Assembly (NCBI GenBank): GCA_019359115.1
Contig: JAHHHW010000100.1
Location: forward strand, 1-53,737
Reading direction: 5' to 3'
Length of the DNA: 53,737 bases
Source: Pelatocladus maniniholoensis HA4357-MV3
GTDB lineage: Bacteria > Cyanobacteriota > Cyanobacteriia > Cyanobacteriales > Nostocaceae
Part shown: positions 1-53,737 of the stretch, piece by piece
Numbering within the stretch: the first letter of the stretch is position 1
Layout of the letters: each line of letters begins with the position of its first letter
Translations under genes and position numbers: made by a program
Notes under the pieces: generated by a model
What the model was told of the DNA's origin: nothing
The model's input: only the letters and a program-made list of their open reading frames with translations
Databases searched by the model: none

Positions 1-129
1 ATTTGATTATTTGTTTTTCAAAATATATTCGTTCAGTACTCTATTTCTTAATCATCCTGATTTTTTCGCTTTTCTCATGATGTAATCTCTTTGTACTTCA
101 ATTTGAAGTGCGGAATGTGGGTTTTAACA

Positions 130-2334
130 TTATTGAACCTTGAAATTCTCCACAGTTGCTTCCAATTCTTGAGAAATTCCTACGGTTTGGTGCAATGATT
201 GAGAAATATAACGTGATGATTGACTTGTCGTTTGTGAGACTTGGGAAATTTCTGTGATTAATTTGGTCACTGCTTGCGATGTTTCGACTTGAGAAACTGT
301 GGCTTGGGAAATTGATTGCACTAACTCATCAATTTGACGAGAGACTGTGAGAATTTGGTTGAGGGAGGTTTTAGCATCTTCGACGATGCGAGAGCCTTCG
401 ACTACCTGAGTAGTTCCCTGTTCCATTGCTTTGACAACTTCGTTGGTTTCCCGTTGAATATTTTCGACAATCTGTTTAATTTCTAGGGTAGCGTCAGAAC
501 AACGTGCTGCTAATTCACCAACTTCTGTTGCAACTACCACAAACCCTCGGCTTCCTTCACCAGCTCTTGCGGCCTCCAGCCCAGCGTTGACTGCTAACAA
601 GTTTGTTTGCACAGCAATCTCGTTAATTAAAGAGACTATTCGAGAAATTTGTTCTGAAGAATCACCAAGACGTTTGACTTTTTTGGCTGTGTCATCGATA
701 GTCGATCGCAAGTTAAAGATTTTTTGTACTGTCAAATCCATTGCTGTTTCGCTTTTTTGAGCAGTATAAGAAGCTGTATGGGCAATTTCAGCAGCTTTTT
801 GAGCATTAACTGCAACATCTGCAATGGAAAGTGTCATGCGTTCGACACTATCGAGGGTATGGTTAATTTCCACTGCTTGTTTGATAGCTTCGTTAGCAAG
901 TTGGCGGATTGCACCCTCGTTTTCACCAAGAGATGCATTTACCTGAATTGCAGAGGTCTTGACTTTGGTGACTATTTCTCTGAGATTCTCTACTATAGTA
1001 TTGAAAAAGTCTGCTATTGTCCCAATTTCTCCCTGGGTAACTTCTGCATACACCGTCAAATCACCTTTGGATGCTCCTTCGATATCTTGCAGTAGTTTGA
1101 TGATTTGTCGCTGCAATGCTTCTTTTTGTTGACTCTGCTCGATCGCTAGCAATTCTGCACGAGAACGAGCTTGCTCAGATTGTTCCAAAACATATGCTTG
1201 TTCGAGGGCGTAACCAATGGGAATTGCAACCTGCTTAAACAAATCAATTTCTGATTCTTGCCATTGACGAGGACTAGAACACTGATGAGCGATCAGTAAA
1301 CCGTATAGCTTATTATTGAGCAAAATTGGTGCTACTAAATTCGCTTGCACTTCAAAGGCTGCAAGTTGACTAATGTGACATTTAGTTAAACCTGCTTCGT
1401 AAATATTTTCTATAGCTTGGACACGGCCTCTTTGATACTTGTCTATGTAATCTTGAGCAAAACAAGGATCTGCAATCTCTGCACCCAAGGCACTTGTCCA
1501 TTGATCATCAACACATTCAGCTACAATTGTTCCTACCCAGTTTTGATCAAAGCGGTAAACAACGACTCGATCTACTTGAATGGCTGATCGGATGGTTGTT
1601 ACTGCTACGTTCAAAATTTGTGCAGTGTTGAGCGATCCCCGAATGCGAAGGGTAATCCTGTTGACTTGTTTGGCGATCTTGGCTTCATTGTCCTGCTGTT
1701 CTGCTTTTTGGGCAATTGTTTCTGCCATTTGATTAAAAGCTACAGCTAATTGTCCGATTTCGTCGTTAGTACGAATCTTGACTCTGACAGAGCGATCGCC
1801 ATTCGTCAATTTTTGGATGGCGTATTTGATTTGTTTTATTGATTGAAGAGTAGTTCGCTTCAATATATATGTCCAGATTCCAATCACAACTAAAGCAAAA
1901 ACTCCTGATAAGATGTATTGCAGCCAATTTTGTCCGAGTAAATTTTGCAGTTCAATTTCTTTAGTTACCTGTATCAAAACAGCTACTGACTGATTCTCTG
2001 TGCTTACAGGGATATTTCCTTTATTTGTGACAGTAGTGATGTTAGGAACTATTTGATTTGATTTGAGATGATAATTCAAATCTGTTGTATTAAGTTCTGA
2101 TTTTGCCTGCTTGAGTGATTGAGTCTGAAAACTGCGATTAATAATTATAGTCGAGCTAATACCTAATCCAATAGTCAGACTTAATTGAGACAAAATTAAA
2201 ACTGTTAGATGATTGCTGCTGATTGGAAAACTGACAAACCTCTGCCATAGAGATTTTTGTAATTTTGAAGTAGTTGCTTTGGTTTGTGTAGGTCTAAAAA
2301 TATTTTGGTAATTACTGCGATGATTTTTAAGCAT
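130..2334 (-). CDS. PixJ-like methyl-accepting chemotaxis protein with DXCF cyanobacteriochrome GAF
   Basis: This is a membrane-bound chemoreceptor, probably a phototaxis receptor that signals to a CheA/CheY-type pathway. It has 734 residues. Two membrane segments (about 42-66 and 137-157) flank a short periplasmic loop. A HAMP domain (about 158-212), a GAF domain (about 230-385) and a long MCP signalling domain (about 460-734, hairpin tip containing [12 protein letters not shown]) follow. The GAF carries DPCF (Cys291) and Cys319-His320 in the context GLTKCH. These are the two cysteines that define DXCF-type cyanobacteriochromes such as TePixJ (family knowledge). Bilin binding and phototaxis are inferred. 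No che or pix partner genes lie next to it, and a gap of about 1 kb separates it from nadA. Confidence 0.93.
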
Positions 2335-3339
2335 TGAGCGTGTGTTCCAAGTAAACTAAAATACATCATGCTGCTGAAAATAATTTCCATGCATCACTAA
2401 GTTCAGATGTGATGTTTTCTGATTTTCAAAAGGAATAATTGACAACATACATGAGGTTTTGTATTCAAATTCATGAATACAGAAACAGACTCAACACGGT
2501 TCGGTTGAGGATTTTTGCCATTCTTTTGTCATGTAGAGACCATAAATTTATGGTTTCTACACAAGATTTTTGGCCTTATCCGAATGACCTTGATCAAACT
2601 GAACAAATATAGACGAATGCAACACTAACCACAATATTTCAGCGAATTAAGCTACATCCTATTTTTACCCAAGGGTATAGAGGACAAGTCTCAAATTTTC
2701 AATTTGGACTACAAATTCTCACACTTACTCCGAAAAGCGAGGTCTACCCTAAAGGAATTTTTTGCCGAGTCACAATTATTCAAATACTACTTAAGGAAAA
2801 CACACTATAAATTAAAAAGCAGCAGCACCCAATCTTGCTATTTTTTAGCTTGTTAAGCTTTGATCTTTAGCTTAATAATTAATATTATTTTGCATGAATA
2901 CTGATTTTAAGGTATTTTGGAAAATTTTTACAACTATTTTTCCTAATGATCTTTGTTCAATAATTCAAGTTTAATTTTTAACGCAGTCAAATATATTACC
3001 TATAAAAAAACGAGTACTAGTGTACGAATTTAATTTTGAGGGATTATTTTTCTCCGCATCACCGTTTCAGCAATTATTAGCGTCAAAAATTATCCCTTAC
3101 TCAATCTTGACAGAGTAGTACCGACCCTACTAAAAAAATGCAATTACGAGTAAATAATGTAACCAGAGTCATACTTGTTTATATATAGGAATCCGGTTTG
3201 ATTTATGAATTTACTCGTGAGGATCAAGAACAATTCATGTTACAGGTCAAGGGAGTGTTACCCTCCTTCCATTTTTGGTAAAAACTACTATAATTACTAA
3301 AACAAGACAACTACTTGTAAAATAAAGCCACGCCTAACT
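2335..3339. other. 1-kb AT-rich intergenic region
   Basis: This region lies between two divergent genes, the chemoreceptor and nadA, and should hold both promoters. Apart from the MITE-like repeat at 2492-2592 I see no convincing open frame, tRNA or riboswitch. The stretch 2800-3000 is very AT-rich. Confidence 0.6.
2492..2592 (+). mobile_element. MITE-like repeat, CAATAC family, degenerate copy A
   Basis: The imperfect ends are CAACACGGTTCGG (2492-2504) and CCGAATGACCTTG (2580-2592). Between them lie GGTTGAGGATTTTTG on the left and CTTATCC on the right, as in the better-preserved copy at 46562-46676. The centre is the palindromic repeat GTAGAGAC...GTTTCTAC (2533-2560, one mismatch). No clear target duplication remains. 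Confidence 0.6.
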
Positions 3340-4314
3340 GTGTTTACAACTGCACTTATTCAACGAGATCAAACCCAACCGGGTGCATTACCATTAGATT
3401 TATTTGCGGCGATCGCAAGCTTAAAAAAAGAATTGAATGCGGTTATCCTGGCTCATTATTATCAAGAGCCAGATATTCAAGATATTGCAGACTTTATTGG
3501 CGATTCTCTACAACTTTCTAAAGCAGCAGCCGACACCAATGCTGATGTGATCGTCTTTGCTGGCGTTCACTTCATGGCTGAAACAGCAAAGATTCTCAAT
3601 CCTGATAAAATGGTGCTGTTACCAGATTTAGATGCAGGTTGTTCTTTAGCAGATACCTGTCTTCCAGAAGCTTTTGCAGCTTTTAAAGCAGCCCATCCCG
3701 GACATTTAGTAATTTCTTACATAAATTGCTCTGCTGAAATTAAAGCGATGAGCGATATTATTTGTACGAGTTCCAATGCTGTCAAAATTGTGCAGCAGAT
3801 ACCCAAAGACCAACCGATCATTTTTGCACCAGATCGGAATTTGGGACGGTATGTGATGGAACAGACTGGCCGAGATCTGGTGTTATGGCAAGGTAGCTGT
3901 ATTGTTCATGAGACTTTTTCAGAAAAGAAAATTGTTCAATTGAAAATAGCACATCCAGAAGCAGAAGCGATCGCACATCCAGAATGTGAACCTGCTGTTT
4001 TGCGTCACGCTAGTTTCATAGGTTCTACAGCAGCTTTACTGAAATATTGTCAACAAAGTCTAACTCAAGAATTTATTGTAGCTACGGAACCGGGAATTAT
4101 TCATCAGATGCAGAAAGCTGCACCATCCAAACAGTTTATTCCTGCGCCACCGATTAATAATTGCAACTGCAATGAATGTCCGTTTATGCGGTTGAATACT
4201 TTGGAAAAATTGTATTTAGCAATGAAAAACCGTACGCCGGAAATTACGATGTCTGAAGAAATACGGTTAGCGGCGTTGCGTCCGATTCAACGGATGTTGG
4301 AGATGAGTATTTAG
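3340..4314 (+). CDS. nadA: Quinolinate synthase NadA
   Basis: NadA condenses iminoaspartate with dihydroxyacetone phosphate to quinolinate in de novo NAD synthesis. It is a cytosolic [4Fe-4S] enzyme. The product is 324 residues, a normal length, starting at GTG. The sequence has HYYQ near residue 40, Cys101 in [10 protein letters not shown], Cys187 in QGSCIVHE and the C-terminal Cys cluster [11 protein letters not shown]. These match the three cluster ligands of the family. The gene stands alone; its stop codon abuts the MITE-like element at 4317. Confidence 0.97.
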
Positions 4315-4316
4315 GT

Positions 4317-4439
4317 CAATACGCTTGGTGTTAAGCCCACAATCCTTTGTATCAGACGCGTAGCAAGATCCCACAGGGTAATTTCGCGTCTCTACAGACC
4401 AAATTTTTATACCAAAAATCCTTAACACCAAGCGTATTG
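4317..4439 (-). mobile_element. MITE-like element, CAATAC family, copy B
   Basis: Perfect 19-bp terminal inverted repeats, CAATACGCTTGGTGTTAAG at 4317-4335 and its complement at 4421-4439, bound a 123-bp element. Read on the minus strand it aligns with the left half of the copies at 38771 and 46562 (CAATAC, GGTTAAGGATTTTT, then GTAGAGACG). The flanks TATTTAGGT and GTTTTAGGT could be a decayed 9-bp target duplication. The nadA stop codon lies in the left flank. Confidence 0.75.
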
Positions 4440-4657
4440 GGTTTTAGGTGCTGTTTCACATACAGCGTAATTTTCAATACTCTTGGTGTGAAACTGAAAA
4501 GTAGGTTGAGTTGAGCGACAGAAAACCCCAAAAAAGTCTTGATTTTGTTTAATTTCGTCCCTCAAATGCCAGTGAATTTTGCGATTTATCCTGAAGAAAA
4601 TACTTATGATGGTAAAAGTTTATAGTTGTTAACTTTTTACATCACATCAGCCATAGC
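4440..4657. other. Intergenic region upstream of the Ser/Thr kinase
   Basis: About 220 bases between the MITE-like element and the kinase gene. It includes another CAATACTCTTGGTGTGAAA stretch (4476-4494) resembling a single repeat end. No gene is seen; the kinase promoter is presumably here. Confidence 0.4.
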
Positions 4658-6085
4658 ATGATTGGCAAATTGCTAGACCGACGCTACCAGGTCGTTCAAG
4701 TACTAGCTCAAGGCGGATTTGGTCATACTTATATCGCCGAAGATACTCGCCGTCCTGGTAATCCTTCCTGTGTAGTTAAACATCTTAAACCAGCTAATAG
4801 CGATCCCGATTTTTTGGAAACAGCCAGACGCTTATTTAAAAGAGAAGCCGAAACCCTGGAAATTTTGGGCAACCATGACCAAATTCCCAGGCTACTGGCA
4901 TATTTTGAAGAAGACGAAGAATTTTACTTGGTGCAAGAGTTTGTTCCTGGCAATCTGCTATCTTTGGAGATGGGATCGCAGTGGAACGAAAATCAAGTAA
5001 TTCATCTGCTGCAAGAAGTTTTACCCATCCTCGAATTTGTCCATGCTAATGAAGTAATTCATCAGGATCTCAAACCTCATAATCTCATTCGTCGTAGTTC
5101 CGATCACAAGCTGGTTTTGGTTGACTTTGGCGCTGTCAAGCAAGTGAAGATGTATTCGTGCATGACTCCAGATCAACTCAAAAATGAGACAATGCCGATT
5201 GGCACACCTGGTTACATGCCAACCGAACAAGCACTAGGTAGACCATATCCCAATAGTGATATTTATGCTTTGGGTATGATTGCCATTCAAGCTTTGACAG
5301 GTTTACATCCCAAACAACTAGGAGAAGAACTTGGGAGCAGGGAGATAATTTGGCAGCATCATGGTCAAGTGAGTGAACCCTTAGCAGCGATCTTAGCGAA
5401 GATGGTGCGCCAACACAACAAAGAGCGCTATCAGTCAGCAACCGATGTACAGCAAGCACTCGCCGCCATTACTAATCCCAATACACCAACGGCTGTCGCA
5501 ACTTTTGTCAACCAGGTATTCCGAGATTATTGGCAACAAGGCTATGTGTCTGCAACTAAGGTGATGCGATCGCTCCAGGAACTAGCAAAACCTTGCTACG
5601 TCCCCCCAGATCCGACAATAGTCTCTACATCTGGTTCGACAGCCACAATTCCACCCACAATACCCCATGTACAAAAGTTAACAAAAACTCCTAGTTTAAA
5701 TCCATTTCCACTAAAGATTAATTTCCAGATTCAACGTCGCCACTTACCATTATTACTTGTTGGTAGTGTTGCTGGCATTATACTTGTTAACGGTGTGATT
5801 ACCACAAGTCGTCCACCCCAACCCTCGTCTGTAACTGCAAAAAATCAAGTTAAAGAAACAACCAATAAAAATAAAAGTAAAGAAAATAATAGTTGTGTAG
5901 TCGTTGTTAACTCATCTAATTTACGCTCTATATCTGGACAGAGGAGAACAGGAAAAGTTATCAAAGCCGGAACTAAGGTGACAGTTACTGGTAAAGAAGA
6001 AAATGGTTGGATAGAGATTAGTGCGCCAGACTCTGGTTGGATTTGGAAGAGCCGAACGAGAAATATTTGTGCTGGTAATTCGTAG
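4658..6085 (+). CDS. Membrane Ser/Thr protein kinase with C-terminal SH3-like domain
   Basis: This is a eukaryote-like (Hanks-type) kinase, probably phosphorylating unknown proteins in response to an envelope signal. The kinase domain spans about residues 8-270: glycine loop LAQGGFGHTY, Lys41 in CVVKHL, HQDLKPHN at 135-142 with the catalytic Asp137, DFG at 156-158 and GTPGYMPTEQ in the activation segment. The usual HRD arginine is Gln136. A membrane segment (about 363-383) leads to a bacterial SH3-like domain (about 412-475, NLRS...GWIWKSRTRNIC). The stop codon TAG lies inside the palindrome at 6081-6110. It converges on the gene at 6122-6976. Confidence 0.92.
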   Translation: MIGKLLDRRYQVVQVLAQGGFGHTYIAEDTRRPGNPSCVVKHLKPANSDPDFLETARRLFKREAETLEILGNHDQIPRLLAYFEEDEEFYLVQEFVPGNLLSLEMGSQWNENQVIHLLQEVLPILEFVHANEVIHQDLKPHNLIRRSSDHKLVLVDFGAVKQVKMYSCMTPDQLKNETMPIGTPGYMPTEQALGRPYPNSDIYALGMIAIQALTGLHPKQLGEELGSREIIWQHHGQVSEPLAAILAKMVRQHNKERYQSATDVQQALAAITNPNTPTAVATFVNQVFRDYWQQGYVSATKVMRSLQELAKPCYVPPDPTIVSTSGSTATIPPTIPHVQKLTKTPSLNPFPLKINFQIQRRHLPLLLVGSVAGIILVNGVITTSRPPQPSSVTAKNQVKETTNKNKSKENNSCVVVVNSSNLRSISGQRRTGKVIKAGTKVTVTGKEENGWIEISAPDSGWIWKSRTRNICAGNS

Positions 6086-6110
6086 AGACGAAATTAAGCG
6101 CGTTTCTACG
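6081..6110. repeat. GTAGAGACG palindromic repeat at a convergent gene end
   Basis: CGTAGAGACG and CGTTTCTACG form a 10-bp stem with one mismatch around a 10-base loop. The kinase stop codon is the TAG inside the left arm. Placed between two convergent genes, it could act as a bidirectional terminator, although it lacks a clear T-tract. It belongs to the same family as 9947, 24558, 38813, 46604 and 47856. Confidence 0.6.
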
Positions 6111-6121
6111 CCTGTATTTTG

Positions 6122-6976
6122 TCAATTCTTCTCAGCTTCTTTCTGTGCCGCTTCACTATATTCCTGATACAACTTAGTCCGAATTTGTGCTTCTTGATAA
6201 CGACTATGGCTAGGTGGGACATTACGCATTAACTCAGAAGCCCTTTGCCAGTCGGCTGCTATTTCTAACCATTGAGTTGAGGTTTTTGCCGTTTTAGCTG
6301 CATCAGAAGCTTGGTTAGCAATGCGTACTGCTATTACAAATGAGTCTTCTAAGTTTGGAGATTTTTGTATTGGGATTAGAGATATGGCTGTTTCTGGTAT
6401 TAAGGGATTATGCAGTTTACCATTTAATAATGCATAAATTACTGAGCTTAATAAGAGTAAAAATAAGCTTAAACTTAAAGAAAATAATATTCTACTCAAA
6501 GCAGAATTATTGATTTTCTTATTAATTGGTATTGGCTGAGAGAATTGATTTTTAGTTAAATTTATTTTTCTTGATTCAGATTTTTGATGTTGGTAATTCT
6601 TAATTAATTGCTGGAAAACATTAGGCTGTTCTAAAATAATTTCTTCTGACCAGAGTAATTGTGTTTCTGGATCACGAATAATTTCTTCTAACCATAACAA
6701 TTGTTCTTCCCGAACTATGCGACTGTTGACATTGACTCTACGAATATTACGCGGTTTGATTGACTCCAGAATTTGCTGAATTTGCTTCACTAAATTAGAT
6801 TGCTCTAGTTTATCTAGTGTGGAAGCCTCACACAGAATTTGTAATACACCATCATGATAAATTGCTCTGGTTCTCACGCCAGAATTTGCTAATTTTTCAT
6901 TTAACACTTGAATAATCGCAGCAACGCTACCCTGACGTGCTTGCCAACCGATATCATTGGTTCTGTTTACCATCAT
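6122..6976 (-). CDS. Single-pass membrane protein, cyanobacterial hypothetical
   Basis: The function is not recognised. It has 284 residues. The N-terminal part (RQGSVAAIIQVLNEKL... LQILCEAS) looks like a small alpha/beta fold seen in cyanobacterial proteins. An internal near-duplication follows, EEQLLWLEEIIRDP then ETQLLWSEEIILEQ. A strong membrane segment lies at about 165-190. The C-terminal helical region ends with WQRASELMRNVPPSHSRYQEA, a motif I recall from cyanobacterial proteins of unknown role. It converges on the kinase gene, so a shared function is possible but unproven. Confidence 0.75.
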   Translation of the reverse strand: MMVNRTNDIGWQARQGSVAAIIQVLNEKLANSGVRTRAIYHDGVLQILCEASTLDKLEQSNLVKQIQQILESIKPRNIRRVNVNSRIVREEQLLWLEEIIRDPETQLLWSEEIILEQPNVFQQLIKNYQHQKSESRKINLTKNQFSQPIPINKKINNSALSRILFSLSLSLFLLLLSSVIYALLNGKLHNPLIPETAISLIPIQKSPNLEDSFVIAVRIANQASDAAKTAKTSTQWLEIAADWQRASELMRNVPPSHSRYQEAQIRTKLYQEYSEAAQKEAEKN

Positions 6977-7119
6977 GTGTAGAAAGTGCGATCGCTTTTC
7001 AGCCTAAGTTATTAACGGAGAAATCAGTGAAAATATATTTGAGCTTGTGTTGGATACAACAAAGCCTGTTTTCGATTGTATGAGTAAAAACACGGTTCTT
7101 GCCACATGTAGCGTAAAAA

Positions 7120-7165
7120 TTAAAAAAAGGGGTGTAGGGGTATAAGGGTGTAAGAAGAGTCAAAT
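7120..7165. repeat. Short GGGTGTAG-type dispersed repeat
   Basis: AGGGGTGTAGGGGTATAAGGGTGTAAG recalls the strings at 9829-9856 and 22479-22563. All three are intergenic with a GGGTGTAG core. This is a low-complexity repeat with no visible function. Confidence 0.45.
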
Positions 7166-7237
7166 TTTTTAGCTCAATCCAAAAGTGCTTGCAGTCAGTG
7201 TGGGAGTACGTCACGAAGGCTACTAACCACTAAACTA

Positions 7238-8365
7238 CTAATTACCAAGTACCAACAGACTAGAATCTATATCTTCTAATTTGGCACAACCGCTTAACGC
7301 CATTGCCAAATCAAGTTCATTGTGTAAAATTTCAATGACGTGATTTACACCAGCTTGTCTATCTACAGCTAATCCCCACAATACAGGACGCCCCACCATA
7401 ATAGCTTTTGCGCCCAATGCTAAGGCTTTGATAATATCAGTACCTCTACGGATACCACCGTCTACAATTACTTCAGCACGTCCATCTACAGCTTTTACGA
7501 TTTCAGCTAAAGCATCGAAGGAAGCGATCGCACCATCTAGTTGACGTCCACCATGATTAGAAACAATAATGACTTTAGCGCCACATTCAACAGCACGGAC
7601 AGCATCATCACCGCGTAAAATTCCTTTGATTGCCAATGGTAAGGGAGATATAGACTGTAACCATTCTAAATCGCGCCAAGTGACCGACGGGTCGAGTTGT
7701 TGGGCAAAATAAGTAAATAACCCAGATTCTCCCTCTTGATCAGGAATGTTGAGTCCCGAAATAGTAACAAGATTTGCTAGTTGCAAACCTGGTGGTAGGG
7801 TGAATTGGTTGCGTGTATCTCGTTCCCGCTTCCCAAGAACAGGTGCATCGACAGTGACACACAGCGCTTGATAACCTGCTGTGTAAGCACGTTCAATTAA
7901 AGCACGAGTGAGATTGCGATCGCGATGGATATATAACTGAAACCACAAAGGTGGATTGGGAGTTTGCGAATAATTTGAATAATAAATCTGAGCGACTTCT
8001 TCGAGACTTTTGGTAGACAGCGTACTCAACACCATACCCACACCCGCACTCGATGCAGCTTTTGCTGTCGCTAATTCTCCTTCTGGATGAGCAAGACATT
8101 GAAAAGCCATCGGTGCAATCAACAGAGGCATTTGCAGAGGTTGATCTAAAATCGTAGTTGTAAGATGGCGATCGCTCACATCGACTAGCACGCGCGGACG
8201 AAGTTTAATTCTATCGAAAGCCGCGTGATTGTCCCGCAAAGTGATTTCATCCCAAGCACCACTAGCGTAGTAATCCCAAACCATAGGAGACAAGCACTTT
8301 TGCGCCTGCTGTTCGTACTCAAATAAATTTAATGGTTTGGTAAAGTAATTTTCTGATTCTTCCAC
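7238..8365 (-). CDS. FMN-dependent 2-hydroxy-acid oxidase (lactate/glycolate oxidase family)
   Basis: It oxidises an L-2-hydroxy acid (lactate or glycolate) to the 2-oxo acid with FMN, in the cytosol. It has 375 residues in one TIM-barrel domain. APMAFQCLAHPEGE near the FMN site, FQLYIHRDR, TVDAPVLGKRERD, IKGILRGDDA, the catalytic-histidine motif VSNHGGRQLDG and DGGIRRGTDIIKALALGA are all visible. In Nostoc the close relative was characterised as an L-lactate oxidase. Which substrate this enzyme prefers cannot be read from the sequence. It is divergent from the methyltransferase at 8443, with only about 80 bases between. Confidence 0.92.
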   Translation of the reverse strand: MEESENYFTKPLNLFEYEQQAQKCLSPMVWDYYASGAWDEITLRDNHAAFDRIKLRPRVLVDVSDRHLTTTILDQPLQMPLLIAPMAFQCLAHPEGELATAKAASSAGVGMVLSTLSTKSLEEVAQIYYSNYSQTPNPPLWFQLYIHRDRNLTRALIERAYTAGYQALCVTVDAPVLGKRERDTRNQFTLPPGLQLANLVTISGLNIPDQEGESGLFTYFAQQLDPSVTWRDLEWLQSISPLPLAIKGILRGDDAVRAVECGAKVIIVSNHGGRQLDGAIASFDALAEIVKAVDGRAEVIVDGGIRRGTDIIKALALGAKAIMVGRPVLWGLAVDRQAGVNHVIEILHNELDLAMALSGCAKLEDIDSSLLVLGN

Positions 8366-8442
8366 TAAAACCCCAGTATCGAAGAGTCTGTAAATATATT
8401 AAGACTTACCGATTTATTTGCCAAAGCTCACACAAATAAATT

Positions 8443-9267
8443 ATGAAAAACATTAAAGAAATTATCGCTAGTTACTCCAATAAAGACTTAGAACAGCGCA
8501 AAAAATGGTATTCTCCAGCAGCAGAAGCTTACAACAAAGCAAGACCACGTTATCCTCAAGATTTGATTCGTCAAGTTGTAGATATTGTTCAACTATCCTC
8601 AACTTCAAAAATTCTAGAGGTGGGATGTGGCCCAGCAACTGCAACGGTTGCATTTGCTCCATTAGGTTGCTCCATGTTATGTTTAGAACCCAACTCAGAT
8701 TTTTGTCAGTTAGCTCAACAAAATTGTCAACAGTATGCAAATGTAGAGATTCAAAACATCTCGTTTGAGGAATGGAACTTAGAACCAGAAAAATTTGATG
8801 CTGTCTTAGCAGCGAGTTCTTTTCATTGGATACCGTCAGAAGTTGGATATCCAAAAGCAGCAAATGCTCTCAAAGAAAATGGCTACTTAATTTTATTGTG
8901 GAACAAAGAACTTCAGCCAAGCTATCAAGTTTTCCAACGTTTATCCGAAGTCTATCAAATCCACGCTCCATCCCTAGACCGATATGAAGATAGAGAAACT
9001 CAAGAAAATATTTTGGGAGAATTAGGGGAAATGATCACAGATTCTGGTAAATTTCAAAACTTGATAGCCGCAAATGTTGAGTCTGAAGTCACCTATACAG
9101 TTGATGAGTATTTGACGCTTTTGAATACTTATTCACCATATCTCAAATTAGAGCCGCAAAGCAAAGAGGCTTTATTTGCACAATTGCGGAATAGAATAGA
9201 CCATGAATTTGGTGGAAGTCTTCAGTTGTCCTATATTTCTGCTTTTCAGATTGCTCAAAAATTTTAG
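8443..9267 (+). CDS. Class I SAM-dependent methyltransferase
   Basis: A cytosolic methyltransferase of unknown substrate. It has 274 residues with a Rossmann fold: motif I ILEVGCGPATATVAF (about 59-73), acidic residue at the end of strand 2 in MLCLEPNSDF, and motif IV FDAVLAASSFHWIP. The HW motif after strand 4 is common in the Methyltransf_11/25 group. The N-terminal YNKARPRYPQDLI also fits that group. It is divergent from the oxidase and appears monocistronic. Confidence 0.87.
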   Translation: MKNIKEIIASYSNKDLEQRKKWYSPAAEAYNKARPRYPQDLIRQVVDIVQLSSTSKILEVGCGPATATVAFAPLGCSMLCLEPNSDFCQLAQQNCQQYANVEIQNISFEEWNLEPEKFDAVLAASSFHWIPSEVGYPKAANALKENGYLILLWNKELQPSYQVFQRLSEVYQIHAPSLDRYEDRETQENILGELGEMITDSGKFQNLIAANVESEVTYTVDEYLTLLNTYSPYLKLEPQSKEALFAQLRNRIDHEFGGSLQLSYISAFQIAQKF

Positions 9268-9393
9268 AATCTATTAAAAGAGCGAGTTTTTTTATAAAAA
9301 TAGACAAGAAAAGCTCTGTCTAGAGAATGTTTTAGCTGATGAGCTAGATGAAGTAAATATGAGAATACTAAATCTCATGGACATTAGTATTTT

Positions 9394-9822
9394 ATGAAAG
9401 TTATTTCAACTGTAGGACGCTTGCTCGCAACAACTCTATTTTGTGTATCAGCGATCGCTTTTACTTGGCAAAGTGCATTTTTCTCGAACACTTCAGCAAT
9501 GGCTGCTCCTGCTGTAAACTTGATCGCAGCAGCAGACATGGGCGATCAAGTGCAAGGGAAAGCCAATCAAGATGCTCGACGAGCCAAGGGTTTCATCCGA
9601 GATACAGCAAATCAAGTTGAACAAACAGCAAAGAATAATGCTAAACGTGTTGAGCAAGCAACAGATGATAATGATAGTTTTATTGAGCGCAAAGCAAAAA
9701 CAGATGCAGCTACAATTCAGAAAAGAGCAGAAAAAGATGCATATCGGACTCAAAAAGCAGTAGACAAAACAAAGAATGCTGTTGAACGCACTGTTGATAA
9801 TATCAAAGATGCTTTTAACTAA
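9394..9822 (+). CDS. Small exported, charged helical protein
   Basis: No named family is recognised. It has 142 residues: a signal peptide (about 1-37, ending in SAMAAP), then a highly charged Ala/Lys/Gln/Asp-rich region with repeats such as DTANQVEQTAKNNAKRVEQA. These predict long amphipathic helices, similar in texture to LEA or CsbD-like stress proteins. A periplasmic protective or envelope role is only an inference. The start is ATG. Confidence 0.72.
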   Translation: MKVISTVGRLLATTLFCVSAIAFTWQSAFFSNTSAMAAPAVNLIAAADMGDQVQGKANQDARRAKGFIRDTANQVEQTAKNNAKRVEQATDDNDSFIERKAKTDAATIQKRAEKDAYRTQKAVDKTKNAVERTVDNIKDAFN

Positions 9823-9910
9823 CTTGAAAAAGGGTGTAGGGGTGTAGGAAGAGTTATATTTTCGTGTTACTAGAGAGATTTTCTCATGATTGACGGGTAA
9901 AGGGAAAAGA

Positions 9911-10034
9911 GATTTCGGCGTTGCTGAATGCGGTATGAATCCGAATGTAGAGACACGATATATCGTGTCTCTACAAAGATTTTGGCATTACGCAAAATCA
10001 TTTTCATACATTAAATCAGCAATGCCGAGATTTC
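9911..10034. mobile_element. MITE-like inverted-repeat element with nested palindrome
   Basis: The ends GATTTCGGCGTTGCTGAATG (9911-9930) and CAGCAATGCCGAGATTTC (10017-10034) form an imperfect inverted repeat. It extends inward as GTATGAA (9933-9939) and TTCATAC (10003-10009). In the middle, 9947-9974 is a perfect 28-bp palindrome starting GTAGAGACACGATA. The element lies between the small exported protein and the formaldehyde dehydrogenase gene. Confidence 0.7.
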
Positions 10035-10090
10035 AATTCTTTTTACCCTTTAACCTTAGATTTGTTTGCAATAAACTCAGATCATGCTGA

Positions 10091-11230
<1,140 letters not shown>

Positions 11231-11637
11231 GGAACATGGCTAAAATCAAGATGTAGCGACTGTCTTAAAAGTCAAGTGATCGTTAGCCAAAAAAATCAAT
11301 AAGGAAAAAAACAGCACCCAAAAGTGAGTTAGCGATCGCAATCGCTCTTGTGAGATTTGTTTTGCATTGAGTAGTCAACAGCGATCGCTTTAATCTTAAG
11401 CCTTAATGCTGTAACTTTAAGCCTTAATGCTGTAACTTTAAGCCTTAATGCTGTAACTTTAAGCCTTAATGTTCTAACTTTAAGCCTTAATATCAAGTCA
11501 AGGTATAAAAAAGATAATCCCGGTTATGAAGACACAGGTGCTTGTATCTTAGAAATTTATTTTTTAAACATGCTTTCAGCTGGCGATCGCACGTTGAATA
11601 ATACCCCAAATCAAAGCTTGCATGATGTTAACTTCAC
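11231..11637. other. Intergenic region with HIP1 sites and a tandem array
   Basis: This is the gap between convergent frmA and the monooxygenase gene. It contains several GCGATCGC or near copies and the 21-bp tandem array at 11396-11491. No gene is seen. Confidence 0.5.
11396..11491. repeat. 21-bp tandem array, about 4.6 units
   Basis: The unit TTAAGCCTTAATGCTGTAAC plus T (21 bp) is repeated at 11396, 11417, 11438 and 11459, with a partial fifth unit from 11480. Units 1-3 are identical and unit 4 has changes at the GCTG position. The unit divides into three 7-mers (TTAAGCC, TTAATGC, TGTAACT). This is the heptameric style of short tandemly repeated repetitive sequences known from Nostocales. 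Confidence 0.9.
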
Positions 11638-11934
11638 TCAAGCTAGCAGACTGTAGCGACGGATATCTACGTCACTAGCAACCAAATCTTTGAGTTTAGC
11701 TACTGCTGTCTGAATATGTGCTGAAGCAAGATGAGCATCTAACGCTTCATGAGAAGCCCATTCTTCCACAAAGGTAAATTCTGTAGGATCAGACTGGTTT
11801 TGCAGCAACTCATACTTGATACAACCATTCTCCTGTCGGGTAGGCTCAATTAATTCTAAAAAAACAGCTTTGAGTTCTTCAACTTTTTCTGGATAAGCAA
11901 TTATACGGGCAACTACACGAATTGATTTAGTCAT
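11638..11934 (-). CDS. Antibiotic biosynthesis monooxygenase (ABM) family protein, putative quinol monooxygenase
   Basis: A small cofactor-free monooxygenase or related dimeric ferredoxin-like fold protein. It has 98 residues covering the whole ABM domain: VVARIIAYPEKVEELKAVFLEL, ENGCIKYELLQNQSDP, FTFVEEWASHEALDAHLAS and HIQTAVAKL. Family members such as YgiN act on quinols. The substrate here is unknown. It is the likely first gene on its strand, with the lipoprotein gene upstream at 12021. Confidence 0.88.
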   Translation of the reverse strand: MTKSIRVVARIIAYPEKVEELKAVFLELIEPTRQENGCIKYELLQNQSDPTEFTFVEEWASHEALDAHLASAHIQTAVAKLKDLVASDVDIRRYSLLA

Positions 11935-12020
11935 TGGTCAAGGGTCAAGGCTCAATTGTCAAGAGGTTTTATGTCTACATACTCCTTGTAAATCATATTA
12001 TGTATGTTTGACACAAAACA

Positions 12021-12425
12021 CTACTGTATTAAATAACTGTGCCAAACAGTTTCAGCGTCTTTTCGACTCTGTTCTCGAAGCAGTAAGCGCCATGTCTTAC
12101 CCTCTTTTTGCAGTTGTAGATACACTTCAAACGGTTTGTCTGATTGTGTTAATTTTCGTTTTGGTAGCTTGAAGATTAGATTGTAAGTACCACGGACTTG
12201 GTAGGTGATGAGATTTTGGATCGTTAAAGGTTTTTCTTGGGTAATTGACAGGTGGTTAATTTGAAACCCCTGGAAATCGAGATCCAGCTGTTGGTTGAGT
12301 TGCTGTTGGGTTTTCTGTAACTGAAGTGCGATCGCTTTTTCCACTAACTGACTAGGTGGTGCAAGTACACTGGTAGTACATGCAGTCAGTACTAATAGTA
12401 TAATGAGAATGATTGTTAGCCGCAT
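12021..12425 (-). CDS. Small lipoprotein, hypothetical
   Basis: Unknown function. From the ATG at 12425 it has 134 residues: a basic N-terminus, a hydrophobic stretch and a lipobox LTAC (Cys16). It is therefore probably anchored in the cytoplasmic or outer membrane facing the periplasm. The rest (LVEKAIALQLQKTQQQLNQQ... VYLQLQKEGKTWRLLLREQ) looks like one compact soluble domain. A longer frame from TTG at 12452 exists, but the lipoprotein signal favours the ATG. Confidence 0.72.
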   Translation of the reverse strand: MRLTIILIILLVLTACTTSVLAPPSQLVEKAIALQLQKTQQQLNQQLDLDFQGFQINHLSITQEKPLTIQNLITYQVRGTYNLIFKLPKRKLTQSDKPFEVYLQLQKEGKTWRLLLREQSRKDAETVWHSYLIQ

Positions 12426-13024
12426 TTTTCGCCGTGTAAGTCCTAAAAGCAATTTTTTAGGGCAAAATCAGGAATTTATACCACTCTGCCTGTAGCATAT
12501 ACCAGACTTGAGACTAGTCTGAAGTCAAACAGCCTATATTTGACAAGTTTCTTTTTCTATGATGAGTTTGTATAGTTTTATTTTTGACTTTTCAAGATAT
12601 TTTCAAAGCTCCTTTAATTTCTCAGATTTTTTATCTCTGCAAATAAGATAACAATATATCCAGCAAGTAGCTTTATTTTAGCCACCTAAATTAGGTTATA
12701 CAGAAAAAATATAAACTTTTCCTAAAATTTCATGTACTAATTGCTTGTTTTAAAATCACTATGGTTAATTTTACTATGATACGGTAATTACTTACTTTTT
12801 CTCTGTAAAGCGATGATAAATTTTTGATAAAACCTATGATAATTTATTAGACAAATACACTGAATAATACTTACAATACAGCAGAACTAAGTATAATGAA
12901 AAAATAAATACCGATGTCAAAATAAGTATTAACTCCAAAAACCCCTTCTGTTTTACCATCTGGCAACTTTGACGAAAAATAATTATGTATACTCGCTTTT
13001 TTGGAAAAGTAAATAATTGAAATT
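12426..13024. other. 600-bp AT-rich intergenic region
   Basis: The gap between divergent genes, very AT-rich with runs of A and T and no HIP1 site after 12426. I see no repeat, RNA gene or credible small frame. It should include the promoter of the dioxygenase gene. Confidence 0.5.
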
Positions 13025-13912
13025 ATGAGCACAATTGTTAAACAGATAAGAAATCACATTTTAAAGAATGTGTATCAAATTTCGTTCTTACAAAATCAAG
13101 CTGATCGGCATTATCAAGCAGCACTTGAACAGCACTTGCCAAATTTACCTGTGCTTTCAAAAGCTGATTTAAATTTAGTGGAATCTATCAAGCGTGAAGG
13201 AGTAGTGGTAACTTCACTAGAAGCCCTATCTATTCCGCATACAGATAAAATGTTTTTGGCAGCACAAAAATTGATGCCAGAAATACCCAATATTTCTGAA
13301 GAAGAAAATGAATATGTTGTTCATGCTAGTCCTGAACAAATGATGCAGTATCCAGAAATATTTATGTGGGGGCTGGAAAAACGTTTACTCAATATAGTTG
13401 AGAATTATATTGGTTTACCTGTAGCCTATCATGGAGCATATTTTCGCAGAGATCTTGCCAATTCGGTTGAGCGAAAATCTCGACTATGGCATATAGATGT
13501 AGAAGACAGAAAAATTCTCAAAGTCATTGTGTACTTGAATGATATAGATGAGAATTGTGGTCCTTTTCAATATATCCCACTATCTTTGACCTCGAATGTA
13601 GCTCATTCATTAGGATATAAACATGGTTATATTCAAGAAAAAAATTTGCAGAAAGCTTTATCACAATCCTCATGGAAATCATGTACAGGGAAAGCTGGAA
13701 CAGTAGTTTTTGCTACGACTTCGCAAGTTTTTCATAGAGGTAAACTTCCTGTAGATCAAGATAGATTTACAATTTTCTTTGACTACACAAGTAGACAACC
13801 TCAATATCCTTTTTATTGTAAATCATCTCTTCCTGGCGAAGACTTGCTATCACTAGCAGCCAATTTTTCAGAACAGCAGAGACAGTGCGTTTTTTGGCGT
13901 CCAAGTGTATAA
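13025..13912 (+). CDS. Phytanoyl-CoA dioxygenase-like 2-oxoglutarate/Fe(II) oxygenase
   Basis: Probably a non-haem iron oxygenase of the PhyH type hydroxylating an unknown small molecule. It has 295 residues. The metal triad can be assigned as His156-Ile-Asp158 (RLWHIDVEDR) and a distal His237 (QVFHRGK). Arg247 (DQDRFTIFF) is placed for 2-oxoglutarate. The motif YLNDIDENCGPFQYIP is typical of the family. Flanks are AT-rich and no pathway partners are adjacent, so the substrate cannot be guessed. Codon use is AT-richer than its neighbours. Confidence 0.8.
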   Translation: MSTIVKQIRNHILKNVYQISFLQNQADRHYQAALEQHLPNLPVLSKADLNLVESIKREGVVVTSLEALSIPHTDKMFLAAQKLMPEIPNISEEENEYVVHASPEQMMQYPEIFMWGLEKRLLNIVENYIGLPVAYHGAYFRRDLANSVERKSRLWHIDVEDRKILKVIVYLNDIDENCGPFQYIPLSLTSNVAHSLGYKHGYIQEKNLQKALSQSSWKSCTGKAGTVVFATTSQVFHRGKLPVDQDRFTIFFDYTSRQPQYPFYCKSSLPGEDLLSLAANFSEQQRQCVFWRPSV

Positions 13913-14050
13913 AAATAAATTCTTAGGCAGTTTGATCTGCATACGCTCCGCCACGTAACAATAGAGTTGAGATAATTGTGGCTAGTAAATTAGAAAGGTA
14001 AAAGTATATAAATTCTTTTTTGAGTTTTGAATTTTTACTTCTCTTTCTAA
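13913..14050. other. Short intergenic region
   Basis: Between the convergent dioxygenase and GNAT genes. A minus-strand frame ending at about 13924 reads ...STLLLRGGAYADQTA, but it has no start codon and no recognised homologue. I do not call it a gene. Confidence 0.3.
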
Positions 14051-14566
14051 TTAAACATCTTGAAAATATGCAGGATAACGCACAATTCCAGTAATATTCC
14101 TCAAAGCAGCAGGTTGTAACTCCAGCACCATAAACACTTCATCAGGAAAAGATAAGGACGATCGCAAACCAAATTTACCTGCTGTTTGGAAGCCAAAGCG
14201 TTGATAATAGGCTGGTTCCCCAACAACTATAACCATAGGATAATCAAATTCACGACATTTTGACAAACCCACTTCCACCAGTCTGCTACCAATACCTTGG
14301 CGCTGATGTGATGATTTTACTGCTAGTGGTGCTAGCGCCAGTGATGGAATAGTTTGGTTAGGTGTTTCGATGATAATCTGACTAAAAAGAATGTGTCCTA
14401 AGACTTCTTCATTTTCTACTGCTACTAATGACAGTTCAGGGATAAAATTTTTGGATTTACGAATAATATCTACAAGTTCAGCTACCTTGACTTGACCAAA
14501 AGCTTCTGTAATTAATTGGTGAATTGCCAAAATTTCTTTGTGACTTTCTGGGATAATATTAAGCAT
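14051..14566 (-). CDS. GNAT-family N-acetyltransferase
   Basis: It transfers acetyl from acetyl-CoA to an unknown amine. It has 171 residues from ATG at 14566, which has GAGG five bases upstream. The frame is open from TTG at 14602. Acetyl-CoA binding motif A is SSHQRQGIGSRLVEVGL, preceded by LALAPLAV. The later VVVGEPAYYQRFGFQTAGKFGL places it near the YhbS-like group. It may be a single-gene unit. Confidence 0.87.
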   Translation of the reverse strand: MLNIIPESHKEILAIHQLITEAFGQVKVAELVDIIRKSKNFIPELSLVAVENEEVLGHILFSQIIIETPNQTIPSLALAPLAVKSSHQRQGIGSRLVEVGLSKCREFDYPMVIVVGEPAYYQRFGFQTAGKFGLRSSLSFPDEVFMVLELQPAALRNITGIVRYPAYFQDV

Positions 14567-14608
14567 TAACGCCTCAATATATTTAACTATAGCGAATCGC
14601 AAAGCTCA

Positions 14609-14640
14609 GAACCCCGACAATTCTTGCGAAGTCGGGGTTC
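14609..14640. terminator. Hairpin with 10-bp perfect stem
   Basis: GAACCCCGAC (14609-14618) pairs with GTCGGGGTTC (14631-14640) over a 12-base loop. It lies downstream of the phosphatase gene and upstream of the GNAT gene, both on the minus strand. It could terminate phosphatase transcription, but no T-run follows on the minus strand. On the plus strand TTGTTGTT follows. Confidence 0.45.
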
Positions 14641-14741
14641 TTGTTGTTCACGAATGATTTAAGAATACTATTGTTGGGAGAGTTTCAATATTATTCACGT
14701 TTCATAACTCGTGTTCTGTTTATCCTCACCAACTTATTTAA

Positions 14742-15656
14742 TCAAGCCGATTTCAATGGAATAATACCTTGATCAAAAACACGGTTTGCTGTATCTATAC
14801 CACTCACTTCTATTCGATCTGAAAACACTTCATAAGCTGCAAAACTCAACTTTTCCGCAGAATATTCAGTCCATTCATTTTTACCAACAGGACGAGTACC
14901 TGCACCACCCCCACAAATTAAATAAGTTGTGCCATTGATGGCGCGGGTACGTTCATAATGATGTTCATGTCCATTGATATAAAGTTGCACACCATATTTT
15001 TGAAATAAGGGAGTAAAAGTTTGAATAAAATCAGGATTACTGCCATAAACACCTGATGCATAAATGGGATGATGACCAAAAACTATTTTCCAGGTAGCAT
15101 TACTTTGGCTTAACTCTTTTTCCAACCAATTTAGCTGGTTAATCCAGTCAGCATTACTATTAGTATCTAGAGCAAAAAATTGTACTTTATCCCGGCGAAA
15201 TGTATAGTAGCGCCCTCGCATATTAAAGCTTGCATATTTAACTTGCAAGTCTCCATTCACAGTGCGAATATCATGGTTTCCTAAAGCAGCTTGGAATTTT
15301 ACACCTTTTTTTAGTAATGGAGCATAGGGACGTTCAAAGACTGCATTAATTTTCTCAATTTCACCGTTGGTATAGATGTTGTCTCCTGCCAAGACAACCA
15401 AATTATAATAATTTTTACTGTGATAATTAGCCATCGCTTTAGCTACAGCATACTGCCCTTTTGCACCTGTACCCGTATCTGCTACAGAAACAAAGCGCAA
15501 TAATAAATCTTTTTTGGTAGATGGAATAGCAGCTGTAGCCTGTGAGATTTGATCACTGTTTTGACTAAAAATTTGATGCTTCAGACTAGCTAAATATACT
15601 GTGCCAATCGCACTGAGTCCACCTAAAAATAAAAATTTACGACGTTTGAGTTTCAT
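14742..15656 (-). CDS. Tat-exported metallophosphoesterase (purple acid phosphatase-like)
   Basis: A calcineurin-like phosphoesterase, probably releasing phosphate from organic esters in the periplasm. It has 304 residues from ATG at 15656. A twin-arginine signal KRRKFLFLGGLSAIG opens the protein. The metal-binding blocks follow in order: VADTGTGAKGQ, AGDNIY, LGNHD, FGHHPIY and NGHEHHYER. This order resembles mammalian tartrate-resistant acid phosphatase (ACP5). No Pho box was identified. Confidence 0.9.
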   Translation of the reverse strand: MKLKRRKFLFLGGLSAIGTVYLASLKHQIFSQNSDQISQATAAIPSTKKDLLLRFVSVADTGTGAKGQYAVAKAMANYHSKNYYNLVVLAGDNIYTNGEIEKINAVFERPYAPLLKKGVKFQAALGNHDIRTVNGDLQVKYASFNMRGRYYTFRRDKVQFFALDTNSNADWINQLNWLEKELSQSNATWKIVFGHHPIYASGVYGSNPDFIQTFTPLFQKYGVQLYINGHEHHYERTRAINGTTYLICGGGAGTRPVGKNEWTEYSAEKLSFAAYEVFSDRIEVSGIDTANRVFDQGIIPLKSA

Positions 15657-15775
15657 CTTTGACAAAAATCATTAATTAGGTCAGTTTAGCGCAAGCATTG
15701 AAATGATACATTAAGGCTGGGGAGGTTGCAGCTACAACATTCAGTCTTTGATTCGCTGCTCTGAGTGAAAGTTCC

Positions 15776-16651
15776 ATGTCACAGGACAATCAGAATTCAC
15801 AACCATCTTCTTCACCGCAACCGCAGGAAAATACACCTCGCCAAAGAAACAACCAAAGAGGACAGTCTTTTTGGAAGACTAAAACTATCCAAATTCTCAA
15901 AGGCGCGATCGCACTGTTAGAAACGACAGTAGACAAACTAGAAACACAGTCCCCTCCTGGTGATGTATCTCCCAACTGGTGGAATAGACTGTTAGCTAAA
16001 ATCCGCTCTTTTTTACCAGCAAATATCTCAGCAAAGTTATCAGATACAGCTTTGACAGGAGCGATCGCAGTTTTTGCTGTCATCTTAGTTTGGACTACTT
16101 CCAGCGTTTTCAAAGGTAAACCCACCGAAATTGCAACTACTCCCCCTACTTCCCCCACTCCTGTGACCTCCCCATCTCCACAACCATCACCGTTGGAAGA
16201 ACCAACTATAACAGAAACACCACCATCTGTAGAAGAGGAACCCACACCAATACCAGAGGAAGTCACAAAAGAACCAGAACCGGAACCAGAAATAACTCCA
16301 ACTCCAATTCCAACACCAGCACCAGCACCAGCACCAACGATAGTATTAACACCAGAACAGATTCTAATTGCAACGATTGAAAATCAAGTAGCAGAAGTTA
16401 GCGATCGCTTTGCCTCTGGACTTGTAAAATCGATCCAAGCTAATTTTCTTACTAGCAGTTTGGATATCAAAATTAGCGACGATTGGTACACCCTCACCGA
16501 ATCCGAACAGAATAAACTCGCAACCGAAATTCTCCAACGTTCTCAAGAACTGGACTTTACCCATCTCGAAATTACCGACTCACAAAATCGGTTAGTAGCG
16601 CGTAACCCAGTTGTCGGTACTGAGATGGTAATTTTTAGAAGACAAGTTTAA
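15776..16651 (+). CDS. Pro/Glu-rich single-pass membrane protein, hypothetical
   Basis: Unknown function. It has 291 residues. A Gln/Asn/Ser-rich N-terminus precedes a helical segment containing ILKGAIALLETTVDKLE, a membrane span (about 94-112, TGAIAVFAVILVWTTSSVF), a long Pro/Thr/Glu linker (about 120-195) and a compact C-terminal domain (IENQVAEVSDRFASGLVKSI... EMVIFRRQV). The organisation suggests a cytoplasmic N-terminus and a periplasmic domain on a stalk. It is followed directly by a MITE-like element. Confidence 0.75.
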   Translation: MSQDNQNSQPSSSPQPQENTPRQRNNQRGQSFWKTKTIQILKGAIALLETTVDKLETQSPPGDVSPNWWNRLLAKIRSFLPANISAKLSDTALTGAIAVFAVILVWTTSSVFKGKPTEIATTPPTSPTPVTSPSPQPSPLEEPTITETPPSVEEEPTPIPEEVTKEPEPEPEITPTPIPTPAPAPAPTIVLTPEQILIATIENQVAEVSDRFASGLVKSIQANFLTSSLDIKISDDWYTLTESEQNKLATEILQRSQELDFTHLEITDSQNRLVARNPVVGTEMVIFRRQV

Positions 16652-16653
16652 TC

Positions 16654-16768
16654 TAGCAGTTCTCGGTTGTGTCCAATACGTACCCCACCCCTTAATCTCC
16701 TAAGCGCAAGCGGGGAGGGGATTAAGGGGTGGGGTTCCGACTGTATTGCAATCGAGTGAGAAGTGCTA
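16654..16768 (+). mobile_element. TA-flanked MITE-like repeat, copy 1
   Basis: 115 bp beginning TAGCAGTTCTCGGTTGTGTC and ending GAGTGAGAAGTGCTA. The ends are imperfect inverted repeats that continue inward to CCCCACCCCTTAAT and ATTAAGGGGTGGGG. The same sequence in opposite orientation occurs at 48196-48325. Both copies have TA at each edge, which fits TA target duplication of the IS630/Tc1-mariner kind (inference). Confidence 0.7.
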
Positions 16769-16802
16769 TATTTGTCATTGGAGAATCCCCGATCCCCTGA
16801 TT

Positions 16803-18653
16803 TTAATATCCTCTCGGCGCTCCTTCACCACGCGGATCGGCTGCTGCTTCTAAACTTCCGTCAGACGTAACTGCGATCGCGTTAATATTTCCCCAAGGTT
16901 GAATTTGTTTAATTTTGTGTCCCCGACGCTGTAATTCTGCCAAAGTGAGGGTATCTAAACCAAAAGGTTCGACTCGTAATTCATCAGGAAGCCATTGATG
17001 ATGAATGCGGGGGACAGAAACAGCTTCACCGACATTCATGTTGTACTCTAATACATTCAGGATGACTTGCAACACTTGGGTGATAATTGTCCCCCCACCA
17101 GGCGCACCCACTGCTAGGCGCAGGCGATTATTTTCTGTGACAATGGTGGGAGTCATACTGGATAGAGGTGTTTTGCGTGCTGCGATCGCATTAGCTTCGT
17201 TACCCGGTAAACCAAAAGCATTCGGTACTCCTGGCGCAGCAGCAAAATCATCCATTTCGTTATTGAGGACAATTCCCGTCCCCTCTGCAACCACACCAGC
17301 ACCAAACCCCAAGTTAACAGTAAAAGTCAGACTGACGGCGTTGCGTTGTGCATCGACAACGTTAAGATGGCTTGTTTCTGAAGACTCGTAACGAGGTTGA
17401 TAGAATGTTTCCTGTGTGTTGCCAGTAGTAAGAAAATTGTTAGTAGAGGGGATGAGTCCTTGCTTTTGCTTGCGAAGAACAGGTTGAGGAGTAAGATTCT
17501 GTTCTAACATTTTCATAGTAGCAGGCTCAATTTCCTTTGCAGCCCTAGCCCTATTCATCATAATTTCAGATCGCCGCAGTTGGGCATAGCCAGGGCTAAT
17601 CAATTGTTGTACAGGTACTTTGACAAAATCGGGATCGCCTAAAAGTTTCGAGCGATCAGCATAAGCAATTTTCATTGCTTCCACCATCAGATGGATTGCA
17701 TCAGGATGATGCCAACCTAAAGATTTTAAATTGGTAGAACCGATAATATTTAATATTTCTAATAAATGTACACCTCCAGAAGAAGGAGGTGGCATTGAAC
17801 AAACTCGTGCTTGACGAAAATTACCACAAACAGGAGTGCGCCAGATTGGTTTGTAAGATTTCAAATCTTCCAGAGTTACCAAACCACCATTTTTTGCCAT
17901 GTCAGCAGCAATAGCACGAGCAATATTTCCAGTGTAAAAACTACGTGGATTCTGAGATATTGCTGTTAATGTTTTTGCTAAGTCACGCTGTACCAGTTTT
18001 TCTCCAGGTTGATAAAATTCCCCATTGCGAGTAAAAATTGCTCGTGCGGCTGGGTTACTAAGAATTACTTGCTTACGGTTTTCATACTCTGGTATAGAAC
18101 GCAACCTTACTTGAGGACTCAGAATAAATCCATCTTTAGCAAGAGCGATCGCAGGTTTGACAACTTCTGCCCAAGGTAACTTACCATAACGTTGATGCAC
18201 TTCGTACAGTCCTGCCACCGTTCCTGGTGTTCCTACTGCCAAGTGACCATTGATACTCAAATTTGGACGCACCTTACCCTGAGCATCCAAATACATATTT
18301 CTTGTTGCTTTCAAGGGTGCGCGTTCACGAAAATCTAAAGCTTTAATTTCTCCAGTTTTAGCATCGCGAAACAGCAAAAAGCCACCGCCGCCAATTCCTG
18401 CCGAAAACGGTTCCACCACAGAAATCGCAAAAGTCGTCGCTACAGCTGCATCAACTGCATTACCACCTTTACGTAACATTTGCAAACCTGCGTCACTCGC
18501 TAAAGGATTTGCAGACACCACCATAGCTTTTTTGGTGCGTAAAGGTAAGCTAACGGTAGCTGCTACCTGTTTGTGGTTGTAAAACAGTAATGCAGAAAAA
18601 CACAGATGAAAAATAAATACTGAAACCTGCGTGTAACGACGGAGATTAGGCAT
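16803..18653 (-). CDS. ggt: Gamma-glutamyltransferase (glutathione hydrolase)
   Basis: A periplasmic N-terminal-nucleophile hydrolase that cleaves the gamma-glutamyl bond of glutathione. It has 616 residues from ATG at 18653 (GTG at 18668 also in frame). An N-terminal signal segment (VFIFHLCFSALLFY) is followed by the large subunit with MVVSANPLASDAGLQMLRKGGNAVDAAVAT and GGGGFLL. The autoprocessing and nucleophilic Thr lies in SSETSHLNVVD. The small-subunit motif LSSMTPTIV and GAPGGGTII are present. All key blocks of an active enzyme are kept. Confidence 0.95.
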   Translation of the reverse strand: MPNLRRYTQVSVFIFHLCFSALLFYNHKQVAATVSLPLRTKKAMVVSANPLASDAGLQMLRKGGNAVDAAVATTFAISVVEPFSAGIGGGGFLLFRDAKTGEIKALDFRERAPLKATRNMYLDAQGKVRPNLSINGHLAVGTPGTVAGLYEVHQRYGKLPWAEVVKPAIALAKDGFILSPQVRLRSIPEYENRKQVILSNPAARAIFTRNGEFYQPGEKLVQRDLAKTLTAISQNPRSFYTGNIARAIAADMAKNGGLVTLEDLKSYKPIWRTPVCGNFRQARVCSMPPPSSGGVHLLEILNIIGSTNLKSLGWHHPDAIHLMVEAMKIAYADRSKLLGDPDFVKVPVQQLISPGYAQLRRSEIMMNRARAAKEIEPATMKMLEQNLTPQPVLRKQKQGLIPSTNNFLTTGNTQETFYQPRYESSETSHLNVVDAQRNAVSLTFTVNLGFGAGVVAEGTGIVLNNEMDDFAAAPGVPNAFGLPGNEANAIAARKTPLSSMTPTIVTENNRLRLAVGAPGGGTIITQVLQVILNVLEYNMNVGEAVSVPRIHHQWLPDELRVEPFGLDTLTLAELQRRGHKIKQIQPWGNINAIAVTSDGSLEAAADPRGEGAPRGY

Positions 18654-18756
18654 TGTAATTGAGTACACTCAGAGTTCTTATAGTATCATACAGCTGGTAA
18701 GCCGATGCATTCACAATGTAAGCTAATGCATTCACAATAGACATCTCCGAAACAAT

Positions 18757-19206
18757 GTAGAGACGTAGCATTACTCTGTAGACCTCTTGCAAAAGTCGAA
18801 TGAACCCCCCTCAATCCCCCCGTGAACGGCAGGGTGGTTTCATACGAAAAAAGAAAAATATGGAAGTCTGTATTTCTCGTTTTGAAGCATAGATTTTTAC
18901 CCCTCTCCAAACCTCTCCCCTTATTAAGGGGAGAGGCTTTAAAAGAAGATTTTAATTTTTCTCTGCTTGTATGAAACCACCCTGCTCAATCCCCCCGTGA
19001 ACGGGGGGAAGATTTAGTTCCCTCCCCGTTTACGCTTAGGGTTAGGGTGGGGTAAAAATATTTTTGCAAGAGGTCTTGTCAAGTCAAGTTTAAATTTATG
19101 GATAAGAAAGTTCGTAGTAAGGACTTAAGTCCTTATTTTTTAAGCACGCGCATTGCTTACTACAAACCCTTAATTCAAACTTGACAGAGTAATGCTACGT
19201 CTCTAC
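18757..19206. mobile_element. Composite of nested inverted-repeat elements (at least four layers)
   Basis: Outer layer: a perfect 23-bp inverted repeat at 18757-18779 (GTAGAGACGTAGCATTACTC...) and 19184-19206. Layer 2: AGACCTCTTGCAAAA (18780-18794) with its complement at 19062-19076. Layer 3, inside layer 2: CAGGGTGGTTTCATAC (18830-18845) with its complement at 18969-18984. Layer 3 is flanked by the 20-bp direct repeat CTCAATCCCCCCGTGAACGG at 18810-18829 and 18985-19004. Layer 4, beside layer 2: GTCAAGTTT (19083-19091) with AAACTTGAC (19177-19185). It encloses GTAGTAAG (19114-19121) with CTTACTAC (19156-19163). No protein is encoded. Confidence 0.85.
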
Positions 19207-19256
19207 CTCCCAATTCGCGTAAAATTGCGAACGGAACATTGGAAAGGTTTTTCATC

Positions 19257-20141
19257 ATGGACAAAGTATTAGAACAAACATCTTCGGTGATACTGCGTGG
19301 GGGACGACCCGACGACGCACTCAAGTGTGGCACAATTCTGTATCAAGGGTTCCGTGACATTGCGGAACAGCACGGCTTCGTACCTGACCTTCCTTCTGCG
19401 GAGTATGGGGTACAAATGCTGACCGAAATTTTAGCGAACCCGGCGGTTTATTCAGTCGTGGCTGAGACTGAGGACGGACGCGTTATCGGTAGCAACTTTT
19501 TATGGGAAGGTGACACTATCGCCGGGATTGGCCCCATTACGGTAGACCCCGCCGCGCAAAACAAGTCGGTTGGTCGCCGCTTGATGGAACATGTTTTACA
19601 AAGGACACGCGAAAAACGGTTCGCTGGGGTGCGGCTCCTTCAAGCTGCATATCACAACCGCTCGCTTTGCTTGTATGCAAAACTGGGCTTCGATGTGCGC
19701 GAGCCACTAGCGAACCTTCAAGGACAGGCGCTTGGCTTGAAGATACCTAGTCGCACCGTTCGTCCGGTGACTGAAACCGACCTGACAGCGTGTAATCAAC
19801 TCTGCGATCGCATTCACGGTCATGATCGGGCGGGCGAACTAAAGGGAGCTGTTGAGCGGGGTACAGCAACACTTGTCGAGTATGATGGGCGCGTATCGGG
19901 CTACGCCACCGAAATTGGCTTCCTGGGTCACGCTGTTGGCGAAAACAATGAAGACTTAAAGGCGTTGATCGGAGCAGCTCCAGAGTTCACGGGGTCGGGC
20001 TTTTATCTTCCGACGCGTAACGGCGATCTGTTCCGTTGGTGTTTGAACCATGGGCTGCGTGTCACCCAGACCGCAACGTTGATGAGTCTCGGACTGTATA
20101 ACGAACCGTCAGGGGCCTTTCTATCGTCCGTCCTGTATTAA
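19257..20141 (+). CDS. GNAT-family N-acetyltransferase, tandem-domain type
   Basis: An acetyltransferase of unknown substrate. It has 294 residues from ATG at 19257, with GGAAAGG (19241-19247) as ribosome site; the frame also opens at TTG 19239. The first GNAT domain (about 12-150) has motif A DPAAQNKSVGRRLMEHVL and HNRSLCLYAKLGF. The second half (about 165-294) looks like a degenerate GNAT-like domain. Base composition is visibly GC-richer than the neighbours, which suggests transfer. Its stop overlaps the convergent flv2 stop by four bases (20138-20141). Confidence 0.85.
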   Translation: MDKVLEQTSSVILRGGRPDDALKCGTILYQGFRDIAEQHGFVPDLPSAEYGVQMLTEILANPAVYSVVAETEDGRVIGSNFLWEGDTIAGIGPITVDPAAQNKSVGRRLMEHVLQRTREKRFAGVRLLQAAYHNRSLCLYAKLGFDVREPLANLQGQALGLKIPSRTVRPVTETDLTACNQLCDRIHGHDRAGELKGAVERGTATLVEYDGRVSGYATEIGFLGHAVGENNEDLKALIGAAPEFTGSGFYLPTRNGDLFRWCLNHGLRVTQTATLMSLGLYNEPSGAFLSSVLY

Positions 20142-21880
20142 TAATGACTACCGGATTTGCGATGCTGAATAGCGGTGACACCTGTTGGTTCCAACACTTC
20201 GCCTTTGTCTACGGTGGCATAAATTAACCAGCGATCGCCACATTCAGTTCGTTGTTGCACGGTACATTCTAAATAGGCTAGGGCATCGCTAAGAATTAAA
20301 CAACCGTTGTTAGCTGTTGTGGTTGTTAACTGAGCAAAAGGATCGTCACCTGGAGTATTGTAGTAGGAAAAGTAGCGTCTGAGGTCACGTCCTTCTTTGA
20401 GAATATTCAAAACAAATTGATCGCCAGGATGAATCATCGCATCTGCATTTTGATCTTGAGCGATCGCAATCATCAAACCAGGAGGATTAAAGGTAGCTTG
20501 AGATACCCAAGAGGTGAGGATTCCACTGTGGCTATCACCACGTCGGGTACTGAAAACACACAGCGAACCAATAATCCGTCCAACAGCTTGCTCTGTCCGA
20601 TCTACTTGTGCTTCCGTTAATGCTTGGCGAGAAGTGCGGAGTTTCTTTTTCTTTTTCAAGACTTGGGCAAATTCCGCTCCTGCATCCTGGCATTGTTGCA
20701 TAATAAACTCAGTAGGGCTGAAGCGAACGCGGATAGTTTCAAACCCGAAGCGATAATTGGCATCTAAAAGTTTACTTTCAATCAGATCAATTGCTTCTCC
20801 ACTCCAACCATAAGAACCAAACACACCCGCTAATTTGGTTTTCGCCGCCGCCGAGAGGATAATTCCTAAAGCCGTTTGAATTTGGGTAGGTGCATGGCCG
20901 CCTAAAGTGGGAGAACCGATAATAAAGCCATCACAAGCTTCAATTGCACGAGTAATTTCACTGGGTTCTGTAAATTCGCAGTTAATCGATTCCACTGCAA
21001 CTCCAGTTTGAATCAACCCTTGAGCGATCGCCTGGGCTAAACTTGCCGTACTACCATAAGCAGAAGCATAAAGCAACGCCACTCGCAATTCCTGGGTTTT
21101 TTGTTCCTGACACCATTGGCGATAATCGTAAGTAAAACGACTAACACTGTAACGAACAACAGGGCCATGGCCAGGGGCGTAATATTTTGCTTTGAGATGT
21201 GCTAATTTGTCTAAAGCTATTTCTACTTGTTTGGCTTGGGTAGCGTGGAGACATTCAAAATAGTAACGGCGATCGCCATCGAGTTGCTTCCAATCTTCAT
21301 CAAATAAGACATCGTTACAGACATGTACCCCAAATAACTTATCACTATAAAGAATACGGCTAGCAACATCATAAGTACACATTCCATCTGCCCATCGGGG
21401 AGTTGGTACAGTCACAAATTGCAGTTGATGTCCCTCACCTAAATCCAGAGTATCTTCAGAACGAACAAGTTGGATTTTTGATTCCCAATCAGCAAAAGTA
21501 TTTTTCAGAACATTAGCACCAGGTTTAGAACAAATAATCTTGGCTTGGGGTGCATGTTCTATCAAGACTTTGAGAGTCGCCATCCGATTAGGATTGACAT
21601 GATTGAGAATAATGTAATCTAAGCGAGTTAAATCTTGGTGTTTGTGTAATTCTTCCAAAAAAATCTGAGTAAAAGACTCACCCGGAGGATCAATCAAAGC
21701 AGTGCGATCAGCTTTAATCAAATAACAATTAGCAGTAGTACCTTTTTGGCGAGCATATTCAACCTCAAACTTGAGACGTTCCCAAGTACGCGATCGCAAA
21801 ACCAAAGTCCGAGTACCAATTAGAGCAACTTGAACATCACGAGGGTGACTGACTGTTGAGGTTACAGTTGAGAGAGACAT
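20138..21880 (-). CDS. flv2: Flavodiiron protein Flv2 (class C, non-canonical iron site)
   Basis: Partner of Flv4 in a heterodimer that takes electrons from the photosystem II acceptor side. Domains in order: metallo-beta-lactamase-like (about 20-260), flavodoxin (about 265-410, LLYASAYGSTASLAQAIAQG) and flavin reductase (about 430-580). The iron-ligand motif HxExDH is replaced by NHVNPNR, and the later His/Asp positions read PRWADG and SDKLFG. Such replacement marks the Flv1/Flv2 type, while the distal PGHGP is kept. The ATG at 21880 (MSLSTVTS) fits homologues. TTG at 21925 would overlap the upstream gene's stop and add 15 residues. Confidence 0.92.
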   Translation of the reverse strand: MSLSTVTSTVSHPRDVQVALIGTRTLVLRSRTWERLKFEVEYARQKGTTANCYLIKADRTALIDPPGESFTQIFLEELHKHQDLTRLDYIILNHVNPNRMATLKVLIEHAPQAKIICSKPGANVLKNTFADWESKIQLVRSEDTLDLGEGHQLQFVTVPTPRWADGMCTYDVASRILYSDKLFGVHVCNDVLFDEDWKQLDGDRRYYFECLHATQAKQVEIALDKLAHLKAKYYAPGHGPVVRYSVSRFTYDYRQWCQEQKTQELRVALLYASAYGSTASLAQAIAQGLIQTGVAVESINCEFTEPSEITRAIEACDGFIIGSPTLGGHAPTQIQTALGIILSAAAKTKLAGVFGSYGWSGEAIDLIESKLLDANYRFGFETIRVRFSPTEFIMQQCQDAGAEFAQVLKKKKKLRTSRQALTEAQVDRTEQAVGRIIGSLCVFSTRRGDSHSGILTSWVSQATFNPPGLMIAIAQDQNADAMIHPGDQFVLNILKEGRDLRRYFSYYNTPGDDPFAQLTTTTANNGCLILSDALAYLECTVQQRTECGDRWLIYATVDKGEVLEPTGVTAIQHRKSGSHY

Positions 21881-21921
21881 ATTATTAGTGGAGGGAATGG
21901 GGAATGGGGAAAGGGGAACAT

Positions 21922-22446
21922 TCAAAAATTAGAATGACTATTAATCTCTTGGGCGAGACGTTTTTTGTAACGCTTCGAGACTTCTTGTTCAGGATCAATA
22001 CCTTCAAAAGTTGGAGGAAGCCATACTCTCAAAACCATCAATGCACCCAACACCAGCAAAAAAGCACAAGCAGCCAAAACTTGCACAAACGTAGTTTCTA
22101 GTACACCTCTGACAATCATTTCTCGGAGTACAGAAACAATCGAGACTTCCACAGCAACCCCAATTGAAACCCGTTGCTCTTGCAAATAAATAATCAACAG
22201 ACGAAATAACTCTACTAAAATCAGCAATGACAGAATATCTGCCGTCACAGTGTGGGAGTAAATCGGGGGAATCAAAGAAAGGAACATAGTCCAGATTTGC
22301 AGCACCATAAAGCTAAATAGCCCGATGCATAAAGAAATCACAATTAAATCCTGAATTAGTTCCAGTGCTTGTACAATCCGTCCCAAATTCAACCAACTTT
22401 CTCGTTTTACAGGTTTGACTGGCAAATCTTTCAGCAATTGCATCAT
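21922..22446 (-). CDS. PsiE-like membrane protein of the flv4-flv2 operon (Sll0218-like)
   Basis: A 174-residue integral membrane protein with about four spans (34-60, 70-90, 105-120 and 120-143). The segment VSIVSVLREMIVRG is typical of the phosphate-starvation-inducible PsiE family. Its place between flv4 and flv2 matches sll0218 in Synechocystis, whose product stabilises photosystem II under stress. The function is taken from that synteny. Its stop (21922-21924) lies next to or within the possible upstream start of flv2, consistent with translational coupling. Confidence 0.85.
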   Translation of the reverse strand: MMQLLKDLPVKPVKRESWLNLGRIVQALELIQDLIVISLCIGLFSFMVLQIWTMFLSLIPPIYSHTVTADILSLLILVELFRLLIIYLQEQRVSIGVAVEVSIVSVLREMIVRGVLETTFVQVLAACAFLLVLGALMVLRVWLPPTFEGIDPEQEVSKRYKKRLAQEINSHSNF

Positions 22447-22478
22447 TATAATGACTCCGATGAAGCTAACTTGTCGAG

Positions 22479-22563
22479 ATGGGTGTAGCTCAGAGGTGTA
22501 GGTTTTTTACACTTTGCTCAAAAAATACTGGTTTTAGGGTGTAGACCCTTATACTCTTACACC
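22479..22563. repeat. GGGTGTAG-type repeat between flv4 and the psiE-like gene
   Basis: GGTGTAGCTCAGAGGTGTAG at 22481-22500 and GGGTGTAGACCCTTATACTC then TTACACCC at the far end can partly pair with each other. This short intergenic repeat resembles those at 7120 and 9829. It interrupts the flv operon but is too weak to call a terminator. Confidence 0.4.
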
Positions 22564-22567
22564 CGTG

Positions 22568-24295
22568 TTAATAATGGTTTCCCACTTTACGATGGTGAAC
22601 GGCGGTGAGGGTGTCTAGTTTGCCGACTCTACCAGTGTGGACACTGCTGTAAATAATCCAATGATCGCTGCACTCCATGCGGGTTGTGACTTCACATTCC
22701 ATGTATGCTAAGGCATCTGCCAAAATGGGACAGCCATTGCTAGCGGCGTAAGTTTTGATATCTGCAAACCGATCTGCACCAGGAGAGAAACGCTTGAGGA
22801 AGTGTTTCATTAAGCTTTGATAGTTGTCTTCCTCTAAGACGTTGAGAATAAAGCGATCGCCTATATGCAACAAAGATTCAATAGCCCGATCTTTGGCAAC
22901 TGCAATGGCGACTCCTAAAGGATTCATGCTTGCTTGCATCACCCAAGAAGCTAACATAGCACTATTAACATCGCCTTTTTGGGCAGTAATGATATAGAGT
23001 CCACTACTAAGTCTTCCTAATGCTCTTTCTAAGTCATTATCTAGGGTTTTGATTTGTTTAATCGTGCGATCGCGCATTAACCATTGTCCGATATCAGTTC
23101 CCGCTTCATCACACATTTGTTCTATTACTTTTGTCGGTGGTTCTTTAATCAGAATCGGCGGAAAAGCTTCAGTCAGTCCGATTTCTTGAAATTTATTCCG
23201 CAAAGGATATATTGGTTCATCTTCCCCACCACCAGTTTCAAACAACCCTACTGCTTGTTTATTGTGAGCAGCTGCGAGAATAGTACTTAAAGCTGCATGG
23301 GCATTTTGATCAGATTGAGATGGCATTCCAATAATTAAACCACTTGCTTGACTCACGAATTCTCGAACTTCTTGGGGTTCAGCAGTACTTAAATCTACCA
23401 GTTCAACTGCGACACCATTTCTTGTAATTCCATGAGTGATCGCTCTTGCTAATTGGTCACTATATCCGTAATCTTCACAGTAAAACAGGGCAACAAAGGT
23501 ATCTGCTTTTGCTTGTTCCTGGCTCCATTTTTGATAGGAACTTACCCAGTCTGACAGGTAGTGTTGCAATAAAGGCCCGTGTCCTGTAGCAATCATCCCA
23601 ACATCTAGTTTTTCCATCCGCTTGATTGCAGACAGCACAGAACGGGCATTTGGCCCCATCAGGCAATCATAGTAATATTTAAAGTCTTTTTCTAGTAATT
23701 CTCGATCTTCGTCAAAAGTATAGTCATCACAGTAATGCATCCCAAAAGCATCACAAGTATAAAGGATGCGGGTTTTACTATCGTAGGTAAAAATGGTATC
23801 TGGCCAATGAAGATTGGGAGCAGAGACAAATTCTAACTGATGTCCGTTGCCTAAATCCAAGCGATCGCCATTCTTGACAATTAAAGATTGGAATGGCTGA
23901 TGTACCATGTTTTCCAAAAATTGAATCGCAACTTTTGCCCCGACTACTGTGACTTGAGGTGCTAACTGCAATACTTCTTTTACCAAACCACTATGATCCG
24001 GTTCAGTATGGCTAATAATTAAGTAATCCAGGGTTGAGAGGTCAATCAAGCCTTTGATAGCATCTAAGTATAATTCCTGGAATTTGCGATGAGAAGTATC
24101 AACTAGTGCAGTTTTTTCACCTCTAATCACAAAGGAATTATAAGTTGTGCCATTCTGCAATCCAAACTCAATGTCAAAGCGATCGCGATCCCAATCTAGA
24201 GAACGAATAGCGATCGTTTGCGATCCAATCTCAATCGTTTGTGTAGTCAAGCGACCTGGCGATTTTGTATTCTCACGATCAGTTAGTGCAACCAT
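22568..24295 (-). CDS. flv4: Flavodiiron protein Flv4 (class C, canonical iron site)
   Basis: Forms the Flv2/Flv4 complex that relieves electron pressure on photosystem II at low CO2 and high light (known from Synechocystis). It has 575 residues from ATG at 24295 with an excellent ribosome site, GGAGG six bases upstream. The metallo-beta-lactamase-like domain has the full diiron motif HTEPDH, then NLHWPDT, TCDAFG and TGHGP. Flavodoxin (LFYCEDYGYSDQLARAITHG) and flavin reductase domains follow. It is the first gene of the operon flv4-psiE-like-flv2. The canonical ligands and gene order separate it from flv2. Confidence 0.94.
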   Translation of the reverse strand: MVALTDRENTKSPGRLTTQTIEIGSQTIAIRSLDWDRDRFDIEFGLQNGTTYNSFVIRGEKTALVDTSHRKFQELYLDAIKGLIDLSTLDYLIISHTEPDHSGLVKEVLQLAPQVTVVGAKVAIQFLENMVHQPFQSLIVKNGDRLDLGNGHQLEFVSAPNLHWPDTIFTYDSKTRILYTCDAFGMHYCDDYTFDEDRELLEKDFKYYYDCLMGPNARSVLSAIKRMEKLDVGMIATGHGPLLQHYLSDWVSSYQKWSQEQAKADTFVALFYCEDYGYSDQLARAITHGITRNGVAVELVDLSTAEPQEVREFVSQASGLIIGMPSQSDQNAHAALSTILAAAHNKQAVGLFETGGGEDEPIYPLRNKFQEIGLTEAFPPILIKEPPTKVIEQMCDEAGTDIGQWLMRDRTIKQIKTLDNDLERALGRLSSGLYIITAQKGDVNSAMLASWVMQASMNPLGVAIAVAKDRAIESLLHIGDRFILNVLEEDNYQSLMKHFLKRFSPGADRFADIKTYAASNGCPILADALAYMECEVTTRMECSDHWIIYSSVHTGRVGKLDTLTAVHHRKVGNHY

Positions 24296-24557
24296 TGCTT
24301 GCCTCCAACAATTTTTTGGGGTAATTATGCTCACTTATTTAATCTTTATCTGGATGCACTACATTTGTAAAATGTCAATTTTTAAAGTTTGTTATTAGTT
24401 ATTTAAAATTGTAAAAACATCTTGATTAATTTATGCTTATCATAAGGTTTGTGCGAATCACAAACACAAAGTTCAAGATCCCCGACTTCTGTTGAGGATG
24501 CAGCTGGCGAATCAGGGGTGACATCTCTCATCAACGATTTTTCGTCATTCCACCAGA

Positions 24558-24588
24558 TGTAGAGACGTAGCAATGCTACGTCTCTACA
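24558..24588. repeat. GTAGAGACG palindrome, 14-bp perfect stem
   Basis: TGTAGAGACGTAGC (24558-24571) pairs perfectly with GCTACGTCTCTACA (24575-24588) over a 3-base loop. It shares its arm sequence with the outer layer of the nested element at 18757-19206. It could fold strongly in RNA from either strand. Confidence 0.85.
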
Positions 24589-24614
24589 AGCCAATTTGTG
24601 GGCTTGATTTTATG

Positions 24615-24670
24615 AAGTCGTCTGAAGACGACTTGTGCTATTAGCTAACGGTTTAAACCGTTAGCGGTAT
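24615..24670 (-). repeat. Double-palindrome repeat, copy 1
   Basis: It contains the hairpin AAGTCGTC-TGAA-GACGACTT (24615-24634), a 10-base spacer and the perfect palindrome CTAACGGTTTAAACCGTTAG (24645-24664). The same arrangement on the other strand is at 45655-45709. The copies differ in the hairpin loop, which is inverted. Located just downstream of the hydrolase gene. Confidence 0.85.
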
Positions 24671-24675
24671 AATAA

Positions 24676-26352
24676 TTATTTTTGTGTAGCTCTTGCTAGT
24701 TCGTTTGGAGTCAAAGACTCAATCAGACTCAAGCTCATCTTCTGGTTAGAAATAGATTTAGCATAGGCAGCATTTAAATAGGGAGAGTATTTTGACATGC
24801 CACTCACGTAAGTTTGCAAAAAAGGTACACTCAAGATGCTGATATAAAGACGTGCTTGTCTAGGATCATCTCCAATTAAGTTTGAAGGTAATGGTATTTG
24901 TTTAGAAGAATTACCACTCTCGCCAATACTAGAAAAATGTGTCCCACCAGCAAGCACAACCAGATACTTGTGAGAATAGGTAATCCAGGAGAAGGGTTGT
25001 ATTTGTTCATATAAAGCTGGTGCAATAGTATCATCACTCCCAGCAACGATCATGACCGGAATTTTAATTTGACTTAAGCCCGCTTCACCAAATATGCTGC
25101 TGGTGATTGGATTAATTGCGATCGCAGCTTTGACTCGCTCATCCCGCAAGTTATAGTTAATACCATATTTGTTGCCATGTAATTCTAAGGCGCGACACTG
25201 GAATAGCAAAGACATATTCCAAGTTTGCTGGAGTCTTTTTGGATTGCAGTCTTTGTTGAGTTGTTCAAAGTTAATCTTGGCGCCAGCTAAAGCTAAAGCT
25301 GTATAACCACCAAATGATTGTCCAATTACACCGACTTGTTGTAAGTTAAGTCGATTCTTAAACTTAGGATCATTCTCTAGGCGGTCTAGTATATATTTTA
25401 TATCCAGGGGACGGTTGTAAAATTCGTCCGCTTGTGCTATCTCCTTTGCACTACCGTTAAGTAGCGATCGCAATTGTTGAGTGTCACTACCTGGATGATT
25501 GGGAACTATGACAGCAAAACCGTGGGAAGCTAGATACTTAGCCAAGTATTGAAAGTTGCTGCTGTCTGTGCCTAATCCATGAGAAATGACGATTACAGGA
25601 AGTTTGGTGCGAGTTTTGGGTAGATAAACATCACTCAACAAAAGTCTTTCTCGCCCTCTTGCGCCGTCTACATTTTTCAACGAGGCTTGGATTACACCAA
25701 ATTTTCCCGGACGCTGTACATCTGGTAATTCCGAAAGATTAAACGATGGCGGAATACTAGCAGCTTCTGTTGCTGATTTTTGAGAAACTGCTTCTACAGC
25801 GCGCTTGCTGTCATTCACCATTTTTTCCAGTTCTGCTGCTATACCAAGGGTACGCGCTAAGTCAACATGAATGCTGGGGTTGGGATACTTCCGTATCAAA
25901 TTTAATAGCGTTAAGCCCCCTGGCTCATTGGCAGCTAAAATCAACGCCGCACGCAAAGCATGAAATCCTGGTTCTGGTTGGCGAGATTCCGTTCTAATGA
26001 CTTCTCCCAAGCGTTTGAGCAAAAATTCTCCCTGCGGTGTATAAAGAAACTGTGACACCGCTACAGGATGAACTTTGATCGGACTAATTAATGTTCGGCG
26101 CAACTCCTGAAGCTGTTCTGGTTTCAGAAATTGGGTGTAAGCCGCTAATTCTTCATCTGCTACGCCATTGGTGGCGAAGTTTTCTAAGGCTGTCACAGAC
26201 ACAGAACGTTCTATAGCCGAATAAGAACCATAAATCCGTTCTGCGCTTGAGGCTGAATAACTCAGCCCAAATGTTGGCAGCACCGTCGAGAGAATCAGCA
26301 ACAGCCAATTTTTTCTCAGGGTGCTGATCCATTTACCAAACAAGCTATTCAT
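24676..26352 (-). CDS. Alpha/beta hydrolase with N-terminal DUF1400 domain
   Basis: A probably exported esterase or lipase-like hydrolase of unknown substrate. It has 558 residues from ATG at 26352 (GTG at 26367 in frame). It has a signal or anchor segment (about 13-33), then a cyanobacterial DUF1400 region (ERIYGSYSAIERSVSVTALENFA). In the hydrolase fold the oxyanion loop is VISHGLGTDSSNF, the nucleophile elbow GQSFGGYTA, the acid VAGSDDTIAP and the histidine GGTHFSS. The arrangement resembles platelet-activating-factor acetylhydrolase-like enzymes. Confidence 0.88.
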   Translation of the reverse strand: MNSLFGKWISTLRKNWLLLILSTVLPTFGLSYSASSAERIYGSYSAIERSVSVTALENFATNGVADEELAAYTQFLKPEQLQELRRTLISPIKVHPVAVSQFLYTPQGEFLLKRLGEVIRTESRQPEPGFHALRAALILAANEPGGLTLLNLIRKYPNPSIHVDLARTLGIAAELEKMVNDSKRAVEAVSQKSATEAASIPPSFNLSELPDVQRPGKFGVIQASLKNVDGARGRERLLLSDVYLPKTRTKLPVIVISHGLGTDSSNFQYLAKYLASHGFAVIVPNHPGSDTQQLRSLLNGSAKEIAQADEFYNRPLDIKYILDRLENDPKFKNRLNLQQVGVIGQSFGGYTALALAGAKINFEQLNKDCNPKRLQQTWNMSLLFQCRALELHGNKYGINYNLRDERVKAAIAINPITSSIFGEAGLSQIKIPVMIVAGSDDTIAPALYEQIQPFSWITYSHKYLVVLAGGTHFSSIGESGNSSKQIPLPSNLIGDDPRQARLYISILSVPFLQTYVSGMSKYSPYLNAAYAKSISNQKMSLSLIESLTPNELARATQK

Positions 26353-26659
26353 TGTTCGACGATACACAGTAATTTTGTTGACGAGGCGTGTGGTGTGGTA
26401 GTCATTTTTACACCTTGATTTTAGTTTTTGTGATGCGCCTCTGAATCTATTGGATTTTTCGCAGTTCGTGAAATTTTGTCAAGTCTACTGGATAAGTTGA
26501 GTTACTTACCTAGATGTCAATCGAAGCCTTTAGCTGACGATAACTATGTCATCATATCAAAGAACAAAAACATTCGCTTACGTGATACAAATCATCATCA
26601 TTAGAATGTTATTAACTTGATTAATGCAACAGTAAAAGTACTTAGAAAATAAAATTTAA
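26353..26659. other. Intergenic region
   Basis: About 300 bases between the hydrolase and transporter genes, both on the minus strand. I see no repeat, hairpin or frame. The hydrolase promoter is probably here. Confidence 0.4.
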
Positions 26660-27652
26660 CTAGCGTTTATTCAAGGCGATCGCTACTGAACTAGTGACTA
26701 TTAAAATTGCTCCTAATATGCCTACCAAAGTTAATTGTTCAGAAGCAATTAAATCAGGTGCAATTACCGATACAAATCTTACTGATAATAAAGTGACAAT
26801 CGGCGTACAAGCCAATACTGCACTGACTCGTGAAGCTTCCCAGTGTTCCAAAGCTTCGGAAAAAGCACCATAAGCAATGAGAGTGTTTAAAGCGCAGAAA
26901 AATAATATTCCGAAATGAAAAGAGTCAAGTAGCAAAATTATTTTGAGGTTGGCAAATATAGAGAAAAATAAAGTACAACCTCCATAAATAATCAACATAA
27001 TATTAGTAGAAGGTAAAGATTTTAATAACTGTTTTTGGGCTAAGGCATAAACTGCCCAAGTAACTGCTGCTAGTACAATAAAACTACTACCAATTAAATA
27101 TTTTTGATAAGGCTGAAGAATAATTTTATAACCGTTAAAATTTAGATATAGCTGAGAGGAATTAGTGGATTGAGAAATTCCTAGAAATGATTGCAAAAGT
27201 TGTTCGTTAAAAAACAAAATAAAACCTAAACTGAGAATTCCTAAAGCAAGCCACTGAGCCAGTGTATATTGTTCTCGGAAAATCAATAAACCTCCCAAAC
27301 CCATGAAAAAAGGCGCTAATTGGATGAGTACTTGGGCGTTGGAAGGTGAAGTTAACATCAAGCCTTGCAGGAAACAAATGTAATTTCCAGCTAAGAAAAT
27401 TGTTGCGATCGCTAACAATTTCCAAGAAGTAGAACGTAGTCGTGTGAATGTAGGTAAATTCCCCTGTACACCTAAATAAATTGCTAGCAAAACAAACGCG
27501 ACAAAAAAACGAAACCAGGTGATAGTATATACATCTATTTTTTCTAATGTTACTGATAAGGCGATTGGTAGAATTCCCCACAAAAAAACAGTCACTAGCG
27601 ACAATGCTAGTCCTAAGCGCCAGCGACCAGATGTTTGATGAATTTTAGTCAT
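26660..27652 (-). CDS. DMT-superfamily (EamA) transporter
   Basis: An inner-membrane drug/metabolite transporter with unknown cargo. It has 330 residues and about ten membrane spans, forming two EamA repeats (about 15-150 and 190-325). Typical features: FLWGILPIALSVTLEKIDVYTITWFRF at the start of repeat 1 and AAVTWAVYALAQKQLLKSLPS at the start of repeat 2. EHWEASRVSAVLACTPIVTLL lies near the end. It is probably co-transcribed with the acetyltransferase upstream at 27724. Confidence 0.9.
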   Translation of the reverse strand: MTKIHQTSGRWRLGLALSLVTVFLWGILPIALSVTLEKIDVYTITWFRFFVAFVLLAIYLGVQGNLPTFTRLRSTSWKLLAIATIFLAGNYICFLQGLMLTSPSNAQVLIQLAPFFMGLGGLLIFREQYTLAQWLALGILSLGFILFFNEQLLQSFLGISQSTNSSQLYLNFNGYKIILQPYQKYLIGSSFIVLAAVTWAVYALAQKQLLKSLPSTNIMLIIYGGCTLFFSIFANLKIILLLDSFHFGILFFCALNTLIAYGAFSEALEHWEASRVSAVLACTPIVTLLSVRFVSVIAPDLIASEQLTLVGILGAILIVTSSVAIALNKR

Positions 27653-27716
27653 TAGTCATTGGTTATTGGTTATTGGTCATTAGCCATTGGTCAATGAATT
27701 AACAAAAGGACAAATG
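27652..27716. repeat. TCATTGGTTAT-type short tandem repeat
   Basis: Degenerate 7-base units such as GTCATTG, GTTATTG and GTCATTA are strung between the transporter start and the Eis-like gene. Similar strings occur at 33153-33250. They are part of the short repeats common between Nostocales genes. Confidence 0.5.
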
Positions 27717-27723
27717 ACAACTT

Positions 27724-28899
27724 TCAAAAGAAATCTGGCGTCCAAGGAGATGCGCCTGTAAATATTTGTGTAGCTGCAAGAAGTGCTGATTCTGTTGCAG
27801 TCAATTTTCCGGCTAGTTGTAACTGCTGGGGTGTAAATAAGCCTGTGTAGAGGGGTGCTAGTCCTTTAATCTCTAGCTGTAACTCGCCTTGACCCCCACT
27901 TGTCACTTCCCCACGCCCATTAGAGACAGCAAGAATAAATTTACCGTTATTTTCAGCAAACAAATCATCTTGAATTTCTAGATGCAGTTCAGCTTCTATT
28001 CCCGGTGAATAACCCCGCATCTCTAGCGCCTTAACAACATCAATCACCCGCAGCATCCAGCGCATTGTTGATTTGATTTTGGTTGTTTGCTCTGGTAGCA
28101 CTAATCCTAGATAATCAACAACAGAACTGCGCCATCGTACTTTTTTTATTTGCGATCGATGGCTGGCTATAAAATTCCAAAAAGATTGTAACGCCGCAGT
28201 TGTCAGCAATACCCAATCTTTAATTCTCAAAATCGTGCCATCTTCTGTTACGTGTTGGCTAAAAATAATGTAACCTTCAGGTTGATTAAGCGAACCAATT
28301 AAATAAGTGTAGACTGTTTCCTTTTCATCTGGTTTGCTTAAACTCTCCCAGATTGCTTGATATCGGTCTAGGTGTCCATTAATCAATCTGGCTTTTTGCT
28401 GATAGAGTTGATTCAAAAGTTTAATATCAAATTCAACTCGCACAACAGGAAGTGATTGTTTTGTGGTGGAGAGAGTCTCACAAGGAATTTCCCAAGTACA
28501 AAAACTTCCTGCTTGCTCATATCCTGCTTTGCGATAGAGGCGTTGAGTGGCAGGATAAAGAACAGAAATAGGTACACTCCTAGCATGGAGTTCTTTAAGA
28601 GTGTGTTGGATCATCGTGATAGCTGCTCCCGTACCACGATATTCTGGAGCAATACCAACAGCAGCAATTCCCCCCATCGGTATACGCTGACTACCCCACC
28701 ATTGTCCCATTGGAATAATTGCCAATCCACCAGCAATTTGTCCTTTTTGATGGAGGATACGGAAATTGTCTACACCAATAATGTTAATGTAACTTTCTTG
28801 ATCTTCTAGCGCGCCAATAAAACACTGACCAAGGATTTCCCCTAATCTTTTCACATCTTCTGCGTTGGCAAGCTTGCTGTATTCATATACAGATGTCAT
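27724..28899 (-). CDS. Eis-like GNAT acetyltransferase with C-terminal SCP2-like domain
   Basis: Related to enhanced-intracellular-survival (Eis) acetyltransferases. It has 391 residues. The N-terminal GNAT domain has GGIAAVGIAPEYRGTGAAITMIQHTL and YPATQRLYRKAGYEQAG. The middle domain is a second GNAT-like fold. The C-terminal part (about 285-391, LEMRGYSPGIEAELHLEIQDD... FTGASPWTPDFF) matches the sterol-carrier-like end of the family, where the terminal carboxylate takes part in catalysis. The substrate is unknown. Confidence 0.88.
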   Translation of the reverse strand: MTSVYEYSKLANAEDVKRLGEILGQCFIGALEDQESYINIIGVDNFRILHQKGQIAGGLAIIPMGQWWGSQRIPMGGIAAVGIAPEYRGTGAAITMIQHTLKELHARSVPISVLYPATQRLYRKAGYEQAGSFCTWEIPCETLSTTKQSLPVVRVEFDIKLLNQLYQQKARLINGHLDRYQAIWESLSKPDEKETVYTYLIGSLNQPEGYIIFSQHVTEDGTILRIKDWVLLTTAALQSFWNFIASHRSQIKKVRWRSSVVDYLGLVLPEQTTKIKSTMRWMLRVIDVVKALEMRGYSPGIEAELHLEIQDDLFAENNGKFILAVSNGRGEVTSGGQGELQLEIKGLAPLYTGLFTPQQLQLAGKLTATESALLAATQIFTGASPWTPDFF

Positions 28900-29073
28900 A
28901 GTGAACTACCGCCTAGCATTAATAAACTACAAGCATACTACAAAGGCGTTAACATAAGCACATCATTCTATAGATTCAACCGAATGGAGGAATTGATGGC
29001 AATTTTGGATTTTAGATTTTGGATTTAAAGGGTACAAAAGATAAAGGGTAAAAAGAAACAACAATTCCTTTAA

Positions 29074-31179
<2,106 letters not shown>

Positions 31180-31281
31180 CCTACCTTCCGCCTTACACTG
31201 ATTAAAGCAGAAAGCCCACAAAGGACAGTTGCGTAGCAACGATTCCTGTCCTTTAGGTGTGGGATGCAAAGAGTGCGACCT

Positions 31282-31422
31282 TTAGGTGCAGTCAAGCTTT
31301 TCTAGCGAACGAATCCATTCACGAACTAAGTCAGTCTTGGTTCGTTTTGTTTTTTCTGCATACTTTTCTAAAATCATCATTTCATGATATGGGACTCTGA
31401 TACTTAATCTGATTTCTTTCAT
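31282..31422 (-). CDS. Small ribbon-helix-helix (CopG-like) protein
   Basis: A 46-residue probable DNA-binding protein: strand KEIRLSIRVP, helix HEMMILEKYAEKTK, turn and second helix KTDLVREWIRSLEKL. The pattern is that of MetJ/Arc-type antitoxin or repressor proteins. It reads divergently from the tnpB relic across about 170 bases and may have repressed it. No toxin partner is adjacent. Confidence 0.7.
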   Translation of the reverse strand: MKEIRLSIRVPYHEMMILEKYAEKTKRTKTDLVREWIRSLEKLDCT

Positions 31423-31500
31423 GATTGGGTTGCATATATGAACACAAGTATGCTAACATTAATTTATCGTCAATAGATCGAAATGAGGGTCTTCCACGTA

Positions 31501-31581
31501 TCTAAATCGGGCAGGCTTCTGGGTTTTTTCGATACGCAAACAGGGCTATTCGTCGGGTATATTAAGCCTGCCCGATTTAGA
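31501..31581. repeat. Hairpin with 18-bp perfect stem upstream of tnpB relic
   Basis: TCTAAATCGGGCAGGCTT (31501-31518) pairs perfectly with 31564-31581 over a 45-base loop. The right arm ends just before AAGGGG and the ATG at 31590. It could be the left-end structure of the element, an inserted MITE, or a leader hairpin that affects translation. Confidence 0.75.
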
Positions 31582-31589
31582 AGGGGACA

Positions 31590-32023
31590 ATGCAAACGAT
31601 GTTAGTTTTAGAAGCTAAGTTAAAAGGTAAACAAAGTCAGTACAATTCAATAGATGAAGCCATTAGAACTGCTTTGTTTATTCGCAACAAAGCTCTAAGA
31701 CACTGGATTGATAACAAGGATGTTGGTAAAAATGACCTGCAAAAACTTTGCGCTGTTTTAGCCAAGGAATTTGATTTTGCTAACAAGCTTAATTCAATGG
31801 CGCGTCAAGCATCTGCTGATAGAGCTTGGCTTGCAATAGCTCGATTTTATGACAAATAGCAGTCGCACCCCACTACACTAGTCAAGACTGTTCTGTTTGT
31901 GGGGCAAGAGTTAAAAAATCGTTGTCTACTCGTACCCACAAGTGTGATTCTTGCGGAACAGTTATGCACCGTGACCACAATGCAGCGATTTTGATTTTTG
32001 TCAATTTCTTACTTTTCACATAA
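31590..32023 (+). pseudogene. tnpB: TnpB (OrfB) RNA-guided nuclease relic, internally deleted
   Basis: The N-terminal 89 residues (31590-31859) contain the TnpB start MLVLEAKLKGKQSQY...AIRTALFIRNKALRHW and FANKLNSMARQASADRAW. After a stop the frame shifts, and 31862-32023 encodes the C-terminal zinc-finger end: YTSQDCSVCGARVKKS, then THKCDSCGTVMHRDHNAA. The central RuvC nuclease part, more than 200 residues, is missing. The product cannot be active. Confidence 0.85.
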
Positions 32024-32107
32024 CGCGAAATTCATCCCACGCTCATTCGAGTGAGTCGTGGGGGTTCTTTCTGTTTCAGCTAATTCTTAGTCTCTAGCCT
32101 TGATTTT

Positions 32108-32443
32108 TTACTTCCAACCTTTGTCAGCTTGTTCCAACACATAAGCAGCAACATTTTCAATCTGCTCTGGTTTTAAACGAGCTTTAAAAGCCGGCATAGC
32201 ATTTTTACCATTTGTTACTTGGGCAATAATAGCCTCTGGTGAGTTCATGCCATATTTTTCCAAATCACTTTTGCTCAAGCTTTTATTTGCTTGCACTAAG
32301 TTCTTACCACCTGCATGACAAGAAGCACAATTAGCACTAAAGATTTTAGCACCGTTAGCTGCATCTGCGGCTAAAGCAGGGCGATTAAAAGCGAAGGTGA
32401 AGATTGTGATGCCAAGCAGCAACACTGACAAAATCTTTTTCAT
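32108..32443 (-). CDS. petJ: Cytochrome c6
   Basis: Soluble lumenal haem protein carrying electrons from cytochrome b6f to photosystem I or to terminal oxidase, an alternative to plastocyanin. It has 111 residues from ATG at 32443, with AGAGGA upstream (an in-frame TTG at 32461 is unlikely). A signal peptide ends in RPALAADA. The haem motif is CASCH (Cys39, Cys42, His43) and the axial Met is in NAMPAF. The typical C-terminus is [14 protein letters not shown]. Copper-dependent control is known in the family but not visible here. Confidence 0.95.
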
Positions 32444-32539
32444 TCCGTGTTTCCTCTGCAAAAAGGACTAGCAAGTCCATAATCCTTACTAATTCTCAGC
32501 TTCACAGCTTTTCCTCGTCAAAAGACAGGCTGTCATACT

Positions 32540-32660
32540 TGGATTGGGGAACGGGGAACGGGGATTGGGGAACGGGGATTGGGTAAGAGACTTGTTAAAT
32601 AATTCCCCCCACACTCCCTGCTCCCTTGTCCCCCTTGTCCCCCTGGTCCCCTTTATCTCC
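32540..32660. repeat. G-rich/C-rich low-complexity intergenic repeat
   Basis: GGGGAACGGGGATTGGGGAACGGGG units (from about 32545) are followed by pyrimidine strings such as CCCCCTTGTCCCCCTGGTCC. The same kind of sequence is found in frame inside priA (36676-36812) and around the kdpC-kdpD MITE (46529-46561, 46681-46730). Confidence 0.65.
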
Positions 32661-33154
32661 TATTTCCCTATCCCCAACTCCCTCAACTCTTCACCCATAA
32701 CACGACAAATTCGCCATTCATCTAAAATTGATGCCCCCATGTGGCGGTAAAATGCTTGAGCTGATTCGTTCCAATCTAAAACACTCCACTCTAAGCGTCC
32801 GCAATCTCTTTCTACGGCTATCTGAGCAACTTTAATTAAAAGTGCTTTGCCAATTCCTTGACTTCGATACTCTGGCAAAACAAATATATCTTCTAAATAT
32901 ATTCCTGGCTTAGTTAGGAATGTTGAATAATTATGAAAAAACAGGGCAAACCCCACAGCTTGCCCTGTATATTCTGCTAATATAGCCTCAGCATATTTAG
33001 GGGAGCCAAATAAATGCTCCTTTAGTGCGGCAGGACTGCCAGTCACTGCATGAGATAATTTTTCGTATTCTGCAAGTGCTTTTACTAAGTCAAATATTGC
33101 ACCACAGTCAGCAGGTTCGGCAAAACGCACTATTAAATTACTTTTAGAAGTCAT
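32660..33154 (-). CDS. GNAT-family N-acetyltransferase (diamine acetyltransferase-like)
   Basis: A 164-residue acetyltransferase. Motif A is LPEYRSQGIGKALLIKVAQIAVE. It is preceded by YLEDIFVLPEYR and followed by LEWSVLDWNESAQAFYRHMGA. These blocks are typical of the spermidine/spermine and thialysine acetyltransferase branch. The true substrate is not known. Upstream lies a string of GTCATTAGTCATT short repeats. Confidence 0.87.
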   Translation of the reverse strand: MTSKSNLIVRFAEPADCGAIFDLVKALAEYEKLSHAVTGSPAALKEHLFGSPKYAEAILAEYTGQAVGFALFFHNYSTFLTKPGIYLEDIFVLPEYRSQGIGKALLIKVAQIAVERDCGRLEWSVLDWNESAQAFYRHMGASILDEWRICRVMGEELRELGIGK

Positions 33155-33257
33155 TAGTCATTCGTCATTTGTCATTAGTCATTAGTCCATAATCAAAGCC
33201 GATAGTCAAGAGTTCAAATTCTTTAACTCTTAACCAATGACAAATGACAAGTGACAA
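33153..33257. repeat. GTCATTAGTCATT short tandem repeats
   Basis: Degenerate 7-base units (GTCATTA, GTCATTC, GTCATTT) at 33153-33187 are mirrored by complementary units (AATGACA, AATGACA, AGTGACA) at 33235-33256. The flanks could pair as a long imperfect hairpin between the GNAT and sigma-factor genes. Confidence 0.5.
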
Positions 33258-33258
33258 A

Positions 33259-34428
33259 TTAAATCAACCATCCCTTCAACCGCTTGGCGATGTGGGGACG
33301 CCGCAATTTTCGCATGGCTTTACTTTGGATTTGTCGTACTCGTTCGCGAGACAGGTTGAACATGTTACCAACTTCTTCCAGGGTACAGGGTTCGCTGGTA
33401 GTTAACCCATAGCGTAAGGAAATCACGTCTTTTTCTCGTGGTGTGAGTACGTCACCTAATACTTCCCAAATCTCCTGACGCATCATGCTTTCATTCATTT
33501 TTGCTTCTGGAGATTGGTTGTCTTCATCTTCTAATAAATCCATTAATTCCGTGTCTTCTTCTTTACCGACACGGTGATTTAAAGATAATGCTTGACGTCG
33601 TAATTGTTGAAGTTGGCGTAATTGTTGGGGCGGAATTTCTAATGCTTCCGCCATTTCGATTTCGTTAGGATTACGCCCTAGTCTTTGTTTTAGTTCTCGC
33701 TGGGCTTTTTTAAGTTTGTTTAGTTTTTCAACTATATGAATTGGTAAACGGATAGTACGAGCATCGTTAGCGATCGCCCGTGTAATTGCTTGTCTAATCC
33801 ACCAATAAGCATATGTAGAAAATTTATATCCTTTATCTGGATCAAATTTTTCTGTCGCCCGGTTTAAACCCATGGCGCCTTCTTGAATTAAATCCAAAAA
33901 AGGTACGCCACGATTTAAATATCGTTTAGCAATTGATACAACAAGACGTAGGTTTGAGCGAATCATTTTGCGTTTCGCTACCCTACCTTGATATAAACGA
34001 TTTTCTAACTGCTTTTCTGTTATTTCTAGATGTGCTGCTATATTTGATTTATTAGGTTGATGCCCTAGTTCTTCTTGCAATGCAGCTTGAATTTCGTTAA
34101 ATTCTTCTAAAAACCGCACTCGCCGCGCCAATTCAACCTCTTCATCCGGTTTTAATAATGGATAGCGCGCCATTTCTTTAAAAAACGCGCCCACAGCATC
34201 ATCGTACTCGGTTTTATTGTATCCAGAAGGACGCGCTGCTGCCATTTCATCTACATTGCGTCCATCTATTTCCAGGTTTTCTGCAATTGGGGATTCTTCA
34301 TCTGCCACTGCGTTTAAAACTTCCAGAATTTGTTCTTCATTAACGGCAGCATTTTCTATCATTTCCATTGTTCCCAATTCAGCAATAGTCATAGCTTCTG
34401 TTAGGGATTGTTGCTTGGTTTGATACAT
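33259..34428 (-). CDS. RNA polymerase sigma factor, RpoD/SigA family (probably group 2)
   Basis: A sigma-70-family factor that directs RNA polymerase to a promoter set. It has 389 residues. Region 1.2 is DDAVGAFFKEMARYPLLKPDEEVELARRV. Region 2 is LRLVVSIAKRYLNRGVPFLDLIQEG followed by KFSTYAYWWIRQAITRAIA. Regions 3 and 4 follow, with the helix-turn-helix LEEVGNMFNLSRERVRQIQSKAMRKLR. The C-terminus KRLKGWLI and N-terminus differ from the SigA sequence I recall from Nostoc. I therefore take it as an alternative, non-essential group 2 factor, without assigning a letter. Confidence 0.92.
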   Translation of the reverse strand: MYQTKQQSLTEAMTIAELGTMEMIENAAVNEEQILEVLNAVADEESPIAENLEIDGRNVDEMAAARPSGYNKTEYDDAVGAFFKEMARYPLLKPDEEVELARRVRFLEEFNEIQAALQEELGHQPNKSNIAAHLEITEKQLENRLYQGRVAKRKMIRSNLRLVVSIAKRYLNRGVPFLDLIQEGAMGLNRATEKFDPDKGYKFSTYAYWWIRQAITRAIANDARTIRLPIHIVEKLNKLKKAQRELKQRLGRNPNEIEMAEALEIPPQQLRQLQQLRRQALSLNHRVGKEEDTELMDLLEDEDNQSPEAKMNESMMRQEIWEVLGDVLTPREKDVISLRYGLTTSEPCTLEEVGNMFNLSRERVRQIQSKAMRKLRRPHIAKRLKGWLI

Positions 34429-35262
34429 AACTTAGTGACAGCTGCTTTAAGATAAGATGCTTCATTAATTTTTATAAGTTGACAAATGCACCTGTTTTCT
34501 AGCAAAAAGCTTTTCGCTAATTTTTAAGACGATTCCGAATAACAGTCTTTGCTCATGATTACCTATGTTTACTAAGGATAGCAAGAGGGAAAGACCACTA
34601 TTTATTTTTGCTATTGGTTACAATCAGATACATTCTTACATATATTTTTGCTGTTCGCATTGACGCGTGCATTGCTAATTCGACTATTCATGGGTTCCTC
34701 ATTTTTTTTTCTTATTTACAAACTATGTCAAAGACTCTCAATCAAAATTGCTCAAACTTAACAAATATAAAACTTACTCTAAGAGATTAATTAATCATGA
34801 AATATTCATATGTTTTTCTAATAGTTCTAATTTTTTATGCCTTGTTATTCTTTAAACATCCTTCAATCTCATCAATGGGTCTTTTGGATTTTTGGTAACT
34901 TTACCCAGCAAAAGGTATGGCAATCCATAGCCTAGTTAGAAGCATCTCATACACTGAGAGTGTTTAATATCTATCAATAGGGAGAAAAGCACTCTTGCCT
35001 ATTCACCATAGAGAGAAAAATCAACTTGAAAAGATGCAAGAGATTAATTTTGTCTAGTCTGTTTTCAATAAGTGTTACCGCATGTAGATAAAATTAATTC
35101 CTTGGTTGGAATTACATAAGAGGAAACTTATCAAGTATTATGTCTGATGAAAGTATTGCGAATTACATTTTAATTGACATTTAGATAGATAGTTAGTCTG
35201 ACGAGGAAGGACTATTTCCCGTAACTAAGAGAGATAAATATATATCTAGAAATTGAGGAACC
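34429..35262. other. 830-bp intergenic region between sigma factor and priA
   Basis: A divergent gap that holds both promoters. It is AT-rich. I see no dispersed repeat of the families listed here, no RNA gene, and only a weak 60-codon frame (34608-34790) with no sign of being coding. Confidence 0.5.
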
Positions 35263-37890
35263 ATGTATATAAATGATGTAAATTTACCTCCTTTGGTCGT
35301 AGCCCAATCAGGGCAGTCTTATGATGTGGGAATAAATAAAAATCAATGGGTTGAAGTGCTAGTAGACTTTCCAGGAATTACTAAAGAAGATGGAACAGCA
35401 CAACAACAGGAAGAAAAACTCTATACCTATCGATTACCACCAGGGTTAGAAGTAAAACCAGGAGATATTTTAAGTGTGCCATTTGGCAGACAACAGGTAG
35501 GAGGAATAGCTATTCGTTTGTTAGCACAACCTCCAACTAACCTTGCGGCTGAAAATATTAGGGATGTAGAAGATATAATTCACTCGAAATTTTTTCAACC
35601 AAGCTACTGGCAATTGTTAGAAAGAGTTTCAGACTACTATTACACTCCTTTTATTCAAGTAATTCGCACTGCTCTACCACCAGGTTTGTTGGGGCGATCG
35701 CATTCTCGTCTGCGCCTCAAAAGAGAAAATATTCCCTATGGTGCGGATGAATTTCTTAGTTTGCCAGCCCGTGAACTCCTCAAAATTCTTCAATCTCAGG
35801 CTGAGGGCGACTATAGCTTTAAATTCTTAAGACGCCAAATCAAAGGTTTTGACAGGGCAAAAAAGCAATTAATCCAACGCAGTTGGGTAGAAACCTACAT
35901 GGAACTGCCTAAATACTCTAAACCTCAGACCAAACTCATCGTAACATTGACTGTCAGCGTACCACCTATAGATCTCAGCAAGCGCCAACGAGAAATATTA
36001 GAAGTGTTAAAGCGTCATGGTGGAGAATTATGGCTAAATGAATTTTTACAAATTTGTAATACAACCACCCCGACTTTAAAAAAATTAGAAGATCAAGGTT
36101 GTATTGTCATTCAACAAAGGGAAATATTACGCAGCGAAAACGGACCCACAGTCGCAGCAGATCAACCAAAATCTTTAAACGCAGCTCAATTCCAGGCATT
36201 GTCTACCATCAAAGAAATAAAAGGATATGCAATACTTCTCTTGCATGGAGTGACTGGTTCCGGAAAAACTGAAGTTTATTTGCAAGCGATCGCCCCTTTA
36301 CTCGCCCAAGGTAAATCTGCTCTGGTCTTAGTACCGGAAATTGGGTTGACACCGCAGCTAACTGATCGTTTCCGCGCCCGGTTTGGTAACAAAATTAACG
36401 TCTACCACAGCGCCCTCTCCGCAGGCGAACGTTACGACACCTGGCGACAAATGCTCACAGGTGAACCCCAAGTAGTAATTGGCACACGCAGCGCTGTTTT
36501 TGCTCCCTTACCAAACTTGGGTTTGATCATATTAGATGAAGAACACGACAACAGTTTTAAACAAGATTCTCCCATCCCCACCTATCACGCCCGCACCGTC
36601 GCCCAGTGGCGCGCAGAATTAGAAAATTGTCCCCTACTTTTAGGTTCCGCAACACCATCTTTGGAAAGTTGGGTGAGGGTTAGGGATCGGGGAGCGGGGA
36701 GCGGGGAGCGGGGATTGGGGAGCGGGGAGCGGAGATTCGGACAAGGGGGACAAGGAAGTAATTTTTCTTCCCACACTCCCCACACTCCCCACACTCCCCA
36801 CACCTCTCACTATCTCTCGCTTCCAGAACGTATCCATTCGCGTCCTTTACCAAGTGTGGAAATTGTGGATATGCGACAAGAGTTACAGCAGGGAAATCGT
36901 TCGATATTTAGTAGATCGCTACAAGATGCGTTGCAACAATTAAAACAACGAAATCAACAAGGAATTTTATTTATCCATCGCCGAGGACATAGTACTTTTG
37001 TGTCTTGTCGCAATTGTGGATATGTGTTGGAATGTCCTCATTGTGATGTGTCGCTGTCGTATCACCAAACTGAGGCAGAAGGGCCACAAATTTTGCGCTG
37101 TCATTATTGTAATTATGCGCGATCGCATCCCAAAAATTGCCCCGAATGCAGTTCACCTTACTTAAAATTCTTTGGTAGTGGGACACAACGAGTCGCCCAG
37201 GAATTAACAAAGCAATTTCCAGAGTTGCGTTTTATTCGTTTTGATAGTGATACAACCCGCACCAAAGGCGCCCATCGTACCTTAATCACCCAATTTGCTA
37301 ACGGCGAAGCTGATTTATTAATCGGTACGCAAATGCTCACCAAAGGATTAGATTTACCACAGGTGACGCTTGTAGGAGTTGTCGCCGCCGATGGATTACT
37401 ATATTTATCTGATTATCGCGCTAGCGAACGAGCATTTCAAACTTTGGCGCAGGTCGCTGGAAGGGCTGGTAGAGGTGAGGAACCGGGTAGGGTAATTGTG
37501 CAAACTTATACACCAGAGCATCCAGTGATCGAAACGGTGCAAAATCATGATTATCAATCTTTCACCAATACAGAATTAGAACAACGGCAAGCACTGAATT
37601 ATCCTCCCTATGGCAGGTTAATTTTGTTACGTCTGAGCAGCCTTGATCCCATTGAAGTCCAAAATGTCGCACAGCTAATTGCAGCTGCATTACCACAACA
37701 ACAAGGTTTAGATCTATTGGGGCCAGCACCAGCTAATATTTTACGAGTAGCAAATCGTTATCGTTGGCAAATATTACTCAAGTTTGCCCCCAATGCATTA
37801 CCACAGTTACCAGATTGGGAACAAGTGCGTCAACTTTGTCCGGCGTCTGTCAGTTTAACAATAGATATAGACCCCATAAATATGATGTAA
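35263..37890 (+). CDS. priA: Primosomal protein N' (replication restart helicase PriA)
   Basis: A 3'-5' helicase that restarts stalled forks. It has 875 residues. It has the N-terminal DNA-binding domain (YRLPPGLEVKPGDILSVPFG), Walker A GVTGSGKTEVY, DEEH box ILDEEHDNSFKQ and motif III GSATPSLES. The zinc-binding CRNCGYVLECPHCDVSLSYH and CHYCNYARSHPKNCPECSS follow, then the C-terminal helicase motifs QMLTKGLDLPQVTLVG and QVAGRAGRG. After SATPSLESWV an unusual 45-residue Gly/Ser/Arg then Thr-Pro-His-rich stretch (about 470-516) is encoded by the G-rich repeat at 36676-36812. The frame then returns to YLSLPERIHSRPLP. Confidence 0.95.
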   Translation: MYINDVNLPPLVVAQSGQSYDVGINKNQWVEVLVDFPGITKEDGTAQQQEEKLYTYRLPPGLEVKPGDILSVPFGRQQVGGIAIRLLAQPPTNLAAENIRDVEDIIHSKFFQPSYWQLLERVSDYYYTPFIQVIRTALPPGLLGRSHSRLRLKRENIPYGADEFLSLPARELLKILQSQAEGDYSFKFLRRQIKGFDRAKKQLIQRSWVETYMELPKYSKPQTKLIVTLTVSVPPIDLSKRQREILEVLKRHGGELWLNEFLQICNTTTPTLKKLEDQGCIVIQQREILRSENGPTVAADQPKSLNAAQFQALSTIKEIKGYAILLLHGVTGSGKTEVYLQAIAPLLAQGKSALVLVPEIGLTPQLTDRFRARFGNKINVYHSALSAGERYDTWRQMLTGEPQVVIGTRSAVFAPLPNLGLIILDEEHDNSFKQDSPIPTYHARTVAQWRAELENCPLLLGSATPSLESWVRVRDRGAGSGERGLGSGERRFGQGGQGSNFSSHTPHTPHTPHTSHYLSLPERIHSRPLPSVEIVDMRQELQQGNRSIFSRSLQDALQQLKQRNQQGILFIHRRGHSTFVSCRNCGYVLECPHCDVSLSYHQTEAEGPQILRCHYCNYARSHPKNCPECSSPYLKFFGSGTQRVAQELTKQFPELRFIRFDSDTTRTKGAHRTLITQFANGEADLLIGTQMLTKGLDLPQVTLVGVVAADGLLYLSDYRASERAFQTLAQVAGRAGRGEEPGRVIVQTYTPEHPVIETVQNHDYQSFTNTELEQRQALNYPPYGRLILLRLSSLDPIEVQNVAQLIAAALPQQQGLDLLGPAPANILRVANRYRWQILLKFAPNALPQLPDWEQVRQLCPASVSLTIDIDPINMM
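36676..36812 (+). repeat. G-rich/C-rich repeat inserted in frame in priA
   Basis: GGGATCGGGGAGCGGGGAGC units are followed by CACACTCCCCACACTCCCCA units. They match intergenic repeats at 32540-32660 and 46529-46730. Translated, they give RGAGSGERGLGSGERR and HTPHTPHTPHTSH within the helicase, between motif III and the LPERIHSRPLP block. Confidence 0.85.
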
Positions 37891-37916
37891 GCTTACGCAG
37901 AATTTCCTGATACCAA

Positions 37917-37934
37917 GGCGACTCGCGTGTCGCC
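37917..37934 (+). terminator. Small GC hairpin after priA
   Basis: GGCGAC pairs with GTCGCC over a 6-base loop, 27 bases after the priA stop. There is no T-run, so terminator activity is uncertain. Confidence 0.3.
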
Positions 37935-38018
37935 TCACAACTCCCGCAATTCTTGCAAAATTGCCTCAACAGCTGACTGGGAAGTTGAAGAATGTGTAAT
38001 TAATTTTTTTAGGTACTT

Positions 38019-38762
38019 ATGACGAATAAACTTATTGAAAAAGTAGCATTAGTCACTGGTGGCTCACGCGGTTTGGGGGCTGCGATCGCCAAACGTCTGG
38101 CGGATGATGGCGCTGCTGTCGCCCTCACCTACACCAGTTCACCACAAAAAGCTGAAGAGGTGGTGCGCGTTATCGAAGCAGCAGGTGGTCGAGCCTTGGC
38201 TATACAAGCTGACAGTGCCGATGTTGAAGCAGTGAAAAACGCCGTTGCTGAGACAGTAAAAACTTTTGGTCGTCTTGACATCCTCGTTAACAACGCGGGG
38301 GTCGCCACTATGGCTCCAATCGACCAGTTCTCGCTAGATGATTTTGATCGGCTCGTTGCAGTTAACGTCAAGGGCGTTTTTGTCGCAACTCAAGAGGCTG
38401 TGCGTCACATGGGCGAGGGCGGACGTATCATTATGATCGGCAGCGTCAACAGTGATCTCGTTCCTGTTGGCGGTCTCTCAGTTTATGCTTTGACCAAAGG
38501 TGCGATCGCTAGTTTTACACGCGGTCTTGCTCGCGACCTTGGCCCTCGTGGTATCACAGTTAACAATGTCCAACCCGGCCCAGTGGACACCGACATGAAT
38601 CCAGCAGACGGCCCTTTTGCCGAAGGTGCAAAAGGGATAATCGCCTTGGGACGCTACGGTCAAAGCGATGAAGTCGCTAGTTTTGTTTCCTATCTCGCCA
38701 GTCCCGAAGCCAGCTTTATTACTGGCGCGAACCTAAAGATTGATGGTGGCTTCGCAGCCTAA
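38019..38762 (+). CDS. SDR-family oxidoreductase (3-oxoacyl-ACP-reductase-like)
   Basis: An NAD(P)-dependent short-chain dehydrogenase of unknown substrate. It has 247 residues: cofactor motif TGGSRGLGAAIA, NNAGVATM, catalytic Ser in IGSVNSDL, Tyr-x-x-x-Lys in YALTKGA, and the usual end ASFITGANLKIDGGFAA. The classical FabG-like fold is complete. Base composition is GC-richer than the flanks, like the GNAT at 19257, which suggests recent acquisition. It seems to stand alone. Confidence 0.92.
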   Translation: MTNKLIEKVALVTGGSRGLGAAIAKRLADDGAAVALTYTSSPQKAEEVVRVIEAAGGRALAIQADSADVEAVKNAVAETVKTFGRLDILVNNAGVATMAPIDQFSLDDFDRLVAVNVKGVFVATQEAVRHMGEGGRIIMIGSVNSDLVPVGGLSVYALTKGAIASFTRGLARDLGPRGITVNNVQPGPVDTDMNPADGPFAEGAKGIIALGRYGQSDEVASFVSYLASPEASFITGANLKIDGGFAA

Positions 38763-38770
38763 TGCGGAGT

Positions 38771-38845
38771 CAATACGTTTTGGTTAAGGATTTTTCGGCA
38801 TAATTTTTTCATGTAGAGACGTTGCAGTGCAACGTCTCTATAACT
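38771..38845 (+). mobile_element. Half of a CAATAC-family MITE with GTAGAGACG palindrome
   Basis: CAATACG, GGTTAAGGATTTTTCGGC and the palindrome at 38813-38840 (GTAGAGACGTTGCAGTGCAA... ) align with the left half of the copy at 46562. The right half is missing. In its place, the 21-bp tandem array begins within a few bases of the palindrome. Confidence 0.8.
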
Positions 38846-39097
38846 AATTTACAAGTCGCAAAAGCTAGTTTACAAGTCGCAAAAGCTAGTTCACGAGTCG
38901 CAAAAGCTAATTTACAAGTCACAAAAGCTAGTTTACAAGTCGCAAAAGCTAGTTCACGAGTCACAAAAGCTAGTTTACAAGTCGCAAAAGCTAGTTCACG
39001 AGTCACAAAAGCTAGTTCACGAGTCACAAAAGCTAGTTCACGAATCACAAAAGTTAATTTGCGACTCGCAAAAGTTAGTTTACGAATCACAAAAGTT
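38846..39097. repeat. 21-bp tandem array, 12 units
   Basis: Units of 21 bp like TTTACAAGTCGCAAAAGCTA plus G repeat 12 times with variants (TTCACGAGTCAC..., TTTGCGACTCGC...). Each unit is three 7-mers. Because 21 is a multiple of three and stop codons are absent, both strands stay open for 93 codons with 7-residue periods (LQVAKAS / TRELAFV). I do not regard either as a gene. It lies between the SDR gene and the TAXI gene (convergent). Confidence 0.92.
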
Positions 39098-39153
39098 AGT
39101 TAATAAATTGAATTTTTATAGCCCACTTACTTATATCAACTCCGAATTTTCGC

Positions 39154-40713
39154 TTAATTTGAAATATTTTGCTTTTTACTTTCAGGATTAGAATGAGCTG
39201 GAGAAGACTTTGGTGCTAAAGTCATCAGCGAAATTAAGGTTAAATTCATCAGTTCTATATAAGCTTCAATATCAACTTGATCTGACAACAACATATCTCG
39301 ATATTGTTGCTTAAGTTGCTTCAGCTTTTGTAATGCTGCTTCTGGATCAGTCTGTAAGCTTGCCTGCCATTCATCTAATAATAAAAGCGTATCCATGACA
39401 AACTTTTTGCGCTGATGTTCTATCAGAGTACGACACTGGTCGGCAAAAGTTTGGGTTTTGTGACGCAGTTGTTCGTAGACTTCTGTTGACACTACACCCT
39501 CAATAAATGTGAGCCGATTCTCCTGGCTTAAGTTTTCAAGACTTTCCAATGCTTGCTGTGGATGATCTGGTAACAGTGACTTAAGTTCAATAATTCGGTT
39601 ATTGGTCGTCGTCATAATCTTCTTGGACTTTTGTCTGTGCCACTGTCGTAACATTAACCCTAGCACACTGGTTGTTCCCAAAATGAAAACTCCAGCCTGT
39701 AAGTCGTTGTTGTTTTCCCAGTAACGAATGATCACCATCCGAGGATCACCCTGATTAAACACCGCTTCTGCTGCTGGATGAATATAAAAAAGCTCTTTTC
39801 GCATTAATTCTTCTGCTTTTGAGCTTTGTAGTTCTGGATAGAATTGGGAATAAGTACGAGCGGTGGAAAGAATCGACCAAGTAACTAGACCTACTATTTG
39901 CCGATTCATGTTAGGGCGAGTGATTAAAACGGTTGCAGTTGAGAGAGTTGGTAATTTTCGATTTGGAATTGGTGGACGCGACACATAAGTACCAACAGGT
40001 AGAGTTGCACTTTCGTAGGAACTGGGATCTAATACTGTTAAGTTGTTTATTAATGCAGTTCGTATAGGAAGTAAATTCATATCGGAGTTTTTCACAAATA
40101 TTTGCCTCAGCTTTTCATTTGCACCCAAACTTCCTACATAAATAACTGCATCTAATTGTCGAGATTTTAATTTCTTAAATGCTTCGTCAAAACTAGAATT
40201 ATCTTTTTGAATATTCAGCTTGTCTGCTTGGATTAATTGTTTAGTTGTAAACAGAATTCCACTCCCAGGATTACCAACAGCAACTCGCTTTCCTTGAAGA
40301 TCGTCGAATGTTTTAATCCCAGAGTTTTTCCGAACAATAATGTGAACATATTCTTTTGCCAAAATTGCCACTGCTTTGACTTTTCCTGATCGCATAGCTT
40401 CGTTGGCGACATCCAACTGCGCGATCGCAAAATCGACTTGATGATTTAGCAATCGCTGGATGTTTTCCTGGGAACCTTGAGAATCGAAATTCCGAACACT
40501 GACTCCAACTGTTGTGTTGGTAGAGTAGTTAATTTGTTCACCTAAGCGATGGTAGTAACTACCGACAGTACCTGTGGAGAGAGTCACGCTATTTGGCTTT
40601 TGATTACAACCGCCCAAAATTGATAATAGAACTCCTCCTGCTAAACCACTCAACAGAAGGAAAATATTTTGTGGTTGGTAGATTAAGCTAAGACACTTGT
40701 ATGGAAGTTTCAC
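39154..40713 (-). CDS. TAXI-family TRAP-type solute-binding lipoprotein with C-terminal membrane and cytoplasmic region
   Basis: It binds an unknown solute on the periplasmic side. It has 519 residues. The N-terminal lipobox-like LGGC (Cys36) follows a hydrophobic segment. The TAXI domain (about 40-320) has LSTGTVGSYYHRLGEQIN, GIKTFDDLQGKRVAVGNPGSG and YVGSLGANEKL. A membrane span (about 340-358) follows, then a charged helical tail (about 365-505) with RIIELKSLLPDHPQQALESLENL and EWQASLQTDPEAALQKLKQL. There is no DctQ/M-type permease gene next to it. The tail could make this a sensor rather than a transporter part (inference). Confidence 0.85.
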   Translation of the reverse strand: MKLPYKCLSLIYQPQNIFLLLSGLAGGVLLSILGGCNQKPNSVTLSTGTVGSYYHRLGEQINYSTNTTVGVSVRNFDSQGSQENIQRLLNHQVDFAIAQLDVANEAMRSGKVKAVAILAKEYVHIIVRKNSGIKTFDDLQGKRVAVGNPGSGILFTTKQLIQADKLNIQKDNSSFDEAFKKLKSRQLDAVIYVGSLGANEKLRQIFVKNSDMNLLPIRTALINNLTVLDPSSYESATLPVGTYVSRPPIPNRKLPTLSTATVLITRPNMNRQIVGLVTWSILSTARTYSQFYPELQSSKAEELMRKELFYIHPAAEAVFNQGDPRMVIIRYWENNNDLQAGVFILGTTSVLGLMLRQWHRQKSKKIMTTTNNRIIELKSLLPDHPQQALESLENLSQENRLTFIEGVVSTEVYEQLRHKTQTFADQCRTLIEHQRKKFVMDTLLLLDEWQASLQTDPEAALQKLKQLKQQYRDMLLSDQVDIEAYIELMNLTLISLMTLAPKSSPAHSNPESKKQNISN

Positions 40714-41377
40714 TAATTTATCTGTCCACTTTCGCCTGCCGGATGGTGCGATCGCTTGACTTTTAAGACAATCGCTACAAAGTTAAGATTTTGTGAATAA
40801 ATACTCTCTAAATATTGTCACATAGGTGGCGATCACTATTTTTGTGCCTATGTGCTTGAAAATTAGGGATTCTTCTAAAGGAGAGGCGATTAACTTCGCA
40901 GCAAACCCATGATCCATCTGTGTTAGTTCAATTTTTTATCCCCTTGTTGTGGCGATCGCTTGTGGGGATCTGTATCTTTCGATTTTCACAAAATTACGTG
41001 AAAAATCTAAATATACTACTCTTATCGTACTATTTTATACTTAATTTATAAATAATCAGGTATAATGCCTTAGAATAAATTAATTTATTTTGCAGTAATC
41101 AATTTTACTTAAAAAGAATTTTAATACATAAATTAAACATTATAAATTTAAAACGATAAGATATGTAAAAAATTAATTTTTCTTAAATCAATCATTTAAG
41201 AAAAAAGCACCGAACATACTAACAGTGATAAAAAATCACCCAACTTCAACAACGCTGCCCTAAAAAGGTGTGTGGATTGTAAAATGTAAGTCTTCAAGAC
41301 TTATAAACGATCAAGCATTATTAGTAATTAGCTTTCTATTAGTAAAGCCAGACCAACTATAATTCAGCATTAAATAC
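40714..41377. other. 660-bp AT-rich region upstream of kdp
   Basis: A divergent gap expected to hold the kdp promoter. It contains a hairpin CACATAGG...CCTATGTG (40819-40854) and the near-palindrome TAAGTCTTCAAGACTTA (41287-41303), 75 bases before the kdpA start. Either might be a regulator site, but no known operator is matched. Confidence 0.5.
41287..41303. promoter_or_regulatory. Near-perfect palindrome upstream of kdpA
   Basis: TAAGTCTT-C-AAGACTTA is an 8-bp inverted repeat around one base in the kdpA leader. It is a candidate operator or hairpin. No matching regulator is known to me. Confidence 0.35.
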
Positions 41378-43063
41378 ATGACACAGGGTTTTTTGCAAAT
41401 AGGGTTAACGCTCTGTATTTTAATAGTAATCACTCCATTTTTTGGAAGATACATAGCTCGTGTCTTCTTGGGTGAAAGCACTATGTTTGACTCCGTATTC
41501 AACCCGGTTGAGCGAATTATTTATATACTGGGAGGTGTACGTAGCAAACAAGACATGACAGGTGGACAGTACATCCGCGCGGTGTTATTCAGCAATTTGC
41601 TCATGGGTGTTGCTGTCTACTTGATTTTAAATTTTCAGGGAATTTTGCCGTTGAATCCCATGAACTTGAAATCACTGCGCTGGGATCTAGCACTACACAC
41701 AACAATTTCATTTCTGACAAATACTGACCAGCAACACTACATTCCTGAGACAACTTTAAGTTACTTTAGTCAAACAGCAGCTTTAGGTTTTTTGATGTTT
41801 ACTTCGGCTGCAACTGGATTAGCTGTAGGTATTACCTTTATTCGTGGATTAACAGGTAGACCACTGGGGAACTTTTACGTAGATTTAGTTCGTGCTATTA
41901 CACGGATATTGTTACCAATATCTTTGATTGGTGCGATCGCTTTAATTATCTCAGGGACACCACAAACATTACTTCCAGCTCAAGCTGTCACCACCCTCGA
42001 CGGCTTTAGTCAGTATATAGCTAGAGGCCCAGTAGCTTCTTTTGAAATGATTAAACTGTTGGGTGAAAACGGCGGTGGTTTTTTTGCTGCTAACTCTGCT
42101 CATCCATTTGAAAATCCTAATGGTGCTTCTAATTTAATAGAGATGATCGCCATGCTATGTATCCCAATGGCTTTGATTTACACCTATGGATTATTTGCTA
42201 ACAACATCAAACAGGCTTGGTTGCTGTTTTGGATGATGTTTGCAATTTTTGTAGTTTTGGTAGCTGTCACAGCAACTAGCGAATATCAGGGTAATACTTT
42301 GATCAACGGCACTTTGGGATATGAAATACCAAATCTCGAAGGAAAAGAAGTCCGCTTTGGTTCAATCCTGACTGCATTTTGGGCGATCGCGACCACAAGT
42401 ACAATGACTGGTGCTGTTAATGGAATGCATGATTCTCTCATGCCCACAGGAAGTTTTGCCACTCTATTAAATATGTTCTTACAAATTATTTGGGGTGGTC
42501 AGGGAACAGGAACCGCTTATCTATTTATCTATTTAATTTTGACTGTCTTCTTAACAGGGTTGATGGTGGGACGTACACCAGAGTTTTTGGGGCGAAAAAT
42601 TGAGAAGCGAGAAATTGTCCTCGCCAGCGTAGTTTTATTAATTCACCCAATCGCGGTTTTAATTCCAAGTGCAATTACCTTATACTTTCCAGAAACATTA
42701 GCTGGGATTAGCAATCCTAGTTTTCATGGTGTCTCCCAAGTTGTTTATGAGTACACCTCAGCCAGCGCCAATAATGGATCTGGCTTTGAAGGTTTAGCAG
42801 ATAATAGCTTGTGGTGGAATCTGAGTACCATTTTCAGCTTAGTATTGGGGCGCTATGTTCCGATTATTGCCATTCTGCTGTTAGCCGATAGTATGACTCG
42901 CAAACAACCAGTACCAACAACACCAGGTACTTTAAGAACCGACACTCTGCTATTTACCAGTGTCACCGCCGGAGTAATTTTAATTTTAGGAGTACTGACT
43001 TTTTTCCCAGTTTTAGCCTTGGGTCCCATCGCCGAAGGATTTAAAATCGCCTCTGGTAAATAG
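41378..43063 (+). CDS. kdpA: Potassium-transporting ATPase subunit KdpA
   Basis: The K+ channel-like subunit of the KdpFABC high-affinity potassium pump in the plasma membrane. It has 561 residues with about ten spans. Visible family blocks: [41 protein letters not shown] (selectivity filter region), [15 protein letters not shown] and [15 protein letters not shown]. These Gly-rich filters are intact. First gene of kdpA-kdpB-kdpG/F-kdpC-kdpD, all in the same direction. Confidence 0.97.
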
Positions 43064-43159
43064 AATCAGTTATCAGTTATCAGTTAACAGTAACCAGTTT
43101 AATTTGATAACTGTGTTAACTGTTAACTGATTTATACCCATCCCCGCTCCCCAATATAT
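43064..43159. repeat. CAGTTATCAGTTAACAG short repeats
   Basis: AGTTATC and AGTTAAC 7-mers at 43068-43095 are partly mirrored by GTTAACTGTTAACTGAT further right. They can fold back between kdpA and kdpB. Related strings lie at 45780-45811, before kdpC. Confidence 0.55.
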
Positions 43160-45271
43160 ATGAATCCAGCTGCAACTACCCCTAAACCTCCCAAACCTGG
43201 ACGTTATCGTGCGAGCGATCGCCGTCATAAACGCAAACAGTCACGGATAAATACCAAAGGTATTTATTTGAGGGCGATAAAAGATGCTTTTGTGAAGCTC
43301 AATCCTCAACAAGCAGTGAAAAACCCAGTGATGTTTTTAGTCTGGGTTGGGACACTGATCACTCTTGCGGTGACAATTGAGCCTGATTTGTTTGGCCCAG
43401 TTACCGAGAAAAATCCCCGATTATTCAACGGGATCATCACGGCGATTTTATTCTTCACCGTTTGGTTTGCTAATTTTGCCGAAGCAATTGCTGAAGGTAG
43501 AGGTAAAGCCCAAGCTGACGCCCTGCGTTCAACTAAGTCAGAAACGATCGCCAAAAAACTTTTTGCCGATGGCGCAATTACGGAGGTTTCTTCCACTAGC
43601 TTGCAAAAAGGTGATACTGTCTACGTTGTTGCTGGTGACACAATTCCCGCAGACGGTGAAGTTGTTATGGGTACTGCGAGTGTCGATGAATCAGCAATTA
43701 CTGGCGAATCTGCTCCGGTATTAAAAGAACCTGGTTCTGATATTGCTAGTTCTGTCACTGGTGGGACGCGGATTATCTCTGATGAACTAATTATCCGCAT
43801 AACTGCTGAACCAGGCAAAGGTTTTATTGACCGGATGATTGCTTTAGTAGAAGGAGCAGAACGGAGGAAAACACCCAATGAAATTGCCCTGACGGTATTA
43901 CTTGCTGTTCTCAGTTTAGTATTTCTGTTTGTAGTAGCAACTGTGCCGTTCATTGCTCACTATGTGCAAATTCAAGTCAGTGTGGCAATTTTAGTCGCGC
44001 TGTTGGTAGCATTGATCCCCACGACTATCGGTGGGTTACTCAGTGCGATCGGGATTGCTGGGATGGATAGGGTTGCTCAGTTTAACGTGATTGCTACCTC
44101 TGGACGAGCTGTGGAAGCATGTGGTGATGTTAATACACTACTTCTCGATAAAACAGGCACAATTACTTTAGGCAATCGTTTAGCAGAAGGGTTAATTCCT
44201 GTCAATGGTCACTCAATGGAACAAATTGCTTATGTGGCTTTGGCAGCGAGTATATTTGATGAAACTCCAGAGGGGAAATCTATATTTAGACTGGCGGAAA
44301 AATTAGGAGCAAAAATTGATTTCAACCCGGAAAAAGCCGAAGCAGTAGAATTTTCCGCTAGAACTCGCATGAGTGGCACAAATTTACCCAATGGCAAAGA
44401 GGCGCGTAAAGGTGCGGTAAATGCAATTAAAGGATTTGTGCGTACACACAACAGTCAACAAGATATACCAGATCTAGATGCTGCCTACGAAATGGTTTCC
44501 CAGCAAGGCGGGACACCACTAGCAGTGTGCTTGGATGGGGATATCTATGGCGTGATTTATCTCAAAGATATAGTTAAGCCAGGGATACGCGATCGCTTTG
44601 ATCAATTGCGACGCATGGGAGTACGTACCGTTATGTTAACGGGCGACAATCACATTACTGCTTCTGTCATTGCCAAAGAAGCGGGAGTCGATGACTTTAT
44701 TGCCGAAGCAACCCCAGAAGATAAAATCTCTGTAATTCAAAGAGAACAGGAAAAAGGCAAAATAGTAGCAATGACCGGAGACGGTACAAACGATGCACCA
44801 GCCCTAGCTCAAGCTAACGTCGGAGTAGCAATGAATACAGGTACTCAAGCTGCTAAAGAAGCAGCAAACATGGTGGATTTAGATTCTGATCCGACAAAGC
44901 TCATCGATATAGTTGGCATTGGGAAACAATTGTTAATTACTAGAGGAGCATTAACAACATTTTCGATCGCCAATGATATCGCTAAGTATTTTGCAATTAT
45001 TCCAGTATTATTTGCTTCTGCCAACCTACAAAGTTTAAATATCATGAAGCTAACCAGCACAAATTCTGCTGTGCTGTCAGCGCTCATTTACAATGCATTA
45101 ATTATTCCTGTTTTAATTCCTTTAGCACTCAAGGGTGTAAAGTTTCGACCTTTAACTTCTAATAAATTATTACAACGCAATATATTTATTTATGGCTTGG
45201 GTGGTGTAATTGCACCTTTTATTGCGATTAAATTAATTGATTTAATCATTACGGCTATAGGGTTGGCGTAG
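43160..45271 (+). CDS. kdpB: Potassium-transporting P-type ATPase subunit KdpB
   Basis: The ATP-hydrolysing subunit of the K+ pump. It has 703 residues, slightly long because of a basic N-terminal extension (about 1-45). The phosphorylation motif DKTGTIT (Asp330), TGES actuator motif (AITGESAPV), MLTGDN, and hinge [14 protein letters not shown] are all present. The conserved [20 protein letters not shown] and the kdp-type membrane region follow. All catalytic residues are kept. Confidence 0.97.
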
Positions 45272-45349
45272 GAAGAGATTGGGGAAACGGGATTGGGAAT
45301 AGATTATATATTTTATTTTTGATTTATATATTTAGAGGTGAAAAAATAA

Positions 45350-45628
45350 ATGAAGATAAATAGAAAAATTAATTTATTTAATAAGTTTTTATCGACAGAT
45401 ATAGTAGAGTCCATTTCTTTTATTTGGTCACAATGGTACCAACAAAAATTACCACTAATAATTTTGATTGCTTTGTGTCTCAATATGGTAATTGCTCCAG
45501 TTGTTTATGCGGCTGCTGATGGTGTTTTAGAACGTCGTTCAGCTTGGGCAATTGGGATTTTAGGTTTTATAACATTGGCACTGATAGTTTATTTATTTTT
45601 TGTTGTTTTTCAACCAGAACGCTTTTAA
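45350..45628 (+). CDS. kdpG: Small membrane protein between kdpB and kdpC (KdpG/KdpF-like)
   Basis: A 92-residue protein with two predicted membrane spans (about 34-53 and 68-86). The last 25 residues, ILGFITLALIVYLFFVVFQP, resemble KdpF, the small stabilising peptide of the pump. The N-terminal part is extra. Its position between kdpB and kdpC corresponds to kdpG of Anabaena kdpABGCD operons. Ribosome site AGAGGTG lies ahead of the ATG. Whether it replaces KdpF is an inference. Confidence 0.8.
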   Translation: MKINRKINLFNKFLSTDIVESISFIWSQWYQQKLPLIILIALCLNMVIAPVVYAAADGVLERRSAWAIGILGFITLALIVYLFFVVFQPERF

Positions 45629-45631
45629 CAG

Positions 45632-45778
45632 GGGAGCATCCCAATTTTTTCAATATACCGCTAACGGTTTAAACCGTTAGCTAATAGCACAAGTCGTCTG
45701 AAGACGACTCAAATAAATCAAGCTATGAGACTGCGATTTCAATCGCAGGCGGGTTTTTTGAACATTTGGGATGCTCCC
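45632..45778. mobile_element. MITE-like element with GGGAGCATCCCAA ends
   Basis: GGGAGCATCCCAA (45632-45644) and TTGGGATGCTCCC (45766-45778) are perfect 13-bp inverted ends, 147 bp in total. The double-palindrome repeat at 45655-45709 is nested inside, and a hairpin TGCGATTTCAATCGCA (45732-45747) lies to its right. The element separates kdpG and kdpC. Confidence 0.8.
45655..45709 (+). repeat. Double-palindrome repeat, copy 2
   Basis: ATACCG, then CTAACGGTTTAAACCGTTAG (45661-45680), CTAATAGCAC and the hairpin AAGTCGTC-TGAA-GACGACT. It is the reverse-orientation counterpart of 24615-24670, identical except that the hairpin loop is flipped. Confidence 0.85.
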
Positions 45779-45870
45779 TTTAACAGTTATCAGTTATCAG
45801 TTAACAGTTATCAGACTAATTAATTAAGAAAGTAATCACCAATTACCAATTACCAATTGACTTACTTGTT

Positions 45871-46473
45871 ATGTTTATTATTCGAGAAATTATCAGAGCA
45901 ATTCGGATCACTATATTATTGTGGTTGGTGACAGCCGTTATTTATCCTGTTGCAGTTTTAGGAGTTGGTCAAGCTTTTTTTAAAGAGAAAGCAGACGGTA
46001 CTATTATGCAAAATATCCAAGGAGAAGCTATTGGATCAGCTTTGATTGGTCAACAGTTCCGATCAGAACGCTATTTTCAAGGTCGTCCCAGTGCTGTCAG
46101 ATATAGTCAAGGAAAATTAGGTAGATCGACTGGTGTATCAGGTGCAAGCAACTTTGCTCCCAGCAATCCAGACTTACTTCAGCGTGTGGTTGAGAAGTCT
46201 AATGAACTTAACGATGAGAATATTCAACCTTTCGCTGACATTATTTATACTTCTGGTTCTGGTTTAGATCCACATATTTCTGTCAGAACAGCACAAGAAC
46301 AGCTAGAAAGAGTAGCTCGTGCGCGTAATCTTACCAGAGAAGAAATAGTGCCATTTATCAAACAATATACAGAAGGGAGATTTTTAGGTATTTTCGGCGA
46401 ACCTGGAGTGAATATCTTGAAATTAAATTACGCCCTCGACCTCCAAGAAATTAACCGTAGGCAAAACCAATAA
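45871..46473 (+). CDS. kdpC: Potassium-transporting ATPase subunit KdpC
   Basis: A single-span subunit that helps assemble or activate KdpB. It has 200 residues: membrane segment about 9-33 (ITILLWLVTAVIYPVAVLGVGQ), then the periplasmic domain with GSALIGQQFRSERYFQGRPSA, SNFAPSNPDLLQRV, YTSGSGLDPHIS and the end GEPGVNILKLNYALD. All usual KdpC motifs are present. It is the fourth gene of the operon. Confidence 0.96.
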   Translation: MFIIREIIRAIRITILLWLVTAVIYPVAVLGVGQAFFKEKADGTIMQNIQGEAIGSALIGQQFRSERYFQGRPSAVRYSQGKLGRSTGVSGASNFAPSNPDLLQRVVEKSNELNDENIQPFADIIYTSGSGLDPHISVRTAQEQLERVARARNLTREEIVPFIKQYTEGRFLGIFGEPGVNILKLNYALDLQEINRRQNQ

Positions 46474-46561
46474 TATTGTTGATCATTGGTCAATTGTCAA
46501 TGCTCAAGAGTCAATTATGTTTATTCTCCCCCTTTCCCCGATCCCCGATCCCCATTACCCC

Positions 46562-46676
46562 CAATACTGCTCGGTTAAGGATTTGTCGTCGTAATTTTGG
46601 GCATGTAGAGACGTTGCAGTGCAACGTCTCTACAGGTTTTAAATGTCAATCGATTTGTCTTATCCGAGCAGTATTG
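46562..46676 (+). mobile_element. MITE, CAATAC family, with 10-bp target duplication
   Basis: The 115-bp element has perfect 13-bp ends CAATACTGCTCGG (46562-46574) and CCGAGCAGTATTG (46664-46676). It is flanked by CCATTACCCC on both sides (46552-46561 and 46677-46686), a clear target duplication. The centre is the palindrome GTAGAGACGTTGCAGTGCAA... at 46606-46633. It sits in a C-rich repeat between kdpC and kdpD. It is the best-preserved of four copies. Confidence 0.92.
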
Positions 46677-46728
46677 CCATTACCCCTTATCCCCTCCAGG
46701 GGCCTCACCTTCCCCGATCCCCTTCCCC

Positions 46729-47856
46729 ATGTATCCAGCGCGTCGTGGTAAACATAAAATTTTTATTGGTATGGCTCCTGGTGTAGGTAAAACTTACCGG
46801 ATGCTAGAAGAAGGTCATGCGCTTAAAGAAGAAGGGATTGATGTTGTGGTTGGGTTGTTGGAAACCCACGAACGTAAAGAAACAGCACAGATGGCTGAGG
46901 GATTGGAAATATTACCCCGTAAACAAATTCCACGGGGTAATTTGATGTTGACAGAGATGGACACCGACGCAATTTTGGTGCGATCGCCTCAATTAGTATT
47001 AATCGATGAACTCGCTCATACCAATGTCCCCGGTTCACCCCACGAAAAACGTTACCAAGATGTAGAAATTGTTTTGCAAAATGGTATTGATGTTTACTCG
47101 ACAATGAATATTCAACATCTGGAGAGCCTCAATGATTTAGTAGCAAGAATTACTGGCGTCGTAGTCCGGGAACGAGTTCCTGACAAAGTTTTAGATGACG
47201 CTAATGAAGTTGTGGTAATAGATGTTACGCCAGAAACATTGCAGGAGCGGTTGCTAGAAGGCAAAATCTACGCATCACAAAAAATCCAACAAGCACTTGA
47301 TAACTTTTTCCAACGTCGCAACCTAGTAGCTTTACGGGAATTAGCATTGCGAGAGATTGCAGACAACGTTGAAGAAGAAGCCAGAGAAATGAGTGCAGGA
47401 TTGACGAGTGGTGTGAATCCGCAAGGTCAATTCTGTAATATTCGAGAACGGGTATTAGTATGTATTTCCACATATCCTAATTCGTTGCAACTATTACGTC
47501 GGGGTGCGAGGATAGCTAATTATATGAATGCTCCTCTGTTTGCTTTATTTGTTGCTGATTCTGACCGCTTCCTCACGAAAGAAGAAAGCTTGCATATAGA
47601 TATTTGTGAAAAGCTGTGTAAGGAATTTGAAGGTAATTTTATACGTGTTCCTAGTAATGATATTGCTGAAGCGATCGCACAAGTAGCTGAGAAATACCAT
47701 ATTACTCAAATAGTTATTGGTGCTAGTCAGCGATCGCGTTGGCAAATTCTCCTCAAAGGTTCTCTGGCCCATAAACTACTGCGATCGCTGAAAAATACTG
47801 ATTTGCATATTATCGCTATAGATAAAAAAAATACAGTTCCAGAAAAACTATTGTAG
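46729..47856 (+). CDS. kdpD: Short KdpD: KdpD N-terminal domain plus universal-stress domain, no kinase
   Basis: A 375-residue version of the K+ sensor. The KdpD domain (about 5-213) has Walker A GMAPGVGKTYRM, Walker B VLIDELAHTNVPGS and DVYSTMNIQHLESLNDLV. A Usp-like domain (about 240-368) ends with VIGASQRSRWQILLKGSLAHKLL. The membrane spans and histidine kinase of E. coli KdpD are missing, and no kdpE is adjacent. This truncated form is known from Anabaena. How it signals is not settled; nucleotide binding looks intact. Confidence 0.93.
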   Translation: MYPARRGKHKIFIGMAPGVGKTYRMLEEGHALKEEGIDVVVGLLETHERKETAQMAEGLEILPRKQIPRGNLMLTEMDTDAILVRSPQLVLIDELAHTNVPGSPHEKRYQDVEIVLQNGIDVYSTMNIQHLESLNDLVARITGVVVRERVPDKVLDDANEVVVIDVTPETLQERLLEGKIYASQKIQQALDNFFQRRNLVALRELALREIADNVEEEAREMSAGLTSGVNPQGQFCNIRERVLVCISTYPNSLQLLRRGARIANYMNAPLFALFVADSDRFLTKEESLHIDICEKLCKEFEGNFIRVPSNDIAEAIAQVAEKYHITQIVIGASQRSRWQILLKGSLAHKLLRSLKNTDLHIIAIDKKNTVPEKLL

Positions 47857-47883
47857 TAGAAACGCGAAATTTCGCGTCTCTAC
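47856..47883. repeat. GTAGAGACG-family palindrome after kdpD
   Basis: 28 bases beginning GTAGAAACGCGAAA form a palindrome with one mismatch. The last base of the kdpD stop codon is its first base. As RNA it would be a strong 3'-end hairpin for the kdp transcript. Confidence 0.75.
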
Positions 47884-47911
47884 AAAGGATTAGTTTCTAA
47901 ACCCTTAGTCG

Positions 47912-48088
47912 GTATTCCTGATTAATGGTAGACCAATTAATACTAATGTCAACACCTATCATGGAGCCACTGATTTAAATAGCATTCCTGTAGAATCAAT
48001 TGACAGAATTGAATTATCAAGTGGTGCTGTCACCACTCTGTATGGTTCATCTGGTTTTACTTTTCGGATTGGTTTAACATCGAATTAG
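47912..48088 (+). pseudogene. Relic of a TonB-dependent receptor plug domain
   Basis: An open stretch of 58 codons reads VFLINGRPINTNVNTYHG, then TDLNSIPVESIDRIELSSG and VTTLYGSSG. This is the conserved plug region of outer-membrane TonB-dependent receptors. There is no start codon and nothing of the barrel remains. It is a fragment left from a lost siderophore- or substrate-receptor gene. Confidence 0.82.
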
Positions 48089-48195
48089 TTCATACTTATA
48101 CCAATTTTCTGTGAAGCTGCACATTATTTTGACCCCTCCCAACCTCCGACCCCCCTCAGAGGGGGGTTTTACCGCAGGCGGTGGGGTTCTTCATA
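48089..48195. other. Intergenic sequence with pyrimidine/purine-rich hairpin
   Basis: It contains ACCCCCCTCAGAGGGGGGTT (48149-48168), a strong short hairpin, between the TonB relic and the TA-flanked repeat. No gene. Confidence 0.45.
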
Positions 48196-48325
48196 TAGCA
48201 CTTCTCACTCGATTGCAATACAGTAGGAACCCCACCCCGGCTTTGCTGACGCAAAACCTCCCCTCCCCGCTTGCGCTTAGGGGATTAAGGGGTGGGGTAC
48301 GTATTGGACACAACCGAGAACTCTA
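48196..48325 (-). mobile_element. TA-flanked MITE-like repeat, copy 2
   Basis: The reverse complement of the element at 16654-16768. Its ends TAGCACTTCTCACTCG and CCGAGAACTCTA and the inner ATTAAGGGGTGGGG arms are conserved. About 15 extra bases with unrelated sequence in the centre (GGCTTTGCTGACGC) differ from copy 1. Confidence 0.72.
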
Positions 48326-48426
48326 TATGCGTCTTCATAAAGAAATGGTATTAGGGGTTAGTAGTTAGTGGTTAACCAATTCACAATCTCGGAAATTCCA
48401 GTTTTGAACTCGAAAATTCTCGTTTG

Positions 48427-48804
48427 AAACCTGAAACTTCTCACTTCAAACAGGAAAATTCTCGTTTGAAACCTAAAACTTCTCACTTCAAACAGGAAAA
48501 TTCTCGTTTGAAACCTGAAACTTCTCACTTCAAACAGGAAAATTCTCGTTTGAAACCTAAAACTTCTCACTTCAAACAGGAAAATTCTCGTTTGAAACCT
48601 GAAACTTCTCACTTCAAACAGGAAAATTCTCGTTTGAAACCTAAAACTTCTCACTTCAAACAGGAAAATTCTCGTTTGAAACCTAAAACTTCTCACTTCA
48701 AACAGGAAAATTCTCGTTTGAAACCTAAAACTTCTCACTTCAAACAGGAAAATTCTCGTTTGAAACCTAAAACTTCTCACTTCAAACAGGAAAATTCTCG
48801 TTTT
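48427..48804. repeat. 42-bp tandem array, nine units
   Basis: Nine units of 42 bp (six 7-mers, such as TCTCGTT, TGAAACC, TGAAACT, TCTCACT, TCAAACA, GGAAAAT) run without spacers. Units 1-6 alternate CCTGAAAC and CCTAAAAC, showing an 84-bp second-order repeat; units 7-9 are all CCTAAAAC. Flanking TTTTGAACTCGAAAATTCT occurs on both sides. Both strands are open for about 140 codons with 14-residue periods (KPETSHFKQENSRL on plus). No ribosome site or homologue supports translation. Confidence 0.92.
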
Positions 48805-48856
48805 GAACTCGAAAATTCTAATTTGAAACCCGAAATCTCCCTACACTCCCAACCTC

Positions 48857-49150
48857 ATGAGAGCCAAAATTGAAAATGATGTACTTTTCCTTCATCACGA
48901 AGATGTACCAGAGTATAAAAAAGGTGGTTCTGTGGTAAGGAATAGCTATTTTTGGGCGCTGCGTTCAATTGCGGGTAGAGCTTCGAGATACAGTGACTGG
49001 GAATATGAGCCAGAGGTTTGGTTCGCACTTACACGAATGCTGTTGTCTTTTACTGAGTCTGGTTATTTGGGTGTTCGAGAAACTGTCTTGGAGTTTCCCG
49101 CAGGTGAGGAAATTCCAGAAGTGCTGCGAGATGTTTCGACTTGGGAGTGA
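48857..49150 (+). CDS. Hypothetical small protein
   Basis: No family recognised. It has 97 residues from ATG at 48857, soluble, with a mixed composition unlike the adjacent array: IENDVLFLHHEDVPEYKKGGSVVRNS, YSDWEYEPEVWFALTRMLLSFTESG and LEFPAGEEIPEVLRDVSTWE. It overlaps the end of the array's open frame. Its plausible amino-acid use supports a real gene, but evidence is limited. Confidence 0.6.
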   Translation: MRAKIENDVLFLHHEDVPEYKKGGSVVRNSYFWALRSIAGRASRYSDWEYEPEVWFALTRMLLSFTESGYLGVRETVLEFPAGEEIPEVLRDVSTWE

Positions 49151-49222
49151 GAGATTACTAATGACGAATGACAAAGGACAAATAACGACCCTAACTAATT
49201 AGCTTTATTTGTACCGAATTAC

Positions 49223-50614
49223 TTAATCCCTAGTGATTGGCAAATTTAGCCAACTGCTCAAATTCTCAGCTAACCAGTCAAGTTCTGGATTAGTCAGATA
49301 ACCTTTAGCACCAAGTTCAAATTTCTTGATTCCTACCCAAATATTAATTTGAGGGTGAACTGCAATACTACCTCCTTCAGAATCTCTCTTGTACGAAAGA
49401 TGAGTGAGTTCAATTTTTACAATATTTTGTCGAGGTGCGGTAAGAACTGGTGGACATTTTACTCCCAGGAGTTCACGAGTCAGAGAGATTTCCTGTTGAG
49501 TAATGGAAAGTCTGACTTGTCCAAATAAAGTAAAGAGAATATTCCAAAGCAAGTAAAAGCCAACACCCAAGTGACAGATTGCAAATAGAGCTGCAAACCA
49601 TCCGCCAGTACTCCACATACTAAAAGCAGCACCATACCACATCACAAGAAAAGAGTTCCATGCGATCGCAAATCCAATGATTGGAATTAATCCCAGGTGG
49701 AACCCCCGTGGGGGAATCAGAATCTCTAACTTTTGTTTGGTGTTGGTAAGTTTTACTTTGCTACCAAAAGGCTTTTTAGTAATTGCTAAGGAACTTTTTC
49801 GTAAATTTGATGTTTCTAAAGCTTCTAACGCCTGTTTTGCTGATTTTAACCGTAAATCTAAACTAGGTTCTGTGAGCCATTTGAGCCAATCAACGAGATT
49901 TGGGCTGAGATTAACTCTATCTTCAAAAAGTATTCGCATCTCTCGTTGTGGGAATTCATCGGGGTGCTGTCCTGTCACTAAGTAAATAAGCGTTGTCCCT
50001 AAAGCATAAAGGTCTGAAGTGGGTACTGTTCGCCCACCGAATTGTTCGGGAGGCATGTAGCCATAAGTACCAACAACCGTCCTAGTACCACTATTTACCA
50101 CAGTTTGCACACAACCAAAATCAATCAGGTAAATTTGTCCAGGATTATTACCAGTGCGATCGCCCAACAAAATGTTACTTGGTTTAATATCTCGATGCAC
50201 GACAGGAGGTTGGCGACTATGGAGGTAATCTAAAATTCCTAGTAATTGCTTGGCGATCGCTTTTATTTCTTCTTCGCTAAAAGTACGACCAGACTCTATC
50301 CAATTTTGTAATGATCTGGCTTCAATATAAGTTTGAACTAAAGCAAAGCCTTTGCCTAATTCAGTTTCAACATCGAAGCGATCAATATATTTAGGAATCG
50401 CCGGATGATCTAAAGATTGTAGGACTTCTACCTCACGTTCAAAAAGCTTCAAATCATCCCAGTTAAAGTCAGGACTAAACAACAGCAACTTGATTACAAC
50501 AGACGATCCTGTTTGTAAATCGTTTGCTAGAAAAGTTCTCCGACCAGTCTGGCGACCAAGCAGAGATTGAATGCGATAGCGATCGCGCAAAACTCGATTA
50601 ACCAGTTGATCCAT
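49223..50614 (-). CDS. Membrane Ser/Thr protein kinase
   Basis: A second Hanks-type kinase. It has 463 residues. Kinase domain about 12-275: Lys42 in VVIKLLL, HRDIKPSN (140-147), DFG at 165-167, and GTYGYMPPEQ. The glycine loop LLGRQTGRRTF is degenerate. A linker leads to two membrane spans (about 308-330 and 338-365). The C-terminal part (about 375-460) contains LSITQQEISLTRELLGVKCPP and WVGIKKFELGAKGYLTNPE, a beta-rich domain of unknown role. Targets are not known. Confidence 0.92.
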   Translation of the reverse strand: MDQLVNRVLRDRYRIQSLLGRQTGRRTFLANDLQTGSSVVIKLLLFSPDFNWDDLKLFEREVEVLQSLDHPAIPKYIDRFDVETELGKGFALVQTYIEARSLQNWIESGRTFSEEEIKAIAKQLLGILDYLHSRQPPVVHRDIKPSNILLGDRTGNNPGQIYLIDFGCVQTVVNSGTRTVVGTYGYMPPEQFGGRTVPTSDLYALGTTLIYLVTGQHPDEFPQREMRILFEDRVNLSPNLVDWLKWLTEPSLDLRLKSAKQALEALETSNLRKSSLAITKKPFGSKVKLTNTKQKLEILIPPRGFHLGLIPIIGFAIAWNSFLVMWYGAAFSMWSTGGWFAALFAICHLGVGFYLLWNILFTLFGQVRLSITQQEISLTRELLGVKCPPVLTAPRQNIVKIELTHLSYKRDSEGGSIAVHPQINIWVGIKKFELGAKGYLTNPELDWLAENLSSWLNLPITRD

Positions 50615-50674
50615 TGCTTTTGGGTGATAAGCAGGGTAAACGGCTTAACACTGTTCTATCAGTCTATTCACTTA

Positions 50675-52020
50675 CTATTTTATCTTTTCGATTGCTAATC
50701 TTACCGATTCTTTAGTGTTAGCATCTACCGAAGTTGCTGATGTCAACTGAATAGCTGCTTTGAGGGCTGCGACTAAAGCATCAAGTTCTTGATTGGAGTT
50801 TAATAAAGCAGTGGAAGAGATACTCAAGGATTTGATTCTTTCCCGTTGTGTATCTTGGATCATCATATTTGCCCAAATTGCCGCAACTATTGCTGTAATT
50901 AGGGCGATCGCTAATGCTCCCCCGCCAATCTGAATCCGTCGTTTGGCTTTTTGATTGGCTAGAAATAAAACCTCATTTGCTTCTGCTAAAATCTTTGACG
51001 CTTCTGCTTCTGCTTGTAATCTTTTCTGAACATCCCGCTTTTCTAATTCCTGACTAGCATCTAAAAATCTCCGATCCAAATCGCTTAAACCTTTATCTGC
51101 TGCCCAATTGCGCGCATCCTGCAAAGTTTGTCCGCGCAACAAACGCGACTCATCCTGAAAGTTGGAATTTACCCAAGCATTTAACATTTGTGCATAGGGT
51201 CGAATATTTGTCAATACTTTGTCAAGCCATGCTTGATTAAATATCTCTGCATAGATGCGATTATAAATTTGCAGTTTTCCCTGTTGCTTGACAATTAACC
51301 CCGTCAGGCGTAGTTGCATTTGTTCGGGGCTATCATCTGCGGGGATTTCTCCCTGGTGTAAAATTTGCTGATATAAGCCTAATAATCGCCCAGTTTGATT
51401 TTCTGCATTTTGCGTCAGGCGATCGCGGATTGTTCGTAAATGTTCTGGTTCGTCCTGTGCTTTCCAATTTTCAATGATTTGGTTTTGTACCAATTCCTCT
51501 ATACATTGTTTTTCCTGATGTTCTAGGAATGAATAATTAGAACTACAAATTAGTTGACACAGTTTCTGAGTTAAAAATGGCTGCCCACCAGTCCACTTTA
51601 ATAACTCTTCCATTATCGCTTTCGGTCTAGCAACTCTTCCCTCAAAACCTCGAATTAAAGCGTCTATTTCATTTAATTGAAATCCAGTTAATTCGACAGC
51701 TTTTCCTATATTAAAAGGTGTGCGATTTGTATCAGCAATTAAATTAGAAGGAGTCGCTACCCCTAATAAGCAAAAAGTGAGCCGTTGATATTCGGGATTA
51801 TCTGCCCGTTGATTATAACAAGCACGAATAAAAGCGAAAAAATCATCTTTAAATTTTATTCTTAAAATACTATCAATTTCATCAACAAAAATAATAATTT
51901 TCCCAGATAACTCTGTTAATAATACATCATCAATCAATTCACTTAATCGTTGTTTTGGTGGTAAAAATTCCTGCGATCGCCAATGAAATTGGAATGAGCC
52001 AGTACTACTTCTGCCACTTA
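50675..52020 (-). pseudogene. N-terminally truncated AAA-like domain ATPase
   Basis: The frame from ATG at 51937 gives 420 residues. In-frame homology continues upstream without a start to about 52020 (FQFHWRSQEFLPPKQRLSELI). Family members carry a Walker A region about 100 residues further upstream, and it is absent here. Present are Walker B IIIFVDEIDSIL, the AAA-like lid region with WTGGQPFLTQKLCQLI, a charged helix and one membrane span (GGALAIALITAIVAAIWA). Without Walker A it should not bind ATP. The C-terminus may also be cut, since relatives often continue into repeats. Confidence 0.75.
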
Positions 52021-52067
52021 TTCAAGCGAGCGACAGAAATGTCATCCCATCAATACTTAATTCAACA

Positions 52068-52466
52068 ATGAGTAGAACGGGCAAAGTATTTGCTCAAGCG
52101 ATCGCAACTAACCATTACAGCGATCGCCCTGAACCAGCAGGGTTTGAGTTTGCTCTTCCCTACGGTGGTTCGCCAACACAAAATGCACAGGACAATTGGC
52201 GCTTTTGTCGTAAGTGTCAAGCAATGTTTTTCAATGGATATCCCAATAAGGGAGCTTGCCCTGCGGGTGGTACTCATAAAGCAGCCGGATATAATTTTGT
52301 TCTCCCACACGATGTCTCGCCAACATCAATAACACAGGAAGAATGGCGCTTCTGTGGTAAGTGTCAAGTAATGTTTTACAACGGTTATGACAATACAGGG
52401 GCTTGTGCTGCGGGTGGTAGCCATGAAGGAGCAGGATATAACTTCGTCCTCCCACACTACCCGTGA
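52068..52466 (+). CDS. Cys-rich tandem-repeat protein (WRFCxKCQxMFxNGY repeats)
   Basis: 132 residues with two complete repeats of about 48 residues. Each has WRFC-x2-C, MF-x-NGY, GAC-x-AGG-x-H and AGYNFVLPH. A partial first repeat (AGFEFALPYGGSPTQNAQDN) lacks its Cys part. The CxxC...C...H pattern suggests metal binding (inference). I recall such repeats, often multiple, in proteins of actinobacteria and cyanobacteria, function unknown. The first repeat looks cut, so the gene may be a 5'-truncated remnant fused to a new start. It faces the truncated ATPase. Confidence 0.7.
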   Translation: MSRTGKVFAQAIATNHYSDRPEPAGFEFALPYGGSPTQNAQDNWRFCRKCQAMFFNGYPNKGACPAGGTHKAAGYNFVLPHDVSPTSITQEEWRFCGKCQVMFYNGYDNTGACAAGGSHEGAGYNFVLPHYP

Positions 52467-52644
52467 AGAGAGCAGATTATAGCCATATCAAGCCGTATCA
52501 ACTGTTGGGTTACGACGCAAAATAAAATTTTCCATTTAGTATCAAAAAATTTCTTGTGTGTCTAACTCAACCTACCCAAAGTTCAAGACATTTACTGATT
52601 GGCAGGTAAGTTCTGGTAATTTTTCCAAAAGGAAGAAGTGCTAT

Positions 52645-53262
52645 ATGACCGAACCAGAAAAAGAATCTGAGAAACAGCAAGGTATTAGCAAAGAAGCGTG
52701 GGCTGCAATTAGTGCGATCGCAGTGGCGTTAATTGGCGGTATTGTTGCTATATTCACTGCAATATATAGTAAAACTTCGTCTAGTCCATCACCTTCTACT
52801 TCTCCTTCACAATCTCCTACAACATCAAGTTCATCTTCTACTTCTCCTTCACAATCTTCTACAATATCAAGTTCACCTTCTGAAACTACTCCTGTCCCAA
52901 CCGTTCCTCCATCTCCTTCTCCGTCCGCTCAAAAGTTGTCAGAGGCTTTAGATACTGTCAACATAGATTTTAGTGAGCCTAAATTACGTGACTTCTTAGG
53001 TAACTCCTTCTCTAATTATCCGCAGTTTGCTGAAGGCTGCCTCAAGCTTCTTAATAATCAACGCCTAAAGAAAAAAGTGTATTTTGACGTGATTTTTTGG
53101 AACTATACACAAGAGCTAGGAGGTAAAGTAACCTCCGATTCGCCCGATGGTGATCTTGATACGAATATACTGAAAGCTGCTATGATCAGGGCTTACAACA
53201 CACGTAACGGCAGTAATGCTCTGTCTTTTGGAGATATTGTGAAACCAAAAATCTACCTATGA
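52645..53262 (+). CDS. Single-pass membrane protein with Ser/Pro-rich stalk and C-terminal domain
   Basis: Unknown function. It has 205 residues from ATG at 52645 with GGAAG upstream (a GTG at 52558 is in frame). A charged N-terminus (TEPEKESEKQQGISKE) precedes a membrane span (about 18-40, AAISAIAVALIGGIVAIFTAI). A Ser/Pro/Thr stalk (about 44-98) with duplicated TSPSQS-type strings follows, then a compact helical domain (about 100-205, NIDFSEPKLRDFLGNSF... FGDIVKPKIYL). The stalk and topology suggest an envelope or thylakoid-surface protein. Confidence 0.7.
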   Translation: MTEPEKESEKQQGISKEAWAAISAIAVALIGGIVAIFTAIYSKTSSSPSPSTSPSQSPTTSSSSSTSPSQSSTISSSPSETTPVPTVPPSPSPSAQKLSEALDTVNIDFSEPKLRDFLGNSFSNYPQFAEGCLKLLNNQRLKKKVYFDVIFWNYTQELGGKVTSDSPDGDLDTNILKAAMIRAYNTRNGSNALSFGDIVKPKIYL

Positions 53263-53396
53263 AAGTTTTGGGTCACAGTTTGGAATAAAGTTTCCACGCT
53301 CCAACGCCCTTGATAAAGTTCTGCCACTAGAATCCCATCTGCGTCTGTGGGTAATAAGTTGGTAAAATTGCGATCTGCATCCATACCTGCTGGGTT
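53253..53396 (-). pseudogene. IS4-type transposase C-terminal fragment
   Basis: Minus-strand codons read NPAGMDADRNFTNLLPTDAD, then GILVAELYQGRWSVETLFQTVTQNF. The AELYxxRWxVExLFQ block contains the catalytic Glu region of DDE transposases of the IS4 group. Upstream and downstream parts are missing. It ends inside the 3' end of the preceding gene. Confidence 0.75.
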
Positions 53397-53465
53397 TTGA
53401 GACTGGCTATCTCTACAGTAGGTATCAATAGTTGACTGATGTCCACTGTTTAATGGATAGTTATA

Positions 53466-53648
53466 TCAAGCAAGCAATTCCAGGAAAGCCGCAGCTTTGA
53501 GAATATGAATATCCTGATACTTGTTGAATGTCAGTAGGTGCTTATCACCTGTGATAATATGTGTTGCTTTTCCCACAACTGCACATTCAATCACCATATC
53601 GTCATCAGGATGTATCGGCTCAATAATTCGGGGTAGGCAGTGATTCAA
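53466..53648 (-). pseudogene. C-terminal fragment of a PIN-domain toxin-like protein
   Basis: A 60-residue end of a PIN domain: HPDDDMVIECAVVGKATHIITGDKHLL and KYQDIHILKAAAFLELLA. The acidic DDD and ITGDKHLL motif contain two of the PIN active-site acids. The N-terminal half with the first Asp is missing; an in-frame stop (TAG) lies just upstream of a TTG. No antitoxin gene is present here. Probably a decayed VapC-like gene. Confidence 0.7.
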
Positions 53649-53737
53649 GCTGCCACGACCAGCCTAATGGAATGAGAGAAGATTTCTCCCGAATAACTTG
53701 GGCAAGAGAGGGGATTGCTCGAATTTGAGAAATACGG
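53649..53737 (-). other. Unassigned sequence at window end
   Basis: A minus-strand frame open to the window edge (...AIPSLAQVIREKSSLIPLGW) ends at a stop within the PIN fragment. I do not recognise it. It may belong to a gene beyond the window. Confidence 0.3.

Follow-up and report, generated by a model that had tools for sequence, protein, structure and literature searches.

Two short G-rich repeats lie in opposite orientation, 31 kb apart, in the window, by which we mean the whole stretch of 53,737 nt analysed here, from contig JAHHHW010000100.1 of the draft genome (6.7 Mb) of Pelatocladus maniniholoensis HA4357-MV3. The pair raises the question of what these repeats are, how they moved, and whether they could invert the DNA between them, as a preliminary description had proposed. 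A sequence parse and a genome search place copy 1 (115 bp) at 16654–16768 on the plus strand and copy 2 (130 bp) at 48196–48325 on the minus strand, which confirms the extent and orientation given in that description to the base. The two match each other with E = 2.1e-38 in the genome search and, as described, share long arms (98% match over 64 and 46 bp). Their centres do differ: the palindromic core of copy 1 (16682–16737, plus strand) has a mixed tip, TAAGCGC-AA-GCGGGGA, and an ATTAA arm, while that of copy 2 (48228–48298, minus strand) has the same tip with a hairpin module of about 20 nt (GGTTTTGCGTCAGCAAAGCC) replacing one ATTAA arm. The extra bases of copy 2, taken as unrelated in that description, recur in most of the uninterrupted copies. 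Copy 1 is intergenic, between an ORF at 15776–16651 (plus strand) and the convergent gamma-glutamyltranspeptidase gene at 16803–18668 (minus strand). Copy 2, whose left end (TATAGAG) is one base short, is nested in a host MITE at 48099–48350 with ends TACCAATT and TACCATTT; this compound recurs at a second locus, C163 (L029), and an IS630 with ends similar to those of the host MITE at C14 (L036).

The identity of both copies as MITEs is firm. They belong to a family, named A here, of which 31 complete copies were parsed in the draft genome; it is short, multicopy and without a transposase gene, measuring 73–137 bp in the 22 complete copies free of nested inserts and 282–456 bp in the 9 that carry them. 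Right ends within 3 mismatches occur 32 times in the genome against 0 for a reversed-pattern control, so these matches are not due to chance. A search of a plasmid collection gave no match, and one with the right-end pattern in a genome-contig collection, from which close kin are possibly absent, gave 0 stretches. TA duplication is a trait of the IS630 superfamily, and the preliminary description had made its proposal of IS630-type movement depend on a TA rule at other copies. This rule holds: 27 of the 31 complete copies are flanked by TA on either side. In the window, TA flanks copy 2 on both sides (48194–48195 and 48326–48327) and copy 1 on the right (16769–16770), as reported, whereas on the left of copy 1 the target site (16652–16653) now reads TC; it is TA in the empty site of a genome from the same genus (G002).

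That site is one of three base-exact empty sites, each with a single TA, the others being that of a further copy (L005) in a second genome of the genus (G003) and an unoccupied host MITE (L325) compared with an occupied one (L081). In G003, the copy-1 site reads TG rather than TA. Together with the IS630 elements with like ends presented below, the three sites support a TA duplication and movement of the IS630 type. The flanks of the 31 family A copies and of two chimeric elements were looked for in 1.7 Mb of G003 (out of a contig of 6.7 Mb) and in 100 kb of G002. Some flank match was obtained at 28 of the 33 sites, many of them in repeats only, and 9 sites could be judged. At all 9 (of 31 family A sites), where both flanks lie close together in the compared parts, the MITE is absent from the relative, and the gaps contain no family A end within 9 of 25 mismatches. 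The copies compared are therefore young.

An IS630-family IS of about 1.04 kb with TATAGCGGTTCTC ends is present in other cyanobacteria. Ends on both sides were found in elements from Nostoc paludosum FACHB-159 (L145), a Trichormus sp. M33_DOE_039 MAG (L152) and a Chroococcidiopsidaceae MAG (L133), which were picked via the end pattern, so that part of their end match reflects selection, and in L260, which like L288 and L289 was picked via protein similarity. The paired-end scan covered 146 loci and gave 14 pairs at 12 loci, of which the three that combine exact ends with an IS630 ORF were kept; two other paired-end loci (L115 and L123) were translated and neither was IS630 by eye. L145, L152 and L133 have two overlapping transposase reading frames, the second of which is broken in L152, and the frames of L145 match the profiles DDE_3 (8.1e-36), HTH_Tnp_IS630 (1.4e-7) and NF033545 IS630 (2.9e-36). 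Their ends resemble the terminal inverted repeats of family A over about 30 bp, being similar but not identical: the ends of families A and B have 19–26 of 33 bases in common with these IS ends (including L260, L288 and L289), compared to 7–13 of 26–33 bases for three unrelated IS630 ends used as a control. Family B itself is represented by 104-bp sites. Protein similarity to the L145 transposase yielded 30 loci, some of them cut by contig ends. Among these, L260 alone has both ends, which indicates that TATAGCGGTTCTC-type ends mark only a subgroup; at 11 others a 22-base end pattern is matched with no more than 4 mismatches.

Unlike these IS elements, family A carries no transposase frames, and the IS was not found whole in the P. 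maniniholoensis draft. The autonomous IS anticipated in the preliminary description thus exists in other cyanobacteria, while only a broken remnant (L288) was found in this draft. None of the 14 DDE_3 places in the draft has an end at fewer than 2 mismatches, leaving no complete helper among them, and 20 stretches around lone TATAGC ends, in one of which ORFs were checked, had no second end within range other than in MITEs. A helper in the same genome is not required for the MITE class, and helpers are often lost. An IS630 transposase acting on TATAGCGGTTCTC-type ends would have moved family A by cut-and-paste, and since only the broken remnant was found, this helper would have been lost from the genome or be missing from the draft. 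Family A is very probably a non-autonomous MITE of the IS630 group with a G-rich palindromic cassette that it has in common with the shell of another family. Its ends and the base-exact empty sites thereby connect a MITE family of cyanobacteria with an IS630 source.

The palindromic core, of about 56 bp, is common to family A and to a second MITE shell, family C, with 96% match over 56 bp, although the ends of family C are different and its duplication is of 3 bp. Compared in direct orientation, the A and C ends match no better than shuffled sequences, of which 312 and 363 out of 500 do equally well. Against reverse-complemented C ends, 24 and 17 of 500 shuffles were as good; as this mirror comparison beat most shuffles, the two shells may still be remotely related. 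Two loci, L027 (contig C121, about 41.2–41.4 kb) and L080 (contig C98, about 2.7–3.1 kb), are A/C chimeras in which half of each shell is joined through the core. They have base variants in common and may both go back to a single event. For L080, one flank was located in the compared part of G002 and the other was not; for L027, neither flank was located in the compared parts of G002 and G003. Among 24 cores classified by hand, one of them from family C, the stem arms are concordant in 18 (Fisher p 0.023, a statistic that ignores the kinship of the copies).

We infer that copies of the core cassette recombine or convert with one another even when they sit in different shells, perhaps once the hairpin has been extruded and cleaved. 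Mixed tips, exchanged arms, a reversed core, a deleted core and the A/C chimeras would all follow from this. Alternatively, the core could be a small mobile cassette which itself inserts into MITEs, a reading that we find rather doubtful. It would account for one core occurring both within shells A and C and, in another genome (G011), within a shell of TACCAATT type (L049, L071), as well as for cores with unclassifiable flanks in other genomes (e.g. L047, L053, L054). Family A also recalls the small dispersed repeats (SDR) of Nostoc, reportedly described by Elhai et al. in 2008 as small hairpins that lie within the minitransposons of filamentous cyanobacteria and show nesting. By this description they resemble family A, with its hairpin units and nesting, and SDR reportedly behave much as a mobile core would. 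However, no free-standing core is found in the P. maniniholoensis genome, where all 13 non-A loci with a core arm have at least part of shell C; no duplication was seen by eye at the core edges, and two half-A/half-C loci are what recombination through the core would be expected to leave. Recombinational exchange can be taken further, to a self-renewing palindrome traded at the extruded hairpin among shells with different transposases, its tip being a landing pad for other small elements, whose entry with a 10–11 bp duplication rebuilds the hairpin. This we offer tentatively, as a possible account rather than the one to be expected; if true, hairpin breakage and repair would be a route to mosaics of unrelated MITE families and to moved chromosomal joints.

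The pair of copies could also act as a switch flipping the intervening 31 kb, and the inverted arms, the A/C chimeras, which suggest that such elements recombine, and a real rearrangement breakpoint close to copy 2 would all be in keeping with this. The proposed inversion of the 16.7–48.3 kb segment is nevertheless not supported, as collinearity with G002 and G003 runs straight through the copy-1 site; a polymorphic inversion within the culture is still possible. What does set this genome apart from the two relatives is a rearrangement with ends at about 31.2 kb and about 47.9 kb, the latter some 0.3 kb from copy 2 and the former nowhere near copy 1. An 89-aa ORF at the 31.2 kb breakpoint, taken by eye as TnpB-like, had no Pfam match. 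With 29 other complete copies in the genome the pair is unremarkable, and about 115 bp of homology at a distance of 31 kb is short for frequent recombination; a switch is most improbable. A domesticated regulatory or terminator hairpin, its copies kept for their work between genes, is scarcely more credible: the hairpins are strong (z of -7.6 in copy 1 and -4.6 in copy 2) and convergent genes flank copy 1, but the 9 copies that could be compared are young, their sites all being empty in close relatives, and an Rfam search of three loci gave no match. Occasional use of family A hairpins as terminators or regulators is possible. Spread as a REP/BIME-type palindrome by a RAYT (IS200/IS605-like) transposase would suit a palindromic repeat with many copies, at least one of them (copy 1) intergenic; REP/BIME units, however, are tagged palindromes that lack both a target duplication and long terminal inverted repeats, and the inverted repeats, TA duplication and IS630-like ends of family A make this reading almost negligible.

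As a non-autonomous IS630-group element, family A can be set beside the IS630/Tc1-mariner-type MITEs of bacteria and, in cyanobacteria, Nezha, a name mentioned or cited in PMC10969869 and PMC3733652. Like these, family A is short and non-coding, with terminal inverted repeats and many copies; its core is in addition common to a second shell and forms chimeras. For Anabaena sp. 90, 147 complete or partial MITEs of 77–541 bp are reported and assigned to type II for want of an IS with matching ends in that genome (PMC3542288), whereas for family A an IS630 with like ends was found, but in other genomes. Among the papers listed by the literature searches there was no report of shared-core or chimeric cyanobacterial MITEs, which does not prove absence from print. 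The common core indicates that a single palindrome can be shared, swapped and recombined among MITE families whose target duplications differ, and would provide an in-genome record of the fate of long hairpins in bacteria.

The hairpin tips also serve as landing sites for a third small element, which enters those of family A and often duplicates 10–11 bp of the half-hairpin. No transposase was recognised by eye in the ORF starts of 17 stretches around its lone ends. IS elements that target palindromes are described, with REP sequences as targets (PMC1525189), and duplications of 8–13 bp are given for subgroups of the IS4 family (PMC2266710), a range that includes the 10–11 bp of the tip element. 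Such nested elements offer an uncomplicated example of palindrome-targeted insertion with rebuilding of the target, and a host MITE can carry family A along, as with copy 2.

The two family A repeats, copy 1 (16654-16768, + strand, 115 bp) and copy 2 (48196-48325, opposite strand to copy 1, 130 bp), were located to the base in the preliminary description, and their arms are 98% identical over 64 and 46 bp. They are only two among many copies of this MITE, which belongs to a known class. The window is contig C100 of a draft assembly totalling 6.7 Mb. The genome search returned 88 places matching family A (40 of 81 candidates scored), and the pattern of its right end occurs at 32 places in the genome when at most 3 mismatches are allowed, compared to 0 for the reversed control. 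Among the 39 loci examined, 31 complete copies were recognised by the parser, 22 of which measure 73-137 bp, while the 9 carrying nested inserts measure 282-456 bp.

The reading of these repeats as TA-flanked elements of the IS630 type, made from the window alone, is confirmed by their edges, by empty sites and by the likeness of their ends to those of IS630. TA is found at both edges in 27 of the 31 copies, so that the absence of a TA rule at other copies was not seen; the remaining 4, copy 1 included, have one edge altered. Three empty sites show the rule base for base. The copy-1 site reads GTTTAA-TA-TTTGTC in the same-genus genome G002 and GTTTAA-TC-[element]-TA-TTTGTC here, which indicates that the left TA of copy 1 has become TC. 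The site of another copy (L005) reads AAATTC-TA-TTACT in a second genome of the genus, G003, and AAATTC-TA-[TAGC...GCTA]-TA-TTACT here, while the third is a host MITE, unoccupied at L325 (GACGCA-TA-TAAAGAAC) and occupied at L081 (GACGCA-TA-[TAGC...GCTA]-TA-TAAAGAAC). Counter to the rule, the copy-1 site in G003 reads TG. The flank comparison covered 1.7 Mb of G003 and 100 kb of G002, and it placed both flanks near each other in a relative at 9 of 31 sites (L001, L003, L005, L008, L012, L014, L018, L023 and L075); the MITE is absent from all 9, the nearest end match having 10/25 mismatches. In the cross-genome search (14 candidates scored per genome), family A matches in other genomes were no better than 3.6e-11 among the matches listed, while intact copies in this genome score 4.7e-30 or better. 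Given the empty sites and these weak matches, the expansion of family A in this lineage seems recent.

Ends of the TATAGCRSTTCTS form occur 102 times in the genome (control 0) and are common to several MITE families, including family A and family B (104 bp). A longer version of this end is present in 14 of the 34 genomes searched, this one counted, and a still longer one in at least 116 stretches in a scan of genome contigs, where the kin named are mostly Nostoc, Scytonema and Brasilonema, which suggests that this genome is that of a filamentous cyanobacterium. Of the 146 loci from two end-pattern scans, three are insertion sequences (1035-1053 bp) in which an IS630 transposase lies between two exact ends, and they occur in Nostoc paludosum FACHB-159 (L145), in a Trichormus sp. 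M33_DOE_039 MAG (L152, second reading frame broken) and in a Chroococcidiopsidaceae MAG (L133); as they were retrieved via the end pattern, their end match is in part due to selection. The two frames of L145 overlap, with a run of nine A in the overlap, and match HTH_Tnp_IS630, DDE_3 and NCBI's IS630 model. Retrieval by protein similarity yielded one locus with both ends (L260) and two with one end each (L288 and L289). Any end-like match (at most 4/22 mismatches) was seen in 12 of the 30 loci found in this way and none in the other 18, hence the ends mark only an IS630 subgroup. Compared with the ends of these pattern-found and protein-found elements, those of families A and B have 19-26 of 33 bases in common; for three unrelated IS630 ends, taken from this genome as control, the figure is 7-13 of 26-33. 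None of the 14 DDE_3 places in this genome has such an end at fewer than 2 mismatches. L288 (contig C53) is a broken relative, in which the left end is followed by an orfA-like stretch (72% over 80 aa) interrupted by about 270 bp, then by 76% over 50 aa of orfB and unrelated sequence. A relative of the autonomous element which was to be sought in this genome thus exists in others (L145, L152, L133, L260), and only the broken L288 was found here. The helper of family A has probably decayed, or is absent from the draft.

Recombination between the inverted copies had been proposed as a way of inverting the segment from 16.7 to 48.3 kb. The window points at 31.2 kb and 47.8-47.9 kb are near neighbours in both relatives, with a spacing of about 1.0 kb in G003 and 2.2 kb in G002. 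This genome thus does differ from them by a rearrangement with those ends, seen as a difference between lineages of unpolarised direction, with G003 differing further. Copy 2 is about 0.3 kb away from its right end, but the left breakpoint does not coincide with copy 1, whose site is collinear on both sides in G002 and G003; an inversion by the two copies is therefore unsupported as a fixed event. The stretch C98:3167-4296, which adjoins the chimeric element L080 in this genome, sits between the two breakpoints in G002.

Copy 2 lies inside a host MITE that spans 48099-48350 and has ends like those of an IS630 at contig C14 (L036). The same compound is found at contig C163 (L029), where the family A part also shows the one-base loss but the outer flanks are different, and a third host copy (L081) carries family A at the same TA, which suggests that host and insert moved as a unit. 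To the left, 47909-48088 looks by eye like the beginning of a TonB-receptor plug domain and stops near the host's left edge. Next to copy 2, at about 48365-48890, 21-bp units are repeated in tandem, similar to 21-bp arrays at 11387-11491 and 38792-39127.

The unusual part is the palindromic core, which is common to two shells and joined in chimeras. Both window copies form strong hairpins (z -7.6 and -4.6 vs shuffles). The tip varies between copies: its arms are AAG/CTT or CCC/GGG and its loop is TT, AA, GT or AC, matched or mixed, with 18 of 24 hand-classified cores matched (Fisher p 0.023, kinship of copies ignored). The mixed tip of copies 1 and 2 is found as its reverse complement in L020, so both orientations of the tip exist. 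Of the 56 genome occurrences of the core arm (control 0), we count 42 at A-type loci; the other 14 are spread over 13 loci that have the family C shell, whole or cut. Family C is bounded by TATCAAGTTCGG...CGAACCTGATA, and all 5 core-bearing copies parsed with both ends in this genome have a 3-bp repeat (TAA or TGA); the flanks of a G002 copy (L046), TCA and TAA by eye, form no exact repeat. The A and C cores are 96% identical over 56 bp. The resemblance between the shells in direct orientation is at the level of shuffles (312 and 363 of 500 were as alike), and 24 and 17 of 500 were as good in the mirror comparison. Two loci (L027 and L080) join an A left half to a C right half through the core and, having base variants in common, may derive from one event. 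Inspection by eye shows a reversed core within the C shell of L384 and, in the A shell of L081, a core shrunk to a stub. We read the mixed tips, reversed or stub cores and chimeras as probable recombination or conversion between cores, for which cleavage of the hairpin could be the trigger, a guess based on what is generally known of palindromes. A literature search, outside which Elhai et al. 2008, the work likeliest to bear on this, lay, found no description of a shared core with chimeras. The copy-1 core also contains GGGGAGGGGATTAAGGGGTGGGG (16713-16735), by eye a candidate G-quadruplex motif of four G4 runs with short spacers.

Another small element is carried inside the hairpin at 13 A-type loci (9 complete-copy loci and 4 more). 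The commonest has CTRCGGTGTACACA ends (124 in the genome at up to 1 mismatch, control 1), measures 143-207 bp in most rows of its flank table and sits at the tip of the hairpin in several MITE families, with L023, L024, L029, L030, L075, L078 and L079 among its loci. The table holds 31 rows (30 from this genome, 1 from G002; three places contribute two rows each), and the direct repeat measures 10-11 bp (13 rows), 7-8 bp (2 rows) or 5 bp (1 row), or is absent (15 rows). Its target sites fold at a median of -22.0 kcal/mol (RNA parameters), compared to -8.9 for the 31 family A target sites and -8.5 for 500 random 58-mers. The repeat, where found, is half of the hairpin, meaning that one flank keeps it whole and the target palindrome is restored on that side. 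No transposase for this element was found among ORF starts read by eye in 17 stretches around lone ends. A MITE with AGACCTCTTGCAAA ends (18780-19076) encloses another element, GGGTGGTTTCATAC...GTATGAAACCACCC, with a direct repeat of about 20 bp, CTCAATCCCCCCGTGAACGG, on its two sides. This inner element is also present in L395 and in L025 (contig C82), where nesting is triple: a tip element in the GGGTGGTTTCATAC element in a family A copy.

Follow-up and report, generated by a model that had tools for sequence, protein, structure and literature searches.

The locus and its inverted repeats

The DNA analysed here, referred to as the window, is a stretch of 53,737 nucleotides from a cyanobacterium related to Fischerella. 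Within it, a 450-bp stack of inverted repeats occupies positions 18757-19206, in the gap between two genes. On one side lies a minus-strand gene whose product we take, from the look of the protein, to be gamma-glutamyltransferase-like; on the other lies a plus-strand gene that is presumably acetyltransferase-like, as judged in the same way. An earlier note on this DNA had described four layers of inverted repeats in the gap, and every pair it described was recovered in the sequence:

18757-18779 / 19184-19206: outer pair, perfect, 23 bp
18780-18794 / 19062-19076: 15-bp pair, AGACCTCTTGCAAAA
18830-18845 / 18969-18984: 16-bp pair, CAGGGTGGTTTCATAC
19083-19101 / 19167-19185: fourth pair, 84% complementary, enclosing the palindrome AAGGACTTAAGTCCTT at 19119-19134

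By a rough estimate from composition, the number of perfect pairs expected in 801 bp is 7e-9 for a 23-bp pair, 4e-4 for a 15-bp pair, and 1e-4 for a 16-bp pair; given the value for the outer pair, composition alone does not explain the layers. Read as mobile and dispersed repeats (layers A to D, on the evidence given below), the gap and its flanks are made up as follows:

16803..18668, minus strand: upstream gene, presumed gamma-glutamyltransferase-like, outside the stack
18757..18779: left arm of D, the outer palindrome, GTAGAGACGTAGCATTACTCTGT
18777..18779: left-hand TGT of the 3-bp duplication made by B
18780..18829, plus strand: left-hand 50 bp of layer B, a 122-bp MITE
18810..18829: target duplication of A, left copy, 20 bp, CTCAATCCCCCCGTGAACGG
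18830..18984, plus strand: layer A, a 155-bp MITE, ends CAGGGTGGTTTCATAC, which are the ends of ISAs1-family IS
18985..19004: target duplication of A, right copy, 20 bp
19005..19076, plus strand: right-hand 72 bp of layer B
19077..19079: right-hand TGT of the same 3-bp duplication
19083..19185: dispersed repeat C, 103 bp, whose ends are GTCAAGTTT... and which encloses the inner palindrome at 19119-19134; outer ends approximate
19184..19206: right arm of D, which shares its first two bases with the end of C
19257..20141, plus strand: downstream gene, presumed acetyltransferase-like, outside the stack, with its ATG 50 bp past the stack

Folding of the whole region as RNA, a check that the earlier note had proposed, gives a structure of -201.6 kcal/mol (z = -15.1), and none of 100 shuffled sequences is equally stable. 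Strong folding is to be expected of nested inverted repeats, which fold well whatever the reason for their presence. The formation of one long hairpin by the block would suit a single composite repeat spreading as one piece. However, a 481-bp query made from the block has no full-length match in the host genome other than itself (40 of 258 candidates scored), and the layers are found apart many times, so that a composite repeat has next to no likelihood in our estimate. Since each kind of layer recurs without the others in the same genome, the block consists of insertions stacked on one another and is not one unit. The earlier note had reasoned that sequential insertion would be the wrong reading if the block were always carried as one unit and never as single layers; in the host genome, single layers do occur apart.

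Layer B and elements that share its ends

Layer B is present in two pieces, separated by A and its duplication. Removal of A together with one copy of the 20-bp duplication restores a 122-bp B, which is identical to eight of 17 solo copies and 96.7-99.2% identical to the other nine. The first ten solo copies differ from it at no position (eight copies) or at one (two copies), an identity that is biased upwards because these ten were drawn from the best matches to the 481-bp query; the seven further copies are 96.7-98.4% identical. The ends of B occur 56 times in forward and 56 times in reverse orientation in the host genome. In 29 of 31 pairs, B is flanked left and right by the same 3 bp; three of the 31 have another interior. 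The duplicated triplet fits ANT in 19 of these 29 cases, and the other ten are ATA, TTA, TAT, TTT, ACA or TGT.

IS with the ends of B were found by way of loci that match PF13359. One of these is a 922-bp IS (L232, in genome G004), which has the exact ends of B, flanks of ACT/ACT, and the PF13359 match. A 923-bp relative (L228, in genome G035) has one mismatch per end and flanks of ATT/ATT. The IS5-family model NF033581 is matched above its cut-off by L228 and below it by the partial first frame (144 aa) of L232. The host genome itself contains two PF13359 matches, where the open frames are short (174 and 160 aa). L239, one of the two, is part of a 680-bp element whose ends are B-like and whose flanks differ from each other; the other (L231) is accompanied by one B-like end with a single mismatch. 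When the listed reading frames were judged by eye, no transposase was recognised beside 15 single A or B ends of the host genome, nor at the B-end loci of relatives. Partial matches to B, of 76-78% identity, are present in two plasmid records, and in genome G045 a B-ended repeat is cut off at the contig ends.

Together, the 3-bp duplication and the ends held in common with a transposase-encoding IS indicate that B is a MITE of an IS5-family IS. Among the copies of B, the loop of its hairpin is seen in both orientations, GTGAAC and GTTCAC (18815-18829, and L019, 385-403), as if it were inverting.

Layer A and its long target duplication

Layer A has the traits of a MITE, being short (155 bp), multicopy, and without a transposase gene; its end is found 24 times forward and 27 times reverse in the host genome. 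IS with the same ends are present as 19 copies of 1173-1176 bp in four genomes: G006, where both ends were found at 15 of the 17 places fetched, G031 (two copies), G055 (one), and G007 (one). The transposase of such an IS, in the one copy examined, is split over two frames, and both halves pass the cut-off of NF033564, the model of the ISAs1 family. Through ends that it has in common with these IS, A is accordingly classed here as a probable MITE of an ISAs1-family IS.

The flanks of A-type elements could be compared at 42 sites (23 MITE and 19 IS) for which both ends were found in the loci fetched. A duplication of 19-20 bp with at most one mismatch is present at 28 of the 42; four of the other 14 have no score at all. 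True flank pairs score at least 10 in 17 of 23 MITE and 13 of 19 IS, versus 6 of 506 (MITE) and 7 of 342 (IS) when flanks were exchanged between copies. The highest scores in this control, 20 and 19, probably arise because some A-type copies share a target sequence. Chance matching of C/G-rich flanks was considered as the origin of the A duplications and was rejected on the strength of the exchanged-flank control.

A consensus target was drawn from the 28 sites, leaving out the 14 of 42 that lack a 17-21 bp duplication at up to one mismatch. The base before the duplication is C at 24 of the 28, the first base of the duplication C at 24, its last base G at 25, and each of the next two bases G at 24. 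The target takes the form CC/CT..AG/GG, in which the slashes mark the borders of the duplicated segment.

Target duplications in the ISAs1 family are usually 8-10 bp, as ISfinder reportedly gives them. A duplication of 19-20 bp is therefore an unexpected result for an ISAs1-type element. Because the IS with the same ends makes the same long duplication, it may be read as a variant that falls within the ISAs1 family by its transposase, rather than as a typical member. IS target duplications in general are put at 2-15 bp in a passage of PMC3281130. Neither the passages of PMC3733652, PMC3542288, PMC10969869, and PMC3281130, nor those of PMC3606827, PMC5216076, PMC9366434, and PMC8763236, give a duplication length for ISAs1. 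Among the titles and abstract openings of the open-licence papers that the literature searches listed, no report was found of a 20-bp duplication in ISAs1 or of nested MITEs in cyanobacteria.

In a DNA search of the 167 contigs of the host genome (40 of 67 candidates scored), an IS carrying the ends of A was not found at full length. What the search gave was a 112-bp remnant on contig C106, so that A seems to have been orphaned, unless a copy lies in gaps of the assembly. Plasmid records have no match to A.

The older hairpin of layers C and D

When B and one TGT are removed, the perfect outer arm lengthens from 23 to 28 bp, which indicates that B broke into an older and longer hairpin, formed by palindrome D around C. 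The fourth pair of the earlier note corresponds to layer C, and is not part of a separate element placed beside the 15-bp one. Rather than lying next to C as an equal, B interrupts an arm that the outer and the fourth pairs form jointly. Thus C, although it is beside B on the map, is outside B in the nesting and older than it.

Elsewhere in the host genome, the best seven matches to C have 91-99% identity and are mostly partial; C-related matches occur in all four same-genus genomes; a partial match of 76-78% identity is present in one plasmid record. Among the copies inspected, no clear target duplication was seen for C, whose ends vary between copies. The right end of C in the stack is more symmetric than in other C copies.

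Palindrome D is also found alone. A pattern of exact 14-bp arms with 0-20 bp between them, for which overlapping matches may count twice, gives 20 matches in the host genome, and 10 of 20 genomes contain a match. One solo D palindrome, GTAGAGACGTAGCAATGCTACGTCTCTAC, lies elsewhere in the window at 24559-24587.

The same gap in related genomes

By the acetyltransferase-like gene, the three closest loci are those of Fischerella sp. PCC 9431 (G003), Fischerella muscicola (G001), and Westiellopsis prolifica (G002). The orthologous gap, between the same two genes, has no match to any part of A, B, or C in these three same-genus genomes. In a wider set of 19 cyanobacterial loci, which includes these three, no end of A, B, or C (up to two mismatches) is found within 600 bp upstream of the gene, whereas one locus has a D half.

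The matching place in F. muscicola contains a D-like palindrome without inserts, identical to D in 24 of 29 alignment columns; its local score of 18 compares with a maximum of 14 among shuffles, and none of 1000 shuffles is as good. A weaker D-like palindrome is present in W. prolifica (score 13, shuffle maximum 11). Fischerella sp. PCC 9431 has none, its score of 7 being equalled by 821 of 1000 shuffles. The empty sites that the earlier note had suggested looking for are thus present in three relatives. Along with the layers found apart and the two clean target duplications, these relatives uphold its view that unrelated MITEs were nested by sequential insertion.

A 21-bp tandem unit (GTAAGCCGATGCATTCACAAT-like) is present in two copies at 18697-18738, in the same gap as the stack. 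Arrays of this unit are longer in the same gap of all three relatives, and the unit also occurs elsewhere in these genomes.

The position of the block, which ends 50 bp before the ATG, and a fold far more stable than that of shuffled sequences would be expected of a functional RNA, or of a hairpin that regulates the downstream gene. However, the gene is retained in the three relatives, where A, B, and C are missing, and any nested inverted repeats fold well; such a role is consequently considered very improbable. No Rfam family reaches its threshold for the block. The Rfam search, the RNA fold, and the gap of the relatives gave no sign of a host function, and the stack looks like ordinary self-serving DNA.

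Layer B as a landing pad for other repeats

Among the 100 of 112 B ends of the host genome that were listed, there are 38 complete B pairs, counting exact-ended pairs only; 24 of the 100 ends have no exact partner. By their spacing of 122-123 bp, 23 pairs are uninterrupted; 15 of these 23 were otherwise read only within the ten solo copies or not at all. Three pairs (L293, L297, and L300) have another interior and were set aside, leaving 35 copies of B, 12 of which carry inserts. The inserts are A in two copies (the one in the window and that at L019), a repeat named E in nine, and a repeat named F in three, with two kinds of insert present in the copies at L019 and L301. Repeat E has the ends CTACGGTGTACAC or close variants, and repeat F has ends like CAATACTGCTCGG. 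Five more B copies, each with one exact end, have E ends near by (L087, L090, L091, L097, and L101).

Random insertion into 35 B copies would give an expected 0.03 insertions of E and 0.017 of A, assuming 50 copies of E (100 ends at up to two mismatches) and 26 copies of A, versus the nine and two observed. The significance of this excess is overstated, because a B that carries E may itself have moved and the nine cases are perhaps not independent. The inserts enter the interior of B, at about positions 29-102 of the 122 bp. B is a recurrent landing pad for other repeats. The earlier note had called the site a hotspot; this fits B as an element, and finds no support where the chromosomal site itself is concerned.

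Nesting was probably favoured by target choice, since A uses sites of the form given above and the C/G-rich interior of B offers such sites. More generally, and with somewhat less than even confidence, we propose that B-type MITEs could act as landing platforms for unrelated mobile families whose transposases choose C/G-rich, hairpin-like targets. The stagger with which the ISAs1-type element cuts would be unusually wide, 19-20 bp, at the symmetric site CC/CT(N15-16)AG/GG, and nested stacks would then be predictable from target choice rather than accidental.

Other nests and inverted pairs were seen in the course of this work. At L019 (354-1175) there is a deeper stack: B contains A, which itself contains an insert with a single E-type end, and the same B further contains an E-type repeat that encloses a tandem array. 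At L292 and L301, the repeats found inside B are of F type and have a D-type centre. In the window, a two-layer nest at 46562-46676 consists of an F repeat, ends CAATACTGCTCGGTTAAG, which encloses a D-type palindrome (46605-46633) and is bordered left and right by CCATTACCCC. At 4317-4439, the arms of a perfect 19-bp inverted pair, CAATACGCTTGGTGTTAAG, are separated by 85 bp; this pair may be related to F. Another inverted pair, perfect over 18 bp (TCTAAATCGGGCAGGCTT), is present at 31501-31581, with 45 bp between the arms.

A proposed history of the stack

It is very probable, in our judgement, that the block consists of small non-autonomous mobile repeats inserted one into another: C in D, then B with duplication of 3 bp, then A with duplication of 20 bp. 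The dispersed palindrome D, about 29 bp long, would have been present first, upstream of the acetyltransferase-like gene. The 103-bp C would then have come to lie within the middle of D, creating a long hairpin; no duplication was seen for this step. Next, the 122-bp B, with its IS5-family ends, would have entered the left arm of the C/D hairpin, duplicating 3 bp, and the 155-bp A, with its ISAs1-family ends, would have entered the interior of B, duplicating 20 bp. Transposases of IS with the same ends presumably moved A and B in trans, and A presumably entered at this site rather than travelling inside B.

The last of these points has a competitor. At the second locus, L019, A occupies the same position within B, and that B keeps both ends and its 3-bp duplication (ATT). 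A may therefore have reached its present place inside B: it would have entered B elsewhere, and the two, 297 bp in all, would have inserted together into the C/D hairpin. The duplication around B in the stack would have the same appearance under either history. However, the two loci differ in the length of the A duplication (20 bp in the window, 19 bp at L019), in the orientation of the B loop, which is opposite, and in the further inserts that L019 contains. Moreover, no third case of A in B was found among the 38 listed B pairs, as judged by spacing for the uninterrupted ones and by reading for ten other interrupted ones. Travel of A within B is thus regarded as possible, though unlikely, and entry of A into a resident B is preferred. 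The insertion order given in the earlier note, outer pair, then B, then A, is retained as the order of age of the sequences; that the insertions followed one another at this very site is unproven, since L019 has A in B as well.

Where nested repeats keep intact scars, the relative order of the bursts of different IS families can be read from one place. Should they be borne out, the long ISAs1-type duplication and the recurrent targeting of one MITE make the target choice of the transposases directly testable.

Comparison with known systems

The IS5 family is resembled in that an IS with the ends of B has a PF13359 match, its relative L228 matches NF033581, and the 3-bp duplications are mostly ANT. 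We take the partner IS of B to belong to the ISL2-like group of this family. Target duplications in that group are reportedly ANT, whereas those of B depart from this form in 10 of 29 cases. For A, likeness to ISAs1-family IS lies in the transposase, both halves of which pass NF033564 in the A-ended IS. The difference lies in the duplication, which at 19-20 bp is outside the usual 8-10 bp.

Small dispersed repeats of cyanobacteria were reportedly treated by Elhai et al. in 2008. The REP-like palindromes of cyanobacteria include the GTAG repeats, which are tagged at one end, as described in a passage of PMC3733652. Like these, D is short and abundant and starts with GTAG; unlike them, it is symmetric, in a comparison based on their description, the published consensus being given as a figure. 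Type I bacterial MITEs are moved in trans by IS with the same ends, according to a passage of PMC3542288. No full-length partner IS was found for A or B in their own genome, in which respect they differ from this type; they resemble it in being too short to encode a transposase and in sharing their ends with transposase-encoding IS of other genomes.
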